Assembly: GCA_004335835.1 (NCBI GenBank)
Contig: RWJK01001948.1
Coordinates: 116,477 to 180,476, forward strand
From: Scenedesmus sp. ARA3
Taxonomy: Eukaryota; Chlorophyta; Chlorophyceae; Sphaeropleales; Scenedesmaceae
Length of the DNA: 64,000 nt
Direction: 5' to 3'
The notes beneath the pieces are model-generated. The model ran no database searches and was not told the DNA's origin. It was given only the letters and a program-made list of their open reading frames with translations. Position numbers and translations under genes: made by a program. This document shows, one piece after another, positions 1 to 64,000 of this stretch. How positions within the stretch are numbered: the stretch's first letter is position 1; every line of letters begins with the position of its first letter.

Positions 1-60
<60 letters not shown>
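1..60. repeat. (CAG)n triplet tract at window edge
   Basis: Near-perfect CAG repeat of about 20 units. In the sense of the minus-strand hydrolase gene it reads CTG and lies in the intron after the exon that ends near 103. Confidence 0.95.
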
Positions 61-102
61 TGATTGCTAATGATCAAGCAGGCTGCCGCAGTTGCGCCCC
101 AC

Positions 103-451
103 TCCAGTGTATGCTTGGCCACGATGCGGCGCATGCTGACTGTCAGGATGGCATCATAGATGCGGTTGAAGCCCTGGCAGCAGCAGCAGCAGCAGCTCAA
201 GCGATTCCGAGAGAGTCCAGGTCAGGTTCAAATATGCACTGGCGTTGGCGGCAGCAGCAGCAGTGGCAGCCCGGGAGGGCCAGCTGCGAGGGCTGATTAT
301 TGCGACAAATGCAAGACAATAAAGCAGCACAACTGCATGACGACCTTTGGGATATCAGCTGCCGCACCTTTTTGATGTGATGGTTGCTGACCACTAGGTC
401 GAAGGGGTTGCCCAGGCTGAGCGCAGCAGCAATAGCCACGGCCTCGCCCTG

Positions 452-499
<48 letters not shown>

Positions 500-697
500 G
501 CAGCAGGAGTAGCAGGTGTTCACACACTGTGACCTGTTGCCCATTTGCTGCTCCCCGTATTGTCGCCGCTGTTGCAGCAGGCTACAACACTTCGATCCTG
601 CTGCTGCTGCTGCTGCTGCTACTGCTCTGCATATCCATTCCTGCCAGGCAGCTGCTGGTGCTGCTGGACCATACAACCCGTGACGTGTCTGGCAACA

Positions 698-791
<94 letters not shown>

Positions 792-2681
792 GTTTGTCCT
801 CCCGCAACCGCAGTGCTGCCGCCCTCACCTCCTCAGCCAGGTAGTTGATGAGGATGTTGCCTGCTCATGCGTTTCACCTACATCATCATGCTATGCGTAA
901 GAACACTGCTGCTGCTGCCGCTGCTGCCCCCTCTCCCTCACCTCCTCAGCCAGGTAGTTGATGAGGATGTTTCCCCCCAGTGACCATCCCGCAGCAAACA
1001 GCAGGCACTGCGGGTAGCGCTGCAGCGCATGTGACACCACCTGCAGCGCAGCATACCGTGCAGCAAGAAGCAGATGGAACACACATCATGTCTTACATGT
1101 ACATCGGTTCATAAATGTGTGTGTGTGAACGCATCCGCACCACGACAGGCCGCCTCAACAGGCATGCAGAGGATGGTAAGGTTGAAACCAAAGTACTTCT
1201 CATAGCCAGCTCCATTGGTTTGCACGTTCTTTTCGGGCAGCTGTTGGAGCTTGTGTGAGAGGTGCAACCCAGTATGCATGGGAGGCCCTGCATAGCGCTG
1301 CTGCTAGATGCACGCATTGTTGAGCAGTGCACATGCAGCGAAAGGAGGCAGATGCATGTCTTTGCTGCTGGTCTCTGTCCAACTGCTGCAGCAGCTGCTG
1401 CCGCCGCCGCCGCTGCTGCTGCTGCTGCTGCTGCTGCTGCCGCACCCACCTGGCGCATGTCTTCCGTGTACGACGCCGAGTAGAACTGCGGCGTCAGCAC
1501 TGGGCTGTCGCTGGTGCCCCTGCTGTTGAACACCACTGCCCGCATGCCTGCGCAGCAAGAAATAACAAATTGATTGTTCAGTGGCTACTGCCGCTGCAGG
1601 TTGACAGAGACAGGGCTGTCGCTGGTGCCCCTGCAGTTGAACACCACCGCCCGCATGCCTGCGCGAGCACAGGAAAAAGCACACAATTTTGCATCTGACT
1701 GCAACGGCTGCAGGTTACAAAGAGAGCAGTCACTTGACTGGCTATGGCCACTCAGCCAAAAGGCAAGTAACTCAAGAAATATCACTCTTCGTGCCTGCGC
1801 CGCGCGCAGCCGCCACTGCCTGCTGGATGTATGACTCAGTGCTGCCATTGACTGGCCACAGCACAAGCGCTTGTCACAAGTAATTCATGTACTGCACATG
1901 TATTAGTTGACACACCTGCGCGCCGCGCTGCTGCCACTGCCTGCTGGATGTACGGCTCGGTGCTCCCGCTGGTGAGGCCAGGCAGGATGAGGAAGATGGG
2001 CGCGTCATGCGGCAGCCCAACCTGCAGGCCAGCAGCAGCAGCAGCAGCAGCAGCAGGTACAGGGAATTCTGACAGATGCGGAGCGTTGTGCAGCAAATCA
2101 ATCTGCACAAGATTTCTCAAAGGAGGAATAGCTTGCAGGCTCTCCTAGCAGCTGTGGCTGCACTGCAGCTGGCAGCCTTGCATGCAGGTCTGTGTGCTGA
2201 GCTGCAAGGCAGCAGCAAGGTGAGCATCAAGACTCAATCTTGACAGGTCGAGGCAGGTATGCACTGCATTGTCCTTCTGCATGCTGCTGCTGCTCCTGCT
2301 GCTGCTGCTGGCTGTAGCATGTGTGGCATCATCACTGATGCTCACCACTCCATCATCCTCTCCCTGCTCCCAGTCCAGTGCTACAGCCCCTCCACATTCT
2401 AACAGCAGTATCTCCCGCTTGTATGACACCCCTGGGCTTGGAGCCAGCTTTGCTCTTAGGATGGTCTCTACATGACCCTGCCCTAGTGTCAAAAACTTGC
2501 AGCTGTGGTATACTGCCTGCAGGCTAGGGCATCGTGAGAGAACTGCTGTGTTGAAGTCTGTGTTGGCGAAGAGCAGCTTCGGCCTGCTGCTCTTTCGCCA
2601 AGCATCCCACTGTGCGTACAGCCAGACAGCAATCGGCAGCAGGCCCAGGAGAGACACCAGGTAGATATTGGAGACATTCAT
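103..2681 (-). CDS. EMB8/ABHD-type alpha/beta hydrolase (3' part beyond window)
   Basis: Member of the alpha/beta hydrolase family of plant EMB8, animal ABHD1/3 and bacterial YheT (lipid ester hydrolases). Exons in gene order: 2681 to about 2290 (hydrophobic N-terminal anchor MNVSNIYLVSLLGLLPIAVW, then GQGHVETILRAK); 2021-1916 (IFLILPGLTSGS, oxyanion region); 1547-1450 (VVFNSRGTSDSPVLTPQFYS); 1040-942 (AAGWSLGGNILINYLAEE, with the GxSxG nucleophile Ser); 448-368 (AALSLGNPFDLVVS); 173-103 (GFNRIYDAIL). Splice phases join in frame from exon 2 to exon 4. The donor of exon 1 is uncertain (GT near 2265-2290). The C-terminus with the catalytic His lies left of base 1. The start ATG at 2681 is chosen because it directly precedes the membrane anchor; an in-frame ATG at 2732 is the alternative. 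Introns carry three exon-edge copies. Confidence 0.85.
702..790. repeat. (CTG)n tract, about 29 units
   Basis: Near-perfect CTG tract, sense CAG for the hydrolase gene, in the intron between the exons ending at 942 and starting at 448. A sense CTG tract (457-496) lies at the other end of the same intron, directly before the 3' splice site, so the transcript could pair CAG with CUG. Confidence 0.95.
822..1848 (-). repeat. Exon-edge echoes in the hydrolase gene (three)
   Basis: Bases 822-858 repeat the last part of the exon 942-1040 with its GTGAGG donor (37 bp, no mismatch seen). Bases 1613-1664 repeat the start of the exon 1450-1547 with its GCGCAG acceptor (about two mismatches). Bases 1795-1848 repeat the end of the exon 1916-2021, more diverged. 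Each copy lies in the intron beside the exon edge it copies. Confidence 0.85.
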
Positions 2682-4247
2682 GACCGTGTCAAACAATCGA
2701 CGGTAACTGCAGGTATGAAGCAGCCATATCAATGATTGCCCACTGGGAGCTGATCACGAACATTTAAAGTTTCGAGGCGCGGGGACAATTCTGCCGGTCG
2801 CAAACGACATTCAAATTCATCAAATATAACCAAACGGCACTGTTCACCAGGCTTTGCGCGTGTAACCAAACACTACATCGAGTAACTATAGTAACTCGAG
2901 AAGACTAGGCGCCAGCCTGTTTGCTACTGCCGATGCTCAACAATAAAACATTGATATTCTTTTAAACATGCACTATCAGTTACAGCATGCCTATTATAAC
3001 AGTTCTCCCATGGTGCCACGTGGCAGTACTGCTCATCCCAATGGTGAACTCATCTGGCTCCGCCTGGTTGACGGCAAGCCCTGCACACAAGAGGCAGGCT
3101 AAACAGAACTCACGTTGCGTTTTGTTCTGTTCATGGTACGCACATGTGGCACATGATAACAGCCTGCAGGGTGGCACTAGCGGCATTGGCAGCCGGGCTA
3201 CGTGTAGCAGCTACTACAGTGGCCAGCCTCTCATCTGTCACTGCAGTGACACCATGTATAGAGGACTATTTCATGTCTTTGCCCTCCTTTGATTCCGCTC
3301 CCTGCAAAGAGAGCATACGCACTTTCAACCTTCAACTTAAAGCAGTACAAGCTACGCACCGTGTGCCCTTGAAGGGCCCTTGAAGGCGGCCTTCAAGCAA
3401 TGTTGGACCAGGAGACTCCCGCCCAAAGTCTGCTGCAGCTGATGCTCCAAGGTTCGACTTGAATCCGATCATGTGGAACACGTAAGAGAATATTACACTG
3501 GGGCCGCCTAAGCCATGTAACATGAAAGTGTTAGGCATGTTTTTAAGAGGCTGACAGTCAGCCGGCTTCGTGCACAAAGCACCAAGCGCCAACAAGGTAG
3601 CTCCTGCGCACCGACAGCATATCTCAACAGAAATGTACACCTGAAATGCACACAGCTTGTCACAAACGTAATATTTTCCTGTCCTACACTGATGGTACAC
3701 CACACAAACAAAAGAAATAAATGTTGCATCGTCCAGCTAACTTAGGTACCTATGACATGTGCAAGCACGCAATTCTGCAGCCGCAACAGTGCCTAAGCCC
3801 CTGGCACAGTAAGTAATCTGCTTGCTATGCATTCACACAGATCAAGACCTGCACTTACAAAACAGAATCCTCTAGCCTGATGTGCTGCAACCCAGCACAT
3901 GCGACAATGAGCTTGAACCTGGAAGCATGCAAGCACATGTGCCGGGCTGCATGGCGTACTTGTGCTGCAGCCAGATCTTGGCAGTACCTCCCAAACGACA
4001 GCACCCGAGATCTTGACCACTCCCTGACACCACAAAAACACAACTCAGTTGCTGTCAAACAGCACACCGCAAGCTCAACATGCCAGATACCAGTCTACTG
4101 AAGTACCTGCTGTGGCGTTGCCCATCCTTCTTTTGTTCCACAAAAACACACCACGGCTGCTGCTGAACGCCTGCATAGTACAGTTGCGGTCTCAGAACCT
4201 TTCGAGGCCACACACCTATACTCTGTACCATTCCCCATCGGGCCACC
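2682..4247. other. Intergenic: hydrolase 5' flank and cytochrome b561 3' flank
   Basis: No conserved coding sequence recognised. It should hold the hydrolase promoter (right of 2681) and the 3' UTR of the cytochrome b561 gene. A minus-strand TGTAA (plus-strand TTACA) occurs at 3855-3859, about 390 bases past that gene's stop. Short open frames here have no recognisable domains. Confidence 0.6.
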
Positions 4248-7200
4248 TCAGCAGTGCTCGCTGGTGAACGTACGCTCACTCGCATTGCTGGGGAAGCCGG
4301 TCGCCACACCGCCCGCAATGCTGCTGCTGGATGCATTGCTGTGCCGGGCCCGCCTGAAGTGCAAGTTCTCAGCGCTGCCACCTGGGCTCATGCTGCCTCC
4401 TGAGCTGCTGCCACTAAACCTCCGCTGTGCGTCCCTGATGATCTGCGTCAGCGGCCCCCGCGTGTGCTGCGCCAGTGCCGTCACGGACGCCCCAATCAAG
4501 CCGCCGCTGCCGCTGCCGCCACTGCTGCCGTTGCTTGCGCGGCTGCGGGCACTGCCTGGCGTCCCAGACTCACCCCTGCCCAGGTTTGACAGCACGCCGT
4601 CACACCCCAAACCGATTGAGTCATGCTTCTTGGCGTCGTAGGAGTCCCGGGATGTGCGGATGCGTGCCAGCGGCAGCGGAGCCAGGTTTGAGATGGTGAA
4701 GGTTTTGGGGTTGTAGATGCCGGTGCGCACCAGCTTCTGGAAGCGCAGCTCAAGTGCCACGCATGCGGCGGCAGCCAGCCCACACAGCACAGTGCAGGGG
4801 GAGACCCAGGTGGCCAGCGGCACGGCCTTTGCACAGTAAACACAGCAACCAAGCAGCAGACAGCGTTTAGAAACATGTAGCGCGCCTTGTTAGACACAAG
4901 TTCCTGAGCTGGCAGGCAAATTGTGAGGGCTGGGAAACATACACCCACAGATCTGGAGGGCTGCTGACCAGTACTGCCAGCAACAAAGGCGGCAGCAGCT
5001 GCCGCAGCACTCCTGCCTACTGCGCAGCACTCACCCAGCTGTAGTGCACCACCGCGCAGCCCAGGAACATGGTGGTCCAGCCAGCCAGCACGTTGAGCCA
5101 GCCGATGGCCTTCTGCGGTCCCAGCAGTGGGTGGCTGTGCCCGTGCGGCTGCTTCACAAAGGGCCGCAGGCCGTACATCACCACCAGCACCAGCGACATG
5201 CCTGCAGGGACAGTGCATAATGGGTACAGCAAGAATCAACTCATCAAGTACATAAAATACCTTTTGCACCAGACTGCAAAAATCTGCGCTGTGTGTGCAA
5301 CGTGTGAACGTGCCGCTGGCGCAAACTGTTGCCTTTCCACTGCCGTTCAACAGCCGCATCAACCTCATGCGCAAGTCGTGCTGTGTCCAATGCGCTCAGC
5401 TGGCAGACAGGTGCTGCTGAAACTCACCGATGGAGATGAGCCCAAGCACTTGGTGTGTGCTCATCAGGATGCCAGTCTCGCTGTTGCCAAACACCACCAG
5501 CGCCACGATCATGCCGGCCAGCCCAGTGGATGCGCCCAGGATCAGCAGCACCATGTGCGTGAGCGCCCACCAGGGGCTGGGGCTGCCACCCTGCAGACCA
5601 GATAGAACAGCAGCAGCAGCAGCAGCAGCAGGCAGCAACAAACCTCCCTGTCAGCTGCTCATGGCAAACAGATGTGCTGTAGTATCTCATACTATGCAGC
5701 CAGTGCCTCGTGACTGCAGCGACGCTCAGGCCAGCATGTGATAATGCGCATGCAGATTGCTGCAGCTGCTCTTGTAACCACCACCTGCTGCATCACAGCA
5801 CTACGCTTTTGTGGTGATGACATGCTGCATGTGTGGGTGCTAGCGTTGTGCGTTGATTGATGAGTTTTGTGACCAAGCTGCACTCACGTGTTCCTCATCA
5901 ATGAACAGCCACTTGTGCCGCGCTGTCAGCAGCGCAGCAGGCAGCAGCACTGCGAAGGAGACCATCATGAGCGCGCCATGCACTGCCATGGCTGTCATAG
6001 GCAGCTTTGCCTGCAAAAAAAACACATACACCATGTGTACTGTGAGCGGAGTGCTCGCTGCATGTGCAGGCTGATGACAGTGAGTGCTATTGTGCAAGCA
6101 TCAACACATGTGAATGTGCTTGCTACAATACAGCCAATATGGTGGCAGCACAAATGTGCCTGCTGGTAGAGCATCCTAGACACTGCTCACCACTCGTGCT
6201 GTGCCAGTTTTGAAGTTGATGACAGCCATGCCTGCCCTGGGAGCGCGCATCGTGTAGGATGACCTGTTATTGACTGCATACGAAACATGCGCCTCTGCAA
6301 TGCAAGCCATACACAGCATCGTCATCAGCAGCAAGCGGGACATGGAGAGGTCTGCAACACATGCTCAAGAACATTCTCAAGTGCTGTGATTTGCTGCAAT
6401 GCGTACACATTACACGACAGCACTGCAAGCTGGCCATCCTGGAGCCTCTCCTGCTGCTACCTCACCTTCCCAGATGTCTGCGCCGGCCCGCATGCTCCTG
6501 CTCTGCACGCGCCGGCTGAAGCACAGCACTCCAGTGAGGCCGTCAAAGTCAGCAGAGGCCCATGAGGCCCAGCCTTCCTGCAAGCTGGAGTTGGTGGCGC
6601 TGCGCCTGCCTGTCTCCACAAAGCTGCCTGGGGCATTGTAGTACAGCACCTGCACCTGCATGAGGCGAGCAATGTACGATAACCCTGTTGTGGCTCACGC
6701 CGGCCTAATACGATAATGACCCGCATGTAACCACCCGCTCTCTTTCAACGTGAGGCGAAGCAGCAGGCTGGCAGCACAGTAGCATGCAATACCAAAAAAA
6801 ACATAGCATTGCTCTGCAAGCTGACTGTCTGGCAGAATTCCAGGTGAGCGGCATATGCTGCAGTCGGGCACCACAGCTGCAGACGGTTGATTGGCACTGC
6901 TGTAGCAAGTGCGGTTGCATTGCACAGCAGCCACATGCAGTTGAATGTGACAGGTGTGTCTCAGCCTGCGACCTACTTCTGGTGGTTTGTCTGCATTGCA
7001 GACCCTCCCTGTGCAGTGGCCCCAGCCGTGTACCCCCTCAGAGGGGAAGAAGCGGCCAGCAGGCTCCACAAACGCCAGATGCAGCTTTTCCTGCAAGATG
7101 CAATTGCAAGCACAACGGTTATCGGGCACGTTCAGCAGCTCGTAACACTTGCTCACATGGTGCATTCCGCATCAGCACTGCTGGCATATGCACATGTGCT

Positions 7201-8255
7201 TTCCTGCAAGCCTTGATGGCACACACACTGCATCTGCTGGGCCGTGAGCTGTCCTGCAGGCAACTGCATACATGAGCTGTCCTTCAGGCCACTGCATGCC
7301 TAAGCTGTCCTGCAAGCAGCTGCCAACAAAAGCTGCCCGGCATGCCACAGCAAAGGGTGGTCAGTGGTTGAGAGGTCGTGCGCAGATGCGTCATGCACTG
7401 CATCACCACCTACTGCTACTGGCTGCTGCTGTTCAGGGTGTTGCAGCTGCTGATGCTGTACATCTGTAATCTTTCCAACACCGCCATTGGGCACACCCAC
7501 CCTGCTGACTGCCTGCAGTGCCATGTGCATAGCAATATTTCCATCCCAGAGGTTCCTCGACTCTGCATTCTCTGCTGCGTTGTTTGCTGTGCAGCGGTTG
7601 ATAGGTGGGTGCGAGACGTTGTAGCTCCAGTGCAAGGTTACGCCGTCAGGTGCTGACCAGCTGCACTGATAGCCTAGCGATGTTGGCTTAGGGCCGCATA
7701 CTCCAGGAATGAACGCTGTGCCATTGATAGAGCTGCCAGGGGTCATTGAGTATGTCCTGTATGTGAGGTTGCCAGCTGCAGGACAGTAGGGTGCCAGTTG
7801 TTGTGACTGCAGCTGAACTGTGCTAACTGCTGCGCGTGACTAGCCAAAAGCAATAATGTATCTCTTGCTGTGTTGCTATCGTCTGTATACACTGCATGTT
7901 TGTACACTGCATGATTGCGTGAATGAACAGTGATGTGCACTGAGTCCATCAAGGTGTGTTGCATCATACCTCTCAAACCAACACCAGCTGCTGGCATGGG
8001 CATGCCTGGCCCTGTGCGATTTGCTGGGGCTGTGATGCTTGGCCCAGCGGCTGCATTTGTGCCAATGAAGTTGTTGCTGCGGGACGGCTGTGCTGCAGGG
8101 GTACTTGCGGGCACGACAGCAGCAGCAGGATCAACACTCGCTGGCTGCTGCTGCTGTTGCTCCTTCTTTGGCTGCTGGTAGATGTCACGTCCTTCGCAGA
8201 GCTGAAAACATACAAGCAGTACACATGCCGTGCCGAACAGGCGTCTGTGGCGCAT
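4248..8255 (-). CDS. DOMON + cytochrome b561 domain membrane protein
   Basis: Predicted trans-membrane redox protein of the DOMON/cytochrome b561 class (relatives of ferric-chelate reductase 1 and plant auxin-responsive CYB561 proteins). Exons: 8255-7970 (signal peptide MRHRRLFGTACVLLVCFQLC, then Q/A/P linker); 7775-7501 (DOMON start, CSWSAPDGVTLHWSYNVS); 7090 to about 6982 or 7042 (GRFFPSEG; donor ambiguous); 6655-6466 (DFDGLTGVLCFSRR); 6294-6191 (RAGMAVINFKTGTA, DOMON end); 6010-5888 (first b561 helix, MAVHGALMM); 5590-5428 (two helices, ALTHMVLLIL and STHQVLGLI); 5201-5035 (HSHPLLGPQK, WLNVLAGWTTMFLG); 4826-4248 (last helix and a Ser/Gly-rich cytosolic tail of about 170 residues, stop TGA). 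All junctions tested are phase-compatible. Histidines in HGALM, LTHMV and STHQVLG fit heme ligands; the usual fourth His near WLNVLAGW is not seen. Substrate unknown. Confidence 0.85.
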
Positions 8256-8769
8256 GGCTGTCCTGGGCTGTGTGCTGGCAGCTTTCGCGCCTCGAGTTCC
8301 CCCCTCAGTATATTCGGCACTTGCACTTTCCAGTGAGCACGTAGAATAAATTGCACAGCATTTGCAGTGTCAATTTGACTTTGTCAAAGGGAAGCAGCAC
8401 GTCTTGAGAAAGGGTGACTTCGACAACACCCGATAGCTTAACGGTAAGGTTGGCTGGCTGCTGATGAGGCAAACAACACGTTTCAATTGACCTCACAATG
8501 CTTTCAAGAGCAGAAGTGAGCTAGCGAAGAGCGCACCAACAGCATTGTCCTGGGTGTTACACTGGAGGCGGTACACGGCATTCCCGGGCAATTGATACCC
8601 CATTGCGATCTGATCCAACGTGCAACGTACTGTTGGTGGCAGGTAAGCATCGATGGCGCTGAGCTGTGGTCGCTGTGCTGCTGCAGGTGGTACAGCCTGC
8701 TAAATCACACAGATGCTTCCACTGCTGTTGTGCATGGCCACACTGTCATGAGCAGCATTTGCAGCAGCA

Positions 8770-10733
8770 TCAAGCCACTCCTTTGGCCCTCCAGTCTAGC
8801 AGTGCATCATCCTCTTCGCCCTCATCTTCTGCGCTGCTGCTGTCTTCGTCTGAACCCGCACCTAGCACCTCCTGCAGGACGTCAACCACCCGCCGCCGCC
8901 GGCCTGCTGCTGCAGGCACAGCAGCAACGACAGCTGCATCCACAGCAATTGCCTCAGCTGCTGCTGCAGGGTTGGACTTGAGTTCCTTCAGCCGCTGTGC
9001 ACGCTCCAGCCGCATCCTGTAAGCACAAGTGGTTGAACGAATGATGCGCAGGCAGCACAGTTCAGTGAGCTTGTGAGCCTGCCATATGCACAGCAGGCGT
9101 GCATGCAAGCAAAACTGCTGCATCCTGCATGTCCTTACATGGCCTGTATGCAGTATGCCATGACGCTCTGCTACAACCCCGCGCTCAAAGCTCAGACAAA
9201 CCCTGATTACTCACCGCTGCTCAAAGGCTTCGCGGTCCTCTCTGTCCCTCGCTGCTTCCTCTGCCTCCTCATTCTCTGCTGCTGCCTGCTGCTTCAGCTG
9301 GTCTTCCATGGCAGCAGCAAACTCAGCAAAGGCAGCATCCTTGTCCTGCTTGGTGGGGCTGCAGCAGCGGCAGCAGCAACAACAGCAGCAGCGTAACATC
9401 AGTTACTTTACCAACACACATGTTTACTGTCAGGAGATCAGCTGTTGCAACAGGGCAAGCAGCGTCAGCAACGCTGGAGCAGGTGCCACACACACCTGCC
9501 CCGCTGGGCCCATGGCATACACAGCATGCTCCACCGCTGCAGGTAAGGCAGCTGGTGCAATCTCTTCGGCGCCTTGCAGAGCAACTCACTCTTTGATGCC
9601 GCGTGCTTTCTTGTCTGCTGTTTTGTCATCAAAGAAGCCTTTTGGTACTGCTGCATCTGCTGCCGCCGCTGCTGCTTCAGCACCTTTGCTGCCGCTGCTG
9701 CCTGCAAGGCTAGCTGCTGGGCGCTTGGTGCCAGCTAACTGCTGTTGCTGCGGCTTCTGCTGCTGTACTGCTGCTGCTGCTTGTTGCTTCTGCTGTGGTG
9801 CAGATCCACCCTGCAGGAACAGCAGAGCACATAGGCATGACACGGGCAGCAAGTTATGCAGTGCCTGCGAGCTAGTGCCCAGCATCTGCAAAAGCAATGA
9901 TCTAGCTGCTGCAGTATGAAAGCGCACGCATTTGCAGCCCAGGGCCTGCTCACCTTCGTGTCGAAGAAGTCTGCTGGCAGGCCTGCTGCTGGTGCTGCTG
10001 CTGCTGCTGCTGGCCTTGCTGCAGGCGCTGCTGCTTGTTGAGCCCGAGGCGCTGCGGCAGGCGCAGCCTGCAGGACACGAGCAGGGGACACCCAACAGAT
10101 ACATGTAAGTATGATGGCTTGCTGAGAATCAGAGCCGAGGTTGAAGAGCTTATGTGGTGTATGCACTGAGACATTGTGAAAGTCTTACAGTCCAAGCCAT
10201 TTGCTGAGGGCATTGAGCAGATCTGAGATTCAAAAGGGTCTGTGTGCATGCACAGTGTGCATTGTTGATGACTGCGCAGATGCCACAGCAGCTGCTGGGT
10301 CATGTGAGGGGTGCTGCACTGCTGCAGAACAGCTGTGAGCCTCTGTCGCCATGTGCTGCCTCAGCAACAGCAGCAGAAGCGGCACAGGCTGCTGTTGCAT
10401 GGTGCTCACCTGCTTAGCTTTCAGCGCCTTGAGCTGCTGCTTTGTCTGCAACAGGTAGCATGCAACTGCCTGGTGAGCTTGACACACAAAAAAACAGCGC
10501 AGCGTGCGGCTCCCCACCACAGCTGCAGATATATCAAGTGAAAGACGTTGTGTTGCAGCCTGCACTTCCTATACCGAGAGATACGCAGCCGTCTAGAGGC
10601 AGCCCCACAGTAGGCACGCAGCAGCACGCATCCTTTCAACAACATCAATGAGTGAGCAGGCACTCACTGGCTTGGCAGCAAGGCCTCTTTGCGCCTGAGC
10701 TGCCCTGAAGGCTGCCTTATAGTCTTCTGACAT
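8770..10733 (-). CDS. ZNF830: ZNF830-like (CCDC16) nuclear protein
   Basis: Homologue of ZNF830/CCDC16, a nuclear protein linked in animals to pre-mRNA splicing and genome stability. Exons: 10733-10668 (MSEDYKAAFRAAQAQ...), 10445-10410 (TKQQLKALKAKQ), 10067-9954 (LPADFFDT), 9810-9590 (PKGFFDDKTADKKARGIKD), 9358-9215 (DAAFAEFAAAMEDQLKQQ), 9016-8770 (acidic DEDSSSAEDEGEEDD then LLDWRAKG, stop). The motifs P-x-DFFD, GFFDD, the AFAEF coiled-coil and the C-terminal DWR-KG signature appear in family order. Splice phases join throughout, giving about 275 residues. The N-terminal C2H2 zinc finger expected just before the LKALKA segment was not found; the gap between the first two exons (10446-10667) shows no CxxC/HxxxxH pattern. 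Either a poorly resolved exon was missed or the finger is lost. Divergent from MED12, 704 bp apart. Confidence 0.85.
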
Positions 10734-11437
10734 TGTTTGAGGTGACAACTGGGGGACGTTGAAAGGCAGAAGTTTTCAGGATGATGACCTGCTGCTGCAG
10801 TTATCTTAGTGCTGTTCCAATGATCTCTGTTCAGTGAACACAAAAGTTCAGCTATCAACCCAGTACTGTGTGATCTTGGCCGACAACAGCGCCGTGTTCA
10901 AGTAGTTCAGCAACTCGACAATGGCCCAAGGCATAACACCCCAGCAACTCTTGATGGTTCAGCCCAGGCCCGGATGGTTAGGCATCACACCGATCTCCCC
11001 ATGTGGTGAACCAGATCGACAACCTTGATCAATATTAGTACTTTGACAATGTTCGAGCTGTAGACTAGCCTAGCCCGAACCCGACTCGACGAAAGTGCAT
11101 ATCATTACCCAGGGCTGTCTTGACATCTGTGACATCTACTGATGCGTTTGTTGTGCTGTAACTGATACTGATGGTATACTTGGGCTTCTATTTGATGTCA
11201 GACCAGCTCGGGTTCGTGCTGCTGAGTGACTAAAGCAGCAGCAGCAGCACCAAGAGCAGTTGCACCTGCTGGACTTGGATCCCGCCATGCCAGCGTACTT
11301 GCGCTGCAAGCTGCACGCAGAAGCAAGCTGGGTTACTCAGCTTCTACTATGCAGCAGCTCAAGGGCGCAGGAGCAGCAAAGCCAGCAGTAGCTGAGGTCA
11401 CAGCAGTGCACTGCAGCAGTGCTTGCGGGTGCGGCCA
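10734..11437. promoter_or_regulatory. Shared divergent promoter region
   Basis: About 700 bp lie between the divergent start codons of the ZNF830-like gene and MED12. No long open frame with recognisable domains. It should hold both promoters and 5' UTRs; no specific box is claimed. Confidence 0.5.
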
Positions 11438-12323
11438 ATGGCTATGCATCCAGAGCTTGTTGCGTATCACTCCACATGTGACAGGCCTCCGCTGTCAGCG
11501 GAGCTTGGCCCACCAGACTATTACCCCTTGGTTCCTGTGAGTAGTGCTGTGATAGCGCATGCAGTGCAGTGCTTGGCAGTGGGGTCAACCAAACCTGTGG
11601 CAGCTCAATGAAGCAAACCAACCCACAGCATGACCGACTGTTTAATCAGCAGCAGCACAAGGCTGTCAGCATTGCCTTTGGCTGAGCAACGAGGCAGTTA
11701 CTGTGCCAGGTGCTGCATGTTGTCCTGCAAGCTGTGCTGGTGTACCTTGTGTGTTTCCTTGCACGCTTGTTGCAAGACAGCATGTTCCTGCAAGCATCCC
11801 CGGAAAATGACTGGCTCACCATTTGGCATACAATCTCTCAACACATCCTCCACAACCTACAGGGTGGCTGCCCAGAGGACACTGTCGATGCAGCAACGCT
11901 TGCATCAGGCTATAAGTGGGTGCCAGATTCGCTGCGCATCACAGAGGCAAATGAGCCACTGCTGTCACTGACGTGTCATAACGCGGCTTACTGGGACGAG
12001 CACAACGCGCATGCACTGCGTCAGGTGAGACAACTATGCACTGGGCTATGCGCCACAGTGCAGATGCGGCACACAGCATGCGGCACAGCCAGCACAGCTG
12101 CTGTACAGGTGCAGCTTCAGTAGAAGTGGAACAGTGTGGGTGACACATCAGGCATCTTGAGAAAGTGGGCAGTGGATGTTGCCCTGCTGCAGCGCTTGCA
12201 AAGCAGCAGCAGCAGTGGCACATGCAAGTTTTCATCGCAGGATCATCATCAGCTACTGCGTTTACGGGTGCTGCTGTTCAACCCAGCCAGTGACCTGATG
12301 TATGTGTTCCTGGCCGCTGCTAT

Positions 12324-12413
<90 letters not shown>

Positions 12414-15400
12414 AGTGTGTTCACTCACGGCTTGCGGCAGTGCACAGGCAGCGCCAGGCAAAGAAGAAGGTGCGCGGATGCAGTGGACGCCTGTTGCACC
12501 GCGTCAGCAGCAGCAGCAGCACTGTACAGCAACAGGATATATCCATTGCCTGATGCAGCACTTGCTGCCGCCTACATAAAGTATGACACAGCAACAGCAG
12601 GAGGCCTGAGCAGAGCAGAGCATCGTATTGTGCAGATGTCTAAATGTTCTGCAACAGCGGATTTGCCCTTCCACTTATTGCTCCTGTATGCGTTGCTGGG
12701 TACGACACTGTTCTGCATGCGCCGCAGTTGGGTCTGGTTTGACAGCAACAGGTGGCACCCAGCACCGCCTGAATTCAATTTGTTCTGTTTTCAACGCTGT
12801 TGCAGGCTCGCTTGCGGTTTGAAGTGCAGCTGGGGCCGGATGCTGCACGCAGCAGCTTCTCAGCTGCGCTGCCGCAGCCGCGTGCAGCATCAGAGCAGGA
12901 GCTGTCAGGCTGGCTGCTGGACCTTGCAGGAAACTGCCCCCTGGCTGACCTGGCTGCCCGCCTGCCTGACAGCATTGAGCGGTGCGCGTGACGCAGCTGC
13001 TGTGTGTTGTTTCGCATTATCCGTTACATGCTGGGCTTGTTTGTTACATGCTGGGCACGGGGCAAGGACCCGGCTGTGTCTTGCAGCAATGTGCCATGCC
13101 AGCGCGATGCAACTTGAACAACCACCCTCATGCCTGCTTGTCTGTTGCAAGCATTTGTCATGTTGCACAGCGATGGGTGAATGTCTTACAGCTTGCAGGA
13201 AACCTCGCTGCAGCTGCCTGCTTGTGCTTCGCTGCAGGGATGGTCTGTTTGAGCTGCTGGTGCAGCATCACATACCACTGCCGCGTGCAGTGTGGCTGGT
13301 GCAGCTGGTGTACTGGCTGAAGCCACCCAGCCTGACAGCAGCAGCAGCAGCGACTGCTACAGCAGGCCCTACTGCTGCTGCAGGGGCAGCAGGTACAGCA
13401 GGTGCACATGCAGCACCACCATCAGGAGCAGCAGGAGGAGCTGCGCCTGGTGCTAGGGGTGCTGCAGCAGCGGCCGCAGCAGCAGCAAGCGCAGCAGCAG
13501 CTGGTGTAGCTGCTGCTGGTGATGCAGCACACCAGCTGCAGCAGGCACGCATGCTGCACTGGACGCAGGCCGTGCTGCAGCAGCTTGAGAGGTACGCAGC
13601 AGCTGCTGCTGCTGCCAAGTCGGCAGCAGCAACAGCAGCGGCGACGGCTGCTGCCACTGCTGCTGCAGCTGCTGCTGCTGCTGGCCCTGGAGCTGTAGAC
13701 TTCTCTCTGCTGCCTGCAGCAGAACAGCTGCAGTCTGGTAGGCCCAGCACTTCATCGTTATCATTAGGAGCAGCAGCAGGTGCAGCAGGCACTGCTGCTG
13801 GGGCTATGCCAAGTGCGGCTTCGCTGGAGCAACCACAGCAGCAGCAGCAGGCTGGGCGGCTGGGGTCTGCTGCCAGCGAGGGTGCTGCAAGTCTGAGTGC
13901 AGCCGGCAGTTTGGCTGCAGCTGTCAGCTCAGGCCTCTCTAGGCAACCCTCTGCCCTTTCGGCTGCTGCTGTCTCTGCCGCTGCTGCTGCCAGCAATGCA
14001 GCAGAATCTGCTGCAGCTGCTGCTGCCGCCGCCGCTGCAGCAGCAGCTACGTGGCAGTCTGCGGTGCGGCTGGCTGCATACAGCTGTGAGGCTGGGCTTG
14101 TTGATGCTGAGCAGCTGGTGGGCTGGGCTGAGCAGCAGCTGGGGCCAGCAGGTGGTGCTGCAGTGAGTGAGGAGCTGCGGGAGGCAACGCTGGTGCTTGC
14201 AGGAGCTAGCTGCAAGGTGGGCAAGTGCAGCAAAGTGGCTCAGCCTCATCCTGCACTCAGTCATGTGCTGCTAGCTGCTCAGCCCAAGTCTGCAAGCTTT
14301 TGCGCTGTCTTTTTGTTATTTGAGGCAACATCTGGGCTGGTGGGCTGGGCTGAGCAGCAGTTGGGGTCGACAGCAGTGAGCAGCAGTGAGTGAGGAGCTG
14401 CGGTGCTTGCAGGGGCCAGCTGCAAGGTGAGGAATGAATAGTTGTGCCGCAAGCTGCTCAGCTGGATTCCGCAAGCTTTGCCCTGTATGTTGGTTGGCAG
14501 TGTGCTCTGTAATGTATTGCATTGCATGTGCTGGCATGGGACCTGACCAGCTTACCACCAGTGCCGTGTTGGTAGCTGTTTGTTTGGCACGCGCGTGTGA
14601 CAGCTCGGCACTTGGGCGCACGCCGTACCGCTCAAGCGTGCTCCTACTGCGTGTTCTGTGCAGTGATGCTGCTGGCAGCGGGTTTCTGCGTGGAGAGACT
14701 GCTGCATGCACCTTCACATGCCTCGCTACCTACTGATGATGAGACAAATTTGGCAGTGCCTATGACATGTGCTCTCACTCAATCACTTTGCTGCCTCGCC
14801 ATGTCATCTGTTTCTTTGCCTGCACACTGCAGGCCATCGCAAGCTGCCATAGCCTGGTGCTGCAGCTCGCCCGCTGCCTGCTGCAGTTACTGCAAAGCCT
14901 CTCCCAGCAGCTACAGCAGCAGCAGCTGAAGACAGCGAGCAGAGGCAGCGGCGGCAGCAGCAGCAGCGCGCTGAACACCGCAGGCCATGACGCAGCAACA
15001 GAAGCTGCAGCAGGACTGGCGGCCGATTCTAGACAGCAGCAGTATGCAAGCGCTGTGCAGCTGCTGCAGCAGCTGTTCCTGCAGGCCCCTGCCAGCTTTG
15101 TTGCACTGGACTGCTTGCCGCAGCTCTGCAAAGCACTAATGGGCCCCTCTGGTGCGCATGCACTGCTGCATGGGCCTTACGCTGCCAGTAGCAGCAGCAG
15201 CAGCCACAAGCAACAGCAGCAGCAGGCTGCTGCTGCGGAGGTGGCGGAGTGCCTGCCGGCGGTGGTTGGCGCTGCGCGGCGTCTGGCGGCTGCTGTCAGC
15301 CCAAGGTGCGTGGTTGCAAGCATGTGGTTTGAGCAGCGCAGACAATACTAGAGCTGTGCTGCGATATCTGCTGCACCCATTGGGTTGCTTCTGCCACAAT

Positions 15401-18004
15401 GTGTCTGTTAGCCGCGGTGGTGGCCAGGCTGCGCTGTGTTGTTGCTGATGCCAGAACGACCTTGTGTTGCCGTGGCAATGCGCTAAACAAGTTGATTCTG
15501 CTGCTGCTGCTGCTGCGCGCTGCTGTGTGCCCTCGCAGGCTGCTGTCCTTCTCCGTGCCTGTGGCTGTGTCGCAGCTGAGCGCCTGCTGCCTGGCAGGCG
15601 ATGCACATGCTGCCATGGCTGCACTCACGCCAGCCATAAAAGGTGAGATGGGATGATACGAACAGCAGTCATCATGTATAATTTGGCTTGGCTGCTTGGG
15701 TCACCTTGGTCTCAGCCAAAGGTGGGGACTGGCTCTTGGCGATGACATACCAGCAGTCATCTACCAAATGGCTTGCTGCTTGTGTCACGTTGGTCACACC
15801 CGGCACTCCCTGACCTACATGTCCTGCATGATGCTGTGCAGGATGCATCTATGATGATGTAACGGGCTGATGCACGCGCCTGTTACACATCATTGCAGTT
15901 AGCCAGTGCACGAGGGTGTCAGTCACACGTCACACGTCACACGACTAGCGCACAGCATGTGCATGTATACTAGACTTTTGCTCACCACTCATTCCTGCCA
16001 ACCGCCAACAACACTTTGCAGGCCTGATGCCTGCTGACTGCACCTATGCTCACACTGACAATGTCTGCCTCAAACATTCAGGCTTCTGGACTGGCCTTGC
16101 TGTCCTGCTAGCACCTGCTTGCTGCCTGCTGCCTCACCGCCAAACCCTGCCCACCTCTGAACGAACGTCCGCCAAAAATGTATCGCCCACTACCACTGAA
16201 CCCGCAGGCCTGATGCCTGCTGACCAGGAGGATGCCTTTGCACTGATCATTGGCCTGCTGCTGGACTGGGCCTGCAGCAGCAGCAGCGATAGCGTGCAGC
16301 ACCTGCCGCTGCATTTGCTGCCAGCAGGGCCGCTGCACAGGGCCCCAGCAGCTGCTGCTGATGCCGTGAAAGCAAACGGGGTGCAGCCGCAGCAAGAAAA
16401 TGAATCACCGCAGCAGCAGCAGCAGCAGCAGCGAATCAGTGCCTGGCCTGACTCGCTACAGCTTGTGCAGGCGGCGCCTGATGCAGGTGGGTGGCGCAGC
16501 AGCACGGGAAGTGTGCCTGCGAGTGCTCAGGGATATGCTTTGTGGTGGTGTTGTTGGCTGAAGCACTCATGAATGCTTGGCTTGCAGGGGCACTTGTGCT
16601 GTTGTTGCTGCTGCGTCTAGAGGTATCCACCATGACATATTCTGCATTTATTGCATGTGTTGGCGCTAAGCACTCACCTGCCTCGCTTGTCTTGTGCTAT
16701 GCCTGCAGTTGCGCGGCGCGTGTTTGCCTGCCGGGTGATGGTCAAGCTGCGCCACATGTACAGCCAGAGGTTCAGCTCCGAACCGAAACAGCAGCAGCAA
16801 CAGCAACAGCAGCAAGGGCAGGAGCAGCAGCAGCAGCAGCGCACCACTAGTGGCACAGCGGCAGCAGCAGCAGCAGGTCGCAAGCCTTCGGCAACAGGAC
16901 AGCAACAACAGCAGCAGCTTCAGCAGGGGTCAAGCCAGCAGAACAGCAAGCAGCCGCAGCAGCAGAAAGCAGGTCAGGCGGCTGCTGGCAGGCCTGCAGC
17001 TAGTGGCCAGGCAGCAGCAGCGGAGCAGCAGTCGGCAACAGTATTGCAACCGATCATCACTGCTTGGATTGCCGGCCAACTCACACAGCATTACAGTAGC
17101 AGCAGCAGCAACAGCACACCTAGTGTATCATCAGCAGGGGCATCAGAAGCAGCAGTGTCACTTGGTCCTGATAGCCGCAGCGCAGCAGCACTGGTCATCC
17201 AGCTCATGAACGTTGGACTGTTTGATCCCCAGCTGTACTTGCAGGAGGCTGTAGCACATGCGCTGCTGCTGCCAGCCGCCGGCAGTAGCACAGCAGCAGC
17301 AGCAGCAGCGCGGCACCGCAGGATGCTGCGCCACTTGCACCCCCAGCTGCCCTGGTTCAGCAGCAGCAACTGCAACAGCAGTGCTGAGCAGTCGATAACA
17401 GCAGCAGCCGCTAGGCAAAGAGGGCGGCAGCAGCAGAAGCAGCAGCAGCAGCCTGCGGGTGCAAATGAGGCTGTTTCACAACCAGCCCAACAACAGCAGC
17501 AGCAGGTGCAAGCAGCACTTGCCGGCAGGCCTCACAAGCCCCGAACAAGTGGCAGTGGCAGCAGCAAGCCCAAGCCTGCTGCTGCTGCTACTGCTGCTGC
17601 TGCCAGCATTCAAGGCATCGGCCGGGGTGCTACTGGCAGCATAGCGGTGTCTGCTGTACTGTCCCAGTGCTGGCAGCACATGGCAAAGGCCAAGCCGTCG
17701 CTGCTGCTGCAGCAGCAGCTTGCAGACAGCAGCAGCAGCAGCAACAGCAGGCAGAGGGGCAGCAGCGGGCGCCGCTGGTCGCGTGCACGGCAGCAGTACG
17801 CCTCTGCTCGGAAGGCTATGCTGGATGCTGCAGCAGAGGCCAGCACTGCTGCTGCTGCTGCGGCTGCTGGGGTTGCTGCTGATGTTCCAGCAGCAGGCTT
17901 TGAGCCGCCTCCAGCGGCTAAGCGGCAGAAACTGCCAGCTGATGCAGGCACCGAAGCAGCAGCTGCAGAGGAAGGTGAAGATGGCGAGGTCTGCGCACCA
18001 GCAG

Positions 18005-18038
<34 letters not shown>

Positions 18039-18824
18039 CAGTAATGCTGCTGAAGGGCAGACAGCACGGCTGCTGGATGTGCAGCAGCAGGTCTTCTGCT
18101 GGCTAGGGCTCAGCAGCAGCAGCAGCAGCAGCAGCAGCTGCATCAGCCAACACAGAGTAGTGCAGCGTGCGGCATCTGGCACTAACAAAGCTAGCAATGC
18201 TGCTTCATCCGGCCTCGACAGTGCAGCAGCGGCTGGTACAGATGCAATGGATGTGGATGGGAGCAACTCAGTGTGCTGCTGGGATGACTTTACACTGAAC
18301 CACCAGCAGCAACAGCAGCAGCAGCAGCAGCAGCAACAACACGGCTGCAGCTACCGTCCCACTCCTACAGCAGATGCTCCTGCAGCCGGCGCTACCACTG
18401 CTGCTGCTGCTGCTGTGCCACAGGCTGGCTTGCCGCAGCAGGCAGTGGCCAGTCTGAGGCCTTGGGAGAAAGCTGTCTTAGGGCAGCGGCTGCTGGCAGC
18501 AGCAGCGGCAGCACTGTTCAGCGGCAGCAGCAGCAGTGATCAAGCCCATGCAAAGCCGGCGGCTGTCGGGGCGACAACCAAAGCAGCTGAAGACGTGTGC
18601 AACGGCAGCAGCAGCATGAAAAGCAGCAGCAGCAGCATGCCTGCAGATGCCTGGCTGGCTGGTCCTGCTGCTGGCTTGTGGCTGCAGCGTGTTACTGCTG
18701 TGTTAGTGGCGGCTGATGCCTCGCTGGATGCTGCAGTGCTGCTGCTGCAGCTGCTGGAGCACAAAGTGAAGCGAGCAGTGAGCCAGGTGACAGCAAACAT
18801 GTCGAGCGGGCAGCAGCTGAAGCA

Positions 18825-18896
<72 letters not shown>

Positions 18897-18934
18897 GGAG
18901 TCTCCGTTCAAGACGCCTGCCACCCCTGCTCACT

Positions 18935-18965
<31 letters not shown>

Positions 18966-20447
18966 AAGAAGCTCTCAAGGAGGCCCTGCAAACCCTGCAC
19001 CAGCAGCAGCTGGCGCTGACAAGGCCCAAGCAGCCAGCAAACCCAAAGCAGCAGCAGCAGCAGCAGGTGGTGAAGATGCAACTGCTGGTGTCACCCTCAT
19101 GTGTGTACTGTCACTGCTGGAGGGTCTGCAGGATGTCGTAGCAGCAGCTGGCCTCATGCCGCTGCTGCTGGAATGCTGCCTGGGCTGGGCGGTGCTGCCA
19201 GCTGCAGCTCTGCAGGCAGCAGCAGCAGCACCTCAGCAGCAGCGCGGCCAGGGGCAGCAGCAGCAGCAGCAGCAGCAGCTGCAGCAGCAGCAGCAGCAGC
19301 AGCAGCTTGCAAAGAAGGCGGAGCAGCTGGCCCGGCAGTCAGTCAGAGTGCGGCCCCAGCTGGATGTCTGTGTTACTGCTGCTGGGCGGCTGATGGCAGG
19401 GCGTTATAACACGCCTTGTGTTAAGTCCTGGTTTGAGGGCTTTCAGGCCAGGGCTGGGGTTCAAGCAGACTCCCAGGCCTCTGCAGGCACTGCTGCTGCT
19501 GCTGGGGGCAGTGCTACAACTGCTGCTGGTTCTGCTGCTGCTGCAGCTGCTGCTGGCAAGCACTGGCTCATCATGCAGCTGAATGTTGCAGTGAGCCATC
19601 TGCGCACCACCACCAGCAGCAGCAACAGTGCTGGCTCGACAAGAACTAGCACATCTGCTGGAGCGGGTGCTGCTGCTGGTGCCACTGCTGCTGCTGCTGC
19701 TGGTGAGGGTGAAGCTGGGGGCCTGCTTGGCAGTGGCGTGATCAGGCCTGCAGGGATACTGCAGGTAGACACTCCCAGTGCTGCTGCTGCAGCAGCACTG
19801 GCAGCAGCAGCACAGCGTGCCGTTGGTGCTGCTGGCCAGCAAGCAGCAGCTGGGGCTGACAGCAGCGGCAGCTTTGCAGCTGCAGTGCAGCAGCTGTTCA
19901 AAGCAGCTGCCAGCACAGCGGCTGGAGCTGGCTCTACATCTTGTCAGCAGCAGCAACAGCAGCAGCAGCAGCAGCAGCTGCTGTTGAGCTGCGAGGCTGC
20001 TGCCAAGGCCATGCTGTCGGAGCTAGCTGCTGGCATGGCTGCTGCAATAGCAGCAGGTGCCGGCAAGGCAGCCGCCCCTGGCAGCAGGGTCTCAGCAGGC
20101 CTTGAACCACTGACAGGACTCTGCAGGACGCTGCTGCTGGAACACGCAGCAGCAGCAGCAACAGCATCAGCATGTGCTGGTGGTATTTTGATCGGCCTTC
20201 AGCAGACGCTCAGCAAGGCCAGTCTTTGTGGGCTGCTGTCTTGCTGCTTCACATGCGTGCTGCAGCAGCTGCTGGCACTGCTGCAGATGCAGGCCAGTGC
20301 TGCAGGCAGCGTCTTTGGCTCTGGGGTTCAGTGGGCTCTAGCCAGGGCTTTGTTACAGGCTGCTAGAGAGCTGCTCACTGGCAGCAGCAGCAGCAGCAGT
20401 GTTGCTGCAGTAGCAGGGCCAGCAAAACCTGCACAGGACAGCAGCAG

Positions 20448-20484
<37 letters not shown>

Positions 20485-20578
20485 CAAAGGTGTGTGTTGG
20501 ATGCTGTCCTGGCAGCAGCAGCAGCTGGCATTGTGCTGCTGCCTGACGTGCTAGCTGAGCTACTGGACCCTCAGCGCT

Positions 20579-20610
<32 letters not shown>

Positions 20611-23562
20611 CAGCTTGCGCCGCATCTGCAGGCACTGCTGCTGCAGGCAGTACTCGGACCCGGCTGCTGGCAACGGCCGCTAGCAGCAGCAGCAGATCAC
20701 AACGTGGCTGTACTGCATCTGCAGCATGGTTTTGATTGCTGTGGTTTGGATGAGGGTCAAGGCAGTACAATCAGCAGACTGCAGGCTGTACTGCCTCCTG
20801 ATGCTGTGATGCAGCTGCTGCAGGAGCCACTGCTGGCAGCAGTAGTGAGTGGGCTGCAGCAACAGCAGCAGCCTGACAGCAGCAAGCAGGAAGCAGCAGC
20901 AGCAGGGCAGTCGGGCGTGCGGCAGCAGCATGCAGACGTAACAGCAGCTGTAGCAGCCTTGATGGCGCACCCAGCCCTGCGCTGCTGCCTGCTCACTGAT
21001 GTGAAGCTGCTGTACAGCAGGCTAGCAGCAGCACCTGTGCAGCTGCTGGTAGAGCTGCTGGGCAGTACAGACAGGTCAGCCTTCTGGGCACTGCCTCAAA
21101 GACTGGCAGTACAATCCGTACTGCTGGGTGTACTGCTTGTCATGACGCCAGCAGGACAGGTGGCAGTACAACTGCCAGCAGCAGCAGCAGCAGCAGCAGG
21201 AGCAGCAGGGCAAAGCATGCAGGGGCAGCCTGGTGCAGCAATCGACTCAGCTGTGAAAGCCGAAGACGGCAGGCTGTCAAAGAGGCAACGCTTGATGAAT
21301 GGTGCAGCAGCAGCAGCAGCCCCAGCCAAATCTCACTCCAGCAGCAGCAGCAGCAGCAGGCAGCCGCAGCCCTCCTTCTGCCTTGCAGTGCCTGGCCTCT
21401 CCCCAGAAGTGCTGGCAGCCGGTGCTGCTGCTGTGGGCGCTAACTTGAGCCCTGCTGCTGTACCCTACCTGCTGGCTCAGCTAGAGCTGCTGGCAGGGCT
21501 TAGGGGCAGTTTAAACCCTGGGGTGCCTTGGCTGCTGCTGCGGCTGCTGCTTGACGAGCAGATGGTGATGGAGTGCCTGGAGGCAAAGTATGACAGCAGA
21601 AAGGATGGTGGTGGTGCTGCTGCTGCTGCTGCTGCTGCTGGGCTGGGTGGTGGCAAGGCGGGGGTGTCAGCAGGACCTCAAGGCTGGCTTGTGGTGAGTT
21701 TCATTTGTGCTGTAATGTAGCACAGAGCATTTGTCCATGCTTTAAGTACAGTTGGGTCCAGGCATTGACTACAGACGGTAAGAGCCACTGCTAGTGTATG
21801 TGGCTCTGTGCCGGCAGGAAGGAGTGCCGCGCATGGGTGCACATCTTGAATGCCTGTTTGGAACATGTTCAGGGCGTTTGGGCGCAAGTGAACACGATGA
21901 TTAGCCACCCTCTGCTGCTACATATGAGGTTGTTGCCGCAACACCGCCACTGCTGCTGCTGCTGCTGCTGCATTGATGCTGCTGCTGCTGCTGCTGCAGG
22001 CTTTGGAGCTTGCTGCGCCCCTGATGCCCGGTGGAGGCAGCAGCAGCAACGGCAAGCCTTCCGCTCGACCTACGCAGCAGCAGTCCTCAGCGGCAGCAGG
22101 CGCGGCTGCAGCAGCAGCCGTGCTGGTCACACACACAGAGAAGAACCTGGTTGACACGCTGCTGCTGTCAGTTGCTCGCTGCCCTGTCTCTGCGCTGGCT
22201 GCTGCTGAGCTGGTGGCTGGTGTAGCCCCGGGGGCTGCTGAGTACCTGCTGAAACGAGTGGACTGGCTGCTGCAGGTGAGAAAGCACATATTTTCACTTT
22301 GTGTGTAGAATGGATGCTGCGGGTGGGTGTCAAAGAACAACGTGAGGAGTGCTGCCGCTGTTGGGGTGCATGTGTGTGGGGAGCTGCTGCTGAGCTGGTG
22401 GCTGGCGTGGTGCCTGGTGCTGCGGAGTACCTGCTGAAGCGCGTAGACTGGTTGCTGCAGGTGAGAAATGATTGCTTGTATGCAGTTGGTCGACAATGCC
22501 TTGCTTTGCCTCGTGATGTTTGTGATGCCTTGCTGCTGCAGCGAGGGAGGGTGCGTTGGGCTGTGTCCAGTGACTTTTTTGCGAGTACGACCGCGGCCCA
22601 TAGCGGCAGGCGTGCAGCACTCCTGGGAACGTGCCCCTCCGCACTGTGATGATTCATGCTGTGTCCTCGGCCACGACATGCGCCCTGTGCTGCTGCTGCT
22701 GCTGCTGCTGCTGCCGCTGCCACTGCAGGACCGTGGGGGCGCCTGGCTGTCAGGTTACACCTCCCTCAGCCTACTGCTAAGCAAGCTGGAGCAGGCACAA
22801 GTAGTGGCAGCAGCAGAAGCCGCTGCTGCTGCTGCTGCTGCTGCTGCTGCCGCTGAACATGCAGCCGGCAAACAGTCAGCAGCAGCAGTGTCAGGTCCAG
22901 CTGTGGCTGCCCCTGCACCTTTTGCTGTTGAGGCAGCGCTGTCCGATGTGGTGCTGCTGCTGCTGGCGCGCTCGTCGTATGCCCGGCAGCGCGAGTTTGC
23001 TGCTGAGATGGTGCGGCAGCTGACCCGGCTTGTGGAGCTGCTGAAAAGGGCGCCTCCTCCTCCTGCTGCAGCAGGCAGTGCAGACGCGGCTGGTGTGGGT
23101 GGCGTCCAAGCAGCAGCAGCAGCAGCAGCAGAGGCGGGGTCAAAGGCAGCAGCTGCAAGCAGCAGGGCAGCATCACATGCAGGAGGAGCAGCTGACTCAG
23201 CCACCCCGCCACTTGCACAGCCAGCAACACCAGCAGTGCCGGCAGCAGCAGCAACAGCAGACCCAACGCGCCGCACGCCCCCACCGCCAGCAGCAGACTA
23301 CACAGGCCATCGCCGTACACCGCCGCCGCCAGCAGAGTTCAGCCGCCGCACGCCGCCGCCGCCACCAACAGATGCGGGCCGCCGCACCCCACCCCCACCA
23401 GGCGCCTTTGCAGATGCCGGCCGGCGCACACCGCCGCCGCCACATATGCATGCGGCAGTGCTTGCTGCCAGTGCTGCTGGGTGGGGCGGCAGCTTACCAA
23501 ATAGCCCAATGCTGCCTCCAGGGCAGCCGCCGCCACCACCACGGAGCGGCGATGCAATGCAT

Positions 23563-23593
<31 letters not shown>

Positions 23594-25311
23594 CACACTA
23601 TCAGCTGCAGCAGCATGGTGGGGCTGGGTACCCTGGCTACTACCCTCCGCCGCCGCCACCCCCACACCACAGTGCTGCTGCTGCTGCAGCGCCGGCTACT
23701 ATGCACGATGCAGCACCAGCAGCAGCAGAGGTGCCGGTGGCAGCAGCAGCATCAAAAGGCCGCAGGTTTGGCGCTGCGATCAGGGGTGCAGCAGCAGCAG
23801 GCGCTGGCGGGGCAGCAGCAGCAGGAGCGGATGTTGGCAGCAGGAGTAGCAGCTTTACTGGCGGTGCAGCAGCAGCAGCAGCAGGCGCAGCAGGTTCCGT
23901 AGCGGGTCAGGCAGCACTAGGTGATGGTACAGCTGGCGCAGCTGCACTGCCTGGAGACAGAGCAGGCGGTACAACTGCACTGCATGGTCGTCCTACCAGC
24001 GGCACAGGCGGTACACTGCGGGGCATACCAGCGCCAGGCGGTACAGCTGGTGCAGGCAGTACAACTGGTTTAGGCAGTACAGTAGAGGTTGGCAGCCCAG
24101 GCGGGGTGCAGGTGTCGGTGTGGCTGCGGCTGCGGCTGCTGCTGCCGCTGCTGCCAACTGTCAGGGCAGATCGCGAGCCAGACAGCAAAAAGAACCTGAG
24201 GGTGTGCCTTGCGTCGACGCTGCCTCACTTACTGGTCTCTCCATATGTACGTGCCCAGCCTGCATTTGCTGCTGCTGATGGTGATATCGACACCACTGCT
24301 GGTGCAGATGATCTGGCGCAAGCTGCAGCAGCTGCTGCTGCTGAGGCAGGGCATCCGCTGTTTGATCGGCTGCTGCTGATGCTGTCTGCGCTGCTATCTG
24401 GCGAGTGGGCTGGCTGGCTGCGTGGGGCCAATCGGAAGCTGCGGCAGGTGGCAGTGCCGGCAGCACTGGCGGCAGCATGCAGGGCAGAGATAGAGGGCGC
24501 GCTGCAGGTGCCGGCAGCAGCAGGCGGCGGCTGGCAGCAGCAGCAGATGCTGCTGACAGTGTTACCTGGGGCGCCACTTGCAGCAGCAGCAGCAGCAGCA
24601 GCCGCAGCTGGGCATTGCAGTGGCAATGACCTACATGCTGTTGAGGCGCTACTGCATGCACTGTGGCAGCAGCAGCAGCAACAATGCTGTGATGAGCAGC
24701 AGCAACAGCAGCAGCGGAAGCTGCCGCTACAAGGGCTCGCTAGCAGGTACAAGCAGCGGGCGCTGGCAGCGCTGCCACTGCCTGGCACGCAGCAGCTACA
24801 GCTGCCAAGCATGCTGGTGGCACCCTTGCAGCAGCTGCAGCAGCCTGACAGCATCGAAGGGCTTCCGTCTGCTGCAGCAGCAGCAGGGTCGCTAGCGTCC
24901 AGCCAGCAGCGGCTGCAGCAACAGGCTGTGCCATATGCCTGGGATGTCTGGCAGCCAATGTGGCCTCTGCCGCATGACGCTGCTGCCACGTCAGTAGCAG
25001 CAGCTGCTGGCCTGCTGCCAGCAGTAGCTGCAAAAGGGGCTGTCAACACCAGCAGTAACCAGCCCGGCATTCTGAATCCTGGGAAGAGGCAGCAGCAGCA
25101 AGGCCCTGCAGCAGCTGCTCCTGCTACAGGGAGCATGGCCAGAGTATCAGATGGCGGCAGTGGTGCTGCTGCAGCAGCACCTGGGGTGCTGGGTGGTGAT
25201 GCTGGATCAAGCGCTACTGCCGGCGATGCTGCTGCGTGCCTGCTGATAGCTTGCTTGAGGCGCCGGAAGCGCCCTCTGCTGTATGCGGGGCCGGGCGTGG
25301 ATGGCGAGTAG
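11438..25311 (+). CDS. MED12: Mediator complex subunit 12 (plant CRP/CCT type)
   Basis: Subunit of the CDK8 kinase module of Mediator, a nuclear transcription regulator. Exons: 11438-11536, 11863-12024, 12416-12469, 12806-12981, 13238-14216, 14833-15305, 15539-15642, 16208-16486, 16709-21693, 22000-22275, 22729-25311 (stop TAG). All phases join, giving about 3,390 residues; plant MED12 is nearer 2,200. Family landmarks in order: CDRPPLSAELGPPDYYP-GGCPEDT; GYKW; ELLVQHHIPLPRAVWLVQLVYW; VRLAAYSCEAGLVDAEQLVGW; LFLQAPASFVALDC; VARRVFACRVMVKLRHMYSQR; NVGLFDPQLYLQEAV; VDTLLLSVARCPVSALAAAEL with LKRVDWLLQ; MLSALLSGEW. Excess length is polyGln, polyAla and polySer, plus a proline-rich segment with five RRTPPPP-type repeats near 23270-23450. 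Exon 9 alone is almost 5 kb. The ATG at 11438 is the first in frame after a stop at 11393. Three introns carry exon-edge echoes. Confidence 0.87.
12331..12413. repeat. (CTG)n tract before a MED12 3' splice site
   Basis: Nearly pure CTG tract ending in TGCAG at the acceptor of the exon starting at 12416. It occupies the place of the polypyrimidine tract. Confidence 0.95.
14332..14430 (+). repeat. Echo of MED12 exon 5 end
   Basis: Copies the last part of the exon ending at 14216 (encoding LVGWAEQQLG ... LAGASCK) with its GCAAGGTG donor. It has an internal deletion and an in-frame TGA, so it cannot act as an intact exon. Confidence 0.85.
15640..15790 (+). repeat. Internal tandem duplication in a MED12 intron
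   Basis: Two diverged copies sharing CAGCAGTCATC, a GGCTTGGCTGCTT-like core and GTCACSTTGGTC lie about 95 bp apart, just after the exon ending at 15642. Confidence 0.6.
16013..16040 (+). repeat. Echo of MED12 exon 8 start
   Basis: GCAGGCCTGATGCCTGCTGA occurs here and again at the real acceptor (exon from 16208). The copy lies upstream in the same intron and keeps a usable AG. Confidence 0.75.
22380..22470 (+). repeat. Echo of MED12 exon 10 end
   Basis: Copies the end of the exon finishing at 22275 (AAELVAG-V-PGAAEYLLKRVDWLLQ) with its CAGGTGAGAAA donor. The reading frame is intact with few changes, so it could act as a decoy or alternative donor. Confidence 0.9.
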
Positions 25312-25374
25312 CGCTAGCGGCAACAGAGCGCTGCAAGGTGTTTTTGGCTGCAACTGCTGCCCGGGTTGAAGTTT

Positions 25375-25379
25375 TGTAA
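25375..25379 (+). terminator. TGTAA polyadenylation signal of MED12
   Basis: TGTAA 64 bases after the MED12 stop codon, the canonical chlorophycean polyadenylation signal. Confidence 0.6.
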
Positions 25380-25505
25380 TGAGCCTTGTCTGGCTCCTTT
25401 GTGGGTGGGCCTGTGGCATTGTAAAGCTTAGTGTCTATGTTTCTGTCGTGGATCTTTTTGGACCCCATGAGCCTTGTCTGGCTTCTTTGTGGGTGGGCCT
25501 GTGGC
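25379..25505 (+). repeat. Dispersed repeat core, two tandem copies
   Basis: Copies at 25379-25417 and about 25461-25505 share the core ATGAGCCTTGTCTGGCT with a conserved continuation. A third copy lies on the minus strand at 56969-57012 in an intron of the second MYND gene, sharing about 41 bp including GGACCCCATGAGCC. Probably a fragment of an unrecognised mobile element. Confidence 0.7.
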
Positions 25506-27224
25506 CAGCTACACCTCAAGATCGCTGGAAATCATTCTACACCAACAATCCGCCACACGCGACACCAAAAGCGCGGCAAAGCACACTCAACTTACCAATT
25601 ATTTCTCATTCAGGTTGCAACGGGCACACGGCCCCATATAAAGTAACTACTTTGGTAACTGGTATAACATAATTCCTATCATTTGATCAGACGGCATGAG
25701 TTCCCTCTACACTTTCACTGCGTTTTCATAAGTTGCAGTTGTTGCGTTTTTATTATTGTATCAGAAACCTGATAATCATGCACAGCCACGATCAGCGGCG
25801 GCGGTTTAGGTTTCAGGCCGGTGTCACATGTCCATGCCTGGCCACGCACAAATGGCAAACCCTGAGGCGCTCTGCATGCCCTGAAAAAAACCTTTTCAGT
25901 ACACCACCACTGCGTTCTCACAGGCATTGAAAGTTGCCTGAGAAACATGAAAGTCCTGCACACCAGGGTGAGCCGCAATGGTGTGGGGGTCGCGCCGGTG
26001 CCGCATGCCTTTGCCTCGCACCGCCGCTATGCTGTTCCTAAGGCACTCCCACCAACCCAGGCAAACTGGAGTTAATTTTCAGTGGAAATTTTGTGAATTG
26101 GTGAAAATGCGGTGTAAATGCGAAGTACGTTGAAACCCTCCTTTGAAACACTTCCATCACTTTTTTGTTTTTCCATTCATGCTTTATTTCACTTGCAACT
26201 AGAGGCAGGCAAGTTGAGTTAAGCCGTGCTGTGTTGTCAAGTGTGGGCGTGGCGCAGGTGTGCAGCAGGAGCCGCCTGTGCTGCACATGTGGGCTGTGGT
26301 TCTCGCTGGCCAATGTGAAGGAAATATAATTGACTGCACCACTGACATCACATCACGTTGTGCAGGTTGTGCTGGCCGCTGCTGCGCAGTAGTTGTAGAG
26401 CACACAGTACATGCTGCAAGCGCATGATTGCATGGGATAGTCATGTCATATGGCCGTGTTGCTATGTTGTTGCTGCTGCTACTGCCTTTGCGCCTCAGGC
26501 AGGCAGCAGTGCCGCGCTGTACATCACGCTAGATGCAGCCTAACAGCAAATGCACATGCAAATTCTGCGATTNAGCAGGTGCTGGCATATCCATGCTGTA
26601 TCTACTGCTGCTGCTGGTGGTGCTGCTACTGCTTTCACGCATGCTGCCGATGCAGCCTTTGATTTGAAGCCTGATACTCATAATCGAGATTAAATTAAAC
26701 ATTCAACATTATAGAAGCCTCGTACTGAAACATCCCAGCTGTGCATTGTGCAGTACGAGCTTCTGACAGTCACTGCCTGTCTGAACATCGCCCTGCCGGC
26801 GTAGATAGACTTGAAATCAATCGATTAGTGCATTTATAACATGTCAGACAATTTAGGCAACTACAAGGCCGTTGACAGCAGGCCGCCTTTAGCATGACGG
26901 TTTTACATTGGATTCGGTGCCTTGCATGCATGCACGCCTTGATGCACAATCACAGGTGCTTCATGCACGCTTTATGTATCGATATCACTTATAAATGCTC
27001 TCGATTGTAGTGCATGGGTCGAAATTCATCGCACAGGGATGCCGGCCCGTGTGGGCGTGCATGCCTGCACGTGCAGGCCTTGCTGCAAGATCCGACAAGT
27101 GCCATGGCTTCATGCTGTTTTACAACCTTTGCTGTTACCGCTCCAAGGTTGCGGCAGTGCTCCGATGATAGCTCATTTCTACCGGGCCGGGGCTATGGAT
27201 AAGTCACCAAAGTCTCAACTTGCA
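25506..27224. other. Non-coding spacer with an isolated satellite monomer
   Basis: No gene recognised. One ambiguous base (N) at 26573. Bases about 26104-26200 resemble part of the satellite unit that begins at 27225 (CCTCCTTTGAAACACTTCC, then a CATTCATGCTTT-like block) and look like a diverged isolated monomer about 1 kb outside the array. Confidence 0.6.
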
Positions 27225-29765
27225 ACCATCAGCGTTTACACATGGAGTTTCAGTGCGTACTCGCGCGTACTCGCGTGTACTCACGTGTACTCGTTATACT
27301 CGTTGTGCTCGTATTTACCCACATCTCCCCAGTGCACATGTAGCCTCCTTTCAAATGCTTCCATCACTTTTTTTCATTTCCTTCCATGCTTTTACTTTAG
27401 TTGGTTGCAACCATCAGCGTTTACACATGGATTTTCAGTGCGTACGCGTGCCTACTCGCGTGTACTCATTGTACTTGTATTTCCCCTCATCTCCCCAGAG
27501 CACATGTAGCCTCCTTTCACATGCTGCCATCACCTTTTGTATTTCAATTCATGCTTTTTCTTTAGTTGGTGGCGACCATCAGCGTTTACACATGGATTTT
27601 CAGTGCGTACTCGCGCGTACTCGCGTGCACTCGTTATACTCGTTGTACTCGTATTTACCCACATCTCCCCAAATTACATGTAGCCTCCTTTCAAATGCTT
27701 CAATCACGTTTTCAATTCATGCTTTTACCTTAGTTGGTGGCAACCATCAGCGTTTACACATCGATTTTTAATGCGTACTCGCGCGTACTCGCGTGTACTC
27801 GTTGCACTTGTATTTACACACATCTTCCTAGAGCACATGCCACCTCCTTCTAAATGCTTCCATCACCGTTTTGTATCTTCATTCATTCTTTTGATTTAGT
27901 TGGTGGTAACCATCAGCGTTTACACATGGATTTTCAGAGCGTACGCGCGCGTACTCGCGTGTACTCGTTGTACTCGTTGTACTCGTTATACTCGTTGTAC
28001 TCGTATTTACCCACATCTCCCCAGAGCACATGTAGCCCTCCCCTCAATTGCTCCATCATGTTTTTGTATTTATATCCATGTTTGTACTTTAGTTGATGGC
28101 AACCATCAACGTTTACACATGCATTTTCAGTGCGTACTCGTGTATACTCGTTGCACTCGTATTTACCCACATCTTCTTAGAGCACAAGCCACCTTTTGAA
28201 TGCTTCCATCACCGTTTTGTATCTTCATTCATTCCTTTGATTTAGTTGGTGGCAACCATCAGCGTTTACACAAGGATTTTCAGTGCGTACTGGCGTGTAC
28301 CCGCATGTACTCGCTTGTACTCGTAATACTCGTTGTACTCGTATTTATCCACATCTCCCCAGAGCACATGTAGCCTCCTTTCAAATGCTTCTATCACTTT
28401 TTTTGTATGTCCTTCGATGTTTTTACTTTAGTTGGTTGCAACCATCAGCGTTTACACATGTAACTACAGTGCGTACGCGCGCGTACTCGCGTGTACTCGC
28501 GTGTACTCGTTGTACTCGCTGTACACGGTGTCCTCGTATTTACGAACATCTCTCCAGAGCACATGTAGCCTCGTTTCAAATGCTTCCATCAACGTTTTGT
28601 ATTTCTTTCCATGCTTTTACTTTAGTTGGTGGCAACCATCAGCGTTTAAACATGGATTTCAGCGCGTACTCGCGCATACTCGCGTGGTACTCGTTATACT
28701 CGTATTTACCCACATCTCCCCAGAGCACATGTAGCCTCCTTTTGAATGCTTCCATAACCTTTTTGTATTTCCATTCATGCTTTTACTTTGATTGGTTGCA
28801 ACCATCAGAGAGGATACATGGATTTTCAGTGGGTACTCGCGCGTACTCACGTGTACTCGCGTGTACTCGTTGTACTCGTTGTGCACGTTGTACTAGATTT
28901 ACCCACATTTCCCCAGAGCACATGTAGCCTCCCTTCAAATGATCCATCAATGTTTGTATAACTATTCATGCTTTTGCTTTGGTTGGTGGCAACCATCTGC
29001 GTTTACACATGGATTTTCAGTGCGTACTTGCGTGTACTCGCGTGTACTCGTTATACTTGTTGTACTCGTATTTACCCACATCTTCCCAGAGCACATGTTG
29101 CCTCCTTTCAAATGCTTCCACCATTTTTGTGTTTTCCCGTTCATGCTTTTTCTTTAGTTGCCGGCAACCACCAGCGTTTACACATGGATTTTCAGTGCGT
29201 ACGCGCGCGTACTCACGTGTACTCGTTGTATCCGTTGTACTCGTGTTTACCCACATCTCCCCAGAGCACATGCAGCCTCCTTTAAAATGCTTCCATCGCA
29301 TTTTTGCATCTTCAATCATGCTTCAAATTGAGATTGTGACAACCATCAGCGTTTACACATGGATTATCAGAGCGTACGCGCGCGTACTTGCGTGTACTCG
29401 CGTGTACTCGTTATGTTCGTTGTACCCGTATGTATCCACATCTCCCCAGAGCACATGTAACCTCATTTCAAATGCTTCCATCAACGTTTTGTATTTCTAT
29501 TCATGCTTTCACTTTAGTTGGTGGCAACCATCAGCGTTTACATATGGATTTTCATTGCGTACTCGCGCGTACTGGCATGTACGTACATGCGAGTATACTC
29601 GCGTGGACTCGTCACACTCGTTGTACTCGTATTTACCCACATCTCCCAAGAGCATATGTAGCCTCGTTTTATATGCTTCCATCACCTTTTTGTAATTCTA
29701 TTCATGCGTTTACTTTAGTTGGTGGCAACCATCGGCGTTTAGACATGGATTTTCAGTGCATTTTC
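27225..29765. repeat. Satellite array A, 15 units averaging about 179 bp
   Basis: Tandem units starting with ACCATCAGCGTTTACACATG. Starts: 27225, 27410, 27575, 27743, 27909, 28102, 28255, 28441, 28635, 28801, 28992, 29167, 29342, 29527, 29728. Unit length runs from 153 to 201 bp, mainly because each unit has a different number of an internal 9-bp repeat (GTACTCG plus two variable bases). Conserved blocks: CACATCTCCCCAGAGCACAT and a CATTCATGCTTTTACTTTAG-like segment. Open frames across it are by-products of repetition. Confidence 0.95.
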
Positions 29766-30866
29766 GCGCGTCATATTTCGGATCTTTTCCCACATGCTCG
29801 ACACCTCACAGCATCATGATCCCAGCTTGACACAGTATTCATTTGTGCGACGGTTGCCTTGCGCTGCTCTACATCTTGACGGCTTGTCAAGGAAAAGCGC
29901 GTGCAAGCAGAGCAAATGCACATCACCGGTTGAAGCCGCATAGTAGCTTTGAATATTCCGCCCCGTTCCACATATGCTAGACCCCCCAAGCGCATCATGA
30001 TGCCAGCTTGACACAATATTCAATGGTGCGACAGCTGCTATGCGCTTCTCTACTGCTTGGCGGCTGGTGAAGATAAAGCGCGTGCACGCGGAACAAGTGC
30101 ACATCACCCGTTGAAGCCTCATAGCAACTTTGAATATTCCGGCCCTTTCCACACATGCTAGACACCCCCGCAACATCATGATCCCAGCTTGACACAATAT
30201 TCAATGTTGTGACGGTTGCTCTGCGCTCTCTACAACTTGATGGCTTGTCAAGGTAAAGCGCGTGCACGCGGAGCAAGTGCACATCACCCGTTGCAGCCTC
30301 AAAGCAGCTTTGTATATTCCGGCCCTTTCCACACATGCTAGACACCCCCACAACACCATGATCCCAGCTTGACACAATATTCAATGGTGCGACGGCTGCT
30401 GTGTGCTTCTCTACAATTTGGCGGCTAGTGAAGATAAAGCGCGTGCACGCGGAACAAGTGCACATCACCCGTTGAAGCCTCACAACAGCTTTGAATATTC
30501 CGGCCCTTTCCACACATGCTAGACACCCCCACAACATCATGATCCAAGCTTGACACAATATTCAATGGTGTGACGGCTGCTCTGCGCTCTCTACTGCTTG
30601 GCGGCTGGTAAAGATAAAGCACGTGCACGCGGAGCAAGTGCAGATCACCCGTTGAAGCCGCATAGCAGCTTTGAATATTCCGGCCCTTTCCACACATGCT
30701 AGACACCCCCACAGCATCATGATCCCAGCTTGACACAATATTCAATGGTGCGACGGCTGCTCTGCGCTCTCTACAGCGGCTGGTGAAGATTAAAAAAATA
30801 CCCTTTGTTGCCGCGCATCAACTTTGAATATTCCTGCCCTTTCCACACATGCTAGACGCCCCCGTT
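29766..30866. repeat. Satellite array B, about six units of 180-181 bp
   Basis: Units with ATCATGATCCCAGCTTGACA start at 29813, 29994, 30175, 30355, 30536 and 30716, spaced 180-181 bp. A partial unit ends near 30866. Conserved blocks include TTGAATATTCCGGCCCTTTC and CACACATGCTAGACACCCCC. Unrelated to array A, which it abuts directly. The period is not a multiple of three, so long minus-strand frames here are not evidence of a gene. Confidence 0.95.
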
Positions 30867-31111
30867 GCACCGCTATTGCTTCTGCAGACTCTTTGACCTC
30901 ACTTTCGTTACTGAGCCCGAACTGTGATGTTGGTAGGAGGCTACTGATGAACGCATGCTCACCCGAAACCAAGTTGCTATGCATAGGTGCAAACAGGGTG
31001 CTGTGCGTTCAGCTGATGAAACGACCCCATCATCATTGTCATACCTGATTATGTTACCAAGTAAAGCCATAGCTACCAATAATCTGCTACTGGTACCATC
31101 TGCAGCTTCAC

Positions 31112-34100
31112 CTAGGACTTGCTGCTGCTGCTGTTGTTGCATGCCTGCTTGTGGCGCGGCCAGTCACCCGCCTGGCACTGCCGCCCGCAGTAGTACACCT
31201 GCCTGCAGCGGCTGCATTTCTGCAGCTTGCTGCTGCTGGTCCCACATGCCACACAGCAGCGGGCCCTGCCACTAGCAACATTGCTGTCACCATTGTCAGC
31301 TCCCTCTTGAGCTGCAGTTTGCTTGTGCATGCGGGGGCAGGCCTGCTTGTGCAGCGGCCAGTGCTGCTCCCGGCACGCCCTGCTGCAGTAGTGGGCGGCA
31401 TGCAGGCAGTCCTGACCACAGCCGCCGCAGATGCTGCTGCGCTTTGCCACCAGCTGCAGCTCACTATCACCTCGCATGTTGCTGCAGCTCTCCAAGTTGT
31501 TGCAGCACCAGCCGTGCGGCAGCTGCCAGCAGGTGGAGTCTGCCAGTCCTTGCAGGCAGGTCGGCAGCTGCTGCAAAGTGCTGCTGCTCTGCAGCACCTG
31601 CCAGACCCCTGTTACGGTGTCAGCACTTAGCAGCTGTCTTGCGGCAGGGTCTGCTGTTCCTGCAACCTGCTGCCTCCAGAGCTGCTGGCTGCCGCTGATA
31701 CTGGGGTCATGTACGCTTCCAAGCATCTCGTGTGGGGGTGTGGATAGGGTGGTGCACACTGCTGCATGCTGCCTGGCCAGGCTGCAGAGCTGCTCAGCAA
31801 CAGCCAACTGCGGCATCACATCCGCTTGCAGGCGGCTCAGCAGAACTGCTGCGCGGTTTGCTGGCAGCGTCACTGCTGCTGCTGCTGCTGGCTGGTTCGC
31901 TGCCGCTGACGTGGCTGCTGCTGTTGCTGCTGCCGCTGCTGCTGCTGCTGCTGCAGACGTATACATCTGCATCGCCTGCTCAAGCTTTGCGGCTGCATCC
32001 TTCAGCGCTTGCAGCAGCTGCAAACAGCCGCTGACTTCGTGCGCTGCCTCACGCTGCCGCAGCAAGCTCAGCACACCATCTGCACCAAATGCACCTGCGC
32101 CTTCAGCGTGACTGCTAGCATCTGTCACAACCTGCAGTCTCAGCCGCAGCATGCTGCCGGCAACAGCCAGCACCTGCAGCAGCAGCGCCAGCCACGCCGC
32201 TGCTGCCCTTGTTGGCTGCACATCTCCTGCTGCTGTTGCTGCTGTACCAGGTCCAGATGGTCCCGTGTGCAGATTCATGACTAAGCTTTCGGAGCGCCAG
32301 GAGCTGCATGTCATGCGTGCCAATAGCGGCAGCAAATGAGCTGCCAATGACTGCACCATAGCGGCCACAAGCTGCCAATCACCCATGTTATCATCGTGTG
32401 CATCAGAGCCCTCTGCGTGCTGTTGCATCAGCTGTTGCTGCACAACCAGCAGCAGCTTTGCCAGGCTTGCTGCAAGGCTGAACAGCTGCCGCTGCTCAGC
32501 AACCTCAGCTGCGCAGCAGCAGCATGCAGCAACAGGCCGCAGCATCATACCCAATGCAGATCTGCATTTAGAGAAGAGGGAGGTTAAGGCAGTCAGCGGG
32601 ATGCAGCCAGCCCCTCCCCCTGGTGCATGCTGAGCGAGCAGTTCAGCGGCTGCTGACCGCACTTGCTGCTCAATGAAAGCTGCTATGGGCTGCACACATG
32701 GCGCCCAGGCTGCTGCTACTGCTGCTACACCAGCCATGGCTGAGGTGTCCAGTACACTGAGCCCCTGCAGCATATCCCATGCAATGCTTGCCAAGCGGCT
32801 GCTGCTGTCACTGCTGTTGCTACCAAGGTGCCGCACTTGCTGTGCTACGGCATGTAGCACTGCAGCAAATGGTAGGCTGCTGCTGCTGGCGCTGCTGCTG
32901 CCTGGAGCCACACCTGCTTCCTGCTGCTGCTCCTGCTGCTGCTGCTGCAGCAGCAGCGGCCACAGCTTCATCGATTGATCAGCAACCTCCCATGCCTGCT
33001 GCTGCCACGGCTGCAAGCACCCAGCCGCCTCATCCCTGCTGCTGCTGCTGCCGCAGCAGCTCAGCAGTAGTGCCGGCAGCAGCCTGTGGCCTGGCAGGAA
33101 CTGCAGCAGGTAGGGCGGAACGCTGCTGAGATCCTGCCCAGATTGCAACACCGTCTTGCAGTAGATGCGCACGGATGCGTGCAGTTGCTGCAGCAAGTTA
33201 GGCATCAGATCCTCAGCTGCTGGAAGTGCGAGTGCTGCAGTCTGCAACAGCTGCAACGGCACACCTAGCACCTCGCACAGGTCACTGAGCAGCAGCCACT
33301 GCTGCTGCTGCTGCTGCTGCTGCTGCCCTGTGCTGCTGCTGCTGCTGCCCTGTGCTGCTGCTGCTGCTGCAGGCGCTGCCTGCGTGCTCAGCATACAGCG
33401 CCGCTGCCAGCGCCGCTGCCAGCGCCAGCTGCAGCAGCTGCATGTACGCAGAGCAGCCATGCAGGAGCTGCAGCGGCCTGCACGCTGCTGGCACAGCTGC
33501 TGCCTGCTGTATCAGCCTGTGTGCTGTGCATATGCTGAGGGTGATCAGCTGGGCTGGCATGGTAGCAGCAGCGGAGCTGGGGCAGTCGCCAGCTGCTGCT
33601 GCCAGAGCAAGGGACAGTTCGGCTGCTGGCAGTGCCAGCGGGCCTGCTGCTGCTGATGCCAGCAGGGTACCTGTGCAGGTGCATTGCAGGCAGCACTCGG
33701 TGCTCAGCAGACGGCTTGCAATCAACATGCATCATTATTAACGCCGCGTGTTTTTTGTTTTGGTTTGTAAGATGATGGTTATACGTCAAACGGTTTGCTA
33801 TGAGAACAGGGGGCTGATCATGAGATGTACTCGTGACCCACAGGCATTGCTTGCTTCTGCAGTTATGCCATTGCAGGTGCTGCGTGCTGACATGCTGCCA
33901 TGGCGTCATTCTGTGACCAACAAGCCCAAGGCACTTTCCCCCAGCAGTGACTAGCCCAACATGTGTTTGCAAGTGAGCAACGGCAGATCAACAGCTAAAC
34001 AGAAACAACAACATTTATATCCCAGCTGGCACTCACCTGGCCACTTCCTCGCAAGCCACTGGTACCAACCTAGCAAATGAACGGCCAGCATACCCATGCT

Positions 34101-35069
34101 GCTGCTGCTGCTGCTCCTGCTGGTGCTGCTGCTGCTGCTGCTGCTGCTGCTGGCCGCTTCTTGCAGCATATCAGCAAGGTCCTGCATCACGGGCCCCCCT
34201 TGCTCTACAAAGCCTGACTGCATCACTTGCTTGGCCAGCACCACACAACCCTCCCTGCTGCTGATGCCCCTGCTTACTTCCTTGACAGCTGCAAGGGCGC
34301 TGGTGACAGCCTGCTGCAGCAGCGGTGCCTCACAGATTGACTGCTGCAGGGCAACAGCAGCAGCTTGGTGCAGCAGCAGCGGCAGCTGCAGCACGTGCAG
34401 CAGCTCATGCGTCAGGCTGGCAGCAGCAGGCGCTGCTGCTAGCGTACCTATGGACTCACACAGAAACTTCAGCTGCTCTGCGCTGCGGCTTGTGGCACCA
34501 GCATTTGTACTGCCCCTGCTGCTGCTGCTGCTACTGCTGCTGCTGTCAGCAGCAGCTGCCGCCCAGCTGCTGTCACCAACAAAGCCGCTCAGCGTGTCTG
34601 CTGCTTGGCACCACACCAGCACAGTGTAGTACTGCGGGTGCTGCTCCTGCAGACCTAGCGGCAGCTGAGGCAGCAGGTAAGCTGGTGCGGAGCGGTCCTG
34701 CTGCTGCTGGCTAGCTGCTGTACTGCCGGCAGCAGCAGCAGCAGCAGCAGCAGCAGCTTGTGCAGCTGCAGCTTTGGCCTGCTGCACTGCAGATTGGGTG
34801 GTGGGGAAGTGCAGGCGCCGCTGAGACTCTGATGTGAGCTGCAGCGGCAGATCCTTCTTCCAGAGGGAACACACGTTCCAAGCAGCAAACAAAAGCTGCT
34901 GCCTGTCCTGCTGCTGTCGCTGCTGCTGCTGTTGCCTGGACTGCCCTGATTGGTGCTGCTGCCCAGGCTGCTGCATCAGCCGGGCATACATGCTCTCTGC
35001 TGCTTCCTGTCGTTCCCATTCTTCAAACGAGGGTAAGCAGGGTCCCCACACATGCTGCAAATGACCCAT
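31112..35069 (-). CDS. Large protein with tandem C-terminal MYND zinc fingers
   Basis: MYND fingers are zinc-binding protein-interaction modules; proteins of this layout are common in chlorophyte algae with unknown roles. Exon 1: 35069-34037 (MGHLQHVWGPCLPSFEEWERQ; in-frame ATG at 35165 possible). The main body is one long frame ending at 31112. The C-terminus carries a degenerate finger (CGGCGQDC...HYCSRACREQHWPLHKQAC, short of one Cys pair) and a complete one (CVACG...LQKCSRCRQVYYCGRQC, DWPRHKQAC). The middle (about 500 residues) is helical, Ala/Gln-rich and unrecognised. Between about 33728 and 33300 the open frame shifts by one near a CAG tract, so a small intron, an indel or an assembly error must lie there. 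A broken inverted copy of its C-terminal part is at 58935-59665. Confidence 0.75.
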
Positions 35070-35432
35070 GGCTGCAGGCCAGGCAGCAACAGCGAGTTTG
35101 AACCCAACAGGGGCAGTAGGCCAACAGCAAATCCGCTGATGGAGAATGTATGTCGTGATAAGCAATACGTGTCAGGGCCTTTTGCCTGGTTGCATCGCGA
35201 TGAACTGCAGTCACACGCTGGTGGTTACGAAGTGTGCTTTCGCTCGTTCCATCAGATTGCTGCTGCACGCCAGCATCAACACCACCACATTGATTCCAAC
35301 TAACCAAAAGTGGTTATGCAAGAACGGACTTACAACCTTGGACGAGTATAACAGTATCAGGGTTCACAAGTCATCAAGGACGACAAGCACAGGCAGGGCC
35401 GCCCCCAGCGGCTGTCGTCTTAGAGGCCTGCG
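35070..35432. other. Intergenic, MYND gene 5' flank
   Basis: About 360 bases with no recognisable coding or RNA signal; probable promoter of the minus-strand MYND gene. Confidence 0.5.
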
Positions 35433-35684
35433 ATGCCGTTAGGCCTGACTGGCCTTTGCCCAGCAGCTGCTGCAGCAGCCAAATCCACACGACTGCTGCC
35501 CTCGTGTGTGCCAAGTACTCTATGCACACTGCCATCTGCTTGGCTTGCTGCCTTCTGCTTACTTAGTCCTGGCTGCTGCTGCTGCTGCTGCTGCTGTGGG
35601 TGTATGCTGCTGGCTGTGCCTTCAGGCAGCTCCAGCAGCCGTCCCCCCACCCTCAGTGGCTGCTGCGAGTCATGCGTCACCCAC
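35433..35684 (-). pseudogene. Copied fragment of the STAR1-like gene's last exon
   Basis: Bases 35433-35684 are a diverged copy of 36190 to about 36470, the last exon of the ABC ATPase gene. It encodes a matching QQPLRVGGRLLELPEG, a polyGln stretch and QKAASQADGSVH. It stops just after the H-loop THD, has no Walker motifs, and lies about 500-760 bp downstream of the gene's own stop. Left of it nothing of the ATPase remains, so it is a non-functional fragment. Confidence 0.85.
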
Positions 35685-35841
35685 AGGCGCCCTCAGGTTT
35701 TATAGCCTGTGTAACCCGGTCAAATTTGGTCAAACGCGGACGCGCGTAAATAGCACAAACTTTGACCGCTTGCCAGCGCCTCATCAAGGCCAATTTTGCG
35801 TTGCGAGTTTACCAGGAGTTTAAGGGTATATGGGACATTGT

Positions 35842-36130
35842 GTTTGGGTAGTTTAGTGGTAGAACACCGGCATGGTATGCTGGAGACCCAGGTTCGAATC
35901 CTGGTCCAACCGCCCGTGGCTGGGCCTAAAAAGCTTGCGACTATGGCCCGTGGCTGGGGATAAAAAGCAACTGGAATTGACGGACTTGCGCGGGTGGTTT
36001 CGATCGCCCAAACAACGAAGGAAAGACTGGGTACAATTACTACTACCCCCCATGAGCGGATTAGCGGCTCGCTGGGCTAGTGCCTGGGGGCGGGTTCAGT
36101 CCCGAAAGTGTATTGTATTGTATTGTGTTG
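35842..36130 (+). mobile_element. tRNA-derived SINE-like element
   Basis: The head at 35842-35911 folds as a tRNA: acceptor stem with one mismatch, D arm, anticodon stem CCGGC/GCTGG with loop ATGGTAT (anticodon position GGT), and T arm CCAGG-TTCGAAT-CCTGG. Pol III box A (TAGTTTAGTGG, 35849) and box B (GGTTCGAATCC, 35891) match consensus. About 200 bp of unrelated body follow, including two copies of GCCCGTGGCTGGG with a TAAAAAGC block, then a second box-B-like GGGTTCAGTCC and a short (TATTG)n tail at 36111-36130. ATTGTGTT occurs at both ends and may be a target-site duplication. A free tRNA-Thr(GGT) is less likely, since nuclear genomes normally lack that anticodon and the acceptor stem has a mismatch. 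Confidence 0.65.
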
Positions 36131-36188
36131 GTTCAGTTTCAGGCACTTCTGCAGACATGACCCCTGGCCAGTGGAATCACTACCCTGC

Positions 36189-36858
36189 TTATGCCGTCGG
36201 GCCTGACTCGCCCTGCCCAGCAGCTGATGCAGCAGCCAGGTCCACACGACGGCTGCTGCTGCTGCTGCCCTGTGGTGTGACGGTATCTTTTCCATGCGCA
36301 CTGCCATCTGCTTGGCTTGCCGCACTCTGCTCACTCAGTCCTGGCTGCTGCTGCTGCTGCTGCTGCTGCTGTGGGTGTATGCTGCTTGCATTGCCTTCTG
36401 GCAGTTCCAGCAGCCTCCCCCCCACCCTCAGCGGCTGCTGGGGGTCATGCGTCACCCACAGGACTGCCGCACTGCAGCGCTTCAGCACAGCCTCCACCCT
36501 GGGACATGAAGCGAGGTGCAAAGAAGAGCACGAGAAGCAGATAAGCACACAGCCCACAGCAGCAGCAGCAGTGAGCTTTTGCCAATGCTTGCTGCACTCA
36601 TATGCTGCTCTGCATATCGAATCTACGGGGCACGGACACAGCCCACGTCTTTTTGGTTGCATCTGGCTGAGTGCATGAATGCTCCATGTCAATGCAGCTG
36701 CCCGAACAGACACCAGCCCATGGAACAGCAGCAGCAGCAGCCATCTCACTTGAGGGCCGCCTCTGTGTCGCATGCACTGGTGGGCTCATCCAGCAGCAGC
36801 AGCTTGGGCTGCAGAGCGAGAGACACTGCAAGGGCCACACGCTGCGCCTGGCCACCCT

Positions 36859-36891
<33 letters not shown>

Positions 36892-36989
36892 GCAGCAGCA
36901 GCACCAGCAACAGCAGCAGCAGCGACAGCATGTTGAGATGCATGCCTGAAACTTCAGGTGAGATACAACCCAGCACGCACGCAGCAGCT

Positions 36990-37025
<36 letters not shown>

Positions 37026-38411
37026 GGCGAAACCAGCAGACAATCACCAGTGTTTAACACCATATGTTGCTGTCTGAGACCATTGTCCTGCTGCTCACCA
37101 ACCGCTTCAACCACTGCTGCCGCAGCACCGCAGGATCAAGCCCCAACCCAGCCACCAGCAGCAGGCAGCGACGGACACAAACAGCTATGTTTATTGTACA
37201 TGGTTATAGGTTACATGTTACATTTCCTGGTTCATGCTCACCGACAGCTCCGACCACTGCTGCTGCAGCACCCCAGCATCAAGCCCCAGATCTGCCACTA
37301 GCTGCGCCAGGTCACCACGCGGCCTCCCTTTCTGCGCTGCGAAGCTCTGCGCCAGTGTGAAGAACTCCTGAGGAGTTCCCTTGAAGTTCACACGGCTCTG
37401 GTGCACGTACATGACCTGCAGCGGCAGACAGGAAAGAACCGTGTGCATTGCTGCTGTTGCTGTCTTCATTGGAAGTCGCCTGCAGCAGGGTGCGTTAAAT
37501 GGGTGTGGCAAGGTGCTTGATGCAGTGCTGCTGCGGCGTGAAAAAGTGGTTGTTACTGCTGCTGCTGCTGCCGTCACTGCGCTGCTGCTGCCCTGCTGCT
37601 GCTGTTGCTGCTGCTGCTGCCGGCCCTCACCTGTGCTCTCCAGCAGGGGATGCCGACCTCTGATGGCGACTGACCGCTCAGCTTCAGCCAGCCAGCCTGC
37701 CATCAAGAAAATCCAACGTCAAGTAACAGTTTTGTCATTGCATGCACGGTGAGGCAGGCTCAGCAGCTCGGCACATTGTTTTGAAGGTGCATGGCAAGCA
37801 ACAGCGCACGGATACATGAGAAGGCACTAGAATTCCGCGATGCAGTTGCTGGTCTCACCTCCAGGGGATCCAAGCAAGCCACAGCGCGCAGCAAGCATGA
37901 GCAGCAGCAAGCAGCAGCAGCAGCAGCAGCAGCCAGCCTCACCTCCAGGGGGTCTAAGCAGGCCACAGCGCGCAGCAGCAGCGTCTTGCCTACACCGGAG
38001 GGGCCCCGCAGGAACCAGATCTCACCAGGGAACACCTGGCGGCAGCAGCAGCAGCAGCAAGTGAAGCATTGTGCTACTGGTGTGTTGAGAGGTGACAGCA
38101 GGTGCCAAGGCGCTGTGATGGAAGCTTGCTGCCGTGCCGTGCCGTGCCGTGCCTTTCGTCTCATTGCTGCGTCACAGCACGATCCGTGGTTGTTCTGTTG
38201 GTTAAGCACTGCATGATGCTCATAACAACAGGCCAACACGTGTATACTATCCCGGCATTAATGCTGCCGCTGGTATGCCTGCCTGAGCGTGGGTTGTTTC
38301 GACAAATGGTTGTAGTAGCACCCGTACCTCGAAGCTGATGTTGCTCCACAGCGTGCGCCCACCCACACTGCGCTTGAGCTGGTGCACCACCAGCAGCGGC
38401 GCGTCAGCCAT
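36189..38411 (-). CDS. STAR1/FetA-type ABC transporter ATP-binding subunit
   Basis: Stand-alone nucleotide-binding subunit resembling plant STAR1 (ABCI17) and bacterial FetA/YbbL, which pair with a separate membrane subunit in metal (Al, Fe) tolerance. Exons: 38411-38328 (MADAPLLVVHQLKRSVGGR), 38035-37943 (Walker A GPSGVGKT), 37696-37631, 37415-37242 (Q-loop YVHQSRV, ELS), 36856-36750 (signature GGQAQR, Walker B LLLLDEPTSACD), 36498-36189 (H-loop VLWVTHD, then polyGln tail, stop TAA). Every junction is phase-compatible; about 277 residues. No membrane partner (STAR2/FetB-like) is in the window. The polyGln/Ser tail of about 70 residues is unusual for the family. Exons 2 and 4 have downstream echoes. 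Confidence 0.88.
37090..37895 (-). repeat. Exon-edge echoes in the STAR1-like gene (two)
   Basis: Bases 37851-37895 repeat the end of the exon 37943-38035 (RAVACLDPLE plus GTGAG donor). Bases about 37090-37160 repeat the end of the exon 37242-37415 (GLGLD-x-x-VL-QQW) with a GGTGAGC donor. Both lie downstream of the real exon. Confidence 0.85.
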
Positions 38412-38438
38412 GGCAGGGCGCTGCTGCTGCTGCTGCTG

Positions 38439-38475
<37 letters not shown>

Positions 38476-39418
38476 TGTGATTATGCGTGCGTCTGATCAC
38501 GCTGTGGAGGGAATGCCAGTTTGGGAAGGCGTGTGATGACTGCCCAGCCCTTGCAGCTGCGTTGCAGTGCGGGGCTCGGTTGAGTTCCCCCCTGTGGGAA
38601 CAGTTGTTAAGTCAAGATCAAGAAAGCTATGCTTTTTATGCAAGGGGTGGTTGGTATGTATTGCAGTAAAGCAGCGGGAGCAGCAGCGGCAGCAGCAGTA
38701 GCAGCGCAGCAGTAGCAGACATGGCAGCACCGGTACTTCATCCATGGCTGCACTCAGCGGCCTGCTAGTGCGTTGCATATCTGTGCGTCATTGAAGCATT
38801 CTTTATTATCATTTCACCTGCGGATGGATGAAAAAGCCGAGTCCTTGAGCAGCTACAGCCTGTACGTGGCCCCTGTGCTGTTGCTGTTGCGTGTTCTGAT
38901 CCCCTAGAGAGACGTACTGTTGGTCTGGGACGCTATATAAGCAGATTGAAACACTTTCGCCTTGTAACGCCCACAGGCTGTCACCGAACGACGAGCTGGA
39001 ACGAGAGCTCAGCTGCGATCTAGCAGGGCAGCAGGTGCGTAAGCGCAAACCAGCACGAACATCAAAGGACATAACATAAATGGTTGTACGGTGTCGATAG
39101 CCATGAGGCTGGCCACCGTGCGACAGGAGCGATGCTAAAACCTTGTCCAATGTGGCAACCTGTGTGCCAGCTGCCCCAACTGTTCAGGAGCCTAGGACGA
39201 TGCTGCAGGGCGCGTAACTATGATACCAGATGCTCAAGGAATTACTTGTGAAAACATGCGTTGCCTGCATAAAGAGACGCTGCTGCTTTCGTTTGCTGCA
39301 GCAGTTCAGGGTCGATTTCATAGAAGAGGTAAGCACCGGACACCCCTCTACCCAGCTCGTTACAAACAGCTGCTTCATTCACAACGCTGAAACACCAATG
39401 TCCACTCCCGGGACATCA
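38412..39418. other. Intergenic with one unrecognised open frame
   Basis: The STAR1-like promoter lies at the left. A minus-strand frame of 113 codons (39150-38809, beginning MDKVLASLLSHGGQPHGYRH) has low repeat content but no recognised domain; a real exon cannot be excluded. CTG/CAG tracts occur near 38420-38475 and 38670-38710. Confidence 0.4.
39360..39364 (-). terminator. TGTAA polyadenylation signal of the cyclophilin gene
   Basis: TGTAA on the minus strand, about 55 bases past the cyclophilin stop codon. Confidence 0.6.
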
Positions 39419-40425
39419 TCACGCCAGCACACCGCAGTCGTCGATGGCCACGCGCTGCCCGGGCCGGCCTGACCGGTCCACCGGCAGGTTCTGCAGCTTG
39501 TCCACAACGTCCAAGCCCTGCACCACTTTCCCGAAGACCACGTGCTTGCCATCCAGCCAGGGCGTGTCAGCGGTGGTGATGAAGAACCTGCAAGGAGTGA
39601 CAGCCAGTGCAGCAGAGCAGTGATGGCAGACTATTAGCAGCAAATCCTGCACGCGCAAAGACCACGTGCTTGCCGTGCAGCCAGGGCGTGTCAGCAGTGG
39701 TGATGAAGAACCTGAGGGGGGAGCGAGGAAGGGCCAGCGAGGAAGGAGGAGCACAGCGAAGCAGTGGTGTTCAGTTGACAACACTTCATTGTGATAAAGG
39801 CTGGCTTACAAGAAGACTATTATTATTATTAACACTTCATTGTGATAAAGCATGACGAATGCTGTAGGCTGATCCAGCACAACACAGGAGGTGTGAATTG
39901 CAACACATCAGTTGAAACTGTGCATTGGCATGGAAGCATAAGGATTGCGCCTGCAGCTGGCTTAGCAAGGAAACAGCACAGGCACCGATGGCTGCATGTT
40001 GCATGCTGCGACTCACTGGCTGCCATTGGTGTTGCGGCCTGCGTTGGCCATGGATACCACCCCGGGTGCATGCTTCACATTGAAGTTCTCATCTGCAGGG
40101 CGGGAAGTTCCCAGCACACACACAAAAACAGAAGTTCTTGGCTGCAGCTACAGGGGATTGGCGGTGCAAGTCCCCAAGGTCGTGCAGAATGCACACAGTG
40201 CAGATGTAAACTGCGCAAAAGGAAATTTGTTGCAACTGCAGCTTGTTGCTCAGAAAGACAGAGCCTCGCTGCCTGCTGGAAACACCTCAGAAAGACAGAG
40301 CCCCGCTGCCTACTGGCAAGTCACCCTAAAGGTCAGGGCATGGCACATGCGCGCACTTGCAGCTGCTCCTGCTGTGCTGCTCTACTGCTGCTGTGCTGGC
40401 AAAAGCAAATTGCATCACCGCAGCC

Positions 40426-40456
<31 letters not shown>

Positions 40457-42245
40457 CTGCTGCTGGGCCACCCACCCGCAAACTTGCGGCCGTAGATGGA
40501 GTAGCCGCCAGTGCCGTTGCCTCGCTCAAAGTCACCACCCTGCATGTACCGGCAGCAAACCACAGGGTTTGCTAGCAGTGAGACAGCTGAACCATCCTGC
40601 TGCTTGAACAGTCGTCCCTCATGATGCCATGTCTGCAACAGTGCCATGAGCCTGTGCCTGGGTTTGGGTACATGTTACACTGGTGTTCACTGTTGGCAAA
40701 GCTTACTGTGCCGAGGTGGTAATCAGCAGTAGAGTTGACAGCCACACACTCACATCCTAGCAACGTTCACAGCTGAACAGGCAAACACAGCTTTCACAGC
40801 TGCGCATCACCTGCGTGACAAAGCCCTTCATGCTGCAGTGAAGGGAAGCCCTTATGCAGCAAACAATCTCACAGTCACTTGCTACAGTCCCATAGAGATC
40901 AATAATTCATCTTCCCACCTGGATGACGAAGTCCTTGATGATGCGGCGGAAGGTGGCGCCCTTGTACCCGAAGCCCTTCTCACCACGTTCAACACTCCCT
41001 TAAATCGTTTTTGTGAACTTCACACCTAGCAGCAATAGTTCACAGTCATCTTCCCACCTGGATGACGAAGTCCTTGATGATGCGGTGGAAGGTGGCGCCC
41101 TTGTAGCCAAAGCCTTTCTCACCGGTTGCCAGTGCAGCAAAGTTGGCGGCAGTCTTGGGCGTGTCGTTGCCTGCAGGGATTAAAGCAAGATGGCAGTTCG
41201 GGTATCACGGTTGCTGCGACCAAGGATGAACAGTCACAGATGTTTTGCTAAGGCAGTGGAGCAAGCAGCCGTCCTTGGGGTCTCGCTGCCTGCACAGACA
41301 TGAGCTGCAAAGTTTCAGGTGTTGCATGTACAGACTGATCACGAATGCCTGCTCTGACAAAGCAGGTTCTGCTGCTACTGCTGCTGCTGTTGCTGTTGCT
41401 GCTGTCACTGCTGCTGCGTCTCACCAAACAGCCCGATCACACTGGGCCCTGCAGGCTGTCCGACCACACTCCCGGTATGACCTGCTGCTGCTGCTGCTGC
41501 TGGCCCCACTCTGTATGTCACTGCTGTTGCTGCTGCTGCTGCTGCTTCCACTCACCAAACAGCCCAATTACGATGCGTCCTGCAGGCTGGCCTCCAACGC
41601 TGACGTCAAAGAACACCTTCTGCGTCACCTCAGGGCCATCAGCAGCTAACACAGCCCTGCACAGCCAGCAAAGCAATGAAAAATGTGACAAGATCTGGTT
41701 AACCAGAACCGTTGTGATGTACTGTATGCTGCAGTTATGATTAACGTCGCTGCTTGCTGCTGTGCCGAGCTGTGCATGATTTCCTGGCGCTTGGAGCATT
41801 GGCGTGGGTTGACATGACTTACTGGCTCCTGCTGCTGCATTTCTGCATGCTCAACAGCACAGTAAGCACATCACGTTTACAAGAGCTGTTTGTTTACTAG
41901 ACACGGCATGGAAGCAGAAGCAGCACCACAGCAGCATGCAGCAGCAGCAGTGCCAGGGCTTTCATCAGCTGCTGTCGACACCACACGCGACAGGCATTCT
42001 GCCACGCACCCTGCAGTAGTTGCTGTCACTGCGGCAGCTGCTGCGGCAAGCAATGCGCGTTTGCCGAGCCCGGAAGCTGCTTCCACGTACTCCGTGGACG
42101 AGGCTGCAACTGCCTGCTCGGTCTGCTGCTGCTGTGCACGTGCGCGAACGCTGCAGCTACGAGAGATAACCGGTCGTGTTACTGCCTTGAAAGCGGTGTG
42201 GTGCGTCCGGCCTGCTGCCCGGGTGTTTGCTGCTTGCAGAGCCAT
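39419..42245 (-). CDS. Chloroplast cyclophilin (peptidyl-prolyl isomerase)
   Basis: Cyclophilin-type prolyl isomerase, probably in the chloroplast. Exons: 42245-42010 (transit peptide rich in Ala/Arg/Ser, then [18 protein letters not shown]), 41656-41556 ([27 protein letters not shown]), 41170-41058 ([20 protein letters not shown]), 40539-40476 ([17 protein letters not shown]), 40092-40017 ([18 protein letters not shown]), 39587-39419 ([20 protein letters not shown] ... DDCGVLA, stop). All phases join. Catalytic Arg and Phe (FHR...DF), Trp (PWLDG) and His (KHVVFG) are present. The hydrophobic stretch followed by VLAAD resembles a second, lumen-directing signal, so thylakoid lumen is likely but not proven. 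An ATG at 42281 is an alternative start. Three echoes lie in its introns. Confidence 0.93.
39655..41470 (-). repeat. Exon-edge echoes in the cyclophilin gene (three)
   Basis: 39655-39716 repeats the last exon's start ([18 protein letters not shown]) with its acceptor, upstream of the exon. 40916-40972 repeats the end of exon 41058-41170 with its CAGGTGGGAAG donor; the catalytic HR has become RR. About 41419-41470 partially repeats the end of exon 41556-41656 (GLFG plus GTGAG). Confidence 0.9.
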
Positions 42246-43084
42246 GGCTGGGCCTTGCACTTTGGACTGCAGGATCAACACGGTGCTCTCACAAGCTGGC
42301 AGGGAAATAAGATGCCAGAAACGATACCTTCACGCCAAGCACAAAGACAGTTTGCTGGTCAACATACAGCAATACAAGGTAAGCAGGATGGTATGCTGTG
42401 GTTCAGGGCACTGCACAAGTTGATGTGTCATCTAACTTGTGTCACATTGTCCTTAGCAGCGTTAGCATCAGGCTCCGCCACATTCGCAAACTGCATCCTG
42501 ACCCAGTATGTTCAAATGGCTTGACTGCTGTCTTCAATGCATCCAATCATACCCTGGTACGGCAGTGATGCTTGCAGCGCCACGCGCAGCATGTGCCAAA
42601 CCCTACCGCACGTACTATAGCGGCTGCTGGTTTGCATGATGCGCTGAAACTGTGACCTTGATGTACAGGCACACAATGCTGCACAACGAGACCCTGTGTG
42701 ATTGCCTAAAACGCCAAGGTATGCTTGTCAAGTCTGCTTACCAAGTAATCATTCTGCTACGCTAGACCAAATGCGGTGGCAGCGCTTCAGTCCATGGATG
42801 GTGCTCAGCACTGGCTTCTACCGAGGGCACCAAACTCGCAAACAACAAGTGCCTCACTACACACACGAAGTCCACTGAGCGGTCCTAGCCTCAACAAGAC
42901 TCATCTGGCAGCCGCCGTGAGGTGAGATTGCCCACCGCACAAACGGCCGCCGCTGCATCAGCCACTGCTGTTTGTCCAGTTGCTGCTGCTGCTGCTGCTG
43001 CTGCTGCACCACGGATGCTGTTATGTGCAGCAGCTGCTGCTGCAGCACGGATGCTGCGTCTGCTGCACTGGCTGCCGCCGCTGC
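42246..43084. other. Intergenic: cyclophilin promoter and lumen-protein 3' flank
   Basis: About 840 bases with no recognised coding sequence. A CTG tract lies at 42977-43010. Confidence 0.6.
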
Positions 43085-43796
43085 CTACGCCCCCACCCTG
43101 TTGTACTTGGGTGGTATTGCTGCCAGGTACGCCTCTACTGACGCATTCAGCAGCATGAAGCTCTGCTGCACCTGCAGGCAACGGCAGCAGCCGCAGTAGA
43201 AGCAGCAGTAGCAGCACCAAGAGCTCATCAGGTGCTTGCAGTTCATCTGCTGACATTGTGTCCGTCGCCGCCACCTGACGCGTACAAACACTGAAGGCGC
43301 GTAGGCGAGCTACGCAAGCAGCTTTCAAACGTAAACAAGGCTGGTGTAGTGATTCGGTAGGTTTATTGCTACCATGTCGTTCCATCTTGCCATTGCCATT
43401 GCCATTGCTGTTGCAGCTGCTGCTGCTGCTGCTGCTGCTGTGGCGGTGGCTGCTGCTGCTTCTGCTGTGCAGACAAGCAAACACCCACCTGCATGTCTGC
43501 ACCCGGCTGCCCATCTGCTGCCTTGAGCGCAATTGTGGCCAGCGCATGCACGTGGTCAATGAACTCCACGTACTCCTTGCGCGCAGCAACAGCAGCGGCA
43601 AAGTCGTCGCTCTGCAGCAGCGCCCAGGGGATGTAGAAGCAGGCCTGCCGCACGTCATCAAACGGCGGCTGCACCAGCACCTGCGGCAGCAGCAGCAGCA
43701 GCAGCAGCTTACAGTTCAGCATCACTTGGATGAGCACCAGCGCCCAGGGATTGTGATAGCACTTTGTCAAACGGCCGCTGCACCAGCACCTGCCGG

Positions 43797-43830
<34 letters not shown>

Positions 43831-45043
43831 AGCGCATTATGCAGCATAGTAAGCACACACATCTTGTAGAGTACCAAATGCCTGCAAGGCACTCAGAGCT
43901 GCTGCTGAGAGGCAGCGATAAGCCCCGCACATGGCTTTGCTCGATCCAGTGTGCTGCGACTCACTGTATGAGCCACAACAGGTTTTATGTGAACATAACA
44001 GAGTTAGCTATGAAGAAGCAACTCTGTCTTCGCACCTGGCTCAGCTCGATCCAGTCCCCAGCGCTGATCTTCTGCGCAATGAGCGGCCAAGATGCTTTCC
44101 TGGCCTCCCTTAGGATCTGCAGGTAGGAGCTCACACTCAGGTTGGCACTGACATTGCCTTTGCCGGCCTTGCTGCTGCTGCTGCTGCTGCTGCTGCCGCC
44201 GTTGCTGCTGCTGCTGCTGCTGCTATTACCAGGCGTAGAGCCGCCTGTGTTGGCCGTGCTGTTGCTGTTGCTGCTGCTGCTGCTCGCGTCGCTGCCTGTG
44301 TTACTGCCGTTGCTGCTGCTGCTGGCGGGATTGGTGTCGCTGCCACTGCTGCTGCTGCTGTTGGAGTTGCTGTTGTCACTGCTGCTGCTACTGCTGCTGC
44401 TGCTGCCGCCAATGTTGTTCACGTCACTATCAGGGCCTGAGCTGCTAGGTGGGTCCTGTTGCTGCTGGTCTGAGGCAGAGCCGCTTGTATCCTGCTCTTC
44501 ATCACTGCTGCTGCTGCTGCTGCTGCTATCATCATCGTCATCATCCAAGCTATCTACAACGTCATCATCATCACTGCTGCTGCTGCTGCTGCTGTCATTG
44601 TCTGCATCGTCTGACTCTACATTGCTTGATGGCTCAGGCTGCTGCTGCTGCTGCTGGTCTGCGCTGCCGCTGGCAGCAGCAGGGTCTGCTGCATTGCCTG
44701 TGCTGCTGCTGCCAAAGGTTCTTCCACCGCCAAAAGGCCAGTTCGCCGCTGCTGCAGCTGCAGGCTCTGGTTGAGCTGCTGCTCCTGCAAGCAGGGCCAG
44801 GGGTACTAGCCCTAGCTGAGACAGCAGCACAGACCGCCTGGAGCCGCATACGCTGCTGCTTTGCGTCGCAATTGCATTTTGTTCGGCTACAGAAATCGCA
44901 TGTGGCTCCTGCTTTGCGGCTGTATGCAGGATGATCGCAGCTGGCACACGTCTGCTGCCCTCTACTGCTGCGTGCGCGCCACAGATTGGCTGGTAGGGTT
45001 TGCGCCCCTCAGCCGAGCGCAGTTGTTTGTTGAATCGAAGCAT
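43085..45043 (-). CDS. Predicted Tat-targeted thylakoid-lumen protein with Ser/Asp linker
   Basis: Function not recognised. Exon 1: 45043-44036 (ATG at 45100 also possible). It encodes a transit-like N-terminus, then a twin-arginine lumen signal (SRRSVLLSQLGLVPLALLAG, AxA-type end), then about 220 residues of Ser, Asp, Asn and Gln, then a conserved-looking stretch (SYLQILREARKASWPLIAQK, GDWIELSQ). Exon 2: 43680-43489 (VLVQPPFDDVRQACFYIPWA, YVEFIDHVHALATIAL). Exon 3: 43171-43085 (QQSFMLLNASVEAYLAAIPP, stop TAG). Phases join. The C-terminal part looks like an all-helical domain, loosely like PsbQ-family lumen proteins, but I cannot assign it. The long acidic linker is odd for a lumen protein. 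Confidence 0.65.
43765..43945 (-). repeat. Exon-edge echoes in the lumen-protein gene
   Basis: About 43765-43795 repeats the start of exon 43489-43680 (VLVQ-PFD-V) with a GGCAG acceptor, and adjoining bases repeat a later piece (PWALV). 43925-43945 repeats the end of exon 1 (ACTGGATCGAGC, then a GTGCG donor). Confidence 0.75.
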
Positions 45044-45642
45044 CAATAGCAGATTACAAGCGGCCTCGTCTATGCGACTGATCAGTGTCTCGGAAATCAC
45101 TACACTTGGTATGTGATCGCTTGCTCGTTAGACCGTGCACCTGAGCTCGTACAGGACTCACATACATCCTTATGGTGCACATTCAAATGAACTGCAAGTG
45201 CTCCTCGCGCTCGTGGTGCAGGTGACACCTGGGTGACACGTGACGTCAGGACCTGGCCTTGCACCCTGCCCAACTGGCCCAGTTGGGCCCCAGTGGGGCC
45301 TGAGTTAGCCATTCGGCCCAGCTTTGCAGTCGGCCAGACATTTAAAAGGGGATACTGGACAAAAATACGAAAGTAAGTTACCACTAAAGGAAAACGTCTG
45401 AACGTGTTGAATGCACGGTTGAAGAACCCAGGACAACCGAAGCCTTTGAGCACGGGCCTGAATTCAGCACAACGCACAAAGCCTACACAGCAGTTGGGAC
45501 AGACTGCTGGAATCAGTCGCTGCAGTTGCAGTAACTCAAGGCTCAGAAGGTTGACCAGTCAAACAGACATCCTGCAGCAGCAGCACTATCAAGCGTAGTG
45601 GCAGGCAGTGCCTGTAGGCACTCCAGCTAGAACAGCTCTGCA
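45044..45642. other. Intergenic: lumen-protein promoter, ABCG7 3' flank
   Basis: No gene recognised. ABCG7-type transcription (minus) ends here. A minus-strand TGTAA is at about 45053-45057. Confidence 0.5.
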
Positions 45643-46257
45643 TCAGCTGCTGCCAACCAGCACAGGCTCTGCAGCAGCTGCTGCAACAGCAGCCTCATCC
45701 TGCACCTCCTCCACAACTGCTGCTGCTGCTGGCGCTGCTGCTGCTGCTGGCTCTGGGAGTGCTGCTGCTGCTGCTGCTGCTGCCTCCACTGGCTGGAACT
45801 TGGGCTTGCCTGCCCGCAGGATGCAGTAGGTCAGCCTGCAGTGACATGGCAGTGTGGCAGAGCAGCAGCAGCAGCAGCAGCAACAGCAGGAGCTGTAGAT
45901 CAGCTTAAAAGTAGGGTTTCAACCACACAGTGCGCTTCATTCAGCAATCCCAACACAACACATGATGCAATATCACTGTCAACCATTGGCCCTCTCTGCT
46001 AAACCCGACTGCAACGCTAGAACCTCACCAGTAGTGGAAGCCCAGGATGCGCGCCTCTGAGCCCAGCAGCAGTCACCATTGAACCACTGCTAAACCCTCA
46101 GTTCTACACAACCCAACATTTTAAACCTCATTATTTTCTGTTGTGATGTAACAAAACCCACCAGTAGTAGAAGCCCAGGATGCGCGCCTCTGAGCCGAGC
46201 GTCTTGCGGATGCTGGTGTGGCCGAACGACAGCCAGCTCAGCACGTCCTCGCCTGGC

Positions 46258-46308
<51 letters not shown>

Positions 46309-49300
46309 GTGGCGGCACGAGACAAAGTTCAGGACAGATTTGGCAGCTAGCAAGCAGCAGCAAAGACAGCCGAAGCAGCTTGCAGGCCTGCAGATATGAA
46401 CAACAGCTGACAGCTTGCTGGCGGCCCGATTACAGCTGGCAGCTCTAGTGTGCTTTAATTTGGGCCCCACCAGTCTTCAAGCCGGGGCACCCTCGTCCAG
46501 CTTGAACTGCTGTCAGTCGTTACATCCGAAGCAGTGTCTGTGCATGCACAGGAGGATGAGAACAAAAAGAAATTGTCTACAAGCGCGCCTGCCCACCTGT
46601 CTTCATGCCGCGGCTGCCCTCGTCCAGCTCCGACTTCTGTCAGTAAAGTGATATCAGAGCAGTGTCTTTGTTCACAGGATAACAAAAAAGATGGGTCGCG
46701 GCTGCCCACCTGTCTTCATGCCGCGGCCTCCCTCGTCCAGCTCAAACTCTGCGCCCTGGAACTCGTTGATGCACAGCGCCTCAAAGGAGTGCTTGATCAG
46801 GCTGCAGCGCGGCAGCCAGCGCAGCGCACTGCAGGGGCGGCAGCAGCAGCAGCAGCAGCAGCAGCAGCGGCAGCAGCAGGCAGCAAGGAGCAGCACAGAG
46901 GCGGCAGCATCAGGAGGAGGATGTGGGTATCATTGAACCCCTGAAGATGATCGACACCAGCATCACCCTTCCTCATGTTCTGCTGTGTTGTGGTATGTTG
47001 AGTAGTTTCATTGCAGAACACACAGCCGCACCTGGGAATGTTCTCGTTGTTGCAGTAGCAGCCGCCAAAGATGATCCACACCAGCATCACACTTCCCTCA
47101 TGTCACATGTCATGTTGACGTTACGTTACATAACATAACACATAGCCCCTCTCACCTGGGGATGTTCTCGCTGTTGCAGTAGTAGCCGCCAAAGATGATC
47201 CACACCAGCATTACTGCAGGGCCAATGGCCACTGCAGCGTCAGCGTTGGGGGCAGCAGCGCCTACTGACAGGCCCAGCGCTGCTGCTGTGAAGGACTCGA
47301 GCGTCAGGATGCCCAAGAAGCGAGCAAACCTGCGGCACATGGACGAACCAACAAATGTCGCAGATAACTGCAGCGCGCACAGGACACACAAACGGCAGAC
47401 AGGCCCAGCGCTGCTGCTGTGAAGGACTCCAGCGTCAGGATGCCCAGGAAGTGCGCAAACCTGCAGGCAATTGTGACATGTCCAACATCAGCGGGGTGGC
47501 GCAAGCAACGGGGACAGGAGTGGAGCTGCGAGCAGCTACTCTTCAGCAACCTGTGCAGCCGGCAGGCAGCAATGTGCTGTGTGTATTGCGCCCTAGGTTC
47601 AGGCCGCACATGCAGCCCACATAGGCAGTCGACTACAACGCAGCATCTCTGCTGCGAATCACAGAGACACACGCGCATAACTAAATCACTTTGTCACCCC
47701 AGATAAAAGTAGTTCCTCACCTCAAAGGCTTGGAATGAAGGCTGGTGAAGGGGTACACCACCACACCATCACCCAGCGAAGTATGAAGCACAGGAAACCC
47801 CAGCGATGACCTGAAGCCCTGGTAATTATGCCTCACCTCACAGGCTTGCGGTTGAGTCCAGAGAAGGGGTACACGACCACGCCAAACACCAGCGGGAAGA
47901 TGCAGCTCAGAAACCCCCAAAGACCTGGTCATCCAAATTTTTTTTGCCCAAAACAATAGAGCCTCACCTCACAGGCTTGGGGTTCAGTCCGGTGAAGGGG
48001 TAGACCACCACGCCAAACACCAGCGGGAAGACGCAGCTCACCGGCAGCTCAGCCAGCAGCTTGGCTGCAGGGGGAGGGGCAGCAGCAGCAGCAGCAGCGG
48101 AGAAGTCAGAAATGTTTAAATGCACAAGGTGCAACAATTGCCTGATGTAATTCCCAGCAGCAGTGCTGTGCCATGACCATCTAGAACATGATGCTGAAAG
48201 ATATGATACGCATACAGACATCAGATAGCGGAGGAGTGTTGCCGCCCCACCTGACAGGTATGGCAGCACGTTGTAGGCCTTGCGGGTGAGCTCTCGATTC
48301 AAGCTGATACATAGGTTCATGTCTGTGATCAATACAGCGTGAGAAAACGTGTTGTAACATAGCAACATTCACACCTGACAGGTATGGCAGCACGTTGTAG
48401 GCCTTGCGGGTGCGCTCCCTGTTCACAATGGCCCGCTCCTTGGGGAACACCGTGATGGTCTTCACCAGCGCAGACATGGCTGTGTTGATGGCAGCCACCT
48501 GCAAGAATGTCACATAAACTGTTGGACACGGTTGGACGTTGAAGGTAACACAGCGTCTGGGGCGGCCCGCTCCTTAAGGAACACAGTGATGGTCTTGTCT
48601 GCTTTTGTCCAGAGGACAGACGATGCTCCATGCCGCCTTGTTACGACCTGCTACTGTTATAGCGACGTGTTCTGTAACACCCCGCCCACCTGCAGCAGCC
48701 CCATCCTGTCCTGGATGTTGCTCTGCTTCTTCTGCATGCGCCAGAAGATGGCCCCGAAGATGACGGCGCTGCTCACGTTGCTGCTCAGCCGTGCCATGGC
48801 GGCGGCCTTGTCGCGCGTGATCTGGCGCCACGAGCGGCGCAGCAGCAGCCGGAACTGCCTGCAGGGATGTATGAAATACGGCCCGGCAGATGGCACAATA
48901 CAGTCAATTGTTGAGACGCTTTTGCAGGAACAGCAGTGCAGGTGAAGTATAAGTGTTGCATGCGAAATCAATGCACTCAAACAGTTTGCCGCCTCCTGCA
49001 CATCAGGAACGGTGGAAGGTTGCAGCACACGCCGCTGCTTGTTGCAATGCTAGCATGCATAAAGGATTTAAGACTTGGATTGTGAGCATTCAAAGGCTGT
49101 ACTTGTACTTCCGTGAACTCAAATCCATCCAAGATTCTGTGGAGTTTGCTCACCTCGCCCAGCCTGCCACGGGCCCAGAGTTGACTGATCCAAGGGCCAG
49201 CTCGCCACTGGGCGTGCGGCTCATGTGCTTGTGCGCTGCTGCAGCCTCGGCAGCAGCCTTGCCACCGGCGCTGGCGGCCCATGCATCAACCAGACCCTGG

Positions 49301-49657
49301 GAGACAGCAGTGGCAGAGGCAGGGCCGGGTGCAGCAGGGTGCGCAGGCTGTAAAAGGCAATTTGCGGGTTAAGGCACCATCCGAACATGGCGCAAGCCAC
49401 CTCGTGTGCGGCCATTGCGGCTAGCGCAGTTGCACAGCATTGCACGTGACTAGGCACAGCAGCCATGCACAACGCGCAGCCAAACATGATATGATGTCAT
49501 GTAACACATATACTGTGTTGAAAAAATTGTCAACACACCCACCTGCACGCGCGCCTTGCTCTCCTCCTCCACCTCTGGTGAGGAGTAGTCGATGGAGATG
49601 AGGTCGGCCACAAACTCGGCAGGGTTGTAGTGAGCAGGGCAGGCGTGGCCCAGCTGT

Positions 49658-49700
<43 letters not shown>

Positions 49701-52341
49701 GCAGCAATTCAGCATGAAAGCTGCTGGCGACAAGCAGGCGCGTCAACACATCAACGTATCAACAAGGCAGCCAACCAGTGCTGTCACACAACCCGCCTGC
49801 TTCAAGTAAAGCAGCGCTTCCTCTGCCGGCCCCCTATAGATACAGCACGCCCCACTGAGCAGCAGCAGCTCATCAAAGTGGTCCGAGACGCTGCTGCAGC
49901 CCACATCATCAACAGGGTGAGCTGGCCTGCCTGCTGTACGCAAGGCAGTGCTTTGCGCGAACACCGCCAATCGCAACCACAACAATTTCATGCTGTAAAT
50001 TCAGGCTGCCAAACCACCAGCTCATAGCAGGCCCGTGCCTCCTCTGTGGGGCCGCTGTAGCAGCAGCAGGTCGTCAAAAAGCACACTGACAAGCTGCACC
50101 CCAGACCAGATAAAAACCCTGCACCAAACCCACCGGCTCAAAGTAGGGTAGCGTTTCGCCGGCCGGCCGCCAACGACAACAAAACCATGTGCAGCCAAGG
50201 CAACTCAGACGCATAATCAATGACAAACAACAGCCATGAAACCAGGCCCACCTGCTCAAAGTAGGGCAGCGCCTCCTCAGCCGGGCCGCTGTACACGCAG
50301 CGCCCCTCAGACAGCAGCAGCAGGTCGTCAAACAGGCCGAAGATGCTGCTGCGTGGCTGGTGGATGGAGCACACCACGGTGTGGCCGGCTGAGGCGAGCT
50401 GCTTGAGCGTGGCAACCACCTGCAGCCAGGCAGCATAACCATACACACATAGACATGCAAACAGGCAGGCACGCTGGTTGGCTGGTGGATGGAACAGACC
50501 ACTGTGTGGCCGGCTGAGGCGAGCTGCTTCAGCGTGGCAACCACCTGCAGAGGCAGTGGCGGCAGCAAGGAGGTCGAGCAGAGTGTTGGGGTTAGCGCAT
50601 GCATGCAATGACAATCACTGTCGCAAGTCACAAGCATTAAGCTATAAAAGCTACTGAGTCACATGTGCACGTGCACTGCATTTGTGACTGAATTTGCCTG
50701 AGTCATGTGCGCACGCTAGCTGCAGCTGAGCGTCCCTGAAGACCTCGTGTGATGTCGACGTATGTCCCGAAGCATGTGACAGCGCTACGCACCTTCTCCG
50801 CCTGGAAGCTGTCCCTGCCCATGGTGAGCGCATCCAACATCGGCAGGCTGAGGCTGCCATCCACCCATACACCTTTTCTAAACACGTCACATAACATACA
50901 ATATCTGGCTCACCTTCTCTGCCTGGAAGCTGTCCAGGCCTGTTGTGGGCTCGTCCAGGAAGAGCAGGCTGGGGCTGCTGATGAGATCAGCATGCTCTCA
51001 GCAAGCAAGCCAGAGGATCTGTAACGTGATACATGACATGTTACACATGCATGCGCACCTTCTCTGCCTGGAAGCTGTCCAGGCCTGTGGTGGCTTCATA
51101 AGGCAGGCTGGGGCGGCTCAGGAGCTTGCCGCCCTACTATGTCGTCTGTCATTCGAAACCTAATAGCACACGCACCTTCTCTGCCTGGAAGCTGTCCAGG
51201 CCTGTTGTGGGTTCATCCAGGAAGAGCAGGCTGGGGCTGCTGATGAGCTCGCAGCCAATGGCCAGCCGCTTCTTCTCACCGCCAGACAGCCCGCGGATCT
51301 TCTCATCTCCCACACGCGTGTCACGGGACTGCACAGCAGATAAGCAGCAGCAGAAAGCACATTCAGCAGTTAGCAGGGACGTTACAGCTTGAAGCCGATG
51401 GCCAGCTGCTGCTTCTTGCTACCCAACGGGTTGCAGATCTTCTCATCTCCCACACGCGTGTCACGGGACTGCAGGCAGGCACGTGATCATCAGCAATTTT
51501 AAAGGTCAGATTGGCCAGACGGAACGCGGATCTCTTGTCGCCGACACGCATGTCACGAGACTGCAGGCAGGCACGCAGTCGTCAGCATCATAACATGAGG
51601 TTTGCCAGACAGCCCCAGGATATGCTCACCACCCCCTATCCTCCACCTCCTAGCAGCACGCACCTTTGCCAAGCCCAGCACTGAGATGAGGTTGTCCACG
51701 TAGCTCTGCTTGGATGCCTCAGGCAGCCCTGGAGCCATCTGCAGCTGGGCAGCCATGGTCAGCGTCTCAGCCACGCTGAGCATGCTGTAGAAGTTGTCAG
51801 ACTGCTCCACGTAGGCCTGGCGGTGGTTGGCCTCCGTTGATTGGACGCCGTTCACGTACAGCTCGCCTGCAGCAACAAAAAAGGGATGTCTTCAGCACAC
51901 ATGCGCAGCACGCCTGCACATTGTGGTGGTTGGCCTCCATCGATTGGACGCCGTTCACATACAGCTCGCCTGCGGCATCAAGCGGCATCACACATGCACT
52001 CTATCAGGGACTTGTGGCTGTTTGGGTTTGGTGGGGTTGTTGCGCTGCTCCACATAGGCCTGGCGGTGGTTGGCATCTGTTGACTGGAACCGTTGACGTA
52101 CAGCTCGCTTGCAGCAGCAAACCACTTCAACGATGCACTTTGTGTGGGATTTAAGGTTGACTGCTCCAGGTAGGCCTGCCTGTGGTTTGCCACTGTTGAC
52201 AGCACGCTGTTGACAGAACATGAACCACCCAGAGAATCGCGCACCTGTGAGCCTCATGCCGGTGTTGGCGGGCACGTGGCTGGCCAGGCTGTTGAGCAGT
52301 GTGGTCTTGCCGCTGCCGCTGGGGCCCATCAGCGCCAGTAG

Positions 52342-52393
<52 letters not shown>

Positions 52394-53763
52394 CAGAGAG
52401 CAGGAAAGGGCTGCATGACTGTGCTTGCCTGCTTGCTGAGCTGCGCCCTTCTGACAGCTCGACTCACTGTTCAGCAGGATCGGCAGTGAACGCCAAAACA
52501 TGCCTGCCGCTCATTCTACATACACATCACTGCGGTGCGTCACGCACACACACACAGCACGTCATCGCAAACACCAACACACGTCACGTAGGCCACAAGC
52601 TGCTGCTTCTCTGCTATGTGTGCTGTGCAGCTGCCTGTACACGCTCACCTGCCGGGCCGTGCTGCGCCAGACAGGCCAAACAGGATCTGCTTGCTGCCTG
52701 GCTCGCCCTTGCGCTGCTGCTTCTTCTGCTTCTTGCTGCTCCAGTGGCAGCTCAGGTTGCTCCACTCCAGAGTCACGGGAGGCACCTGCAGGAAAATAAC
52801 ACGGACATGGGTGTTAGAAGTATAGATACCAGCAGCAGCAGTATCAGCAGCAGCAGCAGCAACAGCGGTGACAAGAGGCTTAGGCAAGCACAGCAGGAGT
52901 TCATGACACGTGGTTGCGCAGCTTGTGGTGCAGGTACCGGCAGGTGTGGCATGTGCTGGGATGCATGTCTGTGCCAGCATTAGTGTGCATTCACATCGTC
53001 ATGTTTGGCTGTTGTTGTGTCTCAGTGCTGTTGTGAGCTGGCAAGCCCTCAGAATCATCCTAGCTTAGCTGGACGCACTTGTGATGAACGCAGCTGCTGC
53101 TTGCTGGCTTGGGATCTGACAGCCGTTGAGCCCACAGTAATGCAGCTGGCTGACACTTCTGCATGCACTTTGTTAGTGCATGCAAGTGCTCATAACTACA
53201 CCAATGGGCAGCCATAAAGCCTGCAGTGTGAGGAGCAGGCACGCACCCCCTCTCCTGGTGTGGGTGTCTTGGGGCGCAGAGCACGCGCTGCTGTTGCTGC
53301 TGGCTCCGCATCTGCTGCTGCCGTGCCAGCCTCATCTGCTGCACCCTTCTTGTTGCTCAGGTGACGCCTCAGCGCAACTGCGGTTGTGTGACGCATGCAG
53401 GGCAGCAGCAATGGCTGTTACTTGTCGTGTAGCTGGCCAGTTGAGGCAGCAAATATCTAGCAGGTGGTTGCAAGCGCAATGCTGTGTTGTGCGCGAGGTG
53501 TGTGTTCGGCTGCTGCATTGCTCGTCTAGCGCCTGTAATCAATACACCGACACTGAAAATGGCTGAACCAACTGTGCTGCACACTGCATAAGCTTGCTGC
53601 ATGGTGCCATGCCACCAGATCTGCTGGCAGCAGCAGCATCTGCAGCTGCAGCACCCAGTCTGGCACCCTCACCTGCCCCTTTCACGGCTCCAATTCCCGC
53701 CAGCAGTGGCAGGTTGCCCTGAGGCAGCACCAGCACTGCTGTTCCCAGCAGGAAGTCGATCAT
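45643..53763 (-). CDS. ABCG7: ABCG7-type ABC half transporter
   Basis: ABCG (WBC) half transporter, orthologous by motif order to plant ABCG7; works as a dimer in a membrane, substrate unknown. Exons: 53763-53673, 53377-53247, 52785-52649, 52342-52245 (Walker [10 protein letters not shown]), 51866-51664 ([18 protein letters not shown]), 51328-51176 (signature LSGGEKKR, Walker [13 protein letters not shown]), 50419-50252 ([19 protein letters not shown]), 49653-49543 ([18 protein letters not shown]), 49347-49154, 48858-48690 ([19 protein letters not shown]), 48498-48375, 48064-47968 ([16 protein letters not shown]), 47329-47156 ([15 protein letters not shown]), 46828-46710 ([13 protein letters not shown]), 46252-46162 ([12 protein letters not shown]), 45835-45643 (GKPKFQP, Ala-rich tail, stop TGA). 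Lengths sum to 751 codons with consistent phases, close to the family size. The N-terminus ([14 protein letters not shown]) is hydrophobic. At least ten exon edges are echoed in its introns. Confidence 0.95.
46027..48620 (-). repeat. Exon-edge echoes, membrane-domain half of ABCG7
   Basis: Copies seen: 46027-46062 (end of exon 46162-46252); 46470-46510 and 46585-46635 (end of 46710-46828, two copies); 46925-46960 and 47020-47090 (end of 47156-47329, two copies); 47400-47465 (start of the same exon); 47715-47775 and 47836-47902 (end of 47968-48064, two copies); 48247-48310 (end of 48375-48498); 48560-48610 (inner part of that exon). Donors or acceptors are usually kept. Confidence 0.88.
49805..52230 (-). 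repeat. Exon-edge echoes, ATPase half of ABCG7
   Basis: About 49805-49885, 50030-50085 and 50130-50165 copy parts of the end of exon 50252-50419. 50480-50546 copies its start with acceptor. About 50790-50860, 50912-50985 and 51056-51130 copy the end of exon 51176-51328 (each with a donor). 51400-51475 and 51520-51562 copy its start. About 51921-51974, 52050-52115 and 52165-52225 copy the start of exon 51664-51866. Spacing is roughly 100-150 bp, forming ladders on both sides of an exon. Confidence 0.9.
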
Positions 53764-55380
53764 GCTGCGTGGCTGTCACACGCTCCAGCAGTAGGCACTG
53801 CAAGGGCAGACCACCAGCAGCACAGAAGCAGGCTGACGGTGACCTTAAGATCTGGGATATAACTGAATTGGTTGTATCGTTTGACGTATGAATGCAAGCG
53901 CGTAACGGCTGAGCTGCGTTGGGTTGACAGGTGCGCGACGGGTTACCTAATGCAAGGCACGCAGCAGGGCTGCAAAGACTGTTGCAGGTGAGTTCTACAG
54001 CGTATAAAGCCAATGAGATATGCCTGCACGTAGATCGACCTTACATGCAGTCAATGCGGTTGCGTTTCGTGAGGAACTACGTAAGCTGGCAGCCAAGGCA
54101 GGAAAGCGACAACAAATACCAGCAACGACTCATCTGAAGTGAAGTACCTAATCTGCACAGCGTGCTTGTGAGATGCTGGTGTGACTGCTGCTTTTCTGCA
54201 GGGGTTATCAACAGATGACTGAACCATACCCGCCATTTGAACCGGATGCTGCTACCCTGGATGAGCTTTAGACAAACGGCAGGCAAGAGCTAATGTTGAT
54301 CAGTCCACTATAGTGCATATGGCTGTGGCGGTGTCAGCGTGCTGAGCAAGCAGTCACAGGCAAAACCACTCAGCAGTGCCGCAGCAATGCTGCAGGACAC
54401 CCATAAAACGCCACCTGCTGTGCAAGCTGTGGCGTGGAACGGTCGTTGTCCATCAATTACAGCCTCAGCCTCACCTGGCCTGCCAGTAAGAAGCTTGGCA
54501 GCACGCATACGATGGCGCATTGAACCAGGCTGGCAGCAGCTTTCATGCTGACGAGGCTTGCTGCAGCTGAAGTCTCAAGGTCAAGTTTCGATTTGAATTT
54601 GTCATTAAGCTCAAATTGATTAGGTGTGACGTCTGGTGCAGGGCGTACGTGCGAGCAGATACACGTATGGTTTCGGTTAGGGCTTTCCGTTCCAGAGTTG
54701 GTATCGTCTCCTTGATTGAAGACGTCTTGTCTTCATCATAGCAGCGCTATGGCTGCTTGCTGCAAACTCCACCGACAACTTGTGTGCCGGCGTTCGTTAC
54801 ATACTGTTGCTTCAGCGGCATCTGCCACTGCACTGCTGAGCTGGCGGCCAGCTGGCCAACATGGTGCACCCCTGCACAAGCTACTGCCCTGAAAATCACA
54901 GCGGTTTCCGCATTTCAAATGCAACACGCTTTACACAGCATCACAACTGTCATCATTCTGTCTACCACCGCTGCCGCAGCTCGCTGCCGCTGGCTGCAGC
55001 TGCAGCAGGCCTACCAAAAGGTGCCGCTACTGTACACACACTGGACTTGCTGCCATGTTGTACAGCCTGTAGCAGTGCTGCAACCACGCCAAGGAGCTGA
55101 TGACAGGCTCATTCGGCCCGGAAGGCCCAAATTGGAAAAGCAATGAGCACTGGTCGCGCAAGCGAAAAGCACTGCCAAAGCCCACCCCCGTGATCTTCAC
55201 ACAGATTGCACTGCAAAACAGTCCAAGGTGGCATCAATGACATGCACCACATATGTACTGCCCACAGGTCGAGACAGGAGCCAGTCTGCAACTGCTGCTG
55301 CCCATGCAGCCACTCACTTGCAGCACGCAAGTGCAAAGACACCCAACCCTTCTGAACCTGCTGCACCGCTGCAAGTCCCA
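53764..55380. other. Intergenic, with a doubtful small plus-strand gene
   Basis: ABCG7 promoter at left, second MYND gene 3' flank at right. On the plus strand two segments bounded by AG and GT look exon-like: 53931-53987 (ends GTTGCAG then GTGAGT) and 54202-54271 (after a CTTTTCTGCAG acceptor, ending in TAG; reads GYQQMTEPYPPFEPDAATLD). The family is not recognised and the start is not found, so this is only a candidate. Confidence 0.3.
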
Positions 55381-56177
55381 TCACAGGCATGACTGCCCAG
55401 CAGCAGCCATGCGCTTGCAAGCAGCTTTGTGCCGCTTCCAGTCAGCCTTCTGACAGGCCTCACTGCAGTAGCGGCAGCGGCAGCCGGCGCATGATTTGCA
55501 GGGCGCCGCTGCCTCGCTCACTCCAGCAAAGCTCTCACAGCTGGGGTTGTTGCAGACCACTGGTAGTGGCACTGCTGCCACAAGGGTCTTGCAGAGCTGC
55601 ACAGCATCTGCAAACTGCTGTGGGATTGCTGGTACCAGCACAGCAGCGCCACCAAAAACCTCTGCATAGCTGTCCGCTACCTGCTGCTGCCACCACCCAG
55701 GCCACTTTTCACTAAATGCTGCCACAGCTGCTGCCCATTCTAGGCTGCTCTGCTGCAGGTGCAGCAGGTGGCTCCACTTGACCTGCTGGCTGCTGCTGCT
55801 GCTGCTGGCAGCGCCAGTAGGCCCGCCTGCTGCTGCTGCTGCCTGCACTGCGTGCGCCGCAACATCCAGCGGAGCAGCTGCCATGCCCAGCTCCCTCATG
55901 CACCACAGCAGCGGCTGCACCACACTCAGCACCGCCAGCTGCCAGAATTGCCACTGCAGCTCCTGAGTGTGCTGAGCTGGCATGCCATCAAGCTGCACAT
56001 GCGCAAGCTCTACATCATCCAGATCAAGTGCCCCAGGCATCCACGTCACTTGGTAGCCGGGCTTAGCCCTCAGCGACCTGAACAGCAGCTGGGGGCCTGC
56101 TGCCGCCATAGCATCCGCCAGCTGCACAACGCTGCGCGCAAGCAGCACAGCCAGCAGCGCGATGCTGGCAGCGGCCT

Positions 56178-56210
<33 letters not shown>

Positions 56211-58622
56211 GTTTGCTGACGGTGGCAGCCGTCCACAGCCGAACTGCTGAGGGGACGAGAGTCCGGCTGAACAGCACTGTGACCGTTGCAGGGAAGCAGG
56301 CAGCAGCAGCTTGCCTCTTCGACAGAAACAAATGCACCCCTGGGTGCTGCCCCGATGTGTGCTGTACGCTGACTGATGCTCTGACAAACTGCACGGAGCG
56401 CTTGACCAAGCTATTCAGCGCAGACGCTGTGCTAGCTGCTGCTGTTGAGCTACTGAGAACTGCCTGACTGCCCAGTACTGCTGCAATAGCGTGTGCAAGC
56501 AGCTGTGCTGCTGACACCATGCTGAACGCGTCCGCTGCTGGTGTGCGCAGGAAGCAGTCAATGAGGGCTGTGTAGGCCTCAGGGTGCGCTGCTGCTAGTG
56601 CAAGCAGGCGGCCGTCAGGCAAAACATCATCCAAAGCTGCGGTGCAACATTGAAGTAAGATTCAGTGACAACAATGAGTGACGATGAGTGCCGTACGCAC
56701 TCACTGAGTACGAGATGACAAGAAACATAGGTCAAAAAGGTCTTGGTCAAGATCACCATCTGGATCAAGCAAGCAGCACCTGATGCAGCGTTCAAGTGAA
56801 CGGTGCACTTGCAGGAAACGCAGCAAACGCAGCACGCGTAGGACAGTCCTGCAGGCCTTGAGCTGGCCGTTTGCGGCAGATTGGTAATGCAGGGGATGCG
56901 CCCTCCACGCAGCAAATGCAGCAAATGCAGCAAATGCAGCAAATGCAGTTACCAGTGACCAAAGTAGGGCACAAGCCCACCCATAAAGGAGCCAGACCAG
57001 GCTCATGGGGTCCAGCAAGAATTCAAATAAACTTGCAAAGAAAGGGGTGACAGATACCGATGCATACCCATGTGTCCATTGTTTGCAGGCTGCAGCAGCA
57101 GCACTTACCTGGACTGCGGTCCTGCTCCGGAGCCAAGCCAGCACAGCAGCCTCTGAGGACCAGCAACTGCTCAGTCAAACCCCTCCAGCCAGATGCCAGC
57201 TCAGCAAGTGGCTTGCCAGGGTGCGACAGCTGCAGCTGCTGCAGTGGTGCCGCCAGCGCCTGCAGCAGCTGCAGCCCAGCCTGCTGCAGCACCTCAGGCG
57301 GCAGGCAGCTGGCGCGTGAGGCTTGCAGGTAGCCGTCTATCTGCAGCTGCAGCACCTGGTGAGTGATCAGCAGTACATCTTCTGCATCATCGTGCAGCAA
57401 CACGCTGCTGCTGCTGCTGCTGCCGCTGCTGGTGCAGCTGGCTTGCTGCGCGCTGCCGCTGCACTGCGCCTGCAGCCAGCAGCTGCAGCTCCAGCGTTAG
57501 CCGAACAGCAGCTGCCGACACTGCTGCCAGTTCACCAACTGCCCCTTTAGCAGCACCATCTGTATGGTACACGAGGCACCGCAGGCTGATGGTTTGTGCC
57601 TGCAGGTAGCACAGCATCTGCGCCAGTCCCAGCTGCAGTGTGTCCGCCGTTATGCTACTGCCGCCTGCTTCGTGGCTTATGAGCTTCTGTACTGCTGCTT
57701 CCAAGTAGGCCTGGCCACCTGGCAGCAGCTGCAGCATGTCAGGATGCTGGTGGAAGGCGGGGATGGGCAGCAGGTCTGCACGGTGCTGCTGCCTGGGCCC
57801 AGCGGAAGCATCTTGCTGAGCCTGCACAGCGCTGCTGCTGCTGCCATGGGGCGCTGCTGGCAGTCCCTGCTGCTGCTGCTGCCACCTGTGAGCCACATGG
57901 GCCGCATGCAGCTGTGCAGTGCGCGCAGCCAGCAGCTGCAGCAGGAGCTCTGACACAGCAGGATCAGCCAGCAGCTCGGCTGCAGGTTGCGGTGGCAGCA
58001 GATCCGCTGCAGTTCCCGCCAGCTGCCTGTCCAGCAGCTTGGCCAGCTCGTAGATCAGCAGCCCTGCAACGCCCTGCACCCGGAACACCGCCTCATGAGG
58101 GCTGTGCGCGTCAGTGCTGCTGCTGCTGCTGCTGCTGCTGCTGAATGTGACGCTGACGAATGTAGCAGGCAGCAGTGAGCTGCATGCCTGTAGATGCTGC
58201 AGCAGCGGCAGCACTGCCGGCAGTATGGTGCGCAGCATGGCGGGGTTGACGCATGCCATGAAATGCCACATGGCCAGCACCGATTGCACCACGTCAACGG
58301 CACCCAACAACACGCGCCAGTCAGCTGTCCCTTGCTGCGGTTGCTGCGTTGCCTGCCTGATCATCCCCTGTAAAACTGATGGCATTGCTTGCAACAGGCC
58401 TGGGAGTGTCAACACCAGACCATGACCACCACGACCAGCAGCAGCAGCAGCAGCAGTAGCAGCAGCAGCAGAAGCAGCAGATGCAGCCAGAGGGATGGTA
58501 ACAAGCCCGTGAACAAACACGCGGGCAAAGCCATCAGCTGCATGTGTGGCAAGTTGCTCAAGCACAGCATGTTGGAAAATCAGGAGTTGCTTCACGCAGC
58601 TGCATGCTCTATGTTTGTCCAT
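55381..58622 (-). CDS. Second MYND zinc-finger protein
   Basis: Chlorophyte-type MYND protein, role unknown. Last exon 56636-55381 ends with one MYND finger (CNNPSCESFAGVSE, then CKSCAGCRCRYCSEACQ and DWKRHKAAC) and stop. The previous segment, about 57403-57109, ends in a good GTAAGT donor. The upstream body is one long frame, 58622 to about 57400, helical and Ala/Leu/Gln-rich. Between the body and the 57403 segment the frame changes inside a CAG tract (57400-57430), so a small intron, an indel or an assembly slip is needed. The ATG at 58622 is the first in this exon, but an acceptor (TTGCAG, 58634-58629) just before it suggests further 5' exons. A dispersed repeat sits in the intron at 56969-57012, next to four ATTTGCTGC units (56909-56948). 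Confidence 0.75.
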
Positions 58623-58768
58623 TGCAAGCTGCAAGTAGCACCAAGATTATCTGGGTAGTGTTCACGCATGCAGTAGTCATAATGAACTGCAGCCCACCTG
58701 ATTGCTGCATCTGCTGCGTCATAGCTGCTGCAAGTGTCCCCACACTGCCGCTGCCGCCGCCGCCGCCG

Positions 58769-58772
58769 CCGC

Positions 58773-58825
<53 letters not shown>
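58769..58825. repeat. (CCG)n(CTG)n triplet tract
   Basis: About 57 bases of CCG then CTG repeats between the two opposed MYND loci. Confidence 0.9.
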
Positions 58826-58826
<1 letters not shown>

Positions 58827-58934
58827 AACCCAAGCCTGCTATGCCACGCGCTGTCAAAGTGAGGCACTGCTGGCTTTGCAGGAACAGCCCTGTCAGTGAG
58901 CGCTTGCACTCTTTGCTTGGCGCTGTCAGCTGGT

Positions 58935-59665
58935 CTGCATCGAACAGCTCTGGTCGCTGCAGCACCCAGGTCGCTGAGCAGCTCTGCAGCCTGGCAAAGC
59001 AGCATCCAGCAGTGCGCATGTTGCTGCAGAGCACGCACCAGCAGCTTGGTGCTCGGCCTGAGCCACAGCACAACGCTAGCAGCAACCAACCGCAGTGGAG
59101 GCAGCAGGTGGCAGCAGCAGAAGATCCTGCAGCACAGCAGCTGCTGGATGCTCGGGGCGCAGATGGTGTCTTGCGTGTGCTGAGCAGCAGCAGCACTCTG
59201 CAGCAGCTGCCGACCCACCTGCAAATGCTGGCAGACTCCGCCTGCTGGCAGCTGCCGCACGGCTGGTGCTGCAACAACTTGCAGAGCTGCAGCAACATGC
59301 GAGGTGATAGTGAGCTGCAGCTGGTGTCAAAGCGCAGCTGCATCTGCGGGGGGTGTGATGCAGAGAAACAACATGCCGCCCGCTACTGAAGCAGGGCGTG
59401 CAGGGAGCAGCACTGGCCGCTGCACAAGCAGGCCTGCCCCCGCAGGCACAAGCAAGCTGCAGAGCAAGCAGAAGCAGCTGATGATGACCGTGATAGCCCT
59501 GCTGCCAGTGGCAGGGCCCGCTGCTGTGTGGCGTGTGGGGCCAGTTCCTGCAAGCTGCAGAAGTGCAGCCGCTGCAGGCGTGTGGCCTACTGCGGGCGGC
59601 AGTGCCAGGCGGCTGACTGGCCGCGCCACAAGGCAGCATGCAACAGTAGCAGCCGCAATGGCTAG
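58935..59665 (+). pseudogene. Inverted broken copy of the first MYND gene's C-terminus
   Basis: Encodes a close match to the 31112-31750 part of the first MYND gene: VAEQLCSLAKQHPAV, SSSTLQQLPTHLQMLADSAC, WQLPHGWCCNN, NMRGDSELQLVSKRS, then the first finger. At the Tyr-Cys of that finger the codon TGC is TGA (ACTGAAGC near 59387), which ends the frame and removes a zinc ligand. Matching sequence continues in the same frame beyond the stop through both fingers (SRACREQHWPLHKQAC; CCVACGASSCKLQKCSRC; DWPRHKAAC). The N-terminal two thirds of the parent are missing. A protein ending at the TGA cannot be excluded. Confidence 0.8.
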
Positions 59666-60522
59666 GTGGGGTTGCACATGCTGGCTTCGGCTCTGAGCGG
59701 CCCTTTTGGCAAAGTGCGGCATAGAGAAGGGGTGCTGAAGTGGCTAGCTGCAATCAGCTTGTGAGCTGCAATCAGCTCACAACTATCAAGGAGGGTAATG
59801 CATTTGCTGTACATTTGTTAGTACCATTTGCTGTACATTGCTGCAATGTATGCTCAGTTGAGCCGTGCGGGGCATGATCAGACGTACGTGTCAGGCATTC
59901 TTTTGTGTGTCTCTGGTGAAGTGCCGGCGATCTCTCTTGGATGCCGTATGGGTATGGAAATGACTGGCTGTACATATGTGTACACAGCCGCTGCTGCAGC
60001 TGCTCCAGAAGCAGCCGCTGCACGTGCATTGACAGCTGTGCCATGCTGCACTGATGCAGTGTGTGGTTCCGTGAATGAAGGCCCAGCATGTAAATGACTA
60101 CGGTTCACAATGTTACAAGGATTTGAACTCATGACCGCCACCTACTCAGTGACTGGTCAGACTCTCCGTACCATACCAACTTTGTTATGTTTGAAACCAC
60201 CGTGCCGTATGACCAGGGTCAAATCAGGGCTTGGGCGCGATCATGTCCTCGGGCCGCACCCACTGGCTGCACTTCTTGCATCATTGACCAAGTTGACCCC
60301 AAACTTTGTTGTACACAGTTACAGTAGCTGAACGTAACCCGCAGATGTACTACTGTACACCGCCGCAACTGCTGGCACAAACCCCTGATCAGGGCTTAGG
60401 GCTCGGGTGCGATCATGTTTTCGGGCGGCACCCACTGGTCAAACTCCGCTACCATCAACCCTGATGTACATTGTTACAACACTGTGGACAAAACAACACT
60501 GTGGTCAAACCAGAAACCCTAA
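59666..60522. other. Intergenic with two echoes of the fumarase 3' end
   Basis: Two diverged copies of the last 50-60 bases of the fumarase gene (stop codon region) lie at 60221-60268 and 60386-60446, downstream of the real end at 60523. On the minus strand near 60108-60170 a tRNA/SINE-like piece has a good box B (GAGTTCAAATCC) but an imperfect box A. Confidence 0.7.
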
Positions 60523-61692
60523 TCAGGGCTTGGGCGCGATCATGTTCTCTGGCCGCACCCACTGGTCAAACTCCTCGCTGGTCAACAAGCCTAGCTGCAT
60601 GGCTGCCTGCTTCAGCGTGGTGCCCTCCTTGTGGGCCTTCTTGGCTGCTGCTGCTGCGTTGTCGTAGCCGATCTTGGGGTTGAGCGCCGTGACCAGCATC
60701 AGCGACTCGTGCAGCAGCTGGTCGATGCGGCGTTTGTTGGCCCTGCGTAAGGTGGGTTTTGAAAAAAATGACAATGTGTTTGAAATTGAAAAATGACAGT
60801 GTTGAAAGAACGAGCATCAGCGACTCATGCAGCAGCTGGTCAATGCGGCGCTTGTTGGCCCTGCGAGGGATTGAATAGTGATGGCAGGTAATGGAGTGCA
60901 TGAGTAAGCTGCAGGGTAAGAGCGTGCAAGCTGCAGCATGGGCTGCTTGCGCTTGCGATGATGTTGCTTCCTCGGCGCGCCAGCACAATGTGGTGCAATG
61001 TGATCAGTATCACACAACATGAAGGAAACACTGTGTCACAAAATGGTGTACGGGTGGGTCAAGCGAGGCAGGGTTCCTGCCTCCTTAGCTGTGCAGCAGC
61101 TGCCGCAGTGCCACAGCAGGCAGAGCAGCAGGCCGCGCCACCCTGCAGGTGTTGCTGCTGCTCTTGGCGTCGGAAAATACCAAACTCAGCTGGGGCTGCA
61201 CGGTTTGGGGAACGATAGACGCCGTGAAGGCTGAACGCGACTTACAACCAGCTGCCGACACCAACAACATGACACACAAAAAATGACAAGAAATCAACAC
61301 AACAACTGACAATGTAACATGTGGCACTCACTGGATGCCGACGACGCAGTTGGCAGCGAATGAGCCCGCTGCATCTCCCAGCAGCCGCGTTGACTGCAGC
61401 AGTGATGCCACCATCATGGGCTTGAACACGTTGAGCTCAAAGTGACCCAAGCTGCCGGCAATGCTGAGGCCCGTGTGGTTGCCCATGACCTGTAGCAGCA
61501 GCAGCAGCAACAGCAGCGGCAGCAGCAGCGGCGGCAGCAGCAGCAGCAGCAAAGGTTGGGTTAAAGGCAGTGTTCACACGGCTGCTGCTAATCAATGCCA
61601 CCACCATGGGCTTGAAACGCCGAGCTCAAAGTGGCCAAGGCTGCCCGCAATGCTGATGCCTGTGTGGTTGCCCATGACCTGCAGAGTAAACC

Positions 61693-61726
<34 letters not shown>

Positions 61727-63123
61727 GGTATGGTGAACGGCAGCGTTCACACGGCTGCTGCTAATCAATGCCACCATCATGGGCTTGAACACGTTGAGCT
61801 CAAAGTGGCCAAGGCTGCCCGCAATGCTGATGCCTGTGTGGTTGCCCATGACCTGTAGCGGCAGCAGCAGCGGCAGCAGCAGCATAATGGCGATTGGCCA
61901 TAATTGCGCTGCTGCTGCCAAGTACATGCTATGCCACCATCACAGCTTTCACACATGGAAATAACAACCGTCACCATTGCTGCCGGCAAACTCACACCTG
62001 TGTGGTTGCGCATGAGCTGCGCGATAAGGTGTTGGCAGCAGCCATTGTGCACGCGTGACAGCAGCAACAGTATGGTGAATGGTGACTGCAAGACTGCAGC
62101 CGCCGACAGCGGTCGCGGCTTATGATAGTGATAGGAGGAATCTGACACTAGGCTGCTTTTCAGGCATAATCCTACCACACTACCAGTGTGCAGCAGCACT
62201 CAGACGTGGTGATGCATGCAGAAACCATATGCAGCTGTGTTGTGCAGCTGGTTCACATTTCACCATCCCTTATATGAGGGATGGTGAAATGATGTGATGC
62301 GTGGCTTGTTCATTGGCGCCACCTCCATATACGGAGGTGGCGCCAATGAACAAGCCACACAACACAGCCAGGTGGCTTCAAATTCAAACTCAAACTCCGA
62401 GCATCACGTGCTACTGTTGCCAGCAGAAGCACCAGCACTACAGCCTGCCGCCCAGGTCAAAATGCATGTGTGTGTTTCGAAAAAAACTGCTGAGGCTGTT
62501 GCTGGAGGAACCTGCTGAGGCTGTTGCTGCGCACTTGTAGCTGCTACCAGTAACCTATGTATGTATCCAGCAGCTGCCAAGATTGGCTTTACACAGGCAG
62601 CATTGCATTGACCGCCTGAATTCCTGCAGTATCATGCACAGCATTGCTCACATGTACAGCCCTACACAGCTGCTCTGCTAAGCACGTATGGAACCAGGGA
62701 GAAATGCAGACCACGCACCTGTGCCGCTACCGTGGTGATGGCTTCGCACTGCGTGGGGTTGACCTTGCCTGACGCTGCCGTCAAGAACCAGAATATGCAA
62801 AAGCTGCTGATCATCTTCCGTAGCTCAAACATGGTTGCAGTCAAACATGCCCAAAAGCCATGCAGGGGACCACTGCCAACCCCTGTTCAGCCCTGACACC
62901 TGAAACCTTGCAGCGATATTTGAGAAACGCACCTGTGCCGCCACCATGGTGATGGCCTCGCACTGTGTGGGGTTGACCTTGCCGGGCATGATGCTGCTGC
63001 CAGGCTCATTCTCCGGCAGCAGCAGCTCACCCAGGCCACACCTGCAGCAGCAGCAGCAGCAGCAGCAGCTCAGCCCACCTGCAGCAGCAGCAGCAGCAGC
63101 AGCAGCTCACCCAGGCCACACCT

Positions 63124-63158
<35 letters not shown>

Positions 63159-63518
63159 TCAGCCCGCACCTGCAGCAGCAGCAGCAGCAGCAGCAGCTCA
63201 CCCAGGCCACACCTGCAGCAGCAGCAGCAGCAGCAGCGGCAGCGGCGTGACGTCAAGCAGCATATCAGAGCAAAGGCCAGCAGCATCCAGGTGTGCGGCA
63301 GCAAGTGACCGCGGTGCAGGATGCAGTGCAGCAGCAGCAACAAAACCCAGCACCCACCTTGGCCCTGAGCCAAGCAGCCGGATGTCATTGCCGACCTTCA
63401 TCAGTGACACCGCCAGCGTGTTGAGCGCTCCGCTGGCCTCAACCAGGCTGTCATGTGCAGCCAGTGCTTCAAACTTGTTAGGCGCCGTCACAAACGGCAG
63501 GCCCGTGTCCGCTGCCAC
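60523..63518 (-). CDS. FUM: Fumarate hydratase, class II (5' part beyond window)
   Basis: Catalyses fumarate to malate hydration in the TCA cycle, normally mitochondrial. Exons seen: 63518-63358 ([35 protein letters not shown]), 63041-62933 ([16 protein letters not shown] then [20 protein letters not shown], the family signature and catalytic Ser loop), 61489-61332 ([39 protein letters not shown]), 60742-60523 ([48 protein letters not shown], stop TGA). Phases join. These cover about the C-terminal half; N-terminal exons lie right of 64000. Every intron and the 3' flank contain exon-edge echoes. Confidence 0.96.
60811..62015 (-). repeat. Fumarase echoes, last two exons
   Basis: 60811-60864 copies the start of the last exon with its GCAG acceptor. 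About 61595-61682 and 61765-61857 are long copies of the start of exon 61332-61489 ([18 protein letters not shown]) with acceptors; together with the exon they form a tandem array of about 175-190 bp units that also includes intron sequence (ACACGGCTGCTGCTAATCAA). 61985-62015 is a short further copy. Confidence 0.92.
62257..62290. repeat. Perfect inverted repeat, 14-bp arms
   Basis: Arms 62257-62270 and 62277-62290 (AGGGATGGTGAAAT on the right) flank the 6-base loop TATATG. The pair extends by one more base each side. Confidence 0.97.
62301..62358. repeat. Perfect inverted repeat, 26-bp arms
   Basis: Arms 62301-62326 and 62333-62358 are exact reverse complements around the 6-base loop ATATAC. 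It lies 10 bases after the first hairpin, in a fumarase intron. No coding content. Confidence 0.98.
62700..62770 (-). repeat. Echo of the fumarase signature exon end
   Basis: Copies the end of exon 62933-63041 ([17 protein letters not shown]) with the GTGCGT donor. Frame intact, few changes, about 200 bp downstream of the real exon end. Confidence 0.9.
63025..63240. repeat. CAG-interrupted tandem array at a fumarase acceptor
   Basis: CTCACCCAGGCCACACCTGC plus CAG runs occurs three times (from about 63027, 63107, 63198), alternating with a CTCAGCCC-type unit (two copies). The copy at 63041 is the real exon start; the others are echoes of its first bases with the acceptor, separated by CAG tracts. 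Confidence 0.9.
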
Positions 63519-63554
63519 CTGCACACACCAGAAAGCATCAACAACGAGATGAGA

Positions 63555-63937
63555 GTGCCGCGGCATCCACCAGGCTGTCATGAGCAGCCAGTGCCCCAAA
63601 CTTGTTTGGAGCTGTTACACACAGAAGGCCGGTGTCTGCTGCCACCTGCATGCAGTACAGAGCAGAAGCAAGGACATTGAACGTGCAGCTGACCTCCACC
63701 AAGCTGTCATGAGCAGCCAGCGCTTCAAACTTGTTGGGGGCTGTGACAAATGGCAGGCCGGTGTCTGCTGCCACCTATATTTCAGGAAGATAACAAAGAG
63801 GTCTAAGGTGCAACACTGGGTACAACAGAAAACATTTCAAAGGCCTTCACTTGGCTGCTGGCTTCCATCATAAGCAGCCAGTGCTTCGAAGTGGTTGGAG
63901 GCCGTTGCAAATGGCAGGCCAGTGTCTGCTGCCACCT
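63555..63937 (-). repeat. Three echoes of a fumarase exon start
   Basis: Copies of the start of exon 63358-63518 ([27 protein letters not shown]) lie at about 63555-63647, 63690-63776 and 63865-63937, most with an AG acceptor (the copy at 63776 is altered). Spacing is about 128, 129 and 161 bp. Confidence 0.93.
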
Positions 63938-64000
63938 GCAGGCCCAGCGGGATGCAGCACAAACGTGTGCTGGGGCTGTGTTTGTTACGGCTGTTGAGGC

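Follow-up and report, generated by a model that had tools for sequence, protein, structure and literature searches.

Introns of Scenedesmus sp. ARA3 hold many decayed copies of neighbouring exon edges, apparently from repeated local duplications masked by splicing

The described process closest to the pattern reported here is small tandem duplication by break repair. According to PMC8355091, such duplications arise when complementary 3' overhangs are filled in and the ends are joined; the introduction of that paper speaks of insertions under 100 bp, and natural insertions in rice are cited there from Vaughn and Bennetzen 2014. The AGGT model (Rogers), as presented in PMC4974935, derives new introns from exon duplication, with ATP2A1 and a potato RdRp as its cases. 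Introners, the subject of PMC9860276, add sequence to many introns. For T. obliquus, PMC5966456 gives an average intron length of 462 bp and a coding share of 15.7%.

We analysed a window of 64,000 bases from Scenedesmus sp. ARA3 (C1523:116477-180476; the assembly comprises 87.3 Mb in 1567 contigs) and found that the introns of this alga contain many decayed copies of the neighbouring exon edge, hereafter echoes. Their source is apparently repeated local DNA duplication, about 125 bases long, masked from the protein by splicing. Like the break-repair duplications of PMC8355091, echoes are direct and local, with adjacent copies and no mobile element; unlike them, they show an offset mostly of 85-165 bases with a floor, a high density and, in more than half of cases, no intron homology past the splice core. 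With the AGGT model they share tandem duplication carrying splice signals, and the potato case duplicates intron-exon structure too. However, here existing introns lengthen, no new intron was seen, and the fumarase echo does not abut the next exon. Echoes resemble introners in that sequence is added to many introns, but they have no shared element, each copies its own exon, and their spacers seldom match other parts of the sample. The same sequence did not recur in many unrelated introns: 25 of 65 spacers had any match in about 330 kb, of which 15 lay near their own locus and one was the same place found twice (L008). A long target-site duplication around an inserted element was also considered and rejected, the spacers forming no family in the sample. 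Among the titles and abstract openings listed in searches of open-licence PMC papers, none described such echoes. The phenomenon is a dense form of a known mutation type plus one odd feature, a sharp stop at the splice junction. Border duplications are dense enough in this genome for the study of intron lengthening, and of how a cell tolerates copies of real splice sites nearby.

To count the echoes, we used a 307 kb sample consisting of the window, 200 kb of contig C1274, 20 kb elsewhere on the contig of the window, 3.4 kb at the contig end and a pair of 10 kb stretches, about 10 kb of the total being N; eight 3 kb loci and the N-filled stretch L029 were excluded from the pair search. Exons were predicted with a model that had learned from long open frames and used splice matrices set by hand; it gave 427 exons (median 129 bases) and introns with a median of 288 bases. 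This model recovers the fumarase exons yet labels some echoes as exons, so all pair counts are approximate. The sample yielded 153 unique pairs of exon edge and echo (165 rows before reciprocals were removed), some of them echo-echo pairs and some involving predicted micro-exons that are themselves echoes. An echo was present at 110 of 796 predicted splice sites, a single exon edge carried up to five, and identity ranged from about 70 to 100%. Among 195 repeat pairs no more than 700 bases apart, 92 joined an exon edge to an intron and 55 had both copies partly in predicted exons, the rest being intron-only (29), intergenic (11) or exon-interior to intron (8). The window itself held 42 unique edge pairs touching 33 edges predicted by the self-trained model; an earlier note had counted more than 30 copies. 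Self-BLAST of the window gave 71 pairs within 3 kb once simple repeats were filtered, with significance taken from the BLAST E-value only; about 25 of the 71 were satellite arrays at 27-31 kb. Two adjoining satellite-like arrays occupy 27220-30862; in the first, GTACTCG-rich units measure about 166-185 bases, and in the second a 181-base unit recurs about 5.5 times.

Self-BLAST, inspected alignments and a reading of the fumarase gene agreed that exon-edge echoes are real, and they were found outside the window as well. We inspected 15 window pairs (two in fumarase) and 13 pairs from C1274. These, with the three-frame reading of fumarase, placed copies of exon starts with their acceptor upstream and copies of exon ends with their donor downstream. 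This is the direction that the earlier note had described, and it rests on the inspected alignments and fumarase, as the edge finder took intron-side echoes only. That note had named seven affected genes. Edge pairs were found in six, namely the alpha/beta hydrolase (EMB8-like), the ABC ATPase (STAR1-like), cyclophilin, the ABC half-transporter (ABCG7), fumarase and a predicted gene at 12-25 kb whose Med12 match was below threshold; the seventh, a 'lumen protein', could not be placed, since the piece taken for it (42936-43680) had neither a Pfam match nor an edge pair. Representative features are listed in Table 1, where the cyclophilin echo at 39658..39714 stands outside the 153 as the model makes its exon terminal. 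Open frames for MYND fingers (Pfam PF01753) lie on the minus strand at 31115-33511 and 55384-56661.

Table 1 Exon edges and their echoes in the window (positions are those of the window; offsets in bases).
Feature	Position	Strand	Offset	Remarks
Fumarase exon, acceptor at 63518	63358..63518	-		Source of three upstream echoes
Echo of fumarase exon start (63358..63518)	63578..63645	-	127	
Echo of fumarase exon start (63358..63518)	63677..63776	-	256	84% identical
Echo of fumarase exon start (63358..63518)	63868..63940	-	417	82% identical
Fumarase exon VMGN, acceptor at 61489	61332..61489	-		
Echo of fumarase exon VMGN	61602..61678	-	189	
Echo of fumarase exon VMGN	61768..61884	-	363	91% identical
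Fumarase exon end with donor	62927..62983	-		
Downstream echo of fumarase exon end (62927..62983)	62713..62769	-	214	With donor core; 93% identical
Fumarase exon start with acceptor	60692..60747	-		
Upstream echo of fumarase exon start (60692..60747)	60810..60865	-	118	4 differences, all at third codon positions
Alpha/beta hydrolase (EMB8-like) exon end, donor at 942	935..974	-		
Echo of hydrolase exon end (935..974)	822..861	-	113	97.5% identical
Echo of hydrolase exon start (1499-1557)	1610..1669	-	111	
Echo of hydrolase exon end (1915-1967)	1794..1846	-	121	Flank homologous
Echo of ABC ATPase (STAR1-like) exon end (37938-37977)	37854..37893	-	84	
Echo of cyclophilin exon start (39534-39590)	39658..39714	-	124	
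Echo of cyclophilin exon end (41046-41123)	40907..40984	-	139	95% identical
Echo of ABC transporter exon end (48372-48425)	48248..48301	-	124	
Echo of ABC transporter exon start (50348-50433)	50473..50556	-	125	
Echo of ABC transporter exon end (51173-51250)	50911..50988	-	262	One of several in that intron
Echo of exon end (22198-22283), plus-strand predicted gene	22383..22468	+	185	Both copies exonic in the model

Fumarase was compared with an annotated protein. Assembled from the window and its flank, with a few residues at exon joints set by hand, it was identical to T. obliquus protein P0001 across the shared exons, a false micro-exon of the model aside; this identity marks the genome as Tetradesmus, from either T. 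obliquus itself or one of its very close relatives. Each echoed segment is present once in the T. obliquus annotated fumarase, without an echo. Reading the gene in three frames revealed three degraded exon-start copies upstream of a real one, each after CAG or TAG, as well as VMGNHTG exon-start copies upstream of their real start and one exon-end copy with its donor downstream. The AGGT route of intron gain, which the earlier note had raised, was not supported, because the fumarase echoes, checked against the T. obliquus protein, run into more intron and not into the next exon; fumarase is the one gene compared with a protein. Within this gene, an intron at 62256-62366 contains short near-perfect palindromes (inverted self-matches), and a CTG-repeat block at 63041-63290 carries several copies of the first bases of the next exon (GCAG/GTGTGGCCTGGGTGAGCTG), apparently echoes mixed with trinucleotide expansion.

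The distance between copies was confined. Edge pairs had a minimum offset of 84, with medians of 130.5 and 127 in the two flank classes defined below (pairs at 200 or less), and 90 of the 153 unique pairs lay at 200 bases or less, their copies being adjacent as a short local tandem duplication requires. The minimum was 86 in the 31 intron-only pairs and 88 in the 13 intergenic pairs; this similarity across edge, intron-only and intergenic classes speaks for an origin in the mutation process rather than in selection on splicing. Copy and spacer length were anticorrelated (-0.62, 56 pairs, median offset 124), the relation to be expected when the offset itself is primary. The floor is strong, yet not absolute. 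Exceptions at 66 and 75 occurred among pairs with an exon, a cheap-gap search gave offsets of 56-80, with introns contributing 56 and 62 and intergenic pairs 74, and Tandem Repeats Finder reported a few arrays of period 15-28 in the window. Such a characteristic length, near 125 bases, is indicative of a definite intermediate of repair or replication. Since offsets of 85-165 are near short-read lengths, and near-identical tandem copies are scarce among the listed pairs, we also considered an assembly artefact in which overlapping contig ends or haplotypes were joined end to end. We give this only the slimmest chance: decay is continuous, up to five echoes share an edge, runs of N lie outside the listed pairs, and for two regions no allelic copy appeared among the scored matches. 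Haplotypes placed serially in the assembly were not supported for these two regions, a second copy being absent among the same matches.

We judge it about an even call that the echoes survive from many separate tandem duplications, each local, whose characteristic unit is about 85-165 bases. The source would likely be a form of break repair in which long complementary overhangs are filled in and the ends joined, as for small tandem duplications in other organisms; the copies at hand are old, with eroded junctions. When such a unit straddles one splice site, the intact outer junction would stay in use and the extra piece of exon would turn intronic; with the outer junction still used, the event would be nearly neutral and hence kept, and units inside exons would presumably be purged by selection. 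The exon half would remain recognisable for longer because one of its two copies is protected exon, and the intron halves would drift and gain indels on both sides. Observations in support of tandem duplication are the offset and its floor, the occurrence of pairs away from exon edges, the neutral look of the echoes, the echo-free T. obliquus fumarase and the homologous intron halves of about 40% of pairs. Against it, 92 of 153 intron flanks fall below 0.5 identity despite nearly equal exon blocks, and the mutation level of the echoes predicts plentiful intron-only pairs, of which 17 were found; the exceptions to the length floor, the third-position divergence of pairs otherwise unchanged and the lack of clustered differences also count against it.

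Those 17 bear on whether exon edges are favoured. At offsets of 80-200 there were 88 edge pairs against 17 intron-only pairs, and 88 against 19 in a gap-tolerant search. Random 125-base units placed in the same gene models would be intron-only in 43% of cases, cross one edge in about 31% (24% with a detectable intron part) and be exon-only in 22%. When the intron half alone had to pass the detection score, 18 edge pairs faced 17 intron-only pairs, with about 12.6 and 22.4 expected. Much of the raw edge excess may therefore be visibility, because exon halves decay more slowly. The excess over random geometry thus stands in the raw counts and is modest once the intron half must be detectable; the large raw figure is only partly accounted for.

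The sharp stop at the splice junction is the odd feature. Identity of the intron flank at positions 7-20 was at least 0.5 in 61 of 153 pairs and lower in 92, the cut of 0.5 being our choice on a histogram that is broad and not cleanly two-peaked. In the low-flank group, mean identity was 0.26-0.33 from position 7 on (null about 0.27), so that similarity ends within about 6 bases of the junction, and yet exon block identity was 0.90/0.83 in these pairs against 0.92/0.86 in the others. Over all 165 rows, flank identity at positions 7-10 was 0.52 against a null of 0.27, which, taking about 0.85 for homologous flanks, puts their share at about 43%. In a gapped comparison 6 of 47 spacers exceeded the 95th percentile of the null, and in-register spacer homology reached z=3.5 (41 pairs). 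The hydrolase echo at 1610..1669, for example, has a flank below 0.5 without gaps that is homologous with gaps (73% in register). Candidates for the low-flank pairs are fast intron turnover, exon-to-echo gene conversion and splice-bounded copying; differences showed no clustering of the kind that marks gene conversion (63 pairs).

In splice-bounded copying, exon edges would be copied to the end of the splice core and set into the adjoining intron at a distance of about 125 bases, template switching at co-transcriptional structures or AG/G motifs being one conceivable route. We regard this as doubtful, though deserving of weight. The stop at the splice core in more than half of pairs fits it, as do the raw count of 88 edge to 17 intron-only pairs and the rarity of exon-interior copies (8 of 195). 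Similarly, AG/GT is present at 60 of 80 echo-bearing donors against 231 of 398 predicted donors, and AG/G at 60 of 73 echo-bearing acceptors against 258 of 398 (p about 0.0006 for each), although this enrichment may reflect false splice sites in the model background. However, about 40% of pairs include homologous intron, the offset is common to intron-only and intergenic pairs, and some flanks without ungapped homology align with gaps. A stronger version, in which Tetradesmus has a mutational process that reproduces exon edges exactly as far as the splice-core end and places them about 125 bases into the adjacent intron, so that the sites of splicing guide a DNA change, seems to us unlikely. 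If the stop at the splice core were original and not a product of decay, splicing would be linked to DNA mutation.

Under local tandem duplication, an echo should decay neutrally beside a constrained exon. The third-position share of exon-echo differences fell with identity, from 0.93 (10 rows at 95% or more) through 0.73, 0.67 and 0.55 to 0.53 across 167 edge rows, in which some copies are counted twice; in counts, 13 of 14 differences at 95% or more, 138 of 189 at 90-95% and 119 of 223 below 75%. This drop rejects coding-constrained echoes, an impression gained by eye from nearly all-synonymous differences, and is nearly explained by a neutral echo beside a constrained exon, a constant-offset residue aside. 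Alignable introns were 14-17% diverged, about twice the 6-7% of the echo, as predicted for that arrangement; the introns could be aligned over a long stretch in 54 rows, some arrays contributing several of them, and there intron divergence was 15.5% against 5.9% at first and second and 19.1% at third exon positions.

The residue concerns age. Across bins of rising first- and second-position divergence (96 pairs), third-position divergence was 0.158, 0.163, 0.190, 0.235, 0.258 and 0.256, and in the 21 pairs without any first- or second-position change it was still about 0.16, a value at odds with a simple clock that accumulates changes over uniform ages. In a uniform-age simulation none of seven proportional clocks fitted the third-position values and a constant offset near 0.15 did; neither reproduced the share of the zero bin (22% observed, 6-12% simulated). 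The claim that the copies differ in age thus fits their span of identity, but the range of third-position divergence is narrow (0.16 to 0.26). Either most echoes share a similar, not very young age, or the copies start from slightly different alleles. In the allelic reading, the copies bring together different alleles from a highly diverse population, or recombination later put other alleles in place of the exon side; this would give a constant third-position offset and unrelated introns. A near-constant third-position excess was indeed seen, about 0.15 between exon and echo and 0.156 in 19 echo-echo pairs. Nevertheless, we consider this reading very unlikely, given that no second copy of a 2.7 kb fumarase region or a 3.7 kb C1274 region was present among the 40 matches scored of 536 and 517 candidates, and that the excess is no higher with unrelated flanks (0.134 against 0.132; 0.119 against 0.166 in another split).

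Finally, we asked how well the copied splice sites are kept. The core was retained by 72 of 85 donor echoes and by 68 of 80 acceptor echoes, and the total of 140 of 165 is the level predicted by a decay of about 7% per base, so the echoes look neutral and retention showed no sign of maintenance among the 165. Mean matrix scores were 4.55 for echo and 5.81 for real donors, and 3.36 and 4.81 for acceptors; 47 of 85 donor echoes and 34 of 80 acceptor echoes scored at least as high as their own real site. Offsets divisible by 3 were slightly depleted (39 of 153, p=0.04; 25 of 108, p=0.025), a hint that occasional use of an echo may be costly. Such a depletion, as though occasional use mattered, would suit echoes that act as alternative or decoy splice units under selection, which we hold to be highly improbable: splice cores decay no differently from the remainder of the echo, no echo is present in the annotated fumarase of T. 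obliquus, and indels per echo substitution (about 0.12) lie within the intron range of 0.11-0.19. The idea that an echo forms a mini-exon and brings along a second splice site was dropped, the signal being weak (0.29 against 0.21 and 0.14 against 0.06). Longer repeats were also noted. A direct repeat joins 35433-35687 to 36191-36462 (273 columns, offset 758 bases, 81% identical), and a dispersed repeat of about 228 bases at C1274:197438-197670 (L028:7438-7670) recurs at 84-98% identity on at least 39 other contigs among the scored candidates.
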